DNA of 53,075 nt. It comes from Lachnospiraceae bacterium (GTDB lineage: Bacteria; Bacillota; Clostridia; Lachnospirales; Lachnospiraceae). The DNA lies in NCBI GenBank assembly GCA_017962105.1, contig JAGCVY010000049.1, positions 1-53,075 of the forward strand. The letters are read 5' to 3'. Positions 1 to 53,075 of this stretch are shown in pieces. The translations under genes and the position numbers were made by a program. The notes beneath the pieces were generated by a model. The model ran no database searches. It was not told where the DNA came from and worked only from the letters and a program-made list of their open reading frames with translations. Numbering within the stretch: position 1 is the stretch's first letter; each line of letters begins with the position of its first letter.

Positions 1-145
1 GAAATCTTCACCGGATGACGCCGCTGGAATTCAATGCTGCTTATAAAGCCGCTGCATAAAGAATACCGCCAGCTGATCACTCAACTGACGGTATCCGGTC
101 ACTTATTATTTTTTACTGTCCTCTTGACGGGTAGCACACCAACCG
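1..145 (+). mobile_element. Right end of a probable IS3-family insertion sequence
   Basis: After the transposase stop codon comes a hairpin (64-93), a T-rich stretch (106-112) and the sequence TGTCCTCTTGACGGGTAGCA at 117-136. This resembles the terminal inverted repeats of Clostridial IS3-family elements, which often carry a 'ctTGACggG' core just inside a CA end. The element would end near position 136-140, just downstream of the convergent flavin reductase gene, which shows no terminator of its own. The left end and the target-site duplication lie outside the window, so the exact boundary is inferred. Confidence 0.4.
3..59 (+). pseudogene. C-terminal end of an IS3-family transposase (cut by window edge)
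   Basis: The open frame entering from the left edge ends ...NLHRMTPLEFNAAYKAAA-stop. The short MTPLEF block followed by about ten residues is the usual C-terminus of the DDE integrase subunit (OrfB) of IS3-family insertion sequences, which catalyses cut-and-paste movement. Only 18 codons are visible, so the catalytic residues cannot be checked, and the gene may be intact outside the window. An imperfect hairpin (arms 64-72 and 85-93) and an IS end-like sequence follow. The call rests on a short motif plus this context. Confidence 0.5.
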
Positions 146-174
146 GCGCTTCCTTTTTAGTTGCTTTGTTTTGA

Positions 175-741
175 TTACTTCTTTACGGAGTACCCGAAGG
201 TTCCCAGTTTCTCGCCAAGGGCGTGATACACGCCGTGGGAGTAGGCGATGAGCTTGGCGGCCTCCAGATCGAACTTGCCCTTCTCATCCATGTAGCGGTC
301 ATCCACGGTCACGCCGACGATCTCGGCGATGTACATGTCGTGGGAGCCGAGCCGCTCGGTCTTGACCACCTTGCAGTAGAGATTGACCGGGCTCTCCGCG
401 ATTGCCGGCGTCTCCATGAAGTCGGAGACATACTCCGTGAGGTTGTTCTCTCGGAATTTGTCGTAGTCCCGGCCGGAGCGGACGCCGCACCAGTCGCAGG
501 CTTTCGTAAGGTCCTCGTTCACAAGGTTAACCACAAACTCCCCGCTCTCCTCGATCAGCTCGTGGGAGTAGCGCTCCGGGCGCACCGAGATGGACAGCAT
601 CACCGGGTCGGAACAGATTGTCCCCGCCCACGCGAGGGTCACTATGTTGGCCTTCTCCGAGGCCCCTTTCTTCTTGCAGCTGACCATGACAACCGGCACG
701 GGATAAAGCATGTTGCCGGCCTTCCAATTCTGTTTTCCCAT
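175..741 (-). CDS. Flavin reductase-like protein (FMN-binding split barrel, flavoredoxin type)
   Basis: This 188-residue protein is the right length for the flavin reductase/flavoredoxin family, which bind FMN in a split beta-barrel and pass electrons from NAD(P)H or ferredoxin-type donors. The N-terminal block LYPVPVVMVSCKKKG, the central NIVTLAWAGTICSDPVMLSISVRP region and the FVVNLV segment match the family's FMN-contacting strands. AGGAGG lies upstream of the ATG. It is probably the last gene behind the LacI-fold sensor (36 nt gap). No terminator is seen before the IS end at about 140, which may have displaced one. Substrate and partner are unknown. Confidence 0.85.
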   Translation of the reverse strand: MGKQNWKAGNMLYPVPVVMVSCKKKGASEKANIVTLAWAGTICSDPVMLSISVRPERYSHELIEESGEFVVNLVNEDLTKACDWCGVRSGRDYDKFRENNLTEYVSDFMETPAIAESPVNLYCKVVKTERLGSHDMYIAEIVGVTVDDRYMDEKGKFDLEAAKLIAYSHGVYHALGEKLGTFGYSVKK

Positions 742-777
742 CGTCAGGTAATCCTCCTTTGTCTCTTTCCGTATTTT

Positions 778-2520
778 CTATGTCGGGTCGTTGATGCGAA
801 GCGTACGTCCCAGCTGATCCGCAACCAGTTCTCCGCGGTTGGCGGATTCCTCATTCATCTCCAGAAGGAGCAAACCATATATTCTACATCCGTAGAACAC
901 TGGTATTACTGCAAAACTGTCACACTTCGGAAGCTCTGTCCGCTCAAAGATGTTGCTGACCTGACAGAGTCTCCGCTCCGGTGCAAGCACCCGGAGTTCC
1001 CCGTCACGCACCGAGCACATCAGGCGGATCGTCTTCGGAAAATCAACCTGTTTTCCTTCCACGTAATCGATCGGTTTTTCAAACAGAAGAAGTGCGATAT
1101 TCGGCAGTCCGAGCTTGTCGCAGTTCGCCGCGATCGTCTCTTCGGTGACCGGCTCGATCCACGGAAACTCCATGCAGTGCACAAAGAAATCCTGCAGACG
1201 CTCACGGCCCTTCTTCAGAACCTCGCCGCCGGCATTGACCTCTCCGGACATCGCCATGATAGCGCGATCCTTCATGTAGGAGAAGCAGCGGTTGTTCATC
1301 ACGTTGGCCGTCGGCGATTTCTGCGCCCTGTTCATGGCGTTCTGCAGACGCTCAATACTCCGCACAAGCCGAGCGGGATCCGTAAACCGCATCGCACCGT
1401 TCTCAAAGAAAATGTGGATCAGCCGGCGCAGCTCCATAAACTCTTCCATGGTCATGGAGTTTGTGATCATGGAGTTCAGCATGCGGGAAATGAACTCAAA
1501 GAACAGGCGCTTTAGGTTGACCTCGTCGTTGTCGTGGGACTCGCTTGCATAGCGGTAGAAGCAGTCGTCGAACATCCGGTAGATGAACGCCGTATCCAAC
1601 TGCAGCATCTCCTGGGTCGTGTACTCGTACATCTCGTACTCCAGGGACTCCTTGCCGTACAACCGCGTCGGAAGGATGGCGGACTCCACCTCCTGTCCCT
1701 CCATCTTCGCGATGAGAAGCTCCACGGCCTTCTGCCCGAGGGTCACCCCGTCAGCACCGATGGATGCGAGCGGCGGGATCATCGTGCCGGAAAATCTTGT
1801 GTTGTCGTAGCCGAACACGTATACATCCCGGCCCGGCATCAGCCCGCGCTCCTTCAGAACCTCGTAGAGAGGAATCGCCACCTGGTCGTTGACGCAGAAC
1901 ACAGCCTGGGTGTCGGGATTTCTCTCGATCAACCGCTCCGCCTCCGCCTTCGCCTCGATGGACATGTCGGATTTTTCGTACATATCCTCCGTGTACGGCA
2001 GCTTGTATTGTCCCAGACAGTTTATGAAAATCCTCTTCCGCTCCTGCGCATCGCCGTTGTCATCCCGGCCCCCCAGCATGCACAGTTTGGTAACGCCCTT
2101 CACGTTGACAAGATAATCGATCGCCTCCTTCAGACCTTTCTCATTGTCATAGCGGACCGTGGTGGAATCCGCCACATCCGTGGAGACGAAGATCTTGGGA
2201 ACCTTCGCAAAGTTGCTGTACCGCTCGTCCACGATGCTCTCACCGCTGACGCCGCAGATGTTCGGCAGAGTCAGGATCAGGCCGTCCAGATGAAGCAGCT
2301 CCTCCAGATGGTACACGGAGTTGTGTACCCTCTTGTAGCAGGAACGGCAGTCCTCCTTCTTCTGGATCTCATCGTGGATACCCGCCAGCACAACAAGCTT
2401 CATGTTCTTATGCGCCCGGACAGCCATCTTCACGCTGTGGATGATCTCCTTGGAGTAATCGACGGATATGTCCTCCAGGATCAGTCCGATGGTTCGTTTG
2501 TTTTCCCCGTAGTATGCCAT
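778..2520 (-). CDS. LacI-type periplasmic-binding-fold sensor protein without a DNA-binding domain
   Basis: A 580-residue soluble protein. Residues about 8-300 have the LacI/GalR ligand-binding fold (TIGLILEDISVDYSKEIIHSV at the start; AVFCVNDQVAIPLYEVLKERGLMPGRDVYVFGYDN before the hinge). No N-terminal helix-turn-helix, signal peptide or membrane segment is present, so it should sense a cytoplasmic sugar-like ligand without binding DNA directly. Residues about 310-430 look helical. The last 130 resemble the GAF-like segment that precedes GGDEF domains in Lachnospiraceae sensor-cyclase fusions, but no GGDEF follows. The ATG has GGAGGGG five bases upstream. It lies 22 nt behind the FIST-EAL gene in the same orientation, so a signalling role is inferred. 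Confidence 0.7.
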   Translation of the reverse strand: MAYYGENKRTIGLILEDISVDYSKEIIHSVKMAVRAHKNMKLVVLAGIHDEIQKKEDCRSCYKRVHNSVYHLEELLHLDGLILTLPNICGVSGESIVDERYSNFAKVPKIFVSTDVADSTTVRYDNEKGLKEAIDYLVNVKGVTKLCMLGGRDDNGDAQERKRIFINCLGQYKLPYTEDMYEKSDMSIEAKAEAERLIERNPDTQAVFCVNDQVAIPLYEVLKERGLMPGRDVYVFGYDNTRFSGTMIPPLASIGADGVTLGQKAVELLIAKMEGQEVESAILPTRLYGKESLEYEMYEYTTQEMLQLDTAFIYRMFDDCFYRYASESHDNDEVNLKRLFFEFISRMLNSMITNSMTMEEFMELRRLIHIFFENGAMRFTDPARLVRSIERLQNAMNRAQKSPTANVMNNRCFSYMKDRAIMAMSGEVNAGGEVLKKGRERLQDFFVHCMEFPWIEPVTEETIAANCDKLGLPNIALLLFEKPIDYVEGKQVDFPKTIRLMCSVRDGELRVLAPERRLCQVSNIFERTELPKCDSFAVIPVFYGCRIYGLLLLEMNEESANRGELVADQLGRTLRINDPT

Positions 2521-2542
2521 TTTTACCCCTCCTTATGCGCGC

Positions 2543-5149
2543 TCACACCGCGATGTCCGGCGTCGGTCTCGAGAACAGATAGCCCTGGGAATAATCGATC
2601 CCGTACTTCATAAGCATCTCCTGGATTTCCTCGTTTTCTACGAACTCAGCTACGATGCGGACCTTCTGGTTGCTCAGCTGGCGCCACCCCATGATCAGCG
2701 TGATCAGATGCTCCGCCTCACGGCTCTCGCAGCATTTGCGGATGATGGAGCCGTCGATCTTCAGGAAATCCGAGTTGATGCCGACAACATGCTGCAGGTT
2801 GGAGTAGCCGCTGCCGAAATCGTCGATGGAAATCTTTCCTCCCAGCTGATGGATGCGGTCGACGAAGCTGTCGATTACCTCGTACGCGTCGACATCCTCA
2901 TTTTCCAAAATCTCAAACACGAAATTCTCCGGATGCTTCACCTCGGACAGGAAGTCGTACAGGTACTCCATCGTATCGCGGTTTTTGATATCCCGGATGC
3001 CCAGGTTGATGCTGACGCTCACCCCCTCCGCGTTGCGGAAGCGCTCGCACACCTTGTGGATCATGATGGAGGAGGCCGAATCGTACAGGAGTCCGTACAT
3101 CCGCGCCACATCGAGGAACCGGTATGGTGAGTACACGTTGCCTTCCTCGTCCACCAGCCGCATCAGCGATTCGTAGTGGTGGATCGTCCCTGTGGCGTTA
3201 TCGTGAATCCCCTGATAATACGGGATGATCTTGTCATGGGCGATCGCATAGTTGATCAGGTTCACCATGCGGTAGCGTTCGCGGATGCTCTCCTCATCCG
3301 ACTGGAACGACCTTGTGTCGCACACGTAGAACTGGGTGTTTTTGCTCATCATCAGAAGGCGGGCCGAGTTGTACACCGGCTTTAAGTTCTCCACCGTGCA
3401 GCCGTTGATGACGCAAAATGTCGGAACGATGGCAATCAGGCTCTCCGACGAGGAGAACAGTTCCCTCTGCAGAAACTCCATGTCCCTGGCCATCTTCTGC
3501 AGGGATACCGTGAACGAGGTCGCGCCGATGGCGACGTTCCAGTCGTCCAGCGCGTACATCCGGTAATTGTGTTTCCTTGCGAAGTCGGCGCATTTGCCGA
3601 GATATGCCCGCCGGGTCAGCTGGACCGTTGCCTCGTCGAAGACGATCTTCATGCTGGAGGTGTCGAGGACGCTGATCAGACAGATGCGGTCATACCCCTT
3701 CAGCTTAATATCCATATTCATTGCCGCTTCGTTGGGGATATCGTCATTTTCCGAATAGAACAGCTTGAGCTCGCAGTCGCGGACGAAGGACCGCATGCTG
3801 GACGATCGGTTGGAGCCCGTGCCTGCGTAGCTCTCGATCTCCATGAGGTACCCAAGCAGGGCCTGGTTATCCGCCGCGAGGGAGTCGGTGTGGGAAAATG
3901 CGTACGGATTGCACTCCTGTGTCTGGGATTTCTCTCCGATCACCGACACGGCAAATGCACAGTCCGCGAGGGTGTTCCGTCCGTTAGCGAAGACGATCTC
4001 GCCCTCCGTGACGCAGCCGCAGATGTTGGAATTCTCGTAGGCGGAAAGCTCCCACTTGGCGCAGTTGGAATAGATGAGCAGACGGGCTGCTCCGGCGTAT
4101 CCGAAGATGGTCTCCGCCTTCTCAAAGTTCTCGATATGGTTGAACATGACACGGTTATCCGAGATGATCTTCCGGTCGTAGATGAAGGCCCGGCGGAACT
4201 TCCTTCCCGCCGTGACCGAATGGTTCGTGACAATATAATCTTTCTTTGTATTTTTATCCAGATCCGGACGTCCCGCGAACAGCTTCGCGTTGGCGGGATC
4301 CTCCTCGGGGAACATCTCCGCAAGGCTTACGTTCTCCACATAGCGGATCGGAACGGGAATGTCAGGCATATCCGAATAGACCAGCGGGAACAGATTGGTA
4401 AGCTCCGGCCTGTTGTGAAGGGCCTCGCCGATTCCCGTGCAGTACTCTTTGGAGGCGTCGATGCCGCCGAGTCCGAGGATACAGTTCCCGAACGCGTCCG
4501 TGATCTCGTACTCCTCGCCGATGGCCTGCACTCCTGTGGCGTAGGTGCTGAAGCTCTCGACCTTTTCGCCGCCGATCGCCGCCATCAGAAGGCCGCTTGA
4601 GGTCCAGCCGTACTCGTCGAAGACAAACCCCGCCTTGCACTCCTTCTGCTGGCCGATCTCCGAAGCGTTCACGATACCTCCGATCATCTGGATCCCCGGC
4701 TTGCATTCGTTGCTTCGCTCCACCATGCTCTGGATGTCGAGATAGTTTCCCGCAAGGAATGTGAGGATCAGCTTCGTATCCTCCGAGAGTACCCTGCTCT
4801 GGGCCGTATGGCAGACGTTGTCCACCGTGATCGGCAGACCGGTGTCCTCGTCGCGGGTCGGAATGATCGTCGTCTGCACATGTCCGCCGTCCATCTGGGT
4901 GACGGAAATGATGCACTGGTTCATCAACAGCTTCCCACGGGAGATCACCGCCGACGTGCTGGTGCCGACAATCTTCGCCGCGGGCACGATCGTCTTGATG
5001 AACCGCGCCAGCTCGACCGCCTCATCCTCCAGATGAATCGCCGTGTGGATCCGGATCAGGATGTCCCCCTTTTCCGTCTGCAGCATCAGCTGTTTCAACG
5101 CCGACTCCAGTCTGGCTTTGGAGATGTACTGATAGTTCCACGTAAACAT
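2543..5149 (-). CDS. FIST-domain sensor with degenerate GGDEF and an EAL c-di-GMP phosphodiesterase domain
   Basis: An 868-residue cytoplasmic protein. Residues about 20-370 match FIST_N plus FIST_C, a small-ligand sensing module. Residues about 455-600 look like a degenerate GGDEF domain (YALDDWNVAIGA where the active site would be). Residues about 615-865 are an EAL domain: YESLMR replaces the EALxR signature, while SINLG, FEILEN, IDDFGSGYSN, LKIDGSII, VAEFVEN and SQGYLFSRP keep the metal- and base-contacting residues. It is therefore probably an active phosphodiesterase hydrolysing c-di-GMP. The ATG has GGAGG upstream. It heads a likely operon with the LacI-fold sensor. Confidence 0.88.
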   Translation of the reverse strand: MFTWNYQYISKARLESALKQLMLQTEKGDILIRIHTAIHLEDEAVELARFIKTIVPAAKIVGTSTSAVISRGKLLMNQCIISVTQMDGGHVQTTIIPTRDEDTGLPITVDNVCHTAQSRVLSEDTKLILTFLAGNYLDIQSMVERSNECKPGIQMIGGIVNASEIGQQKECKAGFVFDEYGWTSSGLLMAAIGGEKVESFSTYATGVQAIGEEYEITDAFGNCILGLGGIDASKEYCTGIGEALHNRPELTNLFPLVYSDMPDIPVPIRYVENVSLAEMFPEEDPANAKLFAGRPDLDKNTKKDYIVTNHSVTAGRKFRRAFIYDRKIISDNRVMFNHIENFEKAETIFGYAGAARLLIYSNCAKWELSAYENSNICGCVTEGEIVFANGRNTLADCAFAVSVIGEKSQTQECNPYAFSHTDSLAADNQALLGYLMEIESYAGTGSNRSSSMRSFVRDCELKLFYSENDDIPNEAAMNMDIKLKGYDRICLISVLDTSSMKIVFDEATVQLTRRAYLGKCADFARKHNYRMYALDDWNVAIGATSFTVSLQKMARDMEFLQRELFSSSESLIAIVPTFCVINGCTVENLKPVYNSARLLMMSKNTQFYVCDTRSFQSDEESIRERYRMVNLINYAIAHDKIIPYYQGIHDNATGTIHHYESLMRLVDEEGNVYSPYRFLDVARMYGLLYDSASSIMIHKVCERFRNAEGVSVSINLGIRDIKNRDTMEYLYDFLSEVKHPENFVFEILENEDVDAYEVIDSFVDRIHQLGGKISIDDFGSGYSNLQHVVGINSDFLKIDGSIIRKCCESREAEHLITLIMGWRQLSNQKVRIVAEFVENEEIQEMLMKYGIDYSQGYLFSRPTPDIAV

Positions 5150-5240
5150 GCTGTTCCTCCTCTCCCGGCCGGGCCGGGTTTTCCGGGAGCAGTTCCGATT
5201 TCCGCTCCTTGCGCATAAAATTACCCCACAGCATAGGTAT

Positions 5241-5246
5241 ATTATA
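5241..5246 (-). promoter_or_regulatory. Candidate -10 box for the FIST-EAL operon
   Basis: Read on the minus strand, TATAAT lies about 92 bases upstream of the FIST-EAL start. No good -35 hexamer sits 16-18 bases further up, so an activator may be needed or the site may be fortuitous. The 255-base gap (5150-5404) otherwise holds one copy of the dispersed word CGGAAAATG at 5388-5396. Confidence 0.35.
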
Positions 5247-5404
5247 TACTACTGCAGGGTAAAATACGATGTTTTTTCTGATGAAACCTGCGGGGATACG
5301 GTTTCTCCCGTGCAGCCGGCTCATTTTTCGTACAATGTGCAAGAAAATCCGCCATACCCGGCTTTTTCGCAGAATATGTTATGCAATCGGAAAATGCTCG
5401 GAAA

Positions 5405-6724
5405 TCACACCTTTCGCAGGTACAGCTGCACGACAAATCCGTTGTCGTTATACACCTCCGCACCGCCGCCCTGCTTCTCCATGTAGGAGCGGACGAGGTA
5501 CAGACCCATGCCGAACCCCGCCTTATCCTTTGCCGTACTACCGCGGTAGTACTTACTCATTAAAAGCGGGAGTTCTTCCTCGGGTGCCCCCGGGCCGTCG
5601 TCTTTTATGCGGATGCTGACATAGGATGCTCCGGCTCCGTCCCGGTCCTTCCGGGTCACCTCCTCAAAGCTGACATGGATGTCCGTGCCGGCGTACTTTC
5701 GGGAGTTTCCGACGATGTTGTCGATCACCTGCTCCATTCTCAGCCGGTCCATGTACACAAGGCAGGAAGGGATGGCATTTTGTATGATAATGTTCCCGTA
5801 GTTTTTGAGATTCCGGAAATACTCCTCGATAACCGTGGAGCCCTCCTCCTTCGGGTTGACCTCAATGCGGTCGAGTTCCTCCAGCGTCGCCTCAAACACG
5901 CTTCCCATAAGGCTCTCGATCATCTCCGCCTTGTGGGCGATGGTCCGGGTCTTCTCCAGCACATCCTCGGCGTCCGCCAGGACCGCGGACCTCTCCGCGT
6001 CCGAACCGGCCTCCAACTGTGCGATCCGCCGCTTCTGCTTCACCTCAACCACCTCGCAGGTCGCGCGGATGGTCGCCACCGGCGTTTTGATATCGTGGGC
6101 AAGCTCCGCGACCAGCTCCTTTTTCGCCTTCTCGGCCTCCGCCTCGCGCTCCTTGGAAACCCGCAGCTCCTCGCGCATCAGGTCAAACCCCTCCACCAGG
6201 TTTCCGAAAGGGTTGTGTTTGCGGATTGGAAGGGGCACGTCGAGATTTCCCTTGGCAATCTCGCCCGCCACGTTTCGCATCTCCTGCATGGGCCGCAGCA
6301 GGAAGCGGTTGATAACAAAGAGAAACACAAGGCCGACGGCGAAGATCACTCCCCAGAAGACCAGCATTTTCCGTCTCATGTCTTGGTGGGACTTCTCGAA
6401 TCCCTCCCCGACATCATCCCAGATCACGCGTCCGACGACCTCGCCCTCAGGCGCAAAATCCATCACAAGGGCATACTCCGAGTACGCCTTGATCACCGCG
6501 GCATCGGATTCCGCGGCAGGGACGATCCGGCATCCGTAGGTCTCCTCGATCTGCGGCAGCGTCCTTCCCGCCTTGTAGTCCGCATAGATTTCATGGATCG
6601 TGTCGTTGTATGCGACCATGTCCCGTTTTTCCGCCCGGTTTCCGGGCGTGAGAAGCCAAAGCACCGCGAGCGCTGCCAGCATGATGAAAACATACGCGAT
6701 CACAATTCTGTTCCGGTACTTCAT
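5405..6724 (-). CDS. Membrane sensor histidine kinase
   Basis: A 439-residue kinase with transmembrane segments at about 7-25 and 119-140 enclosing a short extracellular loop of about 90 residues. It continues with a HAMP linker (about 141-195), a dimerisation helix with the phospho-acceptor H210 in AELAHDIKTP, and a catalytic ATPase domain with N box NIVGNSRKYA, G1 box DDGPG and G2 box GFGMGL. Its start overlaps the response-regulator stop (ATGA at 6721-6724), so the two are translationally coupled and form one two-component system. The stimulus is unknown; neighbours include an SNF-type transporter and a MacB-like ABC pair. Confidence 0.93.
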   Translation of the reverse strand: MKYRNRIVIAYVFIMLAALAVLWLLTPGNRAEKRDMVAYNDTIHEIYADYKAGRTLPQIEETYGCRIVPAAESDAAVIKAYSEYALVMDFAPEGEVVGRVIWDDVGEGFEKSHQDMRRKMLVFWGVIFAVGLVFLFVINRFLLRPMQEMRNVAGEIAKGNLDVPLPIRKHNPFGNLVEGFDLMREELRVSKEREAEAEKAKKELVAELAHDIKTPVATIRATCEVVEVKQKRRIAQLEAGSDAERSAVLADAEDVLEKTRTIAHKAEMIESLMGSVFEATLEELDRIEVNPKEEGSTVIEEYFRNLKNYGNIIIQNAIPSCLVYMDRLRMEQVIDNIVGNSRKYAGTDIHVSFEEVTRKDRDGAGASYVSIRIKDDGPGAPEEELPLLMSKYYRGSTAKDKAGFGMGLYLVRSYMEKQGGGAEVYNDNGFVVQLYLRKV

Positions 6725-7497
6725 TCGGCAATCTCCAACAGGTATCCCGTCCCCCAGACGGTCTTGATCAGTTTGGGCGAGTTCGGGTCATCCTCCAGCT
6801 TCTCCCGAAGCTTCCGGATGTGAACGTTCAGCGTTCCGTCCCCGTAAAATGCATCCCCCCACACCTCCGCAAAAAGGTTTTCCTTCGTGACGATGGTGTT
6901 TTTGTGCTCATACAGGCACCGTAGAAGTGCGAACTCCTTCGCCTTCAGGGGGATCCGCTCCCCACGTCTTATTGCGGACATGGTGGCGGGATCGATGGCG
7001 ATCTCCGGGACGGTTCCCGGCTCTCCGCTTCCCGCAGGGGCGACAGCGGTGCCGCTTCCTCCGTTTTGGCCGGATCTTCCGCCGGCTGCGGCCCGGGACG
7101 CTTCCCGCTCCGCCGCCTGGGCCTCGCGAAGCTCCCCGACGCGCTTCAGGTTCACCTTTACCTTTGCAAGCAATACCGAGAGGCTGTAGGGCTTTTTGAT
7201 ATAGTCGTCGCCGCCGATGGTGAGCGCCGCAAGCACATCGTCGTCGCTCTGTCGCGCGCTGATAAAGAGGATCGGAAGGCTGTATTCCTCCCGGAGTTTC
7301 CTGCACACCGTGAAGCCGGAGCCGTCCCCGAGGTTGATGTCCAAAAGGATCAGTTCGGCTTCGTTAGCCGCGAGAAAGTCGTAGCATTCCGCGGCGCTGC
7401 CGACAACCGCCGTCGACACATCGAACATCTGGAAATACTCTGCCGTCATCTTCGCCAGATCCTGTTCGTCATCCACAATCAACACCTGATAGCGCAT
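6721..7497 (-). CDS. OmpR-family response regulator with a long Ala/Gly-rich linker
   Basis: A 258-residue regulator. The receiver domain has acidic residues D9/D10, phospho-acceptor D53 (ILLDINLGDGSG) and the conserved Lys in YIKKPYS. The C-terminal winged helix binds DNA (LKAKEFALLRCLYEHKNTIVTKENLFAEVWG...NVHIRKLREKL). Between them lies an unusual linker of about 40 residues, rich in Ala, Gly, Ser and Glu (about 124-165), which makes it longer than the typical 225-235. It is coupled to the kinase gene by a 4-nt overlap. Targets are unknown. Confidence 0.93.
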   Translation of the reverse strand: MRYQVLIVDDEQDLAKMTAEYFQMFDVSTAVVGSAAECYDFLAANEAELILLDINLGDGSGFTVCRKLREEYSLPILFISARQSDDDVLAALTIGGDDYIKKPYSLSVLLAKVKVNLKRVGELREAQAAEREASRAAAGGRSGQNGGSGTAVAPAGSGEPGTVPEIAIDPATMSAIRRGERIPLKAKEFALLRCLYEHKNTIVTKENLFAEVWGDAFYGDGTLNVHIRKLREKLEDDPNSPKLIKTVWGTGYLLEIAE

Positions 7498-7547
7498 CGT
7501 TACCTCCTCGCCTTCCTTTCGTCACCGCAAATCCTCTCCCGGTCCGG

Positions 7548-8912
7548 TCACATGATCAGTCCAAGCACAAGGATCACAAGGATCAGACCCGGCAGGATCA
7601 GCGTAAAATACCACCGCAGTTTTTCACTCATCCTCAGCCCTTCGCCGGTATTGACCTCCGCAAAGAACCGTTTCGGCCCGAATCCGCGTTTTGACATACA
7701 GAACATAATGATCACCAGCGCTCCGATGGGAAGCAGCAGATTGCTTACAATAAAATCCTCGCTGCTCATGATATCGCGCTTCCCGATCAGGGCAACCTCC
7801 GAGAGAACGCTGTACCCGAGCACGCAGGGAGCGCTTGCAGCGAGCATCAGCACCGCATTGATGAGGACTGACCTAAGGCGGGTCCAGCCGTGGTTGTCCA
7901 TGCCGGATGCCACCAGGTTCTCAAAAACGCCGGTAACCGTGGAAAAGCTGGCAAATGTCATAAACAGGAAGAACAGCATGCCCCAGATCCTTCCGCCCGG
8001 CATCTCCGCGAAAACGCGGGGAAGCGTGACGAAGATGAGGGACGGTCCCTCCGTCGGTTCGATCCCGAAGGAAAAGCACGCCGGAAAGATGATCAGCCCC
8101 GCGATCAGCGCGACAAACGTATCCAGCGCGCAGATTTTCACGGACTCGCCGGCAATCGTGTACTTTTTGGACATGTAGCTGCCGAAGATCTCCATGGCGG
8201 CAATTCCGATGCTCAGGGTGAAGAACGCCTGGTTCATCGCTGAGGTAACGACCCGGAAAATGCCGACCTCCCGCACGGTCTCCATGTTGGGACGGAGTAA
8301 GAACCGAAGCCCCTCCCCGGAGTTTTCCAGCGTAAGACTGTTGACCGCCAGCACCAGGATCAGCCCCAAAAGTCCGAGCATCATGATCTTGTTCACGCGC
8401 TCCAGTCCCTTCTTCACGCCGAGGCTGATGACGGCAAAACCGACGCCGATGATCAACGCCGTATAGATTCCCATCTCCGCGGGATTTTCCAGCAGGTTGT
8501 TGAATACCAGGGCCACCTGGGTAGCCGGAACCTCCCTGAAATCCCCGAACAGATACTTCAGAAAATATGCGAACATCCACCCCGAAACCGTGGTGTAATA
8601 CATCATCAGGAGAAAGCAGCCGGCGAGGCAGAGCCAGCCGTGAAGGTGCCATTTTCCGCCCTTGCGCTCTAACGCCTTATACCCCGCAACGATGGTCTTT
8701 CCGCTGGCGCGGCCGATGCTGAGTTCCATCGCAAGCACGGGAATTCCCATAAGCACGAGAAACAGAAGGTAGAACAACACGAAGATCGCACCGCCGTTCT
8801 GTCCCGCGACATATGGGAATTTCCAAACATTTCCGATTCCGATCGCACAGCCCGCGCTCACCATGAGGAACCCGAGCCGGCTTCCGAAACCCTCTCTTTT
8901 TTCCTGTTCCAT
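7548..8912 (-). CDS. Neurotransmitter:sodium symporter (SNF) family transporter
   Basis: A roughly 454-residue polytopic membrane protein with 11-12 hydrophobic segments. The first carries GCAIGIGNVWKFPYVAGQNGG, the sodium/substrate signature of the NSS (SNF, LeuT-fold) family, which imports amino acids or related amines with Na+. A longer frame starts at 8933, but GGAGAGG stands six or seven bases before the internal ATG at 8912, so I place the start there. It has its own promoter (8949-8977), stands just downstream of the ABC permease gene and is followed by the two-component system after 50 bases. Substrate is not predictable from the sequence. Confidence 0.92.
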   Translation of the reverse strand: MEQEKREGFGSRLGFLMVSAGCAIGIGNVWKFPYVAGQNGGAIFVLFYLLFLVLMGIPVLAMELSIGRASGKTIVAGYKALERKGGKWHLHGWLCLAGCFLLMMYYTTVSGWMFAYFLKYLFGDFREVPATQVALVFNNLLENPAEMGIYTALIIGVGFAVISLGVKKGLERVNKIMMLGLLGLILVLAVNSLTLENSGEGLRFLLRPNMETVREVGIFRVVTSAMNQAFFTLSIGIAAMEIFGSYMSKKYTIAGESVKICALDTFVALIAGLIIFPACFSFGIEPTEGPSLIFVTLPRVFAEMPGGRIWGMLFFLFMTFASFSTVTGVFENLVASGMDNHGWTRLRSVLINAVLMLAASAPCVLGYSVLSEVALIGKRDIMSSEDFIVSNLLLPIGALVIIMFCMSKRGFGPKRFFAEVNTGEGLRMSEKLRWYFTLILPGLILVILVLGLIM

Positions 8913-8948
8913 CGTAACCTCTCCGTCTTCCATACAACTGATGGTATC

Positions 8949-8977
8949 ATTGTACCACCAACCACGGAGATTAACAA
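8949..8977 (-). promoter_or_regulatory. Sigma-A-type promoter for the SNF transporter
   Basis: On the minus strand TTGTTA (8972-8977), a 17-base spacer and TACAAT (8949-8954). The -10 box lies inside an inverted repeat GGTA-N6-TACC (8944-8957) that could be an operator. The start codon is about 37 bases downstream of the -10. Confidence 0.6.
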
Positions 8978-8985
8978 TGCTTTGA

Positions 8986-11385
8986 TTACTCCTCCGTAAT
9001 CATCTCCACCGGCTTCATGCTGCGCACCCGCAGGCCCATGACCGCCGAGCTGAGGGCTGCCATCAGCAGGATTCCCGCTGCCGTCAGTACCATCCAGCAG
9101 ATCGGTGTGGAGAAATTGATCTTCTTCAGTCCGAAGAGGGAGAAGATTGCCTTGCACAGAGCACCGCCTGCCCAGTCGGAAACCGCTACGCCGATAAGGC
9201 TTCCTAAAAGCACCGCCGGAAGGTTCGAGAGCATGATCTGCAGGATCAGCTGGCCGGAGGTTGCCCCGAGGGCCTTGCTGATGCCCATGTCCCGCCACTC
9301 TCTCGTGATCTTCGCGCGGATGATCAGCGACTCCGTGAAGACCACAATCATCAGCGTGATCACCGCAATGACAACGCACAGGATTTTCATGGCCGTGGCC
9401 ACGGTTCCCATGGTTGAGTGCATATTCTTCTCGGAATCCACCAGGACGATGTCGCTGTTGTCATGCGCCTTAGCGATCTCCGTCACCTTGTCCTTCATAT
9501 CGTCGAAGGTGATGCCGTCCTTCACCGAAATGATGACATCCATCTTGGTGATGGGTCCGAAGATCTTCTCTGCGCCGGGGATTGTCAGGTTGGCGGTACG
9601 GCCCATGCGCTCCATGCGCTGGTCAAAACCGGTGACGATGTATTCCATCGTCTTGGTTCCGTTCTTGATGGTCACGACATCGCCGATGCCTGCGCCGAGA
9701 TCCTCCGCAAGAGCCTTGGTGAGCAGGATCTCATTGTCGTGGACCGGAACACGGCCCTCCAAAAGCATCAGGTTGACGCGGTGATTCACATCGTCATCGA
9801 CATAGACGTATGCGCCCTGCTCCTTGTCGCCGAACATGATGGTCGGCTCGAAGCCCTTCTGCAGAAGGACGTTGGTCACGCCGTCCATGTTCCGGAGCTC
9901 GTCGACATAGGAGATGTCAGCCTTCGTAATGTAAACCGTTCCGGCCTCCATTCCCATGATCTCGATCAGTGAATCCTCCCTCGCACCGAAGCTCTCGTAC
10001 ATGCCGAAGCCGCATGTCATGGCGATGGCTAACACCGCCGCGATAACCGCGAGAAGGATGCTTCTCCGCATCCCGCCCAAGGTGCTCTTAAGAGACATCG
10101 CAACGGACAGCGGGAGACTCGTCTTATCCAGAGGAACATAGTTTTTCTTGTAGTTGTGGGTGCTGATCCCGCCGCGAAGCGCATCGAGCACGGTAATCTT
10201 CTTATAAGCCCGTCCGATCAGCATCGAAAGGAGGAAGGTCACAACGGCAAATCCGTAGATCGTCGCTAAAGCGACACCCCAGGAGATCGGCGCGTTCCAG
10301 GTAAGTCCCAAAACCGCGCTGACCAGATTCCCGAAGGCGTTTCTTGTGAGGATCGCAAGACCGACGCCGATCTTCGCGCCGATGTAGGCCACAGCCGTGA
10401 TCTGTACCACAAGCGCCATACGGAGCATCGAAGCCGTGTAGCCTGCTGCCTCCAGGATACCGGTATTTTTCATGTTTCTCGTGATGAAGTTGCGGACGCC
10501 GTGGGAGATGATGACAAAGGCGATCACCAGGATCAGCACCGCGAACATCAGCACCACCGCCATCACCACCTGCGGAAGGAACTTCGTTCCGCCGCTGATC
10601 ATGTGCCAGTTCACCGAGAAATAATTGTTGTAATCATAGTCCGGATTGGCCTCCATGTAAGGAGTGATCTTCCGGAAGAAGCTCTCGGTGACCTCCTTTT
10701 CGGTGGTCTTCGTGTTCAGTCCGGCATCCAGCGACGCCTGCTTCACATGCCCGCGGTACACCGTACCGAACCCGGCCCGCGCAGGATTTTCCGCGACAAA
10801 CCGGTCAAGGGCAGCCTGCGAAAAGTAGCAGTAGTATGTCGTGATGTTGATGGACGACGAAAAATAAGGATCCTCCACATAGCCGGCAACCCGGAAGGAA
10901 TACACGTTGTCGCCGAGCTTGATCTCAAGCGTATCCCCTACCGCAAAACGGCCCTTCAGAAAGTACGGCAGTAGCACATCGTCGTCCCCGAGGTTCGAGC
11001 TGTCAATGCCCATGTTCATGTACCGGGGATTGGTCTTGAAGCACTCCGCGAGGAACTGGTACTCCTCGAAATCCCTGGTCTTCGCGTTGCGGTATTCCGC
11101 GTACATGCGCATGAACGGAACGGTTTCCACATCGTCGATGTCGGCATTTTCCGTCATCGCCTCCGTCCAGGCTGCGGTCTCCTCCGGCGAGTTGCCGGCA
11201 AGGATCATGACGTGTGCGCCGTTGACTTCCTCAAAGCGGTTGTCCATCACATCCTGCAGTCCCAAAAGCACCGAAGCACACTGGAAGATCAGATATGCGG
11301 AGAGGATCGAGAACAGAAGGAAAGTGATCATATCGCCCTTCTGCTTCTTCATGTTGTGCCAGGCAACAAAGAAAAGTTTATACAT
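8986..11385 (-). CDS. MacB/FtsX-type ABC transporter permease
   Basis: A 799-residue membrane protein with an N-terminal anchor (about 15-40), a large extracytoplasmic region (about 45-260), a helical bundle (about 275-400), a second extracytoplasmic region (about 470-650) and three helices at the C-terminus (about 665-790). This duplicated FtsX-domain layout is found in MacB, LolCE and BceB-like mechanotransmission ABC systems, which act on peptides, lipoproteins or cell-wall-active drugs. It starts one base after the ATPase stop (11387-11389), so the two are co-translated. A role in defence against an envelope stressor is an inference from family and arrangement. Confidence 0.9.
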   Translation of the reverse strand: MYKLFFVAWHNMKKQKGDMITFLLFSILSAYLIFQCASVLLGLQDVMDNRFEEVNGAHVMILAGNSPEETAAWTEAMTENADIDDVETVPFMRMYAEYRNAKTRDFEEYQFLAECFKTNPRYMNMGIDSSNLGDDDVLLPYFLKGRFAVGDTLEIKLGDNVYSFRVAGYVEDPYFSSSINITTYYCYFSQAALDRFVAENPARAGFGTVYRGHVKQASLDAGLNTKTTEKEVTESFFRKITPYMEANPDYDYNNYFSVNWHMISGGTKFLPQVVMAVVLMFAVLILVIAFVIISHGVRNFITRNMKNTGILEAAGYTASMLRMALVVQITAVAYIGAKIGVGLAILTRNAFGNLVSAVLGLTWNAPISWGVALATIYGFAVVTFLLSMLIGRAYKKITVLDALRGGISTHNYKKNYVPLDKTSLPLSVAMSLKSTLGGMRRSILLAVIAAVLAIAMTCGFGMYESFGAREDSLIEIMGMEAGTVYITKADISYVDELRNMDGVTNVLLQKGFEPTIMFGDKEQGAYVYVDDDVNHRVNLMLLEGRVPVHDNEILLTKALAEDLGAGIGDVVTIKNGTKTMEYIVTGFDQRMERMGRTANLTIPGAEKIFGPITKMDVIISVKDGITFDDMKDKVTEIAKAHDNSDIVLVDSEKNMHSTMGTVATAMKILCVVIAVITLMIVVFTESLIIRAKITREWRDMGISKALGATSGQLILQIMLSNLPAVLLGSLIGVAVSDWAGGALCKAIFSLFGLKKINFSTPICWMVLTAAGILLMAALSSAVMGLRVRSMKPVEMITEE

Positions 11386-11386
11386 G

Positions 11387-12223
11387 TTACCACCCCATTT
11401 CCTGCAGGAAGCTCTTTAGCTTCGTATGACGCTCCTTCGCGGTTGCCAGATTCGGATTCGTCTCATCGCGGTAGTCGCCCGCGTACGGTCCGAGGTCGAG
11501 TTCTGCGGTGATGACGCCGTCCGCAAGGTACAGGATGCGGTTGCCGCGCTCCGCCGCCTTGGTGGTGTGGGTCACCATCACGATGCTCTGTCCGTCGTCG
11601 TTGAGCTCCGTGAGGATGTTTAAGACATTTTCCGTATTCTGGGAGTTCAGGGCACCGGTGGGCTCGTCCGCGTAGAGGATCTCCGGCTGGTTGATGACTC
11701 CGCGCACCACGGCCACGCGCTGCTGCTGTCCGCCGGAGAGCTGGGTCGGGAACTTGCGCTGATCCTGCTCGGGAAGCTCCACGCGCTCGAGAAGCTTCTT
11801 CGCGCGCTCCGCCAACGCCTTGCGGTCTCCGCCCTTCAAAAGCCCGCACACCATGACGTTGTCGAGGGCGCTCATGGAATCGTTTAAGTAGTTCTGCTGG
11901 AACACAAAGCCCGCGTGGTCCCTGCGGAATCTCGCAAGCTCGTCGTTGCTGTACCGGGAGATTTCCTTCTCGCCGCCGTCGACGCCGTAGGTCACGGTGC
12001 CGAGGGTCGGCCGGTCCATGCCGGAGAGCGTGTACAGAAGCGTGCTCTTGCCCGATCCGGAGTTTCCCATGATCACGGTGAAGTCACCGCGGTAGATGCG
12101 CAGGTTCAGGTTTTTCAACACGTGCTGCTGGACGCTTTCGTTGGAAAATGTCTTGGAAAGGTCCTTAGCGGTCACGATGCATTCCCTCTTGGTCTCGTTT
12201 GTTTCGTTCTTGATCTCTGTCAT
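11387..12223 (-). CDS. ABC transporter ATP-binding protein (MacB/LolD/Bce type)
   Basis: About 278 residues with Walker A GNSGSGKST, Q-loop FVFQQNYLND, signature LSGGQQQRVAVVRG, Walker B ILYADEPTGALNS and H-loop VTHTTKAAE, all intact. An open frame extends to 12286, but only the ATG at 12223 has a ribosome site (GAGGG, eight bases upstream), and the extra 21 residues do not look like protein. It energises the permease encoded immediately downstream. The gap before it carries direct TCTTA repeats that could bind a response regulator. Confidence 0.93.
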   Translation of the reverse strand: MTEIKNETNETKRECIVTAKDLSKTFSNESVQQHVLKNLNLRIYRGDFTVIMGNSGSGKSTLLYTLSGMDRPTLGTVTYGVDGGEKEISRYSNDELARFRRDHAGFVFQQNYLNDSMSALDNVMVCGLLKGGDRKALAERAKKLLERVELPEQDQRKFPTQLSGGQQQRVAVVRGVINQPEILYADEPTGALNSQNTENVLNILTELNDDGQSIVMVTHTTKAAERGNRILYLADGVITAELDLGPYAGDYRDETNPNLATAKERHTKLKSFLQEMGW

Positions 12224-12360
12224 TTCTTTTCCCTCGTTTCTGTTGAATTTCTTTTTTCTGTATCCGCCGAGGGTTCTCCCCCACAAAGAAAGACTTCCCT
12301 TCGGCTCTGATGCTATCCTACACCATGCCGGAAAGGAAGTCTTTATGCAACTCTTGTGAG

Positions 12361-12395
12361 AATCTTAAATAATTCTTATCCCGGAAAATTCTTAA
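12361..12395 (-). promoter_or_regulatory. Direct-repeat array resembling an OmpR-family response-regulator site
   Basis: On the minus strand TTAAGAAT, TAAGAAT and TTAAGATT follow each other; on the plus strand the shared TCTTA starts at 12363, 12374 and 12390 (11 and 16 bases apart). Eleven-base spaced direct repeats are typical of OmpR/PhoP-type sites. It lies about 140 bases upstream of the ABC ATPase start. A similar AATCTTAAA is found near 51610 upstream of the second MacB-like operon. No clear -35/-10 pair was found here. Confidence 0.35.
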
Positions 12396-12422
12396 CCGTT
12401 TTTTAGCCGGGCCCTTCGCGGG

Positions 12423-13253
12423 TCACCGCCAGAGGTAGCTGAGCGCGGAACACCCGATGGCAGCAATTGCAAGCACTACGCGGAGGACGATCAACAGTCT
12501 TCTTCCGAGGGACTCCCACCAGTTTCGACAGACGAAGGTGACCGCAAGAAGCATCAACATTACCCCTGCCGTAACAGCCATATCGCCGGTTTCAAAGCCG
12601 GTCGGGTTTATGATGTACTCCTTCGTGATCACTCCGAGACATTTGCACACGTACTCGCTGGTTTTAAAAACTGCCATGGCGCAGGCAAAGAATGCCGCCG
12701 TAGTCCCGATCGCGTTGGCGATGGCAGGCACCTTCTGCATGGCGTGTCCCCTCCGAAGGAGCAGATATAATCCAAATGCCACAACAGACGGCATGAGAAC
12801 CACAGTTGCTACCCCGACGGTTGTGACCAGAAAGGACTGCCGTCCGCACAGGGCGTAGATGATAAACCCGGCCGCCGTGATCACCTGTGCCGGAAGGAGG
12901 CTCCGGCAGATCAGTTTACAGTATTGTCCTGCGTCGAAGCTGTGCACCTGCACAAATTTATAAAGGTCCGTTCCGTCACCGGTCTCCGCCCCGGCTTTGC
13001 GCTTTTGCTCGCTTACCCACATCGGAAAGATTGACATATACCGGTACATAAACATCTGGGTAGCAAAGACAAAAACGAATCCCATCACAATGGTGTCGGC
13101 AACCTTTTTCCCATGGTATGACATTTCCTCCATAAGCCCTGCCAGCTGCGGACGCCCGATCATCCAAAACGCGGCGCAGCCGAGAAGCCACAGCACAAGC
13201 CAGCCGATGCTTCCCCGCTTCTGCTCCTTTACCCTTTCGAAAAATGCTTTCAT
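12423..13253 (-). CDS. Multi-pass membrane protein, probable ABC permease partner
   Basis: About 276 residues with six hydrophobic segments (about 20-36, 53-73, 120-138, 143-166, 185-203, 225-270) and no recognised motif. It begins ten bases after the stop of an ABC ATPase and closes the GntR-controlled operon, the usual place of the permease in YtrA-type operons. The frame opens with GTG at 13259, but GAGGT is better spaced for the ATG at 13253. The exported substrate is unknown. No terminator hairpin was found after it. Confidence 0.7.
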   Translation of the reverse strand: MKAFFERVKEQKRGSIGWLVLWLLGCAAFWMIGRPQLAGLMEEMSYHGKKVADTIVMGFVFVFATQMFMYRYMSIFPMWVSEQKRKAGAETGDGTDLYKFVQVHSFDAGQYCKLICRSLLPAQVITAAGFIIYALCGRQSFLVTTVGVATVVLMPSVVAFGLYLLLRRGHAMQKVPAIANAIGTTAAFFACAMAVFKTSEYVCKCLGVITKEYIINPTGFETGDMAVTAGVMLMLLAVTFVCRNWWESLGRRLLIVLRVVLAIAAIGCSALSYLWR

Positions 13254-13262
13254 ACGCACACC

Positions 13263-13925
13263 TCACTTCACCGCTTCCAAACGGTCTCCCCACTTCACTA
13301 ATTTTCCGTCTGCAAGAACCCCGACATAATCGGCGATGTCCGAGACCTCCGTCACAAGATTGGTCGCCATCAACACGGTCATCTTCTCCTCCGCGACAGC
13401 CGTCTGCAGAAACTCCAGGATGTCCGTCTTAAACACGGGATCCAAACCTGCCAGGGGCTCGTCCATCAGCAGAAGCTTCGGATGTCTTGCCAGGTGGAAC
13501 GACATCTCCGCCTTGCATTGCTCACCCGTGGAAAGATTCCTGAACGGGGTAGCCTGCAGGTCGGTAAGCCCCGCCTGGGCAAGCAGTTTTTCATAGTATC
13601 CGCCGTCAAATCCGGGATACAAAAGCCGCAAAATCTCCGCATTTGCCCGCAGCGTGGCCCCGGTGTCACACCATTGTTCGCCGATATAGGCAGCCTCCTG
13701 ATGGTATGCGGGAAGCATTTTCCGGGTCAGCGGCGAACCCTTCCACAGGACCTCCCCGCTTTTCGGCGGAAAGATTCCGTACAAAAGTTTCAGAAGCGTC
13801 GTCTTGCCGCTGCCGTTCTCCCCCACCAGGGTGTAGATCAGGCCCTCTTCCAGTTTGAGCGAGATATCCTGCAGGCGAAAGCCCTTGGAATCATATTGAA
13901 AACTCACATTTTTCGCCTCGATCAT
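13263..13925 (-). CDS. ABC transporter ATP-binding protein with an altered H-loop
   Basis: A compact 220-residue ATPase: Walker A GENGSGKTT, signature LSTGEQ, Walker B LLLMDEP followed by LAGLDP. At the switch (H-loop) position the protein reads ATNLVTEV, Asn where nearly all ABC ATPases have His; the sister ATPase in this operon has SSHLVTEL. This may weaken hydrolysis or make it the non-catalytic half of a pair. It lies 10 nt after the GntR gene and just before the membrane protein at 12423-13253. Confidence 0.85.
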   Translation of the reverse strand: MIEAKNVSFQYDSKGFRLQDISLKLEEGLIYTLVGENGSGKTTLLKLLYGIFPPKSGEVLWKGSPLTRKMLPAYHQEAAYIGEQWCDTGATLRANAEILRLLYPGFDGGYYEKLLAQAGLTDLQATPFRNLSTGEQCKAEMSFHLARHPKLLLMDEPLAGLDPVFKTDILEFLQTAVAEEKMTVLMATNLVTEVSDIADYVGVLADGKLVKWGDRLEAVK

Positions 13926-13935
13926 GGCACACCTC

Positions 13936-14304
13936 CTACTCCCACAGGATGGAGAGCATGTCCGCCGCCTCCGCGAGGGTCATCCCGGATGCCTTCGCAT
14001 CCGCGACCCAGGAAGCAAGCCGGTCCTCCATGTCCACCGTCTGTTTTTCCTTCAGATACGCAAGGTCCGGGTTGTCCACGTAAAATCCCTTGCCCTGCAC
14101 GGAATAGATCATTCCTTCCTTCTCCAGATCCTCATAAGCCCGCTTGACCGTGATCACGCTGATCTTGAGATCCGCCGCAAGCACACGGATGGACGGAAGA
14201 AGTTCCCCTACGGGGAGCGCACCGGTCACGATCATATCCTTAATCTGCCGCTCGATCTGTTCATAGATCGGCTGTCCGCCTTTCGGTTGTACGGTTATAT
14301 TCAT
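13936..14304 (-). CDS. GntR-family transcriptional regulator, YtrA subfamily
   Basis: A 122-residue protein: an N-terminal winged helix (GGQPIYEQIERQIKDMIVTGAL...LPSIRVLAADLKISVITVKRAYEDLEKEGMIYSVQGKGFYV) and a short C-terminal helical tail of about 45 residues. That is the length and layout of the YtrA subfamily, which represses ABC transporter operons in response to cell-wall antibiotics. It sits between the two ATPase/permease pairs. The inverted repeat at 16008-16040 overlapping the operon promoter is its likely operator (inferred). Confidence 0.92.
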   Translation of the reverse strand: MNITVQPKGGQPIYEQIERQIKDMIVTGALPVGELLPSIRVLAADLKISVITVKRAYEDLEKEGMIYSVQGKGFYVDNPDLAYLKEKQTVDMEDRLASWVADAKASGMTLAEAADMLSILWE

Positions 14305-14322
14305 AGTATCCTCCGTTCTTCC

Positions 14323-15054
14323 CTACACACATTTCATCGTTTCAAAGGTCTCCGGCCGGTACGACTTTCTCAAGCGGACAAACCGGATAAGCGCCAACAC
14401 GATCCCGACGGAAAATGCTGTGATCCACACGGTCTTCTCAAAAAACGGCGTCTCGCCGGCCGGTCCCGATGACAGGCCCATCATTCCCGGGATCAATATC
14501 ACGATCGGCAGGATCCGGCACACCGCATCCGTGATCCAGAATATTCCGCGGACCTTCCGGTCATCCACGGAAAATTTCCCTGCCCGGATGGCCTTCCGGA
14601 GGGATTCCGTCCCGTCCGCACTCAAAAACAGGTTGTACATCACAATGCTCATCAGAATGCACATCAAAAGGTGCAGTACCGGGTTGTAGATCAACGTTCC
14701 GTTGGCAACAAACCAGTTGTATAAGGTCGAGTGAAACCCGTCGGGCTCTATCACCAGGAGGGTGATACCGCATTGAATGACATAGCACAACAGACACAGG
14801 ATCGTCTGCTCCAGCCATACGCACCGGATCCGGCCGAGTCGTTCTTCCCGCAGCTCCTGCGGGGTCCTCGGAAGCATGCCTTCGGCCTCGGAAGCCACCG
14901 GTGAGAACGTCAGGCTCAGACTTGCGGTGCAGATGAGCGCGAAGGGCCGCACCCAGGAGGCCGCAAAAACAAACAGGATTTCAAACACTGCCCATGCCCA
15001 CATCCACGGGTGGTCACGGAAACGGATCCGTTTTCGTCTCAGATATTCTCTCAT
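14323..15054 (-). CDS. Multi-pass membrane protein, probable ABC permease
   Basis: A 243-residue protein with about five or six hydrophobic segments (about 18-50, 83-105, 120-145, 165-190, 205-225) and charged ends. It lies 31 nt after the ABC ATPase at 15086-15991 and 18 nt before the GntR gene, so it is the probable membrane partner of that ATPase. No family signature is recognised. Confidence 0.7.
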   Translation of the reverse strand: MREYLRRKRIRFRDHPWMWAWAVFEILFVFAASWVRPFALICTASLSLTFSPVASEAEGMLPRTPQELREERLGRIRCVWLEQTILCLLCYVIQCGITLLVIEPDGFHSTLYNWFVANGTLIYNPVLHLLMCILMSIVMYNLFLSADGTESLRKAIRAGKFSVDDRKVRGIFWITDAVCRILPIVILIPGMMGLSSGPAGETPFFEKTVWITAFSVGIVLALIRFVRLRKSYRPETFETMKCV

Positions 15055-15085
15055 GTGTTTCCCCTTTCGTAACGGTTGCCCGGTT

Positions 15086-15991
15086 TCATTTCCGGACGGC
15101 TCCGTCCTCCGATTTCTCCTGATAGTACATGATCTCCTGCAGGTCCGCGTACCTGCACTGTGCCAAGACTCCCTCCGTCGTCTGCCGGCTTCCCGAAGGA
15201 ATCCGCAGAAGAGCCTCGCAATGGTTCTCGCGGATCCGCTTTCCGACCACCAGATCCTCCGGCAGGGCCTCGATCATCTCCCGCTCACCGGAAATCATCC
15301 GGTACTGCTCCCGCAGTTCGTCGATCCCGCCGAAATATCGAACTGTTCCCTCACACTCGCCGCGTTTCATCCAAAGGATCCGGTCGGCTACTCCCTCAAG
15401 CTCCGTCACCAGGTGACTTGAGAGAATGACCGACGCCCTCTCCGTCGCTGCAATTTTCCTGATCTTATCGTAGAAGATGTCGCGGAAGTCCGGATCTAGG
15501 CTGCCCACCGGCTCATCCATCACATACAAAACCGCCTCATGACTCTCGGCAAATGCCAGCTGCACCCGGATCTGCTGCCCTTTCGACAGATTCTCAATCT
15601 TTCTTCCCTCCGGGACGCCGTACTCGCGCAGCCGCCCGCAGTATGCGGCAAGATCGAACCCGTCGTAGTACGGTCCGTAGACCTCGCCGATCTCCTCCGG
15701 GGTCATGCCCCAGGGGAACGGACACTCCTGCATGACAAAAGCCATCTTCCGCCGAAACGCCTTGACATCCCCCGTAAAATGCATCCCGCTAAGAGTGATC
15801 TCCCCGCTGTCTCCCCTCACAGGGTCAATGGAGTAACTTCCCAGAAGCACCCGCAAAAGCGATGTCTTGCCGCAGCCGTTCACGCCGATCAGCCCGAGGA
15901 CCGTTCCCGGCTCCAGCGAAAAATCGATGTTGCTGATGCGGTACTTACCGAGATTTTTCGTAATGTTTTCGCATCGAAGCCACTCGCTCAC
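15086..15991 (-). CDS. ABC transporter ATP-binding protein heading the GntR operon
   Basis: A 301-residue ATPase with Walker A GVNGCGKTS, signature LSKGQQIRVQLAFA, Walker B LYVMDEPVGSLDP and H-loop SSHLVTEL, all functional-looking. The last 80 residues have no motif and may contact the permease. The start is GTG, with GGAGG seven bases upstream. It is the first gene of a five-gene minus-strand operon (ATPase, membrane protein, GntR, ATPase, membrane protein) driven by the consensus promoter at 16021-16049, the arrangement of the Bacillus ytr operon. Confidence 0.92.
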   Translation of the reverse strand: MSEWLRCENITKNLGKYRISNIDFSLEPGTVLGLIGVNGCGKTSLLRVLLGSYSIDPVRGDSGEITLSGMHFTGDVKAFRRKMAFVMQECPFPWGMTPEEIGEVYGPYYDGFDLAAYCGRLREYGVPEGRKIENLSKGQQIRVQLAFAESHEAVLYVMDEPVGSLDPDFRDIFYDKIRKIAATERASVILSSHLVTELEGVADRILWMKRGECEGTVRYFGGIDELREQYRMISGEREMIEALPEDLVVGKRIRENHCEALLRIPSGSRQTTEGVLAQCRYADLQEIMYYQEKSEDGAVRK

Positions 15992-16007
15992 AGTCTCACC
16001 TCCCCGC

Positions 16008-16040
16008 TGTTTATATGTACAGTATATACAGTTATAAACA
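16008..16040. promoter_or_regulatory. Operator-like inverted repeat, likely site of the GntR/YtrA regulator
   Basis: TGTTTATA (16008-16015) and TATAAACA (16033-16040) are perfect inverted arms separated by 17 bases, with an inner GTATATAC palindrome-like centre. The repeat covers the -10 box and transcription start of the operon that encodes a YtrA-type repressor, which makes autoregulation likely. Confidence 0.6.
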
Positions 16041-16049
16041 CCTTGTCAA
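16021..16049 (-). promoter_or_regulatory. Consensus sigma-A promoter of the GntR/ABC operon
   Basis: On the minus strand TTGACA (16044-16049), a 17-base spacer and TATACT (16021-16026). The transcription start would be near 16014, about 23 bases before the GTG start of the first ATPase. The -10 region lies inside the inverted repeat at 16008-16040. Confidence 0.8.
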
Positions 16050-16080
16050 TACCAAATTTCATTTTTTCGGAAAATGAAGA

Positions 16081-16110
16081 ACGGCCGGAGAACCTCAGCT
16101 CTCCGGCCGT
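16081..16110 (-). terminator. Terminator hairpin of the ABC exporter operon
   Basis: Ten-base perfect stem ACGGCCGGAG / CTCCGGCCGT with a ten-base loop, 18 bases past the stop of the exporter gene. On the minus strand the tail is only moderately T-rich and contains CATTTTCCG, one copy of the dispersed word (16068-16076). Confidence 0.7.
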
Positions 16111-16127
16111 CATTACTGTTCTTCAAT

Positions 16128-17918
16128 TCAACCGACCTCGTATCGGCCGGCCTGGACATGCCACATCCGGGCGTAGCGCCCGTTCTTTACGAGGAGGCTG
16201 TCGTGTGTGCCCTCCTCGACGATGCGTCCGTTCTCCAACATCAGGATGCGGTCGGCATCCCGCGTCGTCGAAAGACGGTGCGAGATGTAGAACACGGTCT
16301 TGCCCTTCGCCGCCGACTCCATCGCCTTGTTCAGCTCGTACTCGGCAATCGGGTCAAGAGCGCTGGAGGGCTCATCCATGATGAGGATGTCGGCATTCTT
16401 GTAAAAAGCCCGCGAGATTGCGATCTTCTGACTCTCGCCGCCGGAGAAGTTCACGCCGGCCTTGTCGAACTCGGTGGTGACCTGCGTCTCCAGCCCTTCC
16501 GGCAGCGTCCTAAGCCGCTCGCCGAAGCCGGCCCGCTTGAGCGCGTCCGTGATCTGCGGTGCCTGTTCGGAAGACTCCACCCGGTCCATCACCACATTTT
16601 CCGCAAGGGAGGCGCCGTACATCTGGTAATCCTGGAAGACAACGCCGAAGCGGTTTCGGTACTCTCTGGGGCAGAACTCCCGGATGTCCCCGCCGTGGAA
16701 CCGGATCTCGCCCTGCGTCGGGTCGTAGAGGCGCATCAACAGTTTGATGAGCGTTGTCTTGCCCGTGCCGTTGTAGCCGACGATGGCCACGTGCTCGCCG
16801 GGCTTCACCGACAGGGAAATGTCCTTAAGCGTATCCTCCGCATCCTCGCGGTAGCGGAAGCTGACGTGGGAAAGCGTGATGGCCGCATTGCCCTCGGGCA
16901 CCGCCTCGCCCTCGTCCTGCCTGATCTTCGGCTCGTACTCGAGAAATGCCCGGATCTTGTCGATGTAAAGGCTGTTCTCCTGCGCCTGCGGAACGATGTC
17001 GGCAAGGTCTGCCATGCCGCGCCGCAAGCTGCCGGTACGGTTGAACAGGACCACCGCGTCGCTGTAGGGGATCGTGTGCAGAACCGCCGCCTGGAACACC
17101 AGGTAAGTGATGTACAGACCGTCCATGATGAAGTCGCCGACCACATAGTCTCTCGTGAACCCGAGAAGCGACCTCTTAATCCCGACCTTCTTCTGCTCCC
17201 TGTAGATCGCGTCGTCCGCCTCGGCAAATTCCTCCTCCAATCGATCGCCCACCGCCGGATGAAGCCGAAGCTCCTTCGCATAATCATTTAGGTAGAAGAC
17301 GCGGCTCACGTAGTTGCGCTTGCGCTCCAACGGATTCACGCGAAGACGCACGCGGTAATTCAGCTTGTTTAAAACCCGTGCCACGAAAAACCGAAGCACA
17401 AAGGATGCTAAAACGAACAGAATACCTGCGGCATCCGTTAAGAGGTAGAACACGCCGGTCGTAAACAGGATGGTAAACGCCTGCACGATCCGGTTGCACA
17501 TCGCAAGGAACCGGTCAATGGAGCTCTCCGCCTCCGCCACTGCAAGCACGAAATCATTGTAGTATTCCGTGTCGTCGTAGCACGAGAGGTCGATCTCCGC
17601 CGCCTTCTTAAACATCTCCTCCTTGAGGGCCTTGTAGAGCTTTGGCTTGCTCCGGTAGGTCCATCCGTGGATAAAGAAGCCGTCCGGCACGATCTGCGCC
17701 ATGTTGATGAACAGAATGATGCCGATGACCAGCAGCGGTTTCCAGAAGGGCTCACCGAACTCCGCACACCGCAGGACATAACGGATGCCCAGCACGTGCT
17801 CAAGGAAAATGATCCCCTGATACCGGAAGCCGTCATAGCAGTGATAGATCATAAAGCCCGGGCAGGTGCGGAAGCACAGCCGCCACAGGTACAACTGGTT
17901 TTTCCATACGTGTTTCAT
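16128..17918 (-). CDS. ABC exporter half-transporter (membrane plus ATPase domain), second of a pair
   Basis: A 596-residue type-IV ABC exporter: membrane domain about 1-330, then a nucleotide-binding domain with Walker A VGYNGTGKTT, signature FSGGESQKIAISRA, Walker B ILIMDEPSSALDP and H-loop YISHRL. Its start overlaps the stop of the partner gene by four bases (ATGA, 17915-17918), so the two very likely form a heterodimer. No precursor peptide or modifying enzyme is nearby, so cargo (peptide, lipid or drug) is open. Confidence 0.92.
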   Translation of the reverse strand: MKHVWKNQLYLWRLCFRTCPGFMIYHCYDGFRYQGIIFLEHVLGIRYVLRCAEFGEPFWKPLLVIGIILFINMAQIVPDGFFIHGWTYRSKPKLYKALKEEMFKKAAEIDLSCYDDTEYYNDFVLAVAEAESSIDRFLAMCNRIVQAFTILFTTGVFYLLTDAAGILFVLASFVLRFFVARVLNKLNYRVRLRVNPLERKRNYVSRVFYLNDYAKELRLHPAVGDRLEEEFAEADDAIYREQKKVGIKRSLLGFTRDYVVGDFIMDGLYITYLVFQAAVLHTIPYSDAVVLFNRTGSLRRGMADLADIVPQAQENSLYIDKIRAFLEYEPKIRQDEGEAVPEGNAAITLSHVSFRYREDAEDTLKDISLSVKPGEHVAIVGYNGTGKTTLIKLLMRLYDPTQGEIRFHGGDIREFCPREYRNRFGVVFQDYQMYGASLAENVVMDRVESSEQAPQITDALKRAGFGERLRTLPEGLETQVTTEFDKAGVNFSGGESQKIAISRAFYKNADILIMDEPSSALDPIAEYELNKAMESAAKGKTVFYISHRLSTTRDADRILMLENGRIVEEGTHDSLLVKNGRYARMWHVQAGRYEVG

Positions 17919-19750
17919 GCGAGAGCACCCCCTTCCTCCGTGATGGCGAGGTAGTTCTTGGCCTGCTTCGCATACATATCGGCGTAAATGCCGCCCTTCT
18001 CCATAAGCATCCGGTGCGTCCCGGCTTCCTTCACGGTGCCGTCGGACAGAAGGTACACCCAGTCCGCGCTCTGCACGGAGGACAACCGGTGGGAGATAAA
18101 CACCAGCGTGTTCTTCTCACAGGTCCTGTAAATGTTGTCAAAGAGCGTCCCCTCGGCAATCGGATCCAGCGCGCTGGAGGGCTCGTCAAACACCTTGAAC
18201 GGGCACTCCTTGACAAACGCTCTCGCCACGACAATCTTCTGGAACTCGCCGCCCGACAGGACAGCGCCCTCGTCGTCGAACTCGTGGGTGAGGATCGTGT
18301 CGAGACCCTTCGGAAGAGTCTGCACCTTGTCGTACGCCCCGGAGAGCTTCAGCGCCTCCGTGACGCGGCTCTCCCGCTCATCCACCGGAATGTCCTCGCC
18401 CATGATGACATTTTCCGCCACCGTCATGGAGAACATGCGGTGATCCTGAAACGCCGTGGCAAAAAGGCTGCGGTATTTGCGAAGATCGTACTCGCGGATG
18501 TCCCGGCCGTTTAAGAGGATCTGCCCCTCCGTCGGATCGTAGAACCGCAGGAGAAGCTTGATGATCGTGGTCTTGCCGGCGCCGTTGTGTCCCACAAGCG
18601 CATAGGTCTTGCCGCCGCGGAACTCCATGGAAAGGTGCGAGATGACCTCCTTGTCCTTGTAGGAGAAGGAAACATCCTTAAACTCCACCGTGCGGATTTC
18701 CGTCCCCGGATCCTCTCCCGTCGAATCCTCGGGAATGCGCTCCTTATACTCGAGGAATTTCCGGAGGTATTCCATGAACAGGCCGTTCTTGAAAAGCTCC
18801 GTGAGGGCCTCGGTGAATCCGATCAGGATCCAGGTCGTGGACACCATCATGCTGGTGATGACCGACAGCTGCGCGAGGCTCATGCTCTTGCTTACAAGGG
18901 TGCGGTACGCGCCGTAGATCAGCAGTCCCTCGAAGATGAAGGTGAAGGTGAACATGACATAGAACCAGTGCAGCACCATCGCCTTCTTCGTATATTTCTT
19001 TGTCACATCCGCAACGCCGTGGATCGCATCCTCATAGCGCTGCCGCATCAGGCGGAACACGCCCGTAAGCCGCATCTCCTTCGCGAAATCCGGCAGGTAC
19101 ATTACACGGTTGACGTATGCGATCCGCCGGTTGTGCGGCGCCATGTCCTTGTTCCGCACGTAATCGATCTGACTGATCTTGCGGTTAAACACGAAGTTTC
19201 CGATAACCGGAAGGATTACGAACAGCACCGAAATCTTATCCACCTGATACATGAACACGAACGCGCATGCGCTGGCGATCGCGCCGAAGAAGGACTTGAA
19301 TAAAGCCTCGGCGGTTGCCACAAGCCGCGTGTCCGCATTTTCCATCGCAAGAGTGTAGCGGTCGTAGAAATCGCTGTCCTCAAAGCACGCCAGCTCAACG
19401 TTGCGGGATTTGCGGAACAGCGTCCGGTACAGTCCCTTGTTGACGATTGCCTGATCCGCCGGGAAGATCGCGCCGTTCAGCATGTTCTCGTAGAGCATCA
19501 TGGCACCTAAAACAACCGCAACCACAATAACGTAGACAATAATCTTCCGGAAGGTCTCCCCCGCTTCCATGGACTCGATGATGTGCCGCATGAAGAATGC
19601 GCTGTAGAACAGCCATTCAAAGTAGCCGAGAAACCGCATCACGGCCTTGTGCACCACCATCGACGGACAGATCCGCCACAACAGCCGAATGGCATAAAAG
19701 TTGTTGGCGATCGCCCGTGTCCGTTTGATCTTCTTCTCATCACCTGCCAA
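17915..19750 (-). CDS. ABC exporter half-transporter, first of a pair
   Basis: About 611 residues: membrane domain about 1-340, nucleotide-binding domain with Walker A VGHNGAGKTT, signature LSGGEFQKIVVARA, Walker B FKVFDEPSSALDP and H-loop FISHRL, with the catalytic Glu present. The frame opens with GTG at 19759, but that codon overlaps the AGGGGG ribosome site. TTG at 19750 is eight bases from it and is my preferred start. The operon has a consensus promoter (19822-19850), and a palindrome (19767-19783) abuts the ribosome site. Confidence 0.92.
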   Translation of the reverse strand: MAGDEKKIKRTRAIANNFYAIRLLWRICPSMVVHKAVMRFLGYFEWLFYSAFFMRHIIESMEAGETFRKIIVYVIVVAVVLGAMMLYENMLNGAIFPADQAIVNKGLYRTLFRKSRNVELACFEDSDFYDRYTLAMENADTRLVATAEALFKSFFGAIASACAFVFMYQVDKISVLFVILPVIGNFVFNRKISQIDYVRNKDMAPHNRRIAYVNRVMYLPDFAKEMRLTGVFRLMRQRYEDAIHGVADVTKKYTKKAMVLHWFYVMFTFTFIFEGLLIYGAYRTLVSKSMSLAQLSVITSMMVSTTWILIGFTEALTELFKNGLFMEYLRKFLEYKERIPEDSTGEDPGTEIRTVEFKDVSFSYKDKEVISHLSMEFRGGKTYALVGHNGAGKTTIIKLLLRFYDPTEGQILLNGRDIREYDLRKYRSLFATAFQDHRMFSMTVAENVIMGEDIPVDERESRVTEALKLSGAYDKVQTLPKGLDTILTHEFDDEGAVLSGGEFQKIVVARAFVKECPFKVFDEPSSALDPIAEGTLFDNIYRTCEKNTLVFISHRLSSVQSADWVYLLSDGTVKEAGTHRMLMEKGGIYADMYAKQAKNYLAITEEGGALA

Positions 19751-19766
19751 TCCTATCACCCCCTTT

Positions 19767-19783
19767 GTCCTGTCCGACAGGAC
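19767..19783. promoter_or_regulatory. Perfect 17-base palindrome in the exporter leader
   Basis: GTCCTGTC-C-GACAGGAC: 8-base arms around one central base. It lies between the promoter and the start codon, directly next to the AGGGGG ribosome site. It could be a repressor operator or, as RNA, a small hairpin affecting ribosome access. Confidence 0.5.
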
Positions 19784-19821
19784 TGTAACTATTGGAATTT
19801 AAAAAAATAGATATAGGCGCG

Positions 19822-19850
19822 ATTATACCGCAGCAGGGTATTGTTGTCAA
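19822..19850 (-). promoter_or_regulatory. Perfect-consensus sigma-A promoter of the ABC exporter operon
   Basis: On the minus strand TTGACA (19845-19850), 17 bases, TATAAT (19822-19827): both hexamers match consensus exactly. Such a strong promoter usually needs repression, consistent with the palindrome 40 bases downstream. Confidence 0.85.
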
Positions 19851-19941
19851 GGAAGAAATATCGGGCGTTCAGAGCAAGCGGTCCCGGCAACGAAAAGGAT
19901 GAAATCCCGGCGGCAAAGCCAATTGTTTCACAACCGCAAAC

Positions 19942-19975
19942 ACCGCCCGAAGGGATTTTCTGCCTTCCGGGCGGT
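19942..19975. repeat. Single 34-nt hairpin repeat of the ACCGCCC...GGGCGGT family
   Basis: ACCGCCCGAAGG and CCTTCCGGGCGGT pair with one bulged base. Total length ACCGCCC-to-GGGCGGT is 34 bases, exactly that of the four units at 30883-31135. It lies between the end of the HD-GYP sensor gene and the exporter promoter, so it could also act as a terminator, but the T-tract on the minus strand is poor (TGTTTGCGG). Confidence 0.6.
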
Positions 19976-19996
19976 GTACGATGGACAATGTTACAT

Positions 19997-20038
19997 TATA
20001 AATTCTAAGACATGCCGTATAAATTCTAAGACATGCCG
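19997..20038. repeat. Exact 21-bp tandem direct repeat
   Basis: Two identical copies, 19997-20017 and 20018-20038, of a 21-base unit starting TATAAATTCTAAG and ending ACATGCCG, with no spacer. They lie 24 bases past the stop codon of the HD-GYP sensor. The rest of the 300-base gap holds the single hairpin repeat and the exporter promoter. Confidence 0.85.
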
Positions 20039-20062
20039 TCTCTTCCCTGTTCAACGGCAGGG

Positions 20063-23000
20063 TCATCTCTTCCGGCGTCTTCCCTTCTGCCGCTTCTCCG
20101 CAGTCTCCGCCGTCTGTGTTTCCTCAGCGGGCTGTCCGGCAGCTTCCGCCGGTTTCCCTGCAGGTTCTTCCTGCTTTGCCTCTTCCGGCTTCTTCTCTTC
20201 CGCCCCGGCGCCGGAGGCGTCCGGCTGCGCAATATTCGCGGCGGCCTCTTCCTTGATCTTTTGGGCTCGCTGGAAGCTCTTGTGGATATTATCGATATCC
20301 TCCGTGGAACCGCCGCCTTCATCATCCGGAGCCCGGAAGAATCCCTTGTCAACAAGACGAAGGAACGCATCCACAACATCCGCAGCGAGCTGTGTGCCCG
20401 CCGCATCCCGGATAATGCCGACAACCTTCTCGAAGTTCATGCGTTTGCGGTAAGGGCGGTCGGAGTACATCGCGTCAAAGGTATCCGCCACAGCGATGAT
20501 CTGCGCAACCCTCGGGATTTCATCGCCCTTCAGGCCGTTCGGGTAGCCCTTGCCGTCCGGGCGCTCATGATGCGCCGCCGCACCGATGGAAAGCTCCGGC
20601 ATGATGGAGATATCCTTCAAAACCCGGGCTCCGAGAGACGCATGGGATTTGATGATCTTGAACTCGTCGTCCGTCAGCTGCCCTTGTTTGTTAAGCACGG
20701 CAGCGGGAATACCGATCTTGCCGATATCGTGCAGGAGGGCGATATTGTGGTATTTTTCGACCTCTTCCTCGTCAAATCCCAGTTCCTTCGCAAGCATGAC
20801 CGTGTACTCCGCAACACGGGTGGAATGACCGTTCGTGTAGCGGTCCTTCATATCGATGGTCTTCGCAAACGCCTCGATCATCTCGCGGATGAAGGTCTTC
20901 TGCTCTTCTTCCTTCGCGATCAGCTTCTGGGTCTTCCGCTTGACGTACTGCACCACGAGCATGCACACGAGCATCGTGAGTGCGATCACCGTAAAGAGCA
21001 TGAACCACCATGTCTCATAGAAGGCCTTGCGCTTGACGATACGCACGGAAAATTCCTTGACGCCGTCCCCGAAGGAGTCCTGCACCCGCATGCGGAAATA
21101 GTATGTCCCGCCGCTTAGGTTCGTGTAGTTGACCGGAGAAAGGTTGCTTCGGATCACCGTGGTCTTCGAGTGGTCGAACCCGTCCAGCCAGTAGGTGACC
21201 GTCGGATTGGTCAGCGAGTAGGTAAACACAAAGCTGTGGATGGCCAGACGCTTCGTGTTGGAAGGAACGGAAAATGACCCGTCCTCGTTCGGGTAGATTG
21301 CCTTTCCGTCCGCCACCAGATACGGAACCCCCATCTTGAGGGACGAAACCACATCGTAGGGCTCCTCAATGTTAACCCGGGCAACTCCGAGGTTACCGGC
21401 GATATAAAGGTCTCCGTTCTCCGTCAGAGCACTGTAGGAGTTGGACGTCGCCACATAGGGAAGACCGTTTCCCTTGTTGTACGACAACGGCTTGATCTCG
21501 CCGTTTGCCAGCATTTCCTCCGCAGTCGTCACATAGATGCCGTTACTGCTCAGGATCCACATCTCGTTCTGGCTGTTAATGAGAATGTCGAAGTTGTTCG
21601 AATACGGAAAATTCTGTATGGTCCTGCGGATATAATTTTCCGTCATATACGCGATGGAGTTGCTGGTGACGATCCAGAACACCTTGTTGCGGTCATCCCA
21701 GCGGATCCGCATGATAATGTCGGAGCTCAGACCGCCGGACTCCGTTGTGTAGTTGTACATCACTCCGTTGCTGATCACATAGATGCCGCCTCCGTCCGTA
21801 CCGATGACGTAATCCCCGTTGGGCGCTTCCTCCACGGTGAGAATCTCCGTGTTGTGAAGTCCGTCCTCCTTCGTGATGACTCTCTCCACGCGGTCGCCGT
21901 CGATCACTGCAACGCCGCCGGAACAGGCGACAAGGAATTTTCCGTCATGGCATTCCCGCACCACGCGGACCTGCCCGGACGGAAGCATAAGACCTGTCCC
22001 GGAGTTCTCCTCCGAACCCTCAAAGGCCGTCACATGCTTGGAATCCTCAAAAGGGTAGACAACGATATCCCCGTGGTCATACCGGAGGAGTCCGTACTCG
22101 TTCCACGTGGAGAACCAAAGCCGGTCCTGACTGTCCTTGATGATGGAGCGGATCCGGACCGCATTCTGTTCCTTCCCGTCCTCCTCTTTGGTCTTTTTGC
22201 GGAACAGTACGCAGAGATTGTCCGTGTCGACCGTAATGGGTGTCCCCGATGCGGTGCGGATGCTCTTGATCTCAAGGTAATCCGTGGTCTCCATGTTGTC
22301 GATCACGCGGAGTCCGGAGTCCGTTCCGAGAAGAAGCAGATTATCGATGGCACAGGTTGTGTTGACAACCATGTCCTCTTTTTCCTCTGTCATCCCGCAC
22401 CATGCCGAGATGTTGACAAAACGGTTGCGAACCAGTTTCATGACGCCTCGTCTGGAGGAGGTAAACCAGAGATTTCCCTGGTAATCACTCACGATATGAT
22501 CCACCGAGTTGGTCATGGGCACGCCGTCGCCGAGATAGATGAGCGAGCCGTCGTAGCGATACCCGATTCCGTTGTCGGCGCACAGCCACAGGACATCGTC
22601 GATCTTCAGGATTGAGTTGATCTCCGACAACGGAGACACGTCGATGGTATCGAATTTCATCAGGCTGCTGGCAACATCCCCGTAGTAGACCTGACCGTTT
22701 TTCGCTCCGAGATACAGGTACCCCTCCTTATCGGGGTCGGGATAGATGGATTTGACGTCCTCAAGGCCCTTGTTGTTAAGGTCGTAGGTGTGCTGTCTGG
22801 CGCCGTCCTTTATGGTGAACAGTTTTTCATCCTTGGTCAGGCAGTAAATGATCCCGTCCGGTCCGAGTTTCAGGTCCCGCATTTCCGCATCGCGGATATC
22901 GTCCTGGTCAAGGGGCCGGACAACCATGGACTCGTTGATCTCCACAATGCCCTGCGTGGTACCGACATAGATATATCCCCTTTTATCCTCCGCGATCGCA

Positions 23001-23542
23001 CGAACGGAAAGGGACTGCAACCCGTCTTTTAAGCGGAACATGCGGACCTCGCCTTTTTCGATCACCGCGACGCCGCTGTCGTTGGTTCCGACCCAAAGCC
23101 GATTTTTGCTGTCCACAAACAGAGTCTTCACGCTGGCGATACCGCCGGTGGAATCCCATCGTTCGAAGGTGTTTCCGTCATACCGGTACAGTCCGCTGTA
23201 GCAGCCGATCCACAAAAAGCCGTCGTCGGTCTGCACGATCGCGTTGGCCTCCGAGGTGGGAAGCCCGTTGGAATTGTCGTACAGCACGGCCGAATACCCT
23301 TCGTCCGGCCTTGTGATATTGATCACCGCCTTGCCGGTGTCCTCCTCGGCAAGGACCACATTCATGCCATCCTGACCTGCCGACGCAAAATGTGACAAAG
23401 TCCCTAATACAAGAAAAAGGCACAAGACAGCACACGCACATCGTCTATGCACGCTTGTCCTGTACCTCTCTATTCCTTTTTGATCTCTCTCCGCGAAGCA
23501 CGGTCGCCGACCATGCCGTCGCTCTCTCCGCTCTTCTCTCAT
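20063..23542 (-). CDS. Beta-propeller (two-component regulator propeller / Y_Y_Y) membrane sensor with HD-GYP output
   Basis: About 1158 residues. In order: a secretion signal or anchor (ACAVLCLFLVLGTL), a large extracytoplasmic region of 'two-component regulator propeller' repeats (LWIGCYSGLYRYDG, LWVGTNDSGVAVIEKG, IYVGTTQGIVEI), a Y_Y_Y domain (VTYWLDGFDHSKTTVI), one membrane helix (ETWWFMLFTVIALTMLVCMLVV), then an HD-GYP phosphodiesterase with HSTRVAEY, HDIGKIGIP and HERPDGKGYPNG. It should hydrolyse c-di-GMP in response to an external, perhaps carbohydrate, ligand. The C-terminal 60 residues are a Lys/Glu/Ala/Pro-rich tail. The frame opens at 23659. I use ATG 23542, but GTG 23452 would give a neater signal peptide, so the N-terminus is unsure. 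Confidence 0.85.
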   Translation of the reverse strand: MREERRERRHGRRPCFAERDQKGIERYRTSVHRRCACAVLCLFLVLGTLSHFASAGQDGMNVVLAEEDTGKAVINITRPDEGYSAVLYDNSNGLPTSEANAIVQTDDGFLWIGCYSGLYRYDGNTFERWDSTGGIASVKTLFVDSKNRLWVGTNDSGVAVIEKGEVRMFRLKDGLQSLSVRAIAEDKRGYIYVGTTQGIVEINESMVVRPLDQDDIRDAEMRDLKLGPDGIIYCLTKDEKLFTIKDGARQHTYDLNNKGLEDVKSIYPDPDKEGYLYLGAKNGQVYYGDVASSLMKFDTIDVSPLSEINSILKIDDVLWLCADNGIGYRYDGSLIYLGDGVPMTNSVDHIVSDYQGNLWFTSSRRGVMKLVRNRFVNISAWCGMTEEKEDMVVNTTCAIDNLLLLGTDSGLRVIDNMETTDYLEIKSIRTASGTPITVDTDNLCVLFRKKTKEEDGKEQNAVRIRSIIKDSQDRLWFSTWNEYGLLRYDHGDIVVYPFEDSKHVTAFEGSEENSGTGLMLPSGQVRVVRECHDGKFLVACSGGVAVIDGDRVERVITKEDGLHNTEILTVEEAPNGDYVIGTDGGGIYVISNGVMYNYTTESGGLSSDIIMRIRWDDRNKVFWIVTSNSIAYMTENYIRRTIQNFPYSNNFDILINSQNEMWILSSNGIYVTTAEEMLANGEIKPLSYNKGNGLPYVATSNSYSALTENGDLYIAGNLGVARVNIEEPYDVVSSLKMGVPYLVADGKAIYPNEDGSFSVPSNTKRLAIHSFVFTYSLTNPTVTYWLDGFDHSKTTVIRSNLSPVNYTNLSGGTYYFRMRVQDSFGDGVKEFSVRIVKRKAFYETWWFMLFTVIALTMLVCMLVVQYVKRKTQKLIAKEEEQKTFIREMIEAFAKTIDMKDRYTNGHSTRVAEYTVMLAKELGFDEEEVEKYHNIALLHDIGKIGIPAAVLNKQGQLTDDEFKIIKSHASLGARVLKDISIMPELSIGAAAHHERPDGKGYPNGLKGDEIPRVAQIIAVADTFDAMYSDRPYRKRMNFEKVVGIIRDAAGTQLAADVVDAFLRLVDKGFFRAPDDEGGGSTEDIDNIHKSFQRAQKIKEEAAANIAQPDASGAGAEEKKPEEAKQEEPAGKPAEAAGQPAEETQTAETAEKRQKGRRRKR

Positions 23543-23753
23543 ACTATACGCACCGTTCCGTTCCCGTGATTTCAACCGCAGGCATCCCATCCGGACGCCC
23601 GTAGGAAAGCACTCACTTTCCGATAGTGCCATCATACCACAGGTGCTGTTGCGGAGCAAACTGTTTTTCGAAAAACAAGACGCTGCGGTACCTTACGGGG
23701 ATTCCCCGGAAAATGTGCAAAGTTTCGCGTACATATTCCCGCATTTTTCGCGG

Positions 23754-25709
23754 TCATCGGCTGCGGCGGAGCAGGTACACCTGTCCGCGGTAGTCCGCAT
23801 CCACATCCGAGCCGTATTTTCCGATAACCTCGTATCCCGCAAGCAGATCGTCGACCGGAGGGTTCGCGCCTCCTGCAAGGGTATGGACGACAAGCATCGC
23901 CTCGTCCCCGAGAGTGCGCAGGACAGCCTGATAGCCCGAAGCCTTGGAGTAGTCCTTCACGTTTGTGCGGATCACCTTCGTGAATCCGTCGCGGATGATG
24001 TGCGCAACCTTCCCGTACCACACAATTCCTTCTGTCACGGCGGCCCATTGGGCTTCGTTCATGTCGAAGATTTCGCCCGAGAGGCAGAGGCGGCCGAGCA
24101 TACCGGCCGTTATCAAATAGTGGATGCGGTGGACATCCGCCTCCTTGCGGAGCACCGCCCAGATCTGGCTCTGCTCGGGGTGGATTAGACGGTGCAGATT
24201 GGCCGCCACGAGCGGTATGATGTCGCATTCATGGGCGTCGGAGAAGCTCGCCTGGGATACCAGCTCCATCATGGAAGGCTCCAGCCGGTGGCCGCCGCTG
24301 GCACAGTTCTCGATCACCAGCTCCGGCATCTCCTCCGCGAGATGGCGGAAGTAGGCCTGCGTCCCTGCGACACACTGGCGGAGATGCTCGCCGGGGCCGT
24401 CCTCCACGGCGTTCTTTTCGGGAGGCGTCACGGCAATCCCACCGGAACATACTCCGCTGACAACGCCGGCAGGACATTCTTCGCCATCAAGAGCGTCCAC
24501 CCCCGCGCCGAAGGTCTCGTTATAGTCCACCTTCAGGTAGCCGAAGCCGCAGTCCCGCAGCAGGGAGAGAACCCTCTCATCCAGGCGTTCCCACACCGTT
24601 TTCTTCCGCATGTCGAGGAAGCGTCTGGTGCCCACCGTCACCGGGATTCCGTCCCGCTTCACGCAGAGATCCGTCTCGCCGAAGGTCTCCGAATCCACGC
24701 CGCAGTCTTCCATCTCAAACCAGATTCCCGGGATCATACCGTGGGAACGGATGCAGTCCGCCGCTGCCTTCAGGCCGCTCGGGAACAGGATCGGACTCGT
24801 TTTCCAATCTCCCGCCGAGTTGAACCAGTTCTCATCCTCCCGCTGCCGGTACCAGCCGCAGTCGATGACGAGGTATTTTACGCCGGTCCCCTCCAGCTTC
24901 TCCGCCATCCGCGCCACAAGCTCCTCGGAGGGATTTCCCCAGGTGGCGCAATACTCGTTGAAAATGACGGACATATCCCGGTCCGGTGCCGCGATCCTCG
25001 GTTTCTGCGCCTTCACCAAGAGATCGCAGACCTCCTCGAGTGACTCTCCCTCCGCAATCACCGCGCGGGGCGTCTCGAAGGCTTCCCCGGGCGCGATGGT
25101 CTTCGTCCACTGGCCGAAGTCGCGGTCCGCCAGACCTCCCCGCACCTTCAGATCGCCGTACCCCACGGCAACCTCCATCTGCCAGGAGGATGCACAGTAC
25201 AGCTGGATCCCCAAAAACTTCCCGTTTTCGCTGTCCTCGAGAACAAGGAACGGGAACCATTTGCGGACCGGCAGGGATCCGGTCTGGCCGAAATGCTCAA
25301 TCCGGTATCCGTGACCTGCCCAGGATTCCTCCATGTTCAGGTCCGTAAGATCCTGCGAGAGAAGCTTGCCCTCCGCGCTCCAGAAGGATGTGGCCCGGTG
25401 CATGCGGTCCGCCTTGACGCCCTTCAGGGCAAAACTCGCGAGCATCTCAAGGACGGCGGGCTTGTCCGCCGCGTTCTCAAAAACGGTACGGCACACGGTG
25501 ACCGACCGGTTTTGTCCGGGAATGTCAACCTTCTCGTGAACACAGCGAAGGACGTGGCCGCATCGGCCGCGAAACACCGTCTCACGCTCATCCTCCTCCA
25601 CCTTAGTCATCTCCTGCACGGACTCGCCGTTGGCGAGCGTAAGGCCGTTTCCGTATCCCCCGTCGTACCGGTCGCCGCGAAGGCGCCATTCCGTATAAAA
25701 TTCCGCCAT
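23754..25709 (-). CDS. Alpha-galactosidase, glycoside hydrolase family 36 (melibiase)
   Basis: A 651-residue enzyme with the GH36 layout: N-terminal beta-sandwich (about 1-250), catalytic barrel (about 260-560) and a C-terminal sheet. The nucleophile Asp is in GYLKVDYNE, the acid/base Asp in SFSDAHECD; VIDCGWYRQREDENW, IPGIWFEMEDCG and NCASGGHRLEP are family landmarks. It would release galactose from melibiose or raffinose-type sugars. No signal peptide, so cytoplasmic. Residues between GAGVDALDGEEC and the HLRQCV helix form an insertion of about 45. Of two ATGs, the second (25709) is correctly spaced from GAGAGGG. The promoter contains a perfect palindrome. Confidence 0.93.
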   Translation of the reverse strand: MAEFYTEWRLRGDRYDGGYGNGLTLANGESVQEMTKVEEDERETVFRGRCGHVLRCVHEKVDIPGQNRSVTVCRTVFENAADKPAVLEMLASFALKGVKADRMHRATSFWSAEGKLLSQDLTDLNMEESWAGHGYRIEHFGQTGSLPVRKWFPFLVLEDSENGKFLGIQLYCASSWQMEVAVGYGDLKVRGGLADRDFGQWTKTIAPGEAFETPRAVIAEGESLEEVCDLLVKAQKPRIAAPDRDMSVIFNEYCATWGNPSEELVARMAEKLEGTGVKYLVIDCGWYRQREDENWFNSAGDWKTSPILFPSGLKAAADCIRSHGMIPGIWFEMEDCGVDSETFGETDLCVKRDGIPVTVGTRRFLDMRKKTVWERLDERVLSLLRDCGFGYLKVDYNETFGAGVDALDGEECPAGVVSGVCSGGIAVTPPEKNAVEDGPGEHLRQCVAGTQAYFRHLAEEMPELVIENCASGGHRLEPSMMELVSQASFSDAHECDIIPLVAANLHRLIHPEQSQIWAVLRKEADVHRIHYLITAGMLGRLCLSGEIFDMNEAQWAAVTEGIVWYGKVAHIIRDGFTKVIRTNVKDYSKASGYQAVLRTLGDEAMLVVHTLAGGANPPVDDLLAGYEVIGKYGSDVDADYRGQVYLLRRSR

Positions 25710-25768
25710 TGTCATACCCTCTCATATCCGCATTTTATCTGCCGAGTGACTGCCGGCATATTGTGGTA

Positions 25769-25797
25769 ATTGTATCATTTTCCGCGGAAAATAACAA
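25769..25797 (-). promoter_or_regulatory. Promoter of the alpha-galactosidase gene
   Basis: On the minus strand TTGTTA (25792-25797), 17 bases, TACAAT (25769-25774). The TG preceding the -10 by one base makes it an extended -10. Nearly the whole spacer is the palindrome at 25777-25792. The -35 overlaps the start of the upstream gene's terminator tail. Confidence 0.75.
25777..25792. promoter_or_regulatory. Perfect 16-bp palindrome in the alpha-galactosidase promoter spacer
   Basis: ATTTTCCGCGGAAAAT fills the space between the -35 and -10 boxes. A LacI-family repressor typically binds such a CG-centred palindrome, and its position would block RNA polymerase. Each half is also the dispersed word ATTTTCCG/CGGAAAAT. 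The regulator is not obvious in the window. Confidence 0.6.
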
Positions 25798-25827
25798 CTG
25801 CAAGCCGGTAGTTTTCCCGGCTTGCAG
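25798..25827 (-). terminator. Terminator after the XRE regulator gene
   Basis: Perfect 11-base stem CTGCAAGCCGG / CCGGCTTGCAG with an eight-base loop. On the minus strand it is followed by TTGTTATTTT. It separates the XRE/membrane protein operon from the alpha-galactosidase promoter. Confidence 0.85.
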
Positions 25828-25850
25828 ATTCCCCCGCACAAGCAGCTTAC

Positions 25851-26054
25851 TTATTCATTATCCTCGTTCCAGAACAGCTCATCCAACGTCTTTCCGAGGG
25901 CCTTACAGATCGCGATGCACAGATTGATGGTCGGGTTGTAATCCCCCTTCTCGATGGCGCTGATGGTCTGGCGCGACACATTGCACAGGTCGGCCAGCTG
26001 CTCCTGCGAAAGGTCCTTCGCAGCCCGTGCCGATTTCAGTTTAAGATTCTTCAT
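25851..26054 (-). CDS. Small XRE-family (Cro/CI-type) transcriptional regulator
   Basis: 67 residues, almost entirely a helix-turn-helix: MKNLKLKSARAAKDLSQEQLADLCNVSRQTISAIEKGDYNPTINLCIAICKALGKTLDELFW. This single-domain form is common in Firmicutes next to genes for small membrane proteins. GGGAGG lies upstream of the ATG and the membrane protein gene ends 27 bases before it, so they form an operon. The target is likely its own operon, but no operator was identified. Confidence 0.93.
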   Translation of the reverse strand: MKNLKLKSARAAKDLSQEQLADLCNVSRQTISAIEKGDYNPTINLCIAICKALGKTLDELFWNEDNE

Positions 26055-26081
26055 CGTCTTTCCTCCCTTGCCGCGTTTCGG

Positions 26082-26600
26082 TTACTCTTCCTCTTCCCTG
26101 CGGTCTGCCAGCATCTTCACCGTAAGGACGATCGCAACGATCAGAAAAGTACCACCCATCATGATATTGCCGCAGGGGGTCAGCGTCACCTTGCCGTCCA
26201 CAAGAAGTGTCCCGTTTTTAATGTTCTTGAGAGCCGCTCCCAAATTGACCAGCATGACTCCGATACAGATGAGGAGATACGATGCCGGCTTCTCTTTTCT
26301 TCGGAAGAACGCATCGTGGGTGATGCAGTAGATGGCGAAAACAAGGAACGAGATCATCACGGCCGCGATCAGGGTGAACAGCGGATCCACCATGTCAACC
26401 CAAGGCTTCCAGGAGAAGAGAACCATCATTGCAAGTACCGCACCCAGCATGCTGAAAAAACCGATCCGGAATGCATCCGCCCTCACACGAAGCTGCCTCT
26501 CGTCAAACTGCTCTTCCTGGGTTCTGCGGCTCAGCACAAAGACCGCGATGATCAGAACAAGCAGTGCTGCAATAACAATAAAATTTGTAGGAGTATTCAT
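26082..26600 (-). CDS. Four-helix membrane protein paired with the XRE regulator
   Basis: 172 residues with hydrophobic segments at about 8-26, 49-66, 77-98 and 109-150, and an ERQLRVRADAFRIGFF-type motif between helices 1 and 2 that recalls the small DUF2178-like membrane proteins often found beside XRE regulators. The frame reaches 26657, but the ATG at 26600 has an AGGAAAGGA ribosome site and begins directly with the first helix. Function unknown. Confidence 0.75.
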   Translation of the reverse strand: MNTPTNFIVIAALLVLIIAVFVLSRRTQEEQFDERQLRVRADAFRIGFFSMLGAVLAMMVLFSWKPWVDMVDPLFTLIAAVMISFLVFAIYCITHDAFFRRKEKPASYLLICIGVMLVNLGAALKNIKNGTLLVDGKVTLTPCGNIMMGGTFLIVAIVLTVKMLADRREEEE

Positions 26601-26791
26601 ATCCTTTCCTTCCTTTCTTTTTCTGCGGAGTCCCCCTGACCGGACCTTCCCGGTCATCCGCTCCCTTTGTGATTCGAATTGTATACCATTCTTTTCTGAA
26701 TGTCAAGTATATTTTACAAATTTCTTTTATGAAATGATTTTTGCTATTGAATGCAGCTCGTGATCTCTCCTGTTTTCCCATGAAAACCGAC

Positions 26792-26834
26792 AAAAAATAA
26801 GCGGCCCCGACAGGTTTCCCCATCGGTCCCGCTT
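26792..26834 (-). terminator. Terminator of the 26853-27863 lipoprotein gene
   Basis: Stem AAGCGGCCCCGA (26799-26810) pairs with TCGGTCCCGCTT (26823-26834) with two mismatches. On the minus strand the tail is ATTTTTTG (26792-26798). Confidence 0.75.
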
Positions 26835-26852
26835 ACTTGCATGACAACATTT

Positions 26853-27863
26853 CTATTCTTTGATCCCGCCGTCCTCCGTCCGGACCGGCTCCAACGTCTG
26901 ATCGTCAAATTGTCCCGCGGTTTCCAAAACAACGCCTTCAGGATCCGTACGGCTGATGGTATAGTATCCGGTCAGGTCTCCTCCGTTCCCGGTTCCCGGA
27001 ACGTAAGAATGTTTGATTTCCCACCGATCGTTCTCTTTCCCGTCTGTAAATACGGCTTCGGAAATTCCGGCGGAGCGGATCCACGAAAGCAGCGCCTCCT
27101 CATTTTCCGAAAAGCCGGTCCCTGTCAGCTCGATGAACACCCTGAGATGATACCGCCAGGTTGACTCCAGATATATCCGGTTGGCGCGATAGCGTTCCCT
27201 GTTCATGTTATCCACAGCCGGGGTGCGGCCCAGCGACGCGTCAGAGATCGGTATCCCCGGCACTTTGTCATCCAACGTTTCCGCCGACAGATCGGCGGGT
27301 ATCCGTCGGATACTGTACGGACTGTCCTTCTGGGTCCGCAGCGGAATCGCATAATACCGGCTATACCCGGTACGCATGTACTGACACCACACCGGAAGAA
27401 CGATCTCGCTTCCGGCCTCAAGGCTGACTGCCCGGTGGGAAACCGAAAGATCCTTGCATAGTTCCTGCAATATCTCCTGTGACTGTTTCTCCGGAAGCTT
27501 GCTCACATACAGTCCCGGTTTTCCGGAACTGTCCGCTTCATCCGAAAAATCTTCCAGGTAAACAAACTTCACTTCCTCGTCATTTCTCAGATACGTTCCC
27601 GTAACGGCCCGGACAAACGCACAGTCGCTTTGTACGTGATCGATCTGAATGTAATTCGACAGCCCCATCGCCTTCAACGGCGTCTGAAGGACAGCTCCCG
27701 GCTCATTTTCCGCCAGCCAGTTCGAGACATAGGAATCCGCATCTGCAACAAGAGATTCCCGTGCTTTCTGATATTCCTCCTCCAAATGCTCCGCGCAGCC
27801 GCTGACTGTTGCTGTCAAAAGCATGATCAAAAGTGATACAACGATCCTTTTCCCAAATCTCAT
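26853..27863 (-). CDS. Predicted lipoprotein of unknown function
   Basis: 336 residues beginning with a lipoprotein signal (MRFGKRIVVSLLIMLLTATVSGC-AE): the lipobox Cys would be lipidated and hold the protein on the outer face of the membrane. The remainder is soluble with no recognised domain; residues about 25-110 hold predicted helices (EEEYQKARESLVADADSYVSNWL) and the last 100 look like a beta-rich domain. The frame opens at 27926, but only the ATG at 27863 has GGGGGG at the right distance. It is monocistronic with a terminator. Confidence 0.75.
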   Translation of the reverse strand: MRFGKRIVVSLLIMLLTATVSGCAEHLEEEYQKARESLVADADSYVSNWLAENEPGAVLQTPLKAMGLSNYIQIDHVQSDCAFVRAVTGTYLRNDEEVKFVYLEDFSDEADSSGKPGLYVSKLPEKQSQEILQELCKDLSVSHRAVSLEAGSEIVLPVWCQYMRTGYSRYYAIPLRTQKDSPYSIRRIPADLSAETLDDKVPGIPISDASLGRTPAVDNMNRERYRANRIYLESTWRYHLRVFIELTGTGFSENEEALLSWIRSAGISEAVFTDGKENDRWEIKHSYVPGTGNGGDLTGYYTISRTDPEGVVLETAGQFDDQTLEPVRTEDGGIKE

Positions 27864-27986
27864 TTTATCCCCCCGTTCCGTGCCCTCATAGAAGTCCTCG
27901 TTTGGACCCGTCCCCATGATCACCATCGGGCTGATGTTTTATTCTACCACAGATCTGAAGATTTTTAAAGAAGCTGTATTCTACGT

Positions 27987-28019
27987 AAAAAGCAGGAGCC
28001 GGTACGTATCGGCTCCTGC
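27987..28019 (-). terminator. Terminator of the alpha/beta hydrolase gene
   Basis: Nine-base stem GCAGGAGCC / GGCTCCTGC (27992-28000, 28011-28019), followed on the minus strand by TTTTTACG. Confidence 0.85.
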
Positions 28020-28036
28020 GGGGATGTCATTTTGTT

Positions 28037-29635
28037 TTATCTCGTGAACTGCGAGAGGAACAGCCATGCGTTCTCGTTGGTGTGTCTGCGGCACTCGTGG
28101 ATCTGGTTGTCGATGCTCGCAAGCGCCGTGCGGCATACACCGTCCTCGCTGTTGTAGTAGCGGATGGTCAGGATGCTTCCGCGGGACTCATCCGGAACCT
28201 TCTCAACGCGGTCGCCGGCAAGACCGTAAACCGGATCCTCCCAGTTGTCCTTGTCCGCGTAGGAAATGTCGAATTTCTTCACAAGCTTGTTGACCTGCGC
28301 GAGATACTGGATGCGGTCGAGGCCGGACTCCGCCTGGAACGGAAGCTCCGGAAGATGCGATTTCTCGCCGCCCGAGTAGAACACGGGAACTGCCACATCC
28401 TTGTTCATGCGGGGATCCTCGATGGAGAGCCCGAACGGGTTGTTGCGAACCGGGAACAGTGCACTGGCCGGAGCAAGTCCTGCGAAGAGCTGCGGATACT
28501 CCTGGAACATATCCCAGGTCTTTCCGCTGCCCATGGAGAAGCCGCTGGCATACACGCGATGCTCGTCAATATTATACTTCTTCTTGAGATCCTCCAAAAC
28601 CTGAACAACCTCGGTTGCCGTGACATCCTGATGATTCTCAAGGGACACGAAGAGGAAACCGTACTTGTGGGCAACTTCCCACCAGCCTGCCACGTAGGTC
28701 AGGTACATCGAGGTGTCACCGCCGCCGTGGAATCCGATCACGAGGGGTGCCGGACCGTTGTCGAACGTATCGTTGTTGTAGTATGCAAAATAACCAACCT
28801 TATGCTCGGGCGCATCCTTGTAGCGGCCGCGGTTGTCGGGGGACGTCTTCACGAGCGTGTATCCTACATCCTCCGTCATGCCGAGGTCTGCGAAGTTCGG
28901 CTCGAACTCCATCACGCCGCACCAAACCTTGAACTTCCATACAAAGCTCTTGAAATCCGCACGATAGTCGGCTTCCGTCTTCACCAGAAGGTTCTCGCAC
29001 TCGCCGAAGGCAGCGTTAACCGCTGCGGAATTGCCGACGCTTAAGATCGCAATGTCCTTGCGCTCCACCTGCGGGATCACGGACAGGCCTTCCATCGACA
29101 GCATCGCCGGCGTGATCTCGCCGGGTCCCCACAGGTACTGTCCCTGCAGCGTCTTGATCAGATGGGTTGCGACATAGTCCGCCGAAGCGCCGTAACTGTA
29201 AATATCCGCGCGGAAGATAGCGCCGCGGATGAAGTATCCCTCAAACTGTCTTGTGAAGAAGTTGTTGATCTCCACGATACCGTCCTTATAGAACGGATTC
29301 ATCTTAACTTCCGCGATCAGGGAAATGTAAAGCTCTTCCGTTGCATTCGCCCAGCCGCCCTCACAGGTCGGATAGACAAACAAAACGCTGGAATCCACAG
29401 CGGATGCAATCTCTGCAAGGCCGCTCTTCTTGGCAAAGGCAATCGCCTCCTCCATGCTTCTCTTCGTCTCCTCAAACACCAGAAGAAGCGGTGCGCGGAA
29501 TGTGTAATTATTTACCTCACCGTCGATCGTCGTCGCCGGTACATACACCTTGAGATCAAACTGCTCAAAAGTGTGCCCCCAACTCTTGCCGCCGTCCTCG
29601 TAGAACGTAACCTGCGGCCGTTCCATCATAGCCAT
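28037..29635 (-). CDS. Alpha/beta hydrolase, PHB-depolymerase/esterase-like
   Basis: 532 residues, no signal peptide. The second half (about 290-480) has a hydrolase fold: APLVIGFHGGGDTSMY (oxyanion HGGG), VYASGFSMGSGKTW (nucleophile Ser in G-x-S-x-G) and LFAGLAPASALF, as in esterases of the PHB-depolymerase type. The acid and His are not certain. The first half (PLLLVFEET...SSVLFVYPTCEGGW) looks like a remnant of another hydrolase-like lobe without a clear nucleophile. GGAGGG is seven bases before the ATG. It probably de-esterifies a carbohydrate or short ester inside the cell; substrate unknown. Own promoter and terminator. Confidence 0.75.
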   Translation of the reverse strand: MAMMERPQVTFYEDGGKSWGHTFEQFDLKVYVPATTIDGEVNNYTFRAPLLLVFEETKRSMEEAIAFAKKSGLAEIASAVDSSVLFVYPTCEGGWANATEELYISLIAEVKMNPFYKDGIVEINNFFTRQFEGYFIRGAIFRADIYSYGASADYVATHLIKTLQGQYLWGPGEITPAMLSMEGLSVIPQVERKDIAILSVGNSAAVNAAFGECENLLVKTEADYRADFKSFVWKFKVWCGVMEFEPNFADLGMTEDVGYTLVKTSPDNRGRYKDAPEHKVGYFAYYNNDTFDNGPAPLVIGFHGGGDTSMYLTYVAGWWEVAHKYGFLFVSLENHQDVTATEVVQVLEDLKKKYNIDEHRVYASGFSMGSGKTWDMFQEYPQLFAGLAPASALFPVRNNPFGLSIEDPRMNKDVAVPVFYSGGEKSHLPELPFQAESGLDRIQYLAQVNKLVKKFDISYADKDNWEDPVYGLAGDRVEKVPDESRGSILTIRYYNSEDGVCRTALASIDNQIHECRRHTNENAWLFLSQFTR

Positions 29636-29727
29636 ATGCTAACCCTCCTTTATTTCGTGTATCACCATCGCCGAAACACCATTGTCCATGCCGTTTTTTC
29701 GCGGCGATACAGATACACATTACAGGA

Positions 29728-29756
29728 AGTTTATCATGATACCTTTTTTCTTTCAA
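29728..29756 (-). promoter_or_regulatory. Promoter of the alpha/beta hydrolase gene
   Basis: On the minus strand TTGAAA (29751-29756), 17 bases, TAAACT (29728-29733). It leaves a leader of about 85 bases. The 307-base divergent gap (29636-29942) also contains the plus-strand promoter below and nothing else I recognise. Confidence 0.55.
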
Positions 29757-29879
29757 TGTGTATTGTTATCCGGATTCGTAACTCAGTGTTCCAAAAGGTT
29801 TTGTTCTACAATTTTACGGTCTCCTATCTGTATGGTTTGCACAATACATTTTCGCCAAAAAAGCAGGCCTGTTTTCTAC

Positions 29880-29909
29880 TTGCAAGATGTCGTCCGGCGT
29901 ATGTATACT
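29880..29909 (+). promoter_or_regulatory. Candidate promoter of the PD-(D/E)XK-like gene
   Basis: TTGCAA (29880-29885), an 18-base spacer and TATACT (29904-29909). The ATG at 29943 follows a GAGG ribosome site, giving a leader of about 26 bases. Confidence 0.5.
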
Positions 29910-29942
29910 TGTTCCACCAATGTACAAACAAGAGGATAAGCC

Positions 29943-30758
29943 ATGGACTACTATCAACTGGAAAACAATCGCCACGCATTGTACAAGTTACTGACGGAGC
30001 GGAGAAGTATTCTGCAATCCCTTCTGAACGACATAAGAAAAAAGCCTGTCATCCCTCCGAAAGGAATGCTTCGTGTAACAAAATGCCGTAAGAACAGCCA
30101 ATATTACTGGAAAGAGCGCGCTGAGGATACATGGAGATATCTTCCGAAATCAAGAATTGACGAGGCGCGTGTGTTTGTCAATTCGGAATATCGGAACGCC
30201 ATTGCTGATCAGGCTTCCATGCAATTAAGGGTTATTAATCGGCTTCTTTCAGCCTCTGTTTTCAACAGTCTGGAGTCGTATTATGACAAACTGTGTGATG
30301 GGCGTAAAGCCTTGGTACAAAGGTTTACACCCGGCAAAGAAGATGTTGTAAAGTCTTTTCTCGATGAAACTTATAGCACATTCGATCTGTACGAAAACAC
30401 AACCCATAAAACATCCAATGGCGAATTTGTTCGGTCAAAAGCGGAATGGATGATTGCAGAAAGACTCTACCGGAACAAAATTCCATATCAGTATGAGTAT
30501 CCGATGACACTTCCCGACTATGGCATGACACGTCCCGATTTTCGCTGTCTGAATGTCCGTACTCGTGAAATCATCTTATGGGAACATTTAGGTCGTATGG
30601 GAGAGAGCGATTATGCTTCCAATGCACTGATAAAGATAAATGCCTATGAAAAGAACGGATATTTCCCCGGTGATAAACTCATTCTGACTTTTGAAACCTC
30701 CGATGTAGCACTGACTTCCGAAGTCATAGACCGTTGGATTAATCGTCTGTTAGTTTAA
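29943..30758 (+). CDS. PD-(D/E)XK nuclease-superfamily-like protein of unknown function
   Basis: 271 residues. The N-terminal half (about 1-130) is helical and charged. The C-terminal part has the pattern of a PD-(D/E)XK endonuclease fold: E168 in RSKAEWMIAERL, PD198-199 in GMTRPDFRC, then E214 in IILWEHLGRM, with K231 on the following helix (ALIKINAYEKNGY). The usual ExK is replaced by EHL, so the lysine may be relocated or activity lost. Similar 'RSK.E..IA..L / PDF / WEH' proteins are known to me in many Firmicutes without a function. The gene is visibly more AT-rich than its neighbours and has none of the CGGAAAATG words, suggesting transfer. A four-unit hairpin array follows. Confidence 0.65.
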   Translation: MDYYQLENNRHALYKLLTERRSILQSLLNDIRKKPVIPPKGMLRVTKCRKNSQYYWKERAEDTWRYLPKSRIDEARVFVNSEYRNAIADQASMQLRVINRLLSASVFNSLESYYDKLCDGRKALVQRFTPGKEDVVKSFLDETYSTFDLYENTTHKTSNGEFVRSKAEWMIAERLYRNKIPYQYEYPMTLPDYGMTRPDFRCLNVRTREIILWEHLGRMGESDYASNALIKINAYEKNGYFPGDKLILTFETSDVALTSEVIDRWINRLLV

Positions 30759-30882
30759 ATGGGTTTGTGGCATTTAACCCAGCATTTCTCTATTATTCTT
30801 TGGGCATAAGCGGATTTGAGAATCATCAAGGATACTCACACAGTCAGCCAAAGAGGATTTGATGATTATTATCTTGTGACTT

Positions 30883-31135
30883 ACCGCCCAAGTACCGTCT
30901 TTTTGGTTCAGGCGGTATATCCCAAAGCATGTGCATAATCTTTATCTTGCATCATACCGCCCGGATGCCGTCTTTTGGTTTTAGGCGGTACAAATCACAG
31001 GAGCAGTCTCTTAAACAACCACAACCGCACCGCCCAGCAACAAAAGAAGGCTTCTGGGCGGTACGTAACGAACACATCAAGCCCATTAACAATAAATTCG
31101 CACCGCCCCATGGCAAAAGAGGGCTCCTGGGCGGT
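30883..31135. repeat. Array of four 34-nt palindromic (hairpin) repeats with an exact 73-nt period
   Basis: ACCGCCC begins at 30883, 30956, 31029 and 31102 and each unit ends GGCGGT 33 bases later (30916, 30989, 31062, 31135): four 34-nt units and three 39-nt spacers. Units 1 and 2 read CCGTCTTTT(T)GG in the loop on the plus strand; units 3 and 4 carry the same loop (TCTTTTG) on the minus strand. The stretch before unit 1 and the first spacer are about half identical and both hold TTATCTTG, so the repeated unit is longer than the hairpin. Stems of units 3 and 4 are perfect for 9-10 bp. Unit 4 is followed by TTCTTCTTTTTTG and may terminate transcription. The rest of the 422-base gap holds a weak hairpin (30756-30780). 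Confidence 0.85.
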
Positions 31136-31180
31136 GCGATTCTTCTTTTTTGTGGTTTCAGTCTAATACATCCGGTTTTT

Positions 31181-33025
31181 TTACTCCGCTGGATCCGTGA
31201 TCACGATTCTTCCCTGTCCGTAAGGATTCTTGTATTCCTCTCCGATCACGCCGCCGAGGGAATCCAAGACATAATCGATCAGCACCTGGTTGTCCAGCTT
31301 CACGCAGTTCTGCAGAAGCTTCGCGCCCTCAAACATCGTGAACCCGTCGCCCTTCTCAAGAAGCATGTAGTTGTGACCGGCAAGGGTGTAGGTCTTCTTC
31401 GGATCGATCGGCTCCCCGCCCACAAGGACGTTGCGGACACGCCGAGCGCCCTCGATCTTCACAAACATGCCGTACTCATCGCCGACACAGGGGGAGGCAG
31501 CCGAGCAGTCGATCTCGTAGGACAGGCCGGAAACCTGCAGGAAACCGCCGTTCTCGCCGGGAGCCACGCGGGCGCCCCACTCCAGGGCATCCAGAATCTG
31601 CTGACCCGTGACCTCCACCACGCAGAGGTAGTTTCCGTAGGGGTGAACGCTTAAGATGTTCCCCAGGGTAAGATTTCCTTCGGGGAGATTCGCCCGGATA
31701 CCGCCGCCATTCACAAACGCAATGTCCGCACCGGACTGTGCGCGGTAAGCATCCGTCACCCAGTCGCCCAAGTTGGTTTCCGCCCGGCGGATCATACGGA
31801 TCGGTTTTCCGTCGTCATCCACCAGAACCGGATCGTTGATGGTCAGGGCGACATCGCTCTTCGCGACAACCTCATTCAGTTTGGAATCCAGTACGGAAAA
31901 TGCATCATCCACCGCACGGGACATTTCATTTTCTATGCCGAACATCTCGGGTAAGGACACCGAGTTGGTCCAGGTATACAAACCGGTGCTGATCTTTCCG
32001 TCCGCAGCGATCCGGCACCAGCCCACGCCCTCCAGTTTCGTGCCGCAGGCCGTGCGGGAAACTTCAGCGCCGTCCTTATTTTTCACCTTGACCGTGTCAC
32101 GGTCGTGGCTGTGAGCGTCGAGAAATGCATCGATTCCGTTCGTGTGGGAGATCACATCGGCGTACGTCCACGGGATACACTCCGCCTCGTTGCCGAGATG
32201 ACCCATGACCACGACATACTCCGCACCTTCCGCGCGGGCTGCATCCACAGCGGACTGCACCGCATTGTAAACGCCCTCTCCCGTGCTGTCCTGAAGGAAG
32301 CCATAGACATATTCCTTCTTCTCATCCATGAAGTAGCCGGGCGTCGAGGTCGTCAGCGTCTGCGGCGTCGTCACGCCGACAAAGGCAACCTTCTTTCCGG
32401 CGAGTTCAAGGATCACATAGGGATCAAAGACCAGCTCGCCCTTATAGTTGAAGTTGCAGCTTACATACGGAAAATCCGCCTTCTTCGTCAGGGCAAGGAA
32501 CTGCTCCATACCGTAGTCAAACTCATGGTTTCCCGGAATGGCAACCCGGTAGCCCATCTGATTCATCAGGGAGATGATGACCTCCCCGCGGGTCATGGTA
32601 CCGAGAGGCTCCCCCTGAATGGAGTCGCCGTCATCCACCAGAATGACCTCGTCGCCCTTGGTTTCCAGATAGTCCCGGATTACCGAAAGACCCGCATAGC
32701 CGAAGCCCTGATCCACTCCGCAGTGCACATCGCTTGTGAAGAGGATCACGATGTCTCCGTTCTTCTCAACCGCCTGTGTCGGTGCCGCAGTCGGCGTTGC
32801 CTCCGGGGTAGGCGTCACGTCTTCGGTCGGCGTTGCAGACGGAGTAACATCCACATTATCCTTGGGAGTTGCTTCCGCAATCGGAGTTGTTTCCACGACA
32901 GTCGGCGTCGCTTCCGCAGCCGGTGTCTGCTTGTCCGTACCGTTGTCCTTACCGCAGGCAGTCAGCGCGAACATAACCGCCAGAACAGCAACCACACAAA
33001 ACAAATATTTTTTCATCCTTGTCAC
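31181..33025 (-). CDS. 5'-nucleotidase / UshA-family metallophosphoesterase lipoprotein
   Basis: 614 residues. A lipoprotein signal ends in LTAC (C24), followed by a Thr/Pro/Glu-rich linker (about 30-88). The metallophosphoesterase domain (about 90-350) has D99-V-H101, DDGDSIQG, GNHEFDYG, VMGHLG and DAHSHDR, which bind two metals. The C-terminal substrate-binding domain (about 400-600) has NGGGIRANL and YTLAGHNYM. It would strip phosphate from nucleotides or cyclic nucleotides at the cell surface. It starts 23 bases after the NUDIX-HD gene. Start is GTG 33025 or ATG 33016; the AAGG sites do not decide. Confidence 0.93.
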   Translation of the reverse strand: MTRMKKYLFCVVAVLAVMFALTACGKDNGTDKQTPAAEATPTVVETTPIAEATPKDNVDVTPSATPTEDVTPTPEATPTAAPTQAVEKNGDIVILFTSDVHCGVDQGFGYAGLSVIRDYLETKGDEVILVDDGDSIQGEPLGTMTRGEVIISLMNQMGYRVAIPGNHEFDYGMEQFLALTKKADFPYVSCNFNYKGELVFDPYVILELAGKKVAFVGVTTPQTLTTSTPGYFMDEKKEYVYGFLQDSTGEGVYNAVQSAVDAARAEGAEYVVVMGHLGNEAECIPWTYADVISHTNGIDAFLDAHSHDRDTVKVKNKDGAEVSRTACGTKLEGVGWCRIAADGKISTGLYTWTNSVSLPEMFGIENEMSRAVDDAFSVLDSKLNEVVAKSDVALTINDPVLVDDDGKPIRMIRRAETNLGDWVTDAYRAQSGADIAFVNGGGIRANLPEGNLTLGNILSVHPYGNYLCVVEVTGQQILDALEWGARVAPGENGGFLQVSGLSYEIDCSAASPCVGDEYGMFVKIEGARRVRNVLVGGEPIDPKKTYTLAGHNYMLLEKGDGFTMFEGAKLLQNCVKLDNQVLIDYVLDSLGGVIGEEYKNPYGQGRIVITDPAE

Positions 33026-33048
33026 AATCCTTTCCGTTCCCTGCTTTT

Positions 33049-34272
33049 TTATATTTTCCCGATGGTAATATCCCTCTTATACTGCTCCATAAACCGTTCC
33101 ACAAGTTCCGTTTTCTCATTCCAAAGAGCCTTGCCTTCCGGCGTCACCATGGGGCTGTCGTACATCATCGGATGCGTGTACCGGCTGAAGTGGTTGTAAC
33201 AGTCGTAAAATGTTGCCTTCTCGTTGCGGGCGCGCACGATCAACGTGTCCATTACCAGTCCGAGAACGCCCATGTCATCCAGATAATCCGCTTCCATGAG
33301 CATGAGAAGGTTGCGGTCAATGTCGGGTTCGCGCATGCGCCATTTGTCGGAGTGCGCACCGACAAGGCCTGCGATATACTCGGTCCGCTCCTCATCAAAG
33401 CCGTGGGCAAGAAGATAGTCTCTTGTGATCGGCACACCCGCTGCCGCATGGGACATCACCCCTTTGGCTGCCGACTCGGCGCGGCCCACGTCGTGGAAAA
33501 TGGTGGCGATCATCAGGTCCGCGTACCGAAGCCCGGTTTTGCCCGGAGTCATGTCGTAGAGGCGTTTTGACCAGCCGAGAACACGCTTACTGTGCTCAAA
33601 ACGGCTGTATCCGAACTCCAGCTTGTGAACGCCGACGCCGCCCTCGCCCTCGGTCTCGACAGATTCCAGAACGCTTTTCACATAGGCAAGCATCCCTGCG
33701 TAATCCTCGTCACCGAGCGCCCGGATTGCTGTGGCTTCCGCCTCCTCATAGTGTTTCCTGCGGATGACCTCGTCAACCATGTCCATGACCCGCAGTTCCC
33801 GCTCGATGATCCCCGGTTCCCCGCCCCGTCTCAGATGGACACGGTTCTCATGCACAAGATTCATGAGGTACGGCTGCCACTCCGGGACAAATTCCTCCTC
33901 AATCTCGTAATCCTCGGGTTTGCGTTCCACCGATTCCTCCGAGACCTTGCAGAAGTAATAGTAGTTTTCCTGTTCAAAGATTCCGTCCGGATTGTCCGTA
34001 TCGAGCTCTCTGCGGAACACGCTTCCGTACTCCTCAATCGATTCCGGGATCACCACGCAGCCGGTCTCCTCCGCCACTTCGCGGATCAGCGCTTCCTTCG
34101 GATCCTCCCCCGCCTCAATCCCGCCGCCGGGGAACTTGTAGTACCCGTACTTCCGGGAATGCATCACCAGGAACTTCCCGTCCCGCTCGATAATGCCTCT
34201 GGCGGAGGGCCTGCGGAACACCGGCCCGTCCGGATTATAGTTCTGTTTATCCATGGAAAATAACTGCTTCAT
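33049..34272 (-). CDS. NUDIX hydrolase fused to an HD-domain phosphohydrolase
   Basis: 407 residues. Residues about 18-150 are a NUDIX domain with an intact box (GGIEAGEDPKEALIREVAEETGC, about 50-72), which cleaves X from nucleoside-diphosphate-linked X. Residues about 220-390 form an HD domain: SRFEHSKRVLGWS, ATIFHDVGRAES, AHSDKW and MEADYLDDMG supply the metal-binding His and Asp residues. It is cytoplasmic. Co-transcription with a surface 5'-nucleotidase suggests nucleotide clean-up or salvage, or turnover of a nucleotide second messenger (inferred). Promoter at 34311-34339. Confidence 0.9.
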   Translation of the reverse strand: MKQLFSMDKQNYNPDGPVFRRPSARGIIERDGKFLVMHSRKYGYYKFPGGGIEAGEDPKEALIREVAEETGCVVIPESIEEYGSVFRRELDTDNPDGIFEQENYYYFCKVSEESVERKPEDYEIEEEFVPEWQPYLMNLVHENRVHLRRGGEPGIIERELRVMDMVDEVIRRKHYEEAEATAIRALGDEDYAGMLAYVKSVLESVETEGEGGVGVHKLEFGYSRFEHSKRVLGWSKRLYDMTPGKTGLRYADLMIATIFHDVGRAESAAKGVMSHAAAGVPITRDYLLAHGFDEERTEYIAGLVGAHSDKWRMREPDIDRNLLMLMEADYLDDMGVLGLVMDTLIVRARNEKATFYDCYNHFSRYTHPMMYDSPMVTPEGKALWNEKTELVERFMEQYKRDITIGKI

Positions 34273-34310
34273 AATACCCCCTCAACGTCTCTTGACTACT
34301 GACTTCGCTG

Positions 34311-34339
34311 ATTGTATCATTTTCTAAGAAAAAAGGCAA
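34311..34339 (-). promoter_or_regulatory. Promoter of the NUDIX-HD / 5'-nucleotidase operon
   Basis: On the minus strand TTGCCT (34334-34339), 17 bases, TACAAT (34311-34316) with the extended TG. The -10 region AAAATGATACAAT is the same as in the alpha-galactosidase promoter. Confidence 0.65.
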
Positions 34340-34469
34340 TCTTCCACCAAGATTCCACATTGTTTCCATACATTTTCCCTATTTTCGTTGTATAGTCAGG
34401 TCAGAGGATAAGCAAAGCAGCTTATGTAGGGATTATCGTATTTACAACAGACAACAACGGAGGAAAAAC

Positions 34470-36161
34470 ATGAAAGGAACAAGACTACGTTATAAACTGT
34501 CCGCTCTCCTGCTTGCGGCGTTCCTGGTCTTCGGTCTGACCGCCTGCAGCGGCAGCGACGCAGAGGACCGCAAGATGGACAATGCCAAGGACACCACACA
34601 GGAATCTACAGATAACAAATCTGACAACTCGGAAGATTCCGAAAATTCAAAAAAAACCAAGAAGAAAAACAACTCCTCGGATGACGGAAGTGAGGATTCC
34701 ACCAACAAGAAAGGCAAGAAAAACAAGGATGCCGACACGGACGGGAATTCCGACAAGGACAATACCGACAAGAAAACCGAGAAGAAGGCTGAGAAGAAAA
34801 ACTCAGGTAATTCTGACAAGAAAGCCGGAAAGAAGAACGCGGACAAATCAGACAAAAGCAATTCCGCTTCGAAGGATTCCACCGGCACCGGGGACACCTC
34901 GGAGCTCGACATTGACAACCTCTTCAGCGACCGCGATTTAAACCAGACGCCGGATCTCTCGGAGGCGATCACGATCAAGGTGACCGACGGTGCAACCATC
35001 GACATCACCGAGTCCGGCACCTATCTCATCTCCGGCACCGCAAAGAACTGCACGATCCGCGTGGATGCGAAGGAAAAGGACAAGGTTCAATTGGTGCTTG
35101 ACAATGTAAGCATCACCAATGAGGATTTTCCGGCCGTGTATGTCGTATCCGCCGACAAATGCTTCATCACCTCAACGGGAAGCAGCACCCTCTCCGTCAC
35201 CGGTGAATTCCGCGCGGACGGGACCACGAACACCGACGCCGTGATCTTCTCGAAGGATGACCTTGTTTTCAACGGCACCGGCTCGCTCTCCGTGATTTCC
35301 GCGAAGGGGAACGGCATCGCCGGAAAGGATGACATCAAGGTGACCGGCGGCACGTACACCATTGAAAGCAATTTGGACAGCATCGAAGCCAACAACTCCA
35401 TCTCCATCAAGGACGGAATGTTTACCATCAAGACCGGCAAGGACGGCCTGCACAGCGAGGACAGCGAGGACAATACCGCCGGCTATATCTACATTGGAGG
35501 CGGCAGGTTCACGATCGACGCCAAGAGCGACGGCATTCAGGGTACCACCTTCGTACGGATCGACGGCGGAACCATCAAGATCACCGGCTCGGAGGCCATC
35601 GAGGGAACTTACATCGTCATCAACGACGGAACTCTCGACCTCTACGGAAGCGACGACGGTATCAACGCTTCCCGCAAGAGCAAGACCTACAGCACTCCCA
35701 CCATTGTCGTTAACGGCGGGTATCTCAAGGTTGAGGTCGGCAGAGGCGACACCGACGCGCTCGATGCCAACGGCGATATTTACGTAAACGGCGGAACCAT
35801 CGATGTCACAGCGAACGGCATGTCCTCCTTCGACTACGATAACAAGGCCGAGTTCAACGGCGGAACCATTATCATAAACGGCGAGGAAGTCGATCAGATC
35901 CCGCAATCCATGTTCGGACCGGGCGGCAACGGCGGATGGGGCAACCCCGGCGGACAGGGTGGAAACGGCGGCTTCCCGGGTGGCAATTTTCCGGGCGGCA
36001 ACTTCCCTGACGGCAACTTCCCTGACGGATCAGTTTTTCCGGGTGGAAACTTCCCCGGTGGAAATTTTCCCGGTGGCAATGGAAACAATTCAGACAAACA
36101 GCCGACGGATAATGATGATTCCTCTTCCGAGGAAAACAAAAGCCCGTCGTTCCAGGCATAA
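34470..36161 (+). CDS. Surface lipoprotein with DUF4353-like beta-helical carbohydrate-binding domain and Gly-rich tail
   Basis: 563 residues. Lipoprotein signal ending LTAC (C26); a very charged Lys/Asp/Asn/Ser linker (about 30-145); a repetitive beta-solenoid (about 155-460) with recurrent GGTYTIES, GGRFTIDAKSDGIQG, GGTIKITGSEAIEG and NGGTIDVTANG units, as in the carbohydrate-binding DUF4353 family; then a flexible tail with FPGGN/FPDGN repeats (about 480-540). GGAGG is six bases from the ATG. A TATAGT -10 box lies at 34391-34396 with no good -35, suggesting activation, perhaps by the response regulator encoded 42 bases downstream. Ligand unknown. Confidence 0.8.
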   Translation: MKGTRLRYKLSALLLAAFLVFGLTACSGSDAEDRKMDNAKDTTQESTDNKSDNSEDSENSKKTKKKNNSSDDGSEDSTNKKGKKNKDADTDGNSDKDNTDKKTEKKAEKKNSGNSDKKAGKKNADKSDKSNSASKDSTGTGDTSELDIDNLFSDRDLNQTPDLSEAITIKVTDGATIDITESGTYLISGTAKNCTIRVDAKEKDKVQLVLDNVSITNEDFPAVYVVSADKCFITSTGSSTLSVTGEFRADGTTNTDAVIFSKDDLVFNGTGSLSVISAKGNGIAGKDDIKVTGGTYTIESNLDSIEANNSISIKDGMFTIKTGKDGLHSEDSEDNTAGYIYIGGGRFTIDAKSDGIQGTTFVRIDGGTIKITGSEAIEGTYIVINDGTLDLYGSDDGINASRKSKTYSTPTIVVNGGYLKVEVGRGDTDALDANGDIYVNGGTIDVTANGMSSFDYDNKAEFNGGTIIINGEEVDQIPQSMFGPGGNGGWGNPGGQGGNGGFPGGNFPGGNFPDGNFPDGSVFPGGNFPGGNFPGGNGNNSDKQPTDNDDSSSEENKSPSFQA

Positions 36162-36203
36162 CATAGAAACAGACTGATTCTTATAGACTCCCGGAGGTAT
36201 CCT

Positions 36204-36890
36204 ATGGCAAAGATCCTGATAGTTGACGACGAACCCGATATTGTCCGGCTGGTGGCCCGCTATGCGGAGCGCGAAGGTTACGAGGTGACCGAAGCCGGCG
36301 ACGGAAACGCTGCGATTGAGGCCTGTCGCAGCGAGGATTTCGATGTCATCGTGATGGATGTCATGATGCCGGACACCGACGGGTTCACTGCATGCAAAAA
36401 GATCCATGAATTCAAGGACATTCCCGTACTGATGCTCTCCGCAAGAGGCACCGAGTACGACAAGCTCTTCGGGTTTGAAGTGGGCGTCGATGACTATGTG
36501 ACGAAGCCGTTCTCCCCGAAGGAACTGATGGCAAGAATCCGCGTGATTCTGCGAAGACACAGTACATCAGGTGAAAAGGACAACAAAACCGCGATGCTGT
36601 GTTCCGGGGGAGTTGAGCTCGACACCTTGGGACATACGGTGCGCGTGGACGGCGAACAGATCGAACTGACGGCAAAGGAATACTCGCTTCTTTTGTGTCT
36701 CATGACCAACCGGGGGATCGTGCTCTCCCGTGACCGCATCCTGAATGAAGTCTGGGGATATGATTATTTCGGCGATGACCGCACCGTCGACTGGCAGATC
36801 AAGCTTCTCCGCGGGAAGCTCGGGAGCCGCCGTGACAACATCAAGACCATTCGCGGCCTGGGGTACAAATACGGTGATGACAAAGTATGA
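36204..36890 (+). CDS. OmpR-family response regulator
   Basis: 228 residues, standard length. Receiver: D8/D9, phospho-acceptor D52 in VIVMDVMMPDTDG, switch Thr/Ser in LMLSARG, Lys in YVTKPFSPKE. Winged helix: LTAKEYSLLLCLMTNRGIVLSRDRILNEVWGYDYFGDDRTVDWQIKLLRGKLG, with a short linker, unlike the regulator at 6721-7497. GGAGG before the ATG. It follows the surface lipoprotein gene by 42 bases and precedes its kinase by 99 bases, so the three probably form one operon. Confidence 0.95.
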   Translation: MAKILIVDDEPDIVRLVARYAEREGYEVTEAGDGNAAIEACRSEDFDVIVMDVMMPDTDGFTACKKIHEFKDIPVLMLSARGTEYDKLFGFEVGVDDYVTKPFSPKELMARIRVILRRHSTSGEKDNKTAMLCSGGVELDTLGHTVRVDGEQIELTAKEYSLLLCLMTNRGIVLSRDRILNEVWGYDYFGDDRTVDWQIKLLRGKLGSRRDNIKTIRGLGYKYGDDKV

Positions 36891-36989
36891 TCACCGACAT
36901 TCGAAGCCAATGGTTTCAAAAAGAAAATAAAACTGAAAACTCTGAATAGTTGATTCAATTAATCATCGATTGAAAAACGGGGGAAATGT

Positions 36990-38507
36990 ATGAAAACAAA
37001 GAAGGCTCGTTCCTTTCGAACGAAACTCTGGCTTTTTTTTACGCTTTTTGCAGCGTTTATTCTTCTGGTCCTGTGGCTTCTGCAGACGGTATTCCTGCAG
37101 CAGTTCTATGACCTTATGATCGTGCGGAACACACGGAAAATCGCCAAACAGGTAGTTGAGAGGTTAAATAAGGGGGAGGATGTTGATCTGGACAAAATCG
37201 CCCTTGAGAATTCTTTGGCAATATATATCTGTACGGAATACGGAACACCGATGTACATGGCTGACGAACACAGTTCAAAAAAATCACTTCGTGTTCCCGT
37301 TCGACGCGAAGACGGGAATATTGATTTCATCCCGGCGGATGAGGCCGGTGATGATTACCAATGGCCCGCAGGTGTTACCGTAAATTACTATTATCCACTC
37401 GACGGCAAAGCTGAGAAGATTCGCGATGCTCTTATGGAAAGCAAAACGGGGCAGGCGGAGATCAAGGCCAAAGGATACTATGCCTATGGCTCAAAATTCA
37501 AAGCTTATCCCCTCGACCCCAACAGCAAATTAGAGGATAACATTCTTGTTCTTGCAAACATCAAACCCATCGGTTCCTCGGTGACCGTCATCCGCACCCT
37601 GTTGATCTGGGTCACCATATTGTCCCTGATCCTTGCGTTTATCCTCTCCTGGTTCTTAGCACGGAGATTTTCCGCACCGGTGAAATGCCTCTCGGAAAAA
37701 GCCAAGAAGCTCGGCGATCCGGACTACTCCGCAGAATATCCGAAGGGCTTCTCCGGCGAACTCGACGAGCTGAGCGATACTCTCGATCGTACCAACGAGA
37801 AGCTGATTGCTGCCAGGAATTATCAAAACGAACTGCTTGCCAATGTGTCCCACGACCTGCGGACGCCCATAACGATGATCAAGGGCTATGCGGAGATGAT
37901 CAACGACATCTCCTTCGAGGACCGTGAACAGTGTAAGGAGGACATGCAGGTCATTGTCAAGGAATCCGACCGCTTAACCGCTTTGGTCAACGAAATACTC
38001 GCCTACTCCGAGCTGCAGTCCGAGGATAAGATCGATTGTTCTACAGTTGTAGACCTTAGTGAATTAACGAATTCCGTGGTGAACAATTTCTCCATTCTCG
38101 GGAAAGCGGAAGGAATTTCGGTATCCTCCGATCTTTCGGAAAATGTCTTCGTCGCAGGCAGCCGAAGCCACCTTGAGCGCATGCTGTTCAATCTTTTGGA
38201 AAATGCAGCCCGCCATGTCGGCGATGACAAGGCCGTTCTTGTCTCCCTGACAAGCTGCGGAACCACCGCGAAGCTTTCGGTCATCGACCACGGGGCCGGC
38301 ATCCCCGCAGAGGAGCTCGCACACATCTGGAACCGCTACTACACCGCAAGACAGCGCGACGGCAAGGGCGTCTCCGGTCTCGGGTTAGCCATTGTCAAGC
38401 AGATTGCAACCCTGCACGGCGGCAGATGCGATGTAACATCGGAACCCGGCAAGGGAAGCACATTTTCCGTGGAACTGACCTCCGTCACCCCGGATGTTCC
38501 GGCATAA
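36990..38507 (+). CDS. Membrane sensor histidine kinase, partner of the 36204 regulator
   Basis: 505 residues: transmembrane helices at about 12-36 and 203-224, an extracellular sensor domain of about 165 residues, HAMP linker (about 225-278), phospho-acceptor H288 in LLANVSHDLRTPITMI, and a catalytic domain with N box NLLENAARHVGDD, G1 DHGAGIP and G2 KGVSGLGLAI. GGGGG precedes the ATG. A bidirectional terminator follows. The association with a carbohydrate-binding lipoprotein suggests sensing of a glycan or envelope state (inferred). Confidence 0.95.
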   Translation: MKTKKARSFRTKLWLFFTLFAAFILLVLWLLQTVFLQQFYDLMIVRNTRKIAKQVVERLNKGEDVDLDKIALENSLAIYICTEYGTPMYMADEHSSKKSLRVPVRREDGNIDFIPADEAGDDYQWPAGVTVNYYYPLDGKAEKIRDALMESKTGQAEIKAKGYYAYGSKFKAYPLDPNSKLEDNILVLANIKPIGSSVTVIRTLLIWVTILSLILAFILSWFLARRFSAPVKCLSEKAKKLGDPDYSAEYPKGFSGELDELSDTLDRTNEKLIAARNYQNELLANVSHDLRTPITMIKGYAEMINDISFEDREQCKEDMQVIVKESDRLTALVNEILAYSELQSEDKIDCSTVVDLSELTNSVVNNFSILGKAEGISVSSDLSENVFVAGSRSHLERMLFNLLENAARHVGDDKAVLVSLTSCGTTAKLSVIDHGAGIPAEELAHIWNRYYTARQRDGKGVSGLGLAIVKQIATLHGGRCDVTSEPGKGSTFSVELTSVTPDVPA

Positions 38508-38572
38508 TCTCGCAGACTGACCTTTCTGATGTAATCCTGCAGCCTTCTATTCCAATTGGCATAAACAAAACT

Positions 38573-38613
38573 ACAGCCCGGATGAGGTCATCACCCGGGC
38601 TGTAACTTTTTTG
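38573..38613. terminator. Bidirectional terminator between convergent genes
   Basis: Nine-base stem ACAGCCCGG (38573-38581) / CCGGGCTGT (38595-38603). The plus strand continues ACTTTTTTG and the minus strand AGTTTTGTTT, so it serves the histidine kinase and the CE15-like gene alike. Confidence 0.85.
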
Positions 38614-38619
38614 ATATAT

Positions 38620-39771
38620 TTACTCCTGCCCCGCAAACACGGTGGTCTGTAATTTCGCCATGTCCACGCCGGTGTCGCGGCCGTAGTACATCTTATCGAA
38701 ATAATCCATAAACAGCACCGCATCCTCCGCAAGGACCGCGTGTCCCTCCCGGTGGAAATGCAAAGCGAAATGATCCGCAAGGCCGGCCTCGGTATACGCC
38801 TTAAAAGCCTTCTTGCTGCACTCCCACATGGACGGCGCGTTGACCCAGTCCTCGCTCATGCAGGCCGCGATCACAAAGTAATACCGGTCCGGATCCATGG
38901 CTAAGATCGGCAGCCACTCCTGATCATACGGAAAATCCTTCGGCTCCGCATAGGTAAGGAACTTATCGTTGAACCATCCGCGTTCCGCATCGGACTGCAG
39001 GCAGCTCAGCGGCTCGTTTTTCTCGTAGGTGTAGACTTCCGGTCCGCCGACTCCCCTGAGGTCGTAGGTCTTTCCCTCGGAGAAGAAGTTGTATAATGCC
39101 AGTCCGCCTGCGCCGGAGCACGCCGGGATGGTCATGCGGAAACGCTTCTCAAAGGCGCCGCAGACAGCGGCGGATTTGCCGCAGCGGGACACGCCGGTCA
39201 CCATCGAGGCATCGGCATCCAGATGAAACTCCGCTGACAGACCGCTGTACACCGCATCCAGGATTTTCGAAGCGCCCCAGGCCCAGCCCATAAGAACGCC
39301 GGTCTGGGACTCCGGATCTTCGCCATAAGGGTAAATGTCATAGAAATTGCCTTTTCGCTCCGTGTTGTCCGAAGCCATCGCAAAGCAGTTGAACACCAGC
39401 ACGGCAACACCCCGGGCCATCAGGTCGTTTTGCGGCATCAGCGGATGCAGCGAGACGATATACGGCGAGCCGCCCGGGTAGTTTTTCTGCTGAATCTCCC
39501 TGTCGGGAAGATACGCGTGAATGGTGAACTCGGTGGAGCGGCCGTCCTTCTCCACCCGGATCTTCACAAGTTCCCCGCCGATGATCATGAAGGGATTGCG
39601 CGGCTTGTCGCTTAACTCGTTCTCCTGCGGATCACATCCGAGAAGCTCGTAGGTCACGGTCTCACCGTCACGCCAGCGGCCGTACATTTCCGTCTCGTAG
39701 TAACTTCTGACTTTTTCAATCTCAGCAGGATCGATCTTCCCCTGATTGAATTTGTTCTGTTCCCAACTCAT
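38620..39771 (-). CDS. CE15-like (glucuronoyl esterase-type) alpha/beta hydrolase
   Basis: 383 residues. The nucleophile block SMVTGVSRCGKSAAVCGAF matches the G-x-S-R-x-G-K signature of carbohydrate esterase family 15, with Ser as nucleophile. ALHFHREGHAVLAEDAVLFMDYF near the C-terminus supplies the catalytic His, and the acid may be Glu in the ACSGAGG region that follows the nucleophile. Family members cleave lignin-glucuronoyl or glucuronate methyl esters in plant cell wall. This one lacks a signal peptide, so it would act on imported oligosaccharides or another ester. Followed by a terminator. Confidence 0.75.
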   Translation of the reverse strand: MSWEQNKFNQGKIDPAEIEKVRSYYETEMYGRWRDGETVTYELLGCDPQENELSDKPRNPFMIIGGELVKIRVEKDGRSTEFTIHAYLPDREIQQKNYPGGSPYIVSLHPLMPQNDLMARGVAVLVFNCFAMASDNTERKGNFYDIYPYGEDPESQTGVLMGWAWGASKILDAVYSGLSAEFHLDADASMVTGVSRCGKSAAVCGAFEKRFRMTIPACSGAGGLALYNFFSEGKTYDLRGVGGPEVYTYEKNEPLSCLQSDAERGWFNDKFLTYAEPKDFPYDQEWLPILAMDPDRYYFVIAACMSEDWVNAPSMWECSKKAFKAYTEAGLADHFALHFHREGHAVLAEDAVLFMDYFDKMYYGRDTGVDMAKLQTTVFAGQE

Positions 39772-39800
39772 AGTGTTTCACCCCATTTTCCGATTTTTTA

Positions 39801-39831
39801 CAAAAAGCCGGTGAGCCGAAGCCCACCGGCT
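39801..39831 (-). terminator. Terminator of the NfnAB-type operon
   Basis: Stem AGCCGGTG (39806-39813) / CACCGGCT (39824-39831), followed on the minus strand by TTTTTG. One dispersed word CATTTTCCG lies just beyond it (39784-39792). Confidence 0.85.
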
Positions 39832-39854
39832 GTCTTACCAAAGTAATCTTATGC

Positions 39855-41264
39855 TCACTTACCGCAAAGAGCCTTGTCAATGGCCGCTGCCGCTGTCTTG
39901 CCTGCGCCCATGGCGCTGATGACGGTAGCTGCACCGGTGACGGCGTCTCCGCCGGCGTACACGCCCTCGCGGGAGGTTAAGCCGTCCTCGTTTACGATGA
40001 TACCGCCCTTGCGGTTCACCTCGAGGCCCTCCGTTGTGGACTTGATGAGAGGGTTCGGGCTCGTTCCGATGGCCATGATCACGGTGTCGACATGAAGTTC
40101 AAACTCGCTCCCCGGGATTTCCACGGGACGGCGTCTTCCGCCGGCGTCGGGCTCCCCGAGCTCCATGCGGATGCAGCGGATCCCTGTGACAAAACCGTTT
40201 CTCAGGTCTCTCGGATCCTCGGGATTGTTGAAGCCGAGGATTTCGGTCGGGTTGCACAGAAGGTTGAACTCAATGCCCTCCTCTTCCGCGTGCTCGACCT
40301 CCTCGCGTCTCGCGGGCAGCTCCTCCATGGAACGGCGGTACACGATGTAAACCTTCTCCGCACCGAGACGAAGTGCCGTGCGGGCTGCATCCATGGCAAC
40401 ATTGCCGCCGCCGACAACCGCCACATATCCGCCCTTCATGATCGGCGTGCTGGAATCTTCGCTGTAAGCCTTCATCAGGTTGCTTCTCGTGAGGAACTCG
40501 TTGGCCGAATAGACGCCCTTGTAGGACTCGCCCGGAATGTTCATAAAGTTCGGAAGACCGGCTCCCGATCCGACAAATACGGCCTCATAGCCCATCTCGA
40601 ACAGCTCGTCGATGGTCAGCGTCTTGCCGATGATGACATTGGTTTCAAAGACGACCCCGAGATCCTTCAGGGATTTCACTTCCTTCGCCACGATCGACTT
40701 TGGAAGACGGAACTCCGGGATACCGTAGACAAGCACGCCGCCCGGGGTATGCAAAGCCTCGTACACGGTCACGGCGTATCCCTTCTTGGCAAGGTCGCCC
40801 GCGCAGGTCAGTCCGGACGGGCCGGAACCGACAATCGCCACGCGATGGCCGTTGCACGTGCGTATTCTCGGAGTCTCGATCACATTCTCGCTGTGGTAAT
40901 CCGCAACGAAGCGTTCCAGACGGCCGATGCCCACCGGCTCGAACTTGATGCCGAGAGTACATTTGCTCTCGCACTGGGTCTCCTGCGGACATACACGTCC
41001 GCAGACCGCCGGAAGCGACGACGTCTGCTGGATGATCTGGTATGCGGCCTCAAAATCCCTCTTCGTGATCATTGCGATGAAATCGGGAATATTGACGTTG
41101 ACCGGGCAGCCGCTCACACAGGGGCGGTTCTTGCAATTCAGGCAGCGGGAAGCCTCTGCCATGGCAATCTCCACGGTGTAGCCGAGGGCCACCTCTTTAA
41201 AGTTGCGTGCGCGCACCTCGGGCTCCTGGGTCGGCATCTCATGTTTTTTCGGATCAATTGGCAT
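39855..41264 (-). CDS. NADPH-dependent glutamate synthase small-subunit-like protein (NfnB / GltA type)
   Basis: 469 residues. An N-terminal iron-sulfur domain has CLNCKNRPCVSGCPVNVNIPDF and CGRVCPQETQCESKC, binding two [4Fe-4S] clusters. Then come an FAD fold (VAIVGSGPSGLTCAGDLAKKG) and an NAD(P) fold (VAVVGGGNVAMDAARTALRLG), ending in GVYAGGDAVTGAATVISAMGAGKTAA. With the gene before it this makes an electron-bifurcating NADH-dependent ferredoxin:NADP+ oxidoreductase. The frame runs back to 41411, but GGAGG stands before the ATG at 41264, which overlaps the partner's stop by 11 bases. A stand-alone glutamate synthase role is the alternative. Confidence 0.9.
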   Translation of the reverse strand: MPIDPKKHEMPTQEPEVRARNFKEVALGYTVEIAMAEASRCLNCKNRPCVSGCPVNVNIPDFIAMITKRDFEAAYQIIQQTSSLPAVCGRVCPQETQCESKCTLGIKFEPVGIGRLERFVADYHSENVIETPRIRTCNGHRVAIVGSGPSGLTCAGDLAKKGYAVTVYEALHTPGGVLVYGIPEFRLPKSIVAKEVKSLKDLGVVFETNVIIGKTLTIDELFEMGYEAVFVGSGAGLPNFMNIPGESYKGVYSANEFLTRSNLMKAYSEDSSTPIMKGGYVAVVGGGNVAMDAARTALRLGAEKVYIVYRRSMEELPARREEVEHAEEEGIEFNLLCNPTEILGFNNPEDPRDLRNGFVTGIRCIRMELGEPDAGGRRRPVEIPGSEFELHVDTVIMAIGTSPNPLIKSTTEGLEVNRKGGIIVNEDGLTSREGVYAGGDAVTGAATVISAMGAGKTAAAAIDKALCGK

Positions 41265-42129
41265 TTTCCGCACCTCCCTCTGCCTTGCGGAAGAGGTTGC
41301 ACGCCTCTTCGTAAGCGCGTTTTTCAAAGCCGGCGTACATTCTGCCGCGGGACATCGCCTCGTCGAAATCGATCTCGTATCCGTTGAAGTCCGGGCCGTC
41401 AACGCAGGCAAACCGCGTCTCCTTCGTGCCGTCCTCCTTCACGAGAGTGATCCGGCAGCCGCCGCACATGCCCGTGCCGTCGATCATGATCGGGTTCATC
41501 GATACCGTCACCGGCACGCCGTAAGGCTTTGCGGTCAGGGTCACAAACTTCATCATGATCAGAGGGCCGATGGTGATGATCATATCAAACTTCTCGCCGG
41601 CGTCCAGCATCTCCTTGAGGGGCACCGTCACGTTTCCATGGCGCCCGTAGGACCCGTCGTCGGTCATCACGACGAGGCGGTCGGAGCAGGTCGTAAACTC
41701 GTCCTCAAGGATCAGAAGATCCTTGTTGCGGAAGCCGATAATGCTCGTCACCTCCGCGCCGAGCCGGTGGAACTCCTGCGCAACGGGCATCGCGATCGCG
41801 CAGCCGACGCCGCCACCCACGATACACACCTTGCGGATTCCCTCCGTCTCCGTTGCCTTTCCGAGAGGTCCGGCGAAATCCTGAATGAATCCGCCTTCCT
41901 CCTTATGGTTCAACTTCTCCGTCGTGGCACCCACGATCTGGAAAATGATCTTCACTGTCCCTTCATCCGTGTTCATGCCCGCCACCGTAAGCGGAATGCG
42001 CTCTCCGTCCTCATCGACGCGCAAAATGATGAACTGCCCCGGTTTGGCCTTGCGAGCCACCAGCGGAGCCTCAATCTCCATCTGCGTCACGGTCGGATTC
42101 AGATTCTTCTTGTGAACAATCTTATACAT
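41254..42129 (-). CDS. Ferredoxin-NADP+ reductase-like subunit (NfnA / sulfide dehydrogenase type)
   Basis: 291 residues. FAD-binding barrel (about 1-100; GQFIILRVDEDGERIPLTVAG), NAD-binding fold (VCIVGGGVGCAIAMPVAQEF) and a Cys cluster for [2Fe-2S] near the C-terminus (GTGMCGGCRITL ... RFACVDGPDF). This is the NfnA/SudB pattern. The real start is the ATG at 42129; the preceding 26 codons of the frame lie in the upstream terminator region. Translationally coupled to NfnB. It balances NADH, NADPH and reduced ferredoxin in the anaerobic cytoplasm. Confidence 0.92.
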   Translation of the reverse strand: MYKIVHKKNLNPTVTQMEIEAPLVARKAKPGQFIILRVDEDGERIPLTVAGMNTDEGTVKIIFQIVGATTEKLNHKEEGGFIQDFAGPLGKATETEGIRKVCIVGGGVGCAIAMPVAQEFHRLGAEVTSIIGFRNKDLLILEDEFTTCSDRLVVMTDDGSYGRHGNVTVPLKEMLDAGEKFDMIITIGPLIMMKFVTLTAKPYGVPVTVSMNPIMIDGTGMCGGCRITLVKEDGTKETRFACVDGPDFNGYEIDFDEAMSRGRMYAGFEKRAYEEACNLFRKAEGGAENAN

Positions 42130-42154
42130 AGTCTGACTACCCCGTATCCTCTGC

Positions 42155-42185
42155 AAAAAATCGGCGCCGTCAGCAGACGGCGCCG
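42155..42185 (-). terminator. Strong terminator of the YD-repeat lipoprotein gene
   Basis: Ten-base perfect stem CGGCGCCGTC / GACGGCGCCG with a four-base loop, followed on the minus strand by ATTTTTTG. It lies between the lipoprotein gene and the oxidoreductase operon. Confidence 0.9.
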
Positions 42186-42222
42186 TCGTTGTCTTACATT
42201 GTACCATTCTTTCACGGTATTT

Positions 42223-45200
42223 TCAATGAGTATCTGTACTGTTTGACAGATCCTTACGGTTCGTCATGACCCTGTAGCTTATCCGGTCGCTCAGTCTGAC
42301 GGTTGCGGTATCACCGGACCGTTCACCCTTCGCCCCATACGTGTAGGTATGCTCCTCGGAGTAGTTGGCTGTCATCTTCTTCGAAATGTAATCGATCTTC
42401 TCCGCAGCGATCCGGTTGTTTTCATCGTAGGTGTAGGTACAGGTATAAGCAGAATCGGAACCGATGTAACGATCCATAAAGAGCTCGGTGAGAACACGGC
42501 CCTCCGCATCGTAGGAATACGACTGCGTATAAAGCTCTTTATCCCCCGTGGTGTCATAGGATGTGTATGTCATCAACCGATCGTCCTTGTATTCTTTGTT
42601 CTCCGACACACTGCTCCAGGTCCACTGACCTCCTTCAACGGTAACCGTGCCTTCCTTCATCACATTGTCGGTATCCCACAGGGAGCTCTCAAAAATATAC
42701 GGAACTACCGTTTCTCCGCGGAGTATTTTCCAATCGGCTTCGCTCGGACGGAGAACCCGGGCATGCTTCCACGTTCTTCCGGTATCCTCCGTACACAAGA
42801 CGGTTCCGTCCTCTTTGTAGGTGAAGGTGTACGTCCCGCGCGGAATCTCCCATGTGTCCGTCCCGGTCTGGTCGATTGAGACGCTCAAAAGGCGGTTTTT
42901 ATCGTCAAACTTGTAGGAGTAGACATTCTTGTATTTTCCGGTGATCCGGCCTGCCTGAGAATCGTACCGTCCGCCCAATTCCTCCGCAAGCCTGCCGTTT
43001 TTGTCGTATGTATATTCACACTGGTCCCAGAGCATCCCGCTGGTGGAATATCTCGCTTTCGTCAGAAGTCTTCCCGCATCATCGTAAGCGTAAGTGTAAA
43101 TACTTTCCTTATCCTGCTCGTATACGATGTTTCCCTTGTCATCGTACTTCCGATAGTCAACGGTGAAGTCTGCCTTGCCGGGCGTTACGTAAACCGAGCC
43201 GTAAGTACCGTGGATCGAACGGGCGACTTCACGGTACGTGCCGTCCTCATTGCGGAGATAATATTCCGTCTTCCGGTAGTTTCCGTTCTCATCCAGGAAG
43301 CTTCTCCGGTAATTGTAGGTCGTCTGATCGCACCGCAGATCCCACGGCACATCATGGTCCAAAAGCTCCCGGTGATAATAATCCAGCGCGAAGCGGAAAT
43401 CTTCCAGATACAGATCCTCGCGGACTTCCTCCTCGACAGTACGGTAAGAAGCCTCCTCCGCTTCGGCAAGCGCCAGTTTGAAGTATTCGCTGTCAGTGTG
43501 CTCAACAGTGATGACTGCCGGAGCCGTGGTCCGGAATTCATCCGTGACTTCGTAAAATGTGTCGTCCGCCTCGAAGCGGTCCTCCTCCAGCGAAAGCTCC
43601 GCTCCCTTGTACATCATCTTGATCGTGTAGTAATGGAAGAACGATTCGGCGTATGTGTTTACGGTAAAGACAATCGACACATCATCCCCCAGGGATACGC
43701 TGTCGGAAAATGTTACCTCAATATCCCCGTCGTCGTTCTTCTTCGTCCTGATCGATCCCTTGGGGATTACCGTGTACTGCAGATCCGCCGGGTCTTCAAG
43801 CGTTTCCAGACGCTTTAAGTTTTCAGCGAGATCCGACAGGCGATACCCAAACAGGATGTTGTCCTTCTTCGAGAAGATCACCTTTCCATCCGGTCTTATA
43901 AATTTCTGATCGCCGGGAACGACGTGCCAGTCTGTCGCCTCACCCCAGGAATTCTCCTCGTAAAGGATTGCCTTTCCTTTTCCGTCAAAATAGGCAATGT
44001 TATAAAACGATTTGTCGGAGTAGGAATAGTTCTCCGGCGAAATCCAGTTGCTCACGCAGGTCACCGTTGTCACCGGATCGCCGTGGAGGACAGAGCGCGT
44101 GACATTGATCTCCTCATCATATTGGCAATCCGCCTTCGCATCGTAGCTGTCGCCTTCGTTCCAACGGTCTCTCTGAACGAACATGGTTCCGACTAACATG
44201 TCGCTTCCGTTCGTAAACCGGAAACAGAACTGCACACTGTAGGAGAACAGGATGCTGTTATCCTCCGACTCCGCATATCCGATGGCAGCATGTTCCGTCA
44301 CCACCAGCTCGCCGAAATTCTCAAAAGGGATCGTCTCCAGCAGTTTCTCCCGAACAAGGATGTTGTCCTTGAAAGCTGCCTGCAGCTCCTTCTTGTATAC
44401 CAGGGCGCTGTTCTCAAATGTTTCCTTGTGCTCCGCCGCATAGCGCTCGCTTTGGAACTCCGCATACGGGCGATTATCCTTGTCCTTCGCAGTCAAATGA
44501 AGGATCGCAAGCTGTTCAAAAACCTCATCCCGATCACTCCAATACTCCTCCGTGTAAAGCGTATTGAGATTATAGCCGTATGTATTTTCCTTCTGCGAAA
44601 AAACGGGGGCATAAACATCCACGGAATCCATCCCGTCGAAGTGCCAGGAAGCAATCGGATAGTCATCCGTGACGCCGGATCTCCACACCTCTCCCCAGAT
44701 CTTCAGGCCCTCCCCGAGATCATAGGTGTCCTTGTAGGCGTCACTCTGGTAAGCGTCGTCGTGGGTGACTTTTTCTTCAAACCCGGGAACCGGATAAACC
44801 TTTCCGTCGGCGTCAAAAATTTTGAACGATTTCCGGATGTCCTCCATCGTCGTTTTGAGGAACACGTCTTTCTCTCCCTCGGAATACAGAACGGTTCCAT
44901 CCGCCGCCTGGATCACGACGTTTCTCACAATCTCAGATTCGCCGTACGGGATCGACTTCTTCGATGAATACAGGACCGTTTTGCCGGACGGCGCGACATA
45001 GGCGGTGACTGTGTTATCTTTCACATTTGAAAGAACCCGGTCGGCATCGCTCTCACCCATCGGAGTCTGCGCTCTCATTCTGACTTCGGTGTATACCGGA
45101 GTAATCTTCATGGGTTCATTGTTATCCGGGAACTCATACGTGCAGCGGACGTGGAAATCCACCGTTACCGGCACTGTCTCCGCCGTCTTGTTAATTGGTT

Positions 45201-45942
45201 TTTGCTCGCTGCAGATAACGCCGTGGATCTCACCTCCGTCACTGAATAGGAAATCGACCTGATAGGTAAACACCATCGGAAGATCCGGATCGTTCTTACC
45301 ATCCCCGTTCAGTGTGGGAGCGCAGTACACCGCATGTTCATACACGTTGATGTACGCATTTTCCTGCTGCCAGCTGTCTCCGACTTCAATCTTTTCAAGG
45401 AGTTTCTCAAACACCACCGGCTTTCCCTGATACCGGGCAGCCAGCTCCTTGCAAAGCTCCTCCGAACGGCTCTTGCTGCTCTCCTGCATCCGTTCCGCAT
45501 ATGCCAGGGAGTCGAACATCGCAACCTCACCGTTCTTATCGATGTAGCGGACCAACAGATTGGACACCGTGCCGCGCTCTGCGCCGGCGACAGGATCGCT
45601 CCGCAGCACATCATAAGTATTTTCCGCTGCCTTGCTGTCCGGCATGACCATCGGCGTAAGTACCGCGGTCTCCGGCATCGTCAATGCACCGGTCGGCGTA
45701 ACCGTTCCGCTGGGCTCCGCCGTCACCGAAAGCGTCGGCTCTGCGCTCACGGATGGTGTCACGGACGGCTCCTCTCCCGTAGGAGTAGGATTCTCCGTAC
45801 CCGGAGTCACCTCCTTCGTCACCTCCGCTGTCGGAGTAAGACCGGCCTCCCCGCTGCCGCCCTTCTCACACGCACAGGCCATAACCATAACTGTTGCCAA
45901 CAACCCACATAAAATCCTGCTCCGCATCTTCCCCGTCTCCAT
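42223..45942 (-). CDS. Very large lipoprotein with C-terminal YD (RHS-like) repeats
   Basis: About 1239 residues. A lipoprotein signal (RSRILCGLLATVMVMACAC) is followed by a Thr/Pro/Glu/Val-rich linker of about 70. The middle 850 residues are unrecognised and repetitive in style, with two copies of an 'E..AYI.VYE(H)AV / EHAAIGYAESEDNSILFSYSVQF' type block. From about residue 980 there are repeats such as YTYDKNGRLAEELGGRYDSQ, YSYDAEGRVLTELFMDRYIG and YTYDENNRIAAEKIDYISK, as in YD/RHS proteins that wrap into a beta-shell. No toxin tip, self-cleaving DPxG core or immunity gene is seen. AAGGAG is nine bases from the ATG at 45942; the frame itself reaches 45987. Surface-exposed, function unknown. 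Confidence 0.75.
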   Translation of the reverse strand: METGKMRSRILCGLLATVMVMACACEKGGSGEAGLTPTAEVTKEVTPGTENPTPTGEEPSVTPSVSAEPTLSVTAEPSGTVTPTGALTMPETAVLTPMVMPDSKAAENTYDVLRSDPVAGAERGTVSNLLVRYIDKNGEVAMFDSLAYAERMQESSKSRSEELCKELAARYQGKPVVFEKLLEKIEVGDSWQQENAYINVYEHAVYCAPTLNGDGKNDPDLPMVFTYQVDFLFSDGGEIHGVICSEQKPINKTAETVPVTVDFHVRCTYEFPDNNEPMKITPVYTEVRMRAQTPMGESDADRVLSNVKDNTVTAYVAPSGKTVLYSSKKSIPYGESEIVRNVVIQAADGTVLYSEGEKDVFLKTTMEDIRKSFKIFDADGKVYPVPGFEEKVTHDDAYQSDAYKDTYDLGEGLKIWGEVWRSGVTDDYPIASWHFDGMDSVDVYAPVFSQKENTYGYNLNTLYTEEYWSDRDEVFEQLAILHLTAKDKDNRPYAEFQSERYAAEHKETFENSALVYKKELQAAFKDNILVREKLLETIPFENFGELVVTEHAAIGYAESEDNSILFSYSVQFCFRFTNGSDMLVGTMFVQRDRWNEGDSYDAKADCQYDEEINVTRSVLHGDPVTTVTCVSNWISPENYSYSDKSFYNIAYFDGKGKAILYEENSWGEATDWHVVPGDQKFIRPDGKVIFSKKDNILFGYRLSDLAENLKRLETLEDPADLQYTVIPKGSIRTKKNDDGDIEVTFSDSVSLGDDVSIVFTVNTYAESFFHYYTIKMMYKGAELSLEEDRFEADDTFYEVTDEFRTTAPAVITVEHTDSEYFKLALAEAEEASYRTVEEEVREDLYLEDFRFALDYYHRELLDHDVPWDLRCDQTTYNYRRSFLDENGNYRKTEYYLRNEDGTYREVARSIHGTYGSVYVTPGKADFTVDYRKYDDKGNIVYEQDKESIYTYAYDDAGRLLTKARYSTSGMLWDQCEYTYDKNGRLAEELGGRYDSQAGRITGKYKNVYSYKFDDKNRLLSVSIDQTGTDTWEIPRGTYTFTYKEDGTVLCTEDTGRTWKHARVLRPSEADWKILRGETVVPYIFESSLWDTDNVMKEGTVTVEGGQWTWSSVSENKEYKDDRLMTYTSYDTTGDKELYTQSYSYDAEGRVLTELFMDRYIGSDSAYTCTYTYDENNRIAAEKIDYISKKMTANYSEEHTYTYGAKGERSGDTATVRLSDRISYRVMTNRKDLSNSTDTH

Positions 45943-46004
45943 CTCTGTCCACTCCTTCGATTCGCGTTTTGGCATGGCGGAACACATCCGCCGAACTTGT
46001 CATT

Positions 46005-46032
46005 ATCATATCGCAAAGATGTTACAAATCAA
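46005..46032 (-). promoter_or_regulatory. Promoter of the YD-repeat lipoprotein gene
   Basis: On the minus strand TTGATT (46027-46032), 16 bases, TATGAT (46005-46010), about 60 bases before the ATG. The upstream DNA is AT-rich and contains TGTAAC repeats. Confidence 0.5.
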
Positions 46033-46113
46033 GTTCACTTTCATTACAATTCTGCTACGAAACTGTTACATTATTCTTACACATAAAAGCGCCGCATCTG
46101 TACGGGCTTAGCG

Positions 46114-46143
46114 CAAAAAAAGTCCGGCACAAGCCGGACTTTC
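46114..46143 (-). terminator. Terminator of the 46156 membrane protein gene
   Basis: Nine-base perfect stem AAGTCCGGC / GCCGGACTT with a four-base loop, followed on the minus strand by a seven-T run, 12 bases past the stop. Confidence 0.92.
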
Positions 46144-46155
46144 CGTGAACATAAC

Positions 46156-46599
46156 TCATCGGAAAATATAGTACGCCAAAAACGCAATTCCGATCAAAAC
46201 GACAATCAGATAGAACGGCAGCGGGATCGACGCTTTGTCCGCGGGAATGTGCATCTGCATCACCTCGCGGTTAAAGTCGGCGCGGTAATTGATAACGCCG
46301 AGCTCCTCCAGATTCTTTTTCTTGTGGATGAGCTCCATGGTATTGTTGTACACCTGCTTCTCCCCCTCCGCGATCATCCAGCAGAGCCGGACGTCGCACG
46401 CGATCAGGGCGCCGATGGCAAGCAGCACGACAATCCACAGGATTATGTGTCCTTTCTTTCCGTCGACAAAAAGCGTGGCAACGCCTCCGAAGAGAAGCGC
46501 GCCGATAATGATCGCCTTGATCTGAGAGGACTGCTCCTTCCACCGCCGCAAGGTATCCTCCTGATGGGACAGCTCCATCTCATCCTGTAACCCGTTCAT
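46156..46599 (-). CDS. Small three-helix membrane protein of unknown function
   Basis: 147 residues with hydrophobic segments at about 27-45, 52-70 and 126-145, the first two flanking GKKGH. Between helices 2 and 3 is a charged cytoplasmic region (EGEKQVYNNTMELIHKKKNLEELGVINYRADFN). I do not recognise a family. It stands alone, with a consensus-like promoter, an unusually long leader of about 160 bases containing two hairpins, and its own terminator. Confidence 0.75.
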   Translation of the reverse strand: MNGLQDEMELSHQEDTLRRWKEQSSQIKAIIIGALLFGGVATLFVDGKKGHIILWIVVLLAIGALIACDVRLCWMIAEGEKQVYNNTMELIHKKKNLEELGVINYRADFNREVMQMHIPADKASIPLPFYLIVVLIGIAFLAYYIFR

Positions 46600-46625
46600 A
46601 CATCTCCCCTTTTTCTCCTACCAAA

Positions 46626-46660
46626 GGGAAACGCCTAATCGCGTAGATTAGGCGTTTCCC
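46626..46660 (-). promoter_or_regulatory. Large hairpin in the leader of the 46156 gene
   Basis: GGGAAACGCCTAAT and ATTAGGCGTTTCCC are perfect 14-base arms around a seven-base loop, about 27 bases upstream of the start codon and inside the predicted transcript. A smaller perfect hairpin GAACAC-CGTT-GTGTTC is at 46715-46730. No T-run follows on the minus strand, so the large one is not a standard terminator. It may be a processing, stability or attenuation element. Confidence 0.55.
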
Positions 46661-46765
46661 TATGCTGATACTTTTTTATCCACGAAGGAGCCGTCGTTGT
46701 TACCCTTGTTTGATGAACACCGTTGTGTTCGTACATGCCCCACGCACTACATATAGTACAATCCT

Positions 46766-46794
46766 ATTGTATACGCATATAAACAAAAAGTCAA
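46766..46794 (-). promoter_or_regulatory. Sigma-A promoter of the 46156 gene
   Basis: On the minus strand TTGACT (46789-46794), 17 bases, TACAAT (46766-46771). Transcription would begin near 46759, giving a leader of about 160 bases. Confidence 0.75.
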
Positions 46795-46861
46795 ACAACT
46801 CTTTCGCAAAAACGCCTTTTTTCCTAATATTTTTTTGTTTTTGTGACAGATTTTCAGTCCT

Positions 46862-47710
46862 TTACTTCAAAAAATCCCGAACTACATCTAGTGTTTTCTC
46901 CGCAACTGCCCTTCCGTGGTTGTAAACGCGCATCAATTCGTCGGGATCTGTCTCCAGATTGGCGATCGCCAAAGGCGCTTCCGGACGGATCACAAGGGCC
47001 GCTCCCGCTGCCTCGCGCTCCGCGACATACGCGGTTTCACGGTTATACATGATATGACGGTTTGCCATTGCCTCCACAGCCTTCGGATAGCGCCACAAGG
47101 AGGCGCGGATCAGAGGCATCAGGGAATTCGGTTCCTTGACGAACCCCTCCGGCTGGGTGAGGATCACAATGTTTCTCTCATACCCGCGGCTTTCCATAAA
47201 GTGAAGCGGGATCGAATCGGCGATACCGCCGTCGAGGAATTTGTATTTTCCGATCCGCACCACGCGGGAGACGATCGGCATCGAGGCCGACGCGCGAACC
47301 CAGAGCATATCCCGCTTTCCGCCGTCATACAGACGCTTGTACATCGCCTTACCGGTCTCCAGATTGGTCACGGTCGCGTAAAATTCCATCGGGTTCTCCC
47401 GGAACGCCTCCGTGTCGAAGAGATCCAGCTCCTCCGGCAGCGTCTCATAGCAGAACTTGGCACCGAAGATATCCCCGGTGAGAAGCAGCGACCGGAATCC
47501 CTTGTAGCGCCAGTCGTCGGCGTACTGCACATTGTACCGGATTCCCCGGCCGATCTGTCGCGACTTAAAGTTGCACCCGAAGGCCACACCGGCGGACACA
47601 CCGACAGCCCCGCCGAATTCGATGCCTCCCTGTTCCATCCAGACATCCAGGATGCCCATCGTGAAGAGCCCGCGCATACCGCCGCCCTCCAGCACCAAAC
47701 CATATTTCAT
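46862..47710 (-). CDS. Patatin-like phospholipase
   Basis: 282 residues. The oxyanion loop GGGMRG (about 9-14), nucleophile S39 in GVSAG, and catalytic Asp in KFLDGGIADSIPL form the Ser-Asp dyad of bacterial patatins (RssA/YjjU type), which hydrolyse acyl chains from lipids. VILTQPEGFVKEP and MIYNRETAYVAEREAAGAALVIRPEAPL are further family features. No signal peptide, so cytoplasmic. GGGGG precedes the ATG. It follows the small DUF6440-like gene by 21 bases and shares its promoter. Confidence 0.93.
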   Translation of the reverse strand: MKYGLVLEGGGMRGLFTMGILDVWMEQGGIEFGGAVGVSAGVAFGCNFKSRQIGRGIRYNVQYADDWRYKGFRSLLLTGDIFGAKFCYETLPEELDLFDTEAFRENPMEFYATVTNLETGKAMYKRLYDGGKRDMLWVRASASMPIVSRVVRIGKYKFLDGGIADSIPLHFMESRGYERNIVILTQPEGFVKEPNSLMPLIRASLWRYPKAVEAMANRHIMYNRETAYVAEREAAGAALVIRPEAPLAIANLETDPDELMRVYNHGRAVAEKTLDVVRDFLK

Positions 47711-47731
47711 CTCTCGTTCCCCCTTTTTTCG

Positions 47732-47932
47732 TTACTCCAGCGGAAAATCCTCCCTCGTGACAAGGGGCTTTCCCTGCGAATCGATCAGGGGCGTGATGCC
47801 CGCTCCGTTCGCGCTGGTCCATCCCAGATAGTTCACGCCCGTGAGCCGGTCCACGAAAACAATACGCTTTCCCTCATCGGACAGCTGTGTCCCCTCCTTG
47901 TAAACAATTTCAAACCGCTTGGGTTTTGCCAT
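47732..47932 (-). CDS. Small DUF6440-like protein
   Basis: 66 residues (MAKPKRFEIVYKEGTQ...RIVFVDRLTGVNYLGWTSANGAGITPLIDSQGKPLV). The 'ivDr.TGV.YL...g....pLiD..GKPl' pattern is that of the DUF6440 family of tiny Firmicutes proteins of unknown function. The ATG at 47932 has GAGGAAAAAAT before it; the in-frame ATG at 47968 has no ribosome site. First gene of a two-gene operon with the patatin. Confidence 0.85.
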   Translation of the reverse strand: MAKPKRFEIVYKEGTQLSDEGKRIVFVDRLTGVNYLGWTSANGAGITPLIDSQGKPLVTREDFPLE

Positions 47933-47985
47933 ATTTTTTCCTCCGCTTTCTCTTGATAGTTCCCACACACAAATGTGATTACCTG

Positions 47986-48014
47986 ATTATATCATATTAT
48001 GGCAAATATGAGAA
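47986..48014 (-). promoter_or_regulatory. Promoter of the DUF6440-patatin operon
   Basis: On the minus strand TTCTCA (48009-48014), 17 bases, TATAAT (47986-47991), with the extended -10 TG. Confidence 0.65.
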
Positions 48015-48071
48015 CCTGAGGATTTCTTAAATAAATCTAACCTGATACGCTCCTCCCGGAACGGAAAATGC

Positions 48072-48101
48072 CCGTGGCCTGCAGTCTCCCGCAAACCACG
48101 G
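48072..48101 (-). terminator. Weak terminator-like hairpin of the second MacB-like operon
   Basis: CCGTGG (48072-48077) and CCACGG (48096-48101) pair, with a second GC pair inside. On the minus strand the tail is GGGCATTTTCCG, which contains a copy of the dispersed word instead of a clean T-run. Confidence 0.4.
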
Positions 48102-48173
48102 ACTTCCCGAACAAAGGTTGCTTATTGTACTGATTCTACTTCTGTAGAATCTTCTCCATCCACACACGCTGCA

Positions 48174-48938
48174 TCAACCGGCTCTTCTTCCGCCGAGGGC
48201 CTTCTTTCCTGCAGGCTCCGCACCCACCGTGCAGCTTACGGTGTTGCCGTTCTCATCCAGTTCCTCAACCATCTCGATGCGTCCGTCGAGCACGCGCACA
48301 AGCTTCGTGCCGTAGCGGGCTGCCTCCTCGGAGTGTGTTACCTGCACGATGGTCTTGCTGTACTTCTTGTTGATCTCGCGGAAGAGCTCCATGATCCGAA
48401 GACCGGTCTTGGAATCGAGATTTCCGATGGGCTCGTCAAGGAAAATGATCTCCGGATCGAACACCAAGGCTCTCGCGATCGCCACTCTCTGCTGCTGGCC
48501 GCCGGAAAGCTCACGGGGCGTGAGTTTTCTCTTGTCGGTCATACCGATGATCTCCAGCACTTCGTCGATCTTCTTCGCATAGGACGAACGCTTGCGTCCC
48601 GCGATCATGAGAGGAAGCGCGATGTTGTCCTCCACGTTGAGGTTCGGGACCAGGTTGTAAAACTGGAACACGAAGCCTACCGTGTCGCTGCGCATATCGC
48701 ACAGAGCCTTCTCCTTCATGGTGCTCAAGTCGACATCGTGGATGCTGACGCTTCCGGATGTCGGGCGGTCAAGGCCGCCGAGGAGATAGAGAAGGGTGGA
48801 TTTGCCGCAGCCGGACGGTCCCATGATGGAGACGAACTCGCCGTCCTCGACCGTTAAGTTGATATTCTTAAGAACATGGACAGTCTCGCTGCCGTTTACA
48901 AAAGACTTGTTAAGATTCTTGATGGTAATTGCACTCAT
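48174..48938 (-). CDS. ABC transporter ATP-binding protein (MacB/LolD type), second system
   Basis: 254 residues: Walker A GPSGCGKST, Q-loop FVFQFYNLVPN, signature LSGGQQQRVAIARA, Walker B IIFLDEPIGNLDS (Ile for the usual Thr after DEP), H-loop VTHSEEA. The last 30 residues (ELDENGNTVSCTV...) are an extra tail absent from the other MacB-like ATPase. GGAGG nine bases before the ATG. It lies 74 bases after the permease gene, the reverse gene order of the system at 8986-12223. Confidence 0.93.
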   Translation of the reverse strand: MSAITIKNLNKSFVNGSETVHVLKNINLTVEDGEFVSIMGPSGCGKSTLLYLLGGLDRPTSGSVSIHDVDLSTMKEKALCDMRSDTVGFVFQFYNLVPNLNVEDNIALPLMIAGRKRSSYAKKIDEVLEIIGMTDKRKLTPRELSGGQQQRVAIARALVFDPEIIFLDEPIGNLDSKTGLRIMELFREINKKYSKTIVQVTHSEEAARYGTKLVRVLDGRIEMVEELDENGNTVSCTVGAEPAGKKALGGRRAG

Positions 48939-49012
48939 TTTTCGATTCCTCCGATTTTCTTTGTTCGTATCGTGTTATGATGATTTCTTTGTTCGTTTAT
49001 TGTTAAATTGGA

Positions 49013-51508
49013 TTACTCGTATTTCAGTTCCGTGACTACGCTCAGCTTCTTACTCTTCCGCATTGTGGAAAGCGAAGCGATGAAGACGATCACGGTAAAT
49101 GCCGCAAGGTAGACCGGCGTGCTCTTCCAGTCGAAGAGGATGTCGAACGGTACGCCCATGTAGTACAACATTCCGGTGACCAGACGGTTCACAAGGAGCG
49201 AGAACGGGATCGCGATGGCGATTGCGATCACCACACACAGCATGCTCTCCGTGAGGATCAGGCGTTTTCTGGAGCCTGCGTTCATTCCCACCGAAGCCAT
49301 GACCGCGAACTCCTTGCGGCGCTGGTGGAAGCAGATCACGATGTTGTTGAAGATACCGATGCTGGAGATCACGATGGCGATGTAGGAGAAGATGGAGATC
49401 AGGTCGACGATCATCGCATTCTGATCGACGTTGTTCTGCATCTCCGTATCGCGGTCCATGTAGGTCGCACCGTATCCGGCAAGCATGGCCTTGAAGGAAT
49501 CCTCCGCCGCCTTCTTATCACCGTTGATGCTAAAGTCGATGCTCTCCGCATCTACGGCATGGTAGATATCCTTCATCTCGCTTCTCTTGATGAGGATGAA
49601 TTTGCCGCCGTTGAAGAGTTTGGCATCCGCGATTGCAGCGATGCGGAAGGTGTGCTTGGTGCCGTTCAGCTCCACCTCAAGGGTGTCGCCGATGTCCATT
49701 TTCATATCCCTTGCGAGGGCCGATGTCATCAGGATCGTGTCGGAAGAGCTCGTAAAATCCTCGTAGCCCCTGCGGTACGGATCTTCCTTCAGGTGCATGT
49801 ACAGGTTCCAGTCTGCATAAGCCTTCGGTTCTACGCCCATGATCATGAGATCCGAATCGTCGTTCTTGCCGACGTGGTACGAGATCGGGTTGATGCTCGA
49901 TGCAACCACATGCTCGTTGTTCTCAAGCTCCGCAATGATCTGCTCCGACGTGTTCACATCGGAGGTCGACGGCAGGATGTTGCTGATACTAAAGTCGTAT
50001 TCCATCTCCTCGTACGCTTCGATGACCACCTTGGTCATGGTCATACCGGTCGAGGCGCAGCTCAGGATACCGTTAAGAGAGATGATCAACAGCACGATGT
50101 TGCTGATGAGAAGCTTCGAAGTGCGGATGTTGTTACAGGCAAGCCACATCGTGGTGTTTCCGCGGAAAATCCTGCACAGCACGTTCATCAGTCCCTTTAC
50201 AAGGGCCGGCGTCACAAGGATGATGCCTACGTAGGAGGCTGTGGTCTCCAGGATACTGATCGGCGTGTAATCCTTGTGGGTGTATGCGCTGGCAACACCC
50301 GCAGCGATCAGCAGCACCGCACCGATGACCGCCTTCACGGCATGCTTCTTATGGGTCTGCTCAACACGGTTTAAGATGACATCCTTCGTCTCGAGCTTTC
50401 CGATCTTGCTGACCGGCTTCCAGGCCGATACCACCGACATCACTACGGCAAATGCCATGCCGAGCAGGACGTAGGTCCAATCGATCGAGAAGGGAAGGTA
50501 GATCCCGTAATCCTTGAGAGGAGATACATACCGGCTGACCGCATAGAGGACGCCCTCGCCGATAACGCATCCTATAACGCCGGCGATCAACGCGTACACA
50601 ACGCTCTCGAGAAGCACGATGCGCTTCACCTGGCCCTTGGTGGAACCCTGGCTTAAGAAGGTTCCGAACACCGGAAGGCGCTCGGTGATGATCAGTTTGA
50701 AGACTCCGCTGATGATCAGCGCGCTTACGATCACCACGATGGCAAGCATGCAGCCCACCGACATATACAGGGAGGAGAGATCTCCGAAGATTGCCACGGT
50801 GTTCATGATGGAAGCCTTCACCGCGGTGTTGTTCTCGTTGAACTGCTTCACCGCATCCTTGACCTCATCATCCGTCGCGTTCTTTCCGGCCTTCGCCGAA
50901 ACGACCTTGGCGTACATCGCATTGTATGCGCCGTTCGCTCCCGTCTGTTCGTTCATCCACTCATAGGGAACGATCACGCTGAAGTTTTCCTTGGTGTCCG
51001 AGTACAGAAGCCCGTCGGTAACGGCAATTCCCTTGACCGTGAACTCCACCGGGAATCCGTACACATTCATCTTGAGCGTATCGCCTGTCTTCAGGCTCCG
51101 CTCCTTCGCTGTCCGCTCGGAAATAATGCATCCGGCTTCGTTGGAGTTTTCGAAGCTCCCGTTCACCATTGCTCCGTCAAAACTCTTTCTGCCTCGCAGA
51201 GAAACATACGTGAGTTTCTCATTTTCCGAGATAACGCCCGTGCCTGCGATCTCGCCGATGAGATCCGTAAGCCCGTCTTTGGTAAAATCATTTTCCGTAA
51301 ACCAGATTCCGTCCGCAGCGTTCAGGGCGATATCCCGGCCCTCCGCTGCCTTCCTCCCGGGCTCCGTGAAGCTGTCTGAGATTGTGTTCATCAATCCCAT
51401 GCAGGTCACCAGAAGCCCCGCGCTGATCGCGACGGAGAGAACCACCAGGATCAACCGGCTCTTTTTCTCCATCATGTTTTTTCGGATGTACCGTAATAGA
51501 ATACCCAA
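49013..51508 (-). CDS. MacB/FtsX-type ABC transporter permease, second system
   Basis: About 831 residues with an N-terminal helix, a large extracytoplasmic domain (about 40-250), helices at about 265-400, a second extracytoplasmic domain (about 520-690) and three C-terminal helices. It is related in plan to the permease at 8986-11385. The frame extends to 51595, but the only good ribosome site, AAGGAGG, lies eight bases before TTG at 51508, which begins LGILLRYIRKNMMEKKSRLIL, a typical N-terminus for the family. TATACT near 51598 is a possible -10 without a -35, seven bases after TTTAAGATT, a possible response-regulator half-site. Confidence 0.9.
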   Translation of the reverse strand: MGILLRYIRKNMMEKKSRLILVVLSVAISAGLLVTCMGLMNTISDSFTEPGRKAAEGRDIALNAADGIWFTENDFTKDGLTDLIGEIAGTGVISENEKLTYVSLRGRKSFDGAMVNGSFENSNEAGCIISERTAKERSLKTGDTLKMNVYGFPVEFTVKGIAVTDGLLYSDTKENFSVIVPYEWMNEQTGANGAYNAMYAKVVSAKAGKNATDDEVKDAVKQFNENNTAVKASIMNTVAIFGDLSSLYMSVGCMLAIVVIVSALIISGVFKLIITERLPVFGTFLSQGSTKGQVKRIVLLESVVYALIAGVIGCVIGEGVLYAVSRYVSPLKDYGIYLPFSIDWTYVLLGMAFAVVMSVVSAWKPVSKIGKLETKDVILNRVEQTHKKHAVKAVIGAVLLIAAGVASAYTHKDYTPISILETTASYVGIILVTPALVKGLMNVLCRIFRGNTTMWLACNNIRTSKLLISNIVLLIISLNGILSCASTGMTMTKVVIEAYEEMEYDFSISNILPSTSDVNTSEQIIAELENNEHVVASSINPISYHVGKNDDSDLMIMGVEPKAYADWNLYMHLKEDPYRRGYEDFTSSSDTILMTSALARDMKMDIGDTLEVELNGTKHTFRIAAIADAKLFNGGKFILIKRSEMKDIYHAVDAESIDFSINGDKKAAEDSFKAMLAGYGATYMDRDTEMQNNVDQNAMIVDLISIFSYIAIVISSIGIFNNIVICFHQRRKEFAVMASVGMNAGSRKRLILTESMLCVVIAIAIAIPFSLLVNRLVTGMLYYMGVPFDILFDWKSTPVYLAAFTVIVFIASLSTMRKSKKLSVVTELKYE

Positions 51509-51661
51509 CTTTGCAACCTCCTTATTGTTTCGGAACCGTTCTTTCGCCGGTTCCCGGCTTTTCGCCTGTGTTCTTTGTTCATCTGACAGTCGCAAGTATA
51601 CCGCCGCAATCTTAAACGGTACTTTACCAAAGATTAGAGTTTCATTAAAACTTCATAACAA

Positions 51662-51702
51662 ACAAAAAAAAGGCAAACGCCCCGCTTCTGCGAAGCATTT
51701 GC
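51662..51702 (-). terminator. Terminator of the 51745 gene
   Basis: AGGCAAA (51669-51675) pairs with TTTGCCT (51696-51702), with further pairing inside. On the minus strand a run of eight T follows. Confidence 0.8.
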
Positions 51703-51744
51703 CTTACCTGTATTTTCAGTATGCGCTATTTTGTCTTTCCGTCT

Positions 51745-52863
51745 TCAACGGTCGAAAATCGGTCGCTGATAGTTATTTACAACGAAAATTTCGTAGTTGT
51801 CATATTCCCCGATATCCGACACTTCTGTCATGACATCCGGCTGGTCAACGTCCTCCCTATCTCCGTGCCCCATGGCCACACCGATAATCTCACCCTGTTT
51901 GTAAAATATCGCACGCAGGTCGTATCCGGAATTTTTGTCCGCGAGGTCCGCCAACCTTGTATCCACTTCGATCGTTTTTACTTTACCCGTGCTATCATCC
52001 CTGATAACGCGGGAACCGGTGACCTCCACGACGGGATTCGTATTGAGTTCCGCTGATATATTGTAATTGTCAATCTCCAGAGAACATTCCGCCGGATCAG
52101 TAATGTTCCCTACCCCAAACATATCCTTGCAGGACATCCTCCCGACATAGACTCCGGTGGAACCCGCCGGGATAGAATTCAGCGTAACCTCGATTCCTTT
52201 TGAATATCCCTCCCATCGCAATGTCGCATACGCCCAGTCGATAAGGAACGAATTGGGATTGGTGATCCGGATGCAAAGGAACGAGTCGTAGTACCCGTCT
52301 TTCGCCGCTCCGACGATGCTGTAACAATGTAGCTCGCCGATCTCCAGGGGCTTTTGAGACAAGGAAAGCTGATACGCCTGATCGAGGGCTTTCGACATCC
52401 TCACGACATGCGGATGTTCCTCTTCCGTTCCTCGGACGTATTTAAGCTCACCTCCGGTCAGAAATCCCCGTTGGTAAATTCGATTTTTCTTGAATTCGAA
52501 CTCATACCCGTCACGGTTTAAAAGCCCGTATGTCGAACTCTGGGATCCGGTCCGTTCGAGGTCAAAGGTTCCTGTCCAGGAGACTTTGTTAAAACTGCCC
52601 TCCGGAATCGGTTCCATCACCATAGCGCGATACGTGTCGAAACCACTCGTCTCTTTCTCATTTGTCTTCTCGTATACCATAAGATCCATACGTCCGTCAT
52701 GAATATACAAGACACAATGGCTGCCGCTATCCAGCTCGCAGGTCCATATCCCATTCAGGTCGTCAATGGTGTACTCCCGGGTATTCATGTAAATCTCATA
52801 CCCGGCCACTGCCGCTACCGTCAACAGCAGCACCAGTGCAAAAACGATCAACCCCTTCTTCAT
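51745..52863 (-). CDS. Membrane-anchored extracytoplasmic protein of unknown function
   Basis: 372 residues with an N-terminal anchor (MKKGLIVFALVLLLTVAAVAGYEIYMN). The rest is soluble and beta-rich: residues about 30-135 look like one module (LNGIWTCELDSGSHCVLYIHDGRMDLMVYEK), residues about 150-260 like an immunoglobulin-like module (FLCIRITNPNSFLIDWAYATLRWEGYSKGIEVTLNSIPAGSTGVYVGR). No family recognised. GGGGG before the ATG. It begins 17 bases after the GNAT gene, so the two may share a transcript. Confidence 0.75.
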   Translation of the reverse strand: MKKGLIVFALVLLLTVAAVAGYEIYMNTREYTIDDLNGIWTCELDSGSHCVLYIHDGRMDLMVYEKTNEKETSGFDTYRAMVMEPIPEGSFNKVSWTGTFDLERTGSQSSTYGLLNRDGYEFEFKKNRIYQRGFLTGGELKYVRGTEEEHPHVVRMSKALDQAYQLSLSQKPLEIGELHCYSIVGAAKDGYYDSFLCIRITNPNSFLIDWAYATLRWEGYSKGIEVTLNSIPAGSTGVYVGRMSCKDMFGVGNITDPAECSLEIDNYNISAELNTNPVVEVTGSRVIRDDSTGKVKTIEVDTRLADLADKNSGYDLRAIFYKQGEIIGVAMGHGDREDVDQPDVMTEVSDIGEYDNYEIFVVNNYQRPIFDR

Positions 52864-52880
52864 CTGCGTCCCCCTTTCTC

Positions 52881-53075
52881 CTACTTTCGGCAGACAAACA
52901 CCAACATTCCGTTGCCATAGGGATCGTCCTCCGCTCCGAATTCCTCCCTCACGAACGTGTATCCCCCCTTCTCGAGCACCCTGGCGGATGCTCCGTTCCC
53001 GTGGACAACACGCCCGTAGCTTACGGTCGCGTTGAACCTGTCAAAGGCAAATTCCGTCATCGCCCTGAGCGCTTC
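52881..53075 (-). CDS. GNAT-family N-acetyltransferase, C-terminal part (cut by window edge)
   Basis: 64 codons enter from the right edge and end at TAG 52881-52883. The translation EALRAMTEFAFDRFNATVSY...GNGASARVLEKGGYTFVREEF is the C-terminal half of a RimJ/RimL-type GNAT acetyltransferase: the N-x-AS-x-RVLEK-x-GY block contacts acetyl-CoA. Substrate unknown. The N-terminal two thirds lie outside the window. Confidence 0.85.
   Translation of the reverse strand, partial: EALRAMTEFAFDRFNATVSYGRVVHGNGASARVLEKGGYTFVREEFGAEDDPYGNGMLVFVCRK

Follow-up and report, generated by a model that had tools for sequence, protein, structure and literature searches.

A nine-base word, CGGAAAATG, was found 1060 times in the 2.59 Mb assembly of an uncultured rumen Lachnospiraceae (537 copies forward and 523 reverse), compared to 8 occurrences (5 and 3) of the control, which was the same word read backwards and has equal base composition. 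This corresponds to a density of about one copy per 2.4 kb. The word is genome-wide and symmetrical in orientation, most members of the genus share it, another genus has a sister word, and pilus and com genes are present. There is no doubt that it is a signal selected or driven across the genome, and this Lachnospiraceae genus probably uses it as its DNA uptake sequence, serving self-specific transformation.

Under the proposed mechanism, a type IV pilus would bind DNA outside the cell through a minor pilin with a preference for CGGAAAATG, PilT would retract the pilus, ComEA and ComEC would bring one strand in, and DprA and RecA would recombine the incoming strand. Marked DNA would enter preferentially, so that copies born by mutation would spread by recombination and accumulate to about 1000 per genome, while another genus, g60, would use a related word, CGG[T/G/C]CAATG. 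Binding of the word by the pilus, the choice of the subunit responsible and the bias of uptake are inferences.

Abundance and arrangement of the word in the genome

The window, meaning the whole stretch of DNA that was analysed, comprises 53,075 nt of contig JAGCVY010000049.1, one of the 105 contigs of assembly GCA_017962105.1. It holds 26 copies of the 9-mer (Table 1), where dinucleotide shuffling gives 0.98 (100 shuffles, largest value 5) and Markov models of order 2 and 3 give 1.4 and 1.6, and 37 copies of the 8-mer GGAAAATG, where dinucleotide shuffling gives 2.83. The excess of the 9-mer over these nulls is thus about 17 to 27 fold. A preliminary description of the window had counted 25 and 35 copies, slightly too few, and had put the enrichment at roughly 60-fold, which is too high for the window, although the excess itself is real. 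Models of order 4, 5, 6 and 7 built from the window predict 3.6, 7.8, 18.3 and 27.2 copies of the 9-mer, but these are invalid as a null because they contain most of the word itself; orders 6 and 7 had been proposed as a check. The core of the word, CGGAAAAT, occurs 50 times in the window, and G is preferred at the last position of CGGAAAATG.

Orientation in the window is mixed, as had been described, with the 9-mer split into 10 forward and 16 reverse copies and the 8-mer into 17 and 20 rather than the 20 and 15 first given. An excess of copies in gaps between genes also stands, with the number adjusted from seven to 6 of the 26 9-mers and 8 of the 37 8-mers, in a window that is 11.7% intergenic by simple gene calls.

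Table 1. Copies of CGGAAAATG in the window, with their strand and the observation made at each
Position	Strand	Observation
3745..3753	-	word count in window
5388..5396	+	word count in window
6365..6373	-	word count in window
8254..8262	+	word count in window
8650..8658	-	word count in window
11145..11153	-	core kept in 3/5 aligned relatives
11626..11634	-	kept in 5/5 aligned relatives
13716..13724	-	0/1 aligned relatives keep copy
14409..14417	+	word count in window
16068..16076	+	word count in window
16595..16603	-	kept in 5/5 aligned relatives
18409..18417	-	kept in 1/5 aligned relatives
21268..21276	+	kept in 0/4 aligned relatives
23707..23715	+	word count in window
25776..25784	-	adjoins opposite CGGAAAAT (= ATTTTCCGCGGAAAAT); intergenic, between two genes
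27101..27109	-	word count in window
27704..27712	-	word count in window
31894..31902	+	word count in window
38137..38145	+	word count in window
38461..38469	-	word count in window
39784..39792	-	word count in window
41262..41270	-	word count in window
43704..43712	+	word count in window
48062..48070	+	word count in window
51220..51228	-	word count in window
51289..51297	-	word count in window

Two outcomes that the preliminary description had named as refuting it, a genome-wide frequency near that of a codon- and Markov-corrected model and an enrichment confined to the window, are contradicted by the whole-assembly counts given above and by the synonymous shuffling described below. The context of the copies was determined in a sample of 387,220 readable bases (387 kb), made up of stretches of 17 plus two contigs with the window included; this sample is not random, because it was ordered by contig number and the pilus and ComEC regions were included on purpose. 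It contains 270 copies of the core (about one per 1.4 kb) and 151 of the 9-mer. Simple gene calls of our own gave 304 genes covering 87.5% of the bases, and 209 of the 270 core copies were located within genes and 61 in the 12.5% of bases that are intergenic. The genic copies were 103 sense and 106 antisense and used all six frames, if unevenly, in agreement with the earlier observation that copies in coding DNA use all three frames. Shuffling of synonymous codons within genes left 9.75 copies of CGGAAAATG (sd 2.9, maximum 18 in 200 shuffles) compared to the 116 observed, and the protein-level cause that the preliminary description had argued against can therefore be rejected. In intergenic DNA, 33 copies of CGGAAAATG were seen where Markov models predict 1 to 2.

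The forward and reverse totals for the whole genome are uninformative on polarity because the orientation of contigs is arbitrary. Replication strand was instead assigned from local GC skew in the 387 kb sample, and the core copies were split 138 leading to 132 lagging, which bears out the earlier remark that the word is unlike the strand-polarised KOPS. This absence of strand bias disfavours both Chi and KOPS, and the two were set aside as candidates on this basis.

Counts of the core per 5-kb window were Poisson-like, with a dispersion of 1.02 over 71 windows, and spacing in the sample was marginally more regular than random (P 0.05). Core pairs less than 60 bp apart were as frequent as expected from random placement (12 compared to 11.5), but all 12 were inverted (P 0.0005), where 818 permuted control words gave 18 inverted and 21 direct close pairs. 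These pairs account for 24 of the 270 core copies (9%), with six pairs lying within genes, two at gene edges and four between tandem genes. Single intergenic copies varied in orientation and distance, and convergent gaps were the poorest in copies per base. The word is not its own reverse complement, so that it forms no palindrome, and its flanks are almost without information. Within it, G2 and the AAAT at positions 5–8 are strict and positions 1, 3 and 9 tolerate substitution; counts of single-mismatch words at the strict positions were not raised. This position-specific tolerance resembles what a binding site would show.

Distribution among relatives and a sister word

The members of the genus are uncultured Lachnospiraceae that live in herbivore guts. 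Comparison of PilB gave as closest named relatives likewise uncultured bacteria, mostly Lachnospiraceae or Lachnoclostridium by record title, which supports a place in the Clostridia; the sources of several were the rumen or the gut of goat, buffalo and horse. The word exceeded its reversed control in all 22 genus genomes, with 63 to 1060 copies. The count in related genomes that the preliminary description had called for gave 212 to 1060 copies in 19 of them; the other three (G013, G019 and G004) had 63, 73 or 96, no more than the family baseline.

That baseline was taken from 150 family genomes and from a larger set of 396 genomes of 317 genera, which includes the first 150 and two of the genus itself. 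Most family genomes contained about 30 to 200 copies of CGGAAAATG and about 10 to 80 of the reversed word, typically about a threefold excess, and a few fell below the control, such as G065 with 4 compared to 22. The outliers outside the genus were G080 (401 compared to 15) and G378 (354 compared to 17), both of genus g60, as well as G095 (337 compared to 20) and G216 (340 compared to 5). Pieces of G216 amounting to 11 kb, too short to judge, held 0 copies.

In the PilB tree (22 rows), eight genomes with 453–1060 copies cluster, as do five with 212–435 copies and three with 63–96, and one with 253 copies lies outside. The ComEC tree (18 rows) is in broad agreement with this grouping by copy number. 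As judged from these gene trees, the abundance of CGGAAAATG follows the phylogeny of the genus. With copy numbers graded between 63 and 1060 within one genus, the rise of such a word can be traced step by step.

Conservation of the core where flanking DNA diverges, a further check proposed at the outset, was assessed at fifteen core places in the window, for each of which an alignment with at least one of five relatives was possible (identity about 76%). The core was kept exactly in 19 of 50 comparisons; permuted control 8-mers were kept in 178 of 1122, and 8-mers overall in 15.6%. This is supportive and carries no clean probability because the relatives share ancestry.

In genus g60 the sister word CGG[T/G/C]CAATG (CGGBCAATG) was found 933 times in the whole genome of G080 compared to 37 for its control, and 40 to 179 times in the other 19 genomes searched. 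A de novo count in 137 kb of G080 placed GGTCAATG, GGGCAATG and GGCCAATG at the top of the 8-mers. In 80 kb of G095, AGGAAAATG and AGGGAAATG were seen weakly as a possible third dialect. The low-copy genus members G013 and G019 showed no abundant substitute word in 200 kb each, the top dispersed 9-mers reaching 18 and 11 copies.

Pilus and competence genes

The pilus operon of the window's own genome encodes PilB, PilT, PilC and PilM, a prepilin peptidase, two pilins and a number of minor pilins; no protein in it was matched by a PilN or PilO family. In this genome the pilT_fam, ComEC_Rec2 and ComEA helix-hairpin-helix models matched above their curated cut-offs and the type_IV_pilB and comE models below them, with the ComEA-like protein lying near ComEC (ComEA was examined in this genome alone). 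Among the 22 genus genomes, PF00437 ATPases were present in all and a full-length PilB-type match in 17. The com genes that the preliminary description had suggested looking for were largely found, ComEC and DprA each in 20 of the 22. Both genomes missing ComEC are assemblies of 79 to 82% completeness. DprA was absent from an 80% assembly and from the window's own, which is 96% complete. The absence of DprA from the own assembly speaks against the uptake reading, as do the several pilus and com matches below curated cut-offs, the lack of a PilN or PilO match and the fact that G013, G019 and G004 have pilus genes yet only 63 to 96 copies. No PF03432 relaxase, indicative of conjugative elements, was found in any of six genomes.

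A GspH/FimT-like minor pilin encoded in the pilus operon is a candidate for the receptor of the word. The minor pilins match GspH/ComGD, PilV/ComGE and other families, all under cut-off. A structure model of the GspH-like minor pilin of a relative had a mean pLDDT of 81, and comparison with the PDB placed FimU and GspH-family structures at the top, at an E value of 0.02 that is above the usual limit. For the Pasteurellaceae, a passage of PMC12616744 likewise predicts a pilin of the GspH/FimT family as receptor. A receptor of the ComP type was also sought: the ComP_DUS model matched one pilin at 21.7 bits, below its cut-off of 27.3, and the match was present in 1 of 15 orthologues.

A general link from any pilus to such a word failed. 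Of 150 family genomes, 100 had a pilT_fam match above cut-off, and the majority of these lacked such a word, so a pilus alone is insufficient for the word. In eight family genomes sampled at 100 kb each (six chosen for a high-scoring PilT and two with no match above cut-off), no own word of comparable abundance was found; among their strongest words were AGCCTATGA and GCCTATGA in G047, with 8 and 18 copies.

The pilus operon itself is nearly unmarked, an unexpected observation that the uptake reading does not predict. The 13 kb from the start of PilB contained 3 copies of CGGAAAATG in ten relatives, compared to 31.1 expected from each genome's own density, and the operon of the window's genome contained 2 compared to 5.8. 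The 10 kb directly upstream of PilB carried 26 copies in 11 relatives, where 27.1 were expected. Pooled over 11 pilus operons (G+C 0.485), 5 9-mers were found compared to 1.75 by the operons' own order-2 model, and 7 cores compared to 7.3. Across our own sample, G+C and word count were weakly correlated (Spearman 0.28, P 0.02), and lower G+C may partly explain the scarcity of the word in the operon. The ComEC loci of 17 relatives held 11 copies compared to 14.3 expected, without clear depletion; a general avoidance in competence genes was therefore rejected, and the avoidance appears special to the pilus operon. In the classical systems, according to a passage of PMC5031613, uptake sequences are scarce in genes for variable surface epitopes.

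Alternative explanations and comparison with known systems

The preliminary description had named three classes with such a density, namely uptake sequences, Chi sites and nucleoid-protein sites, and the uptake sequence fits best because a related word exists elsewhere, abundance runs along the tree and pilus and com genes are present. The main rival is the binding site of an abundant nucleoid-associated protein, maintained at intervals of about 1 to 2.4 kb to fold or segregate the chromosome. The even spread of the copies with its slight regularity, the use of both orientations, the partial conservation in relatives and the inversion of all 12 close pairs, as expected of a dimeric binder, would suit such a site. 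However, one would expect a structural site to persist, and copy number here falls from 1060 to 63 within one genus; a different but related word is found in another genus, and the pilus operon is nearly unmarked while the DNA directly upstream carries the word at the genome rate. We regard a nucleoid site as unlikely. More improbable still is a Chi-like signal or a self-mark sparing DNA from a nuclease (AddAB/RecBCD or a defence system), for which a density of about one copy per 2.4 kb is within the usual range. Known Chi sites have one active orientation and a leading-strand skew, and the word lacks strand polarity.

A regulatory or RNA-level element, such as a terminator stem, an operator or a translation signal, could account for the intergenic surplus (61 of 270 core copies) and for close inverted pairs that could form stems. 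The idea is nevertheless very hard to sustain with 209 of the 270 copies inside genes in six frames, half of the inverted pairs genic, and intergenic singles that have no fixed orientation or distance and are rarest per base in convergent gaps. That most copies act as terminators was rejected on the same genic majority and on only 4 of the 12 inverted pairs lying clearly between genes. We give almost no credence to the idea that base composition, codon usage or biased mutation produced the word. The threefold preference for the word over its reverse that is typical of related Lachnospiraceae is in its favour, but the word here outnumbers its reverse 130 fold and the synonymous shuffles 12 fold, and words with one mismatch at a strict position show no increase. 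The shuffles, the reversed word and the synonymous shuffles together rule out chance as well as codon usage and mutation bias.

To our knowledge, uptake words have so far been reported from two Gram-negative families alone. Among the matches listed in a search of open-licence full text, no paper described a clostridial uptake sequence or CGGAAAATG as a genomic signal, and the ten listed of 173 papers that contain CGGAAAATG are on unrelated subjects by title. Judged by title and the start of the abstract, neither of two papers found for natural competence and type IV pili in Lachnospiraceae dealt with that theme. We lean towards the view that this is the first uptake sequence outside the Proteobacteria, in which a Gram-positive clade would have evolved self-specific transformation independently, with its own word and dialects (CGGAAAATG and CGG[T/G/C]CAATG), a reader of the GspH/FimT type as predicted for Pasteurellaceae, and a pilus operon kept almost free of the word. 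If true, this would be a third, independent case, indicating that self-specific transformation evolves also in one-membrane cells, and a third test case for a minor pilin that reads a DNA word; it would also mean that transformation is a route of gene exchange among Lachnospiraceae of the rumen and gut.

Of the other iterated words, Chi sites (Firmicutes, Escherichia coli) resemble CGGAAAATG in being short and in genome-wide excess, and differ in strand polarity. The cyanobacterial HIP1 is likewise a highly iterated short word. It is described in a passage of PMC4390886 as a palindrome tied to methyltransferases, and was rejected as a match since CGGAAAATG is no palindrome.

Passages of PMC1939737 give as marks of uptake sequences that they are not palindromes, that about 10% of them form inverted pairs, that they lack an orientation bias and that non-coding DNA has an excess of them, and a passage of PMC3630211 describes dialects that share a core and are congruent with phylogeny. 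The present word shows genome-wide excess, no orientation bias, non-coding excess, no palindrome, 9% of core copies in close inverted pairs, dialects and uptake genes. It resembles the DUS of Neisseriaceae in being a short non-palindromic word with about 1000 or more copies per genome and a type IV pilus, with core-sharing dialects along the phylogeny, no orientation bias, a non-coding excess and inverted pairs that make up about a tenth of the copies. Unlike that system, the host is a Gram-positive clostridium, and no orthologue of the DUS receptor ComP was established. We take CGGAAAATG to be unrelated to the published Neisseriaceae DUS.

Pasteurellaceae USS occur at about one per 1 to 2 kb, a density comparable to that of the word here. 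The Hin-USS and Apl-USS also share with it a nine-base core and related dialects, and the GspH/FimT-like minor pilin in the pilus operon, with its weak matches, parallels their predicted receptor ComN/PpdA. The g60 sister word CGGTCAATG and the extended Hin-USS have CGGTCAAT in common (PMC12616744); these eight bases may be shared by chance, and at the last position Hin-USS has T where the g60 word demands G. The Hin-USS and Apl-USS proper were rejected as an identification, as the word differs from those in PMC12616744 and the nearest relatives are Lachnospiraceae. Unlike the Pasteurellaceae USS, the present word is a different one, has flanks nearly without information and belongs to an unrelated phylum.

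The pilus operon and competence-related genes

The enriched 9-base word, a proposed DNA uptake sequence, was nearly absent from the type IV pilus operon: ten relatives together had 3 copies there where 31.1 were expected, and the own genome had 2 where 5.8 were expected. In the 10 kb upstream of PilB, the density of the word matched the genome rate. A pilin matched the Pfam model ComP_DUS at 21.7 bits, under the cut-off of 27.3 bits, and such a match was also found in 1 of its 15 orthologues.

Within the genus, ComEC shared 29 to 54% identity with the own-genome protein and PilB 78 to 94%. By these identities, ComEC diverges far faster than the pilus ATPase PilB.

All 12 close pairs of the core, a shorter form of the word, in the own-genome sample were in inverted orientation, a pattern that could point to a reader of the word acting as a dimer.

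A PF03432 relaxase was found in none of the six genomes searched for it (G000, G006, G010, G021, G002 and G018), which would fit either a scarcity of conjugative elements or their loss in assembly.

Locations of the features discussed
Feature	Genome	Location
Close inverted core pair, example	own genome	window 25777-25792
Type IV pilus operon	own genome	L103:17006 to L104:11123
Type IV pilus operon	relatives	L142, L145-L148, L151, L152, L155-L157
Pilin with ComP_DUS match		L104:1208-1720
ComEC	own genome	L105:7152-9470
ComEC, compared stretches		L051-L069
Sister word		L126-L133; genomes G080 and G378

Recurrence in further genera and other repeated words

Four genomes of further genera carried the word in more copies than the control, the same word read backwards: G216 (340 versus 5), G297 (233 versus 19), G360 (121 versus 6) and G184 (113 versus 11).

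A second repeated word, around CTATG(A), was present in the samples of four genomes, as CTATGAGG in G000 (16 versus 2.5), GCCTATGA in G047 (18 versus 2.0), AGGGCTAT in G013 (24 versus 2.3) and AGGCTATGA in G105 (6 versus 0.5). G013, a low-copy member of the own genus, also held 10-mers of the GTGGATTGAA type (L116-L125) in 23 to 24 copies where fewer than one was expected; these resemble a CRISPR repeat array.

The sister word and the Haemophilus uptake sequence

GCGGTCAAT was raised in two genomes of genus g60, the bearer of the sister word (167 versus 4 in G080 and 147 versus 3 in G378), and in G079 (97 versus 2), with 13 to 49 copies in 12 other genomes. The sister word, CGGTCAATG, has CGGTCAAT in common with the extended Haemophilus USS as printed in PMC12616744, an overlap that is possibly due to chance.
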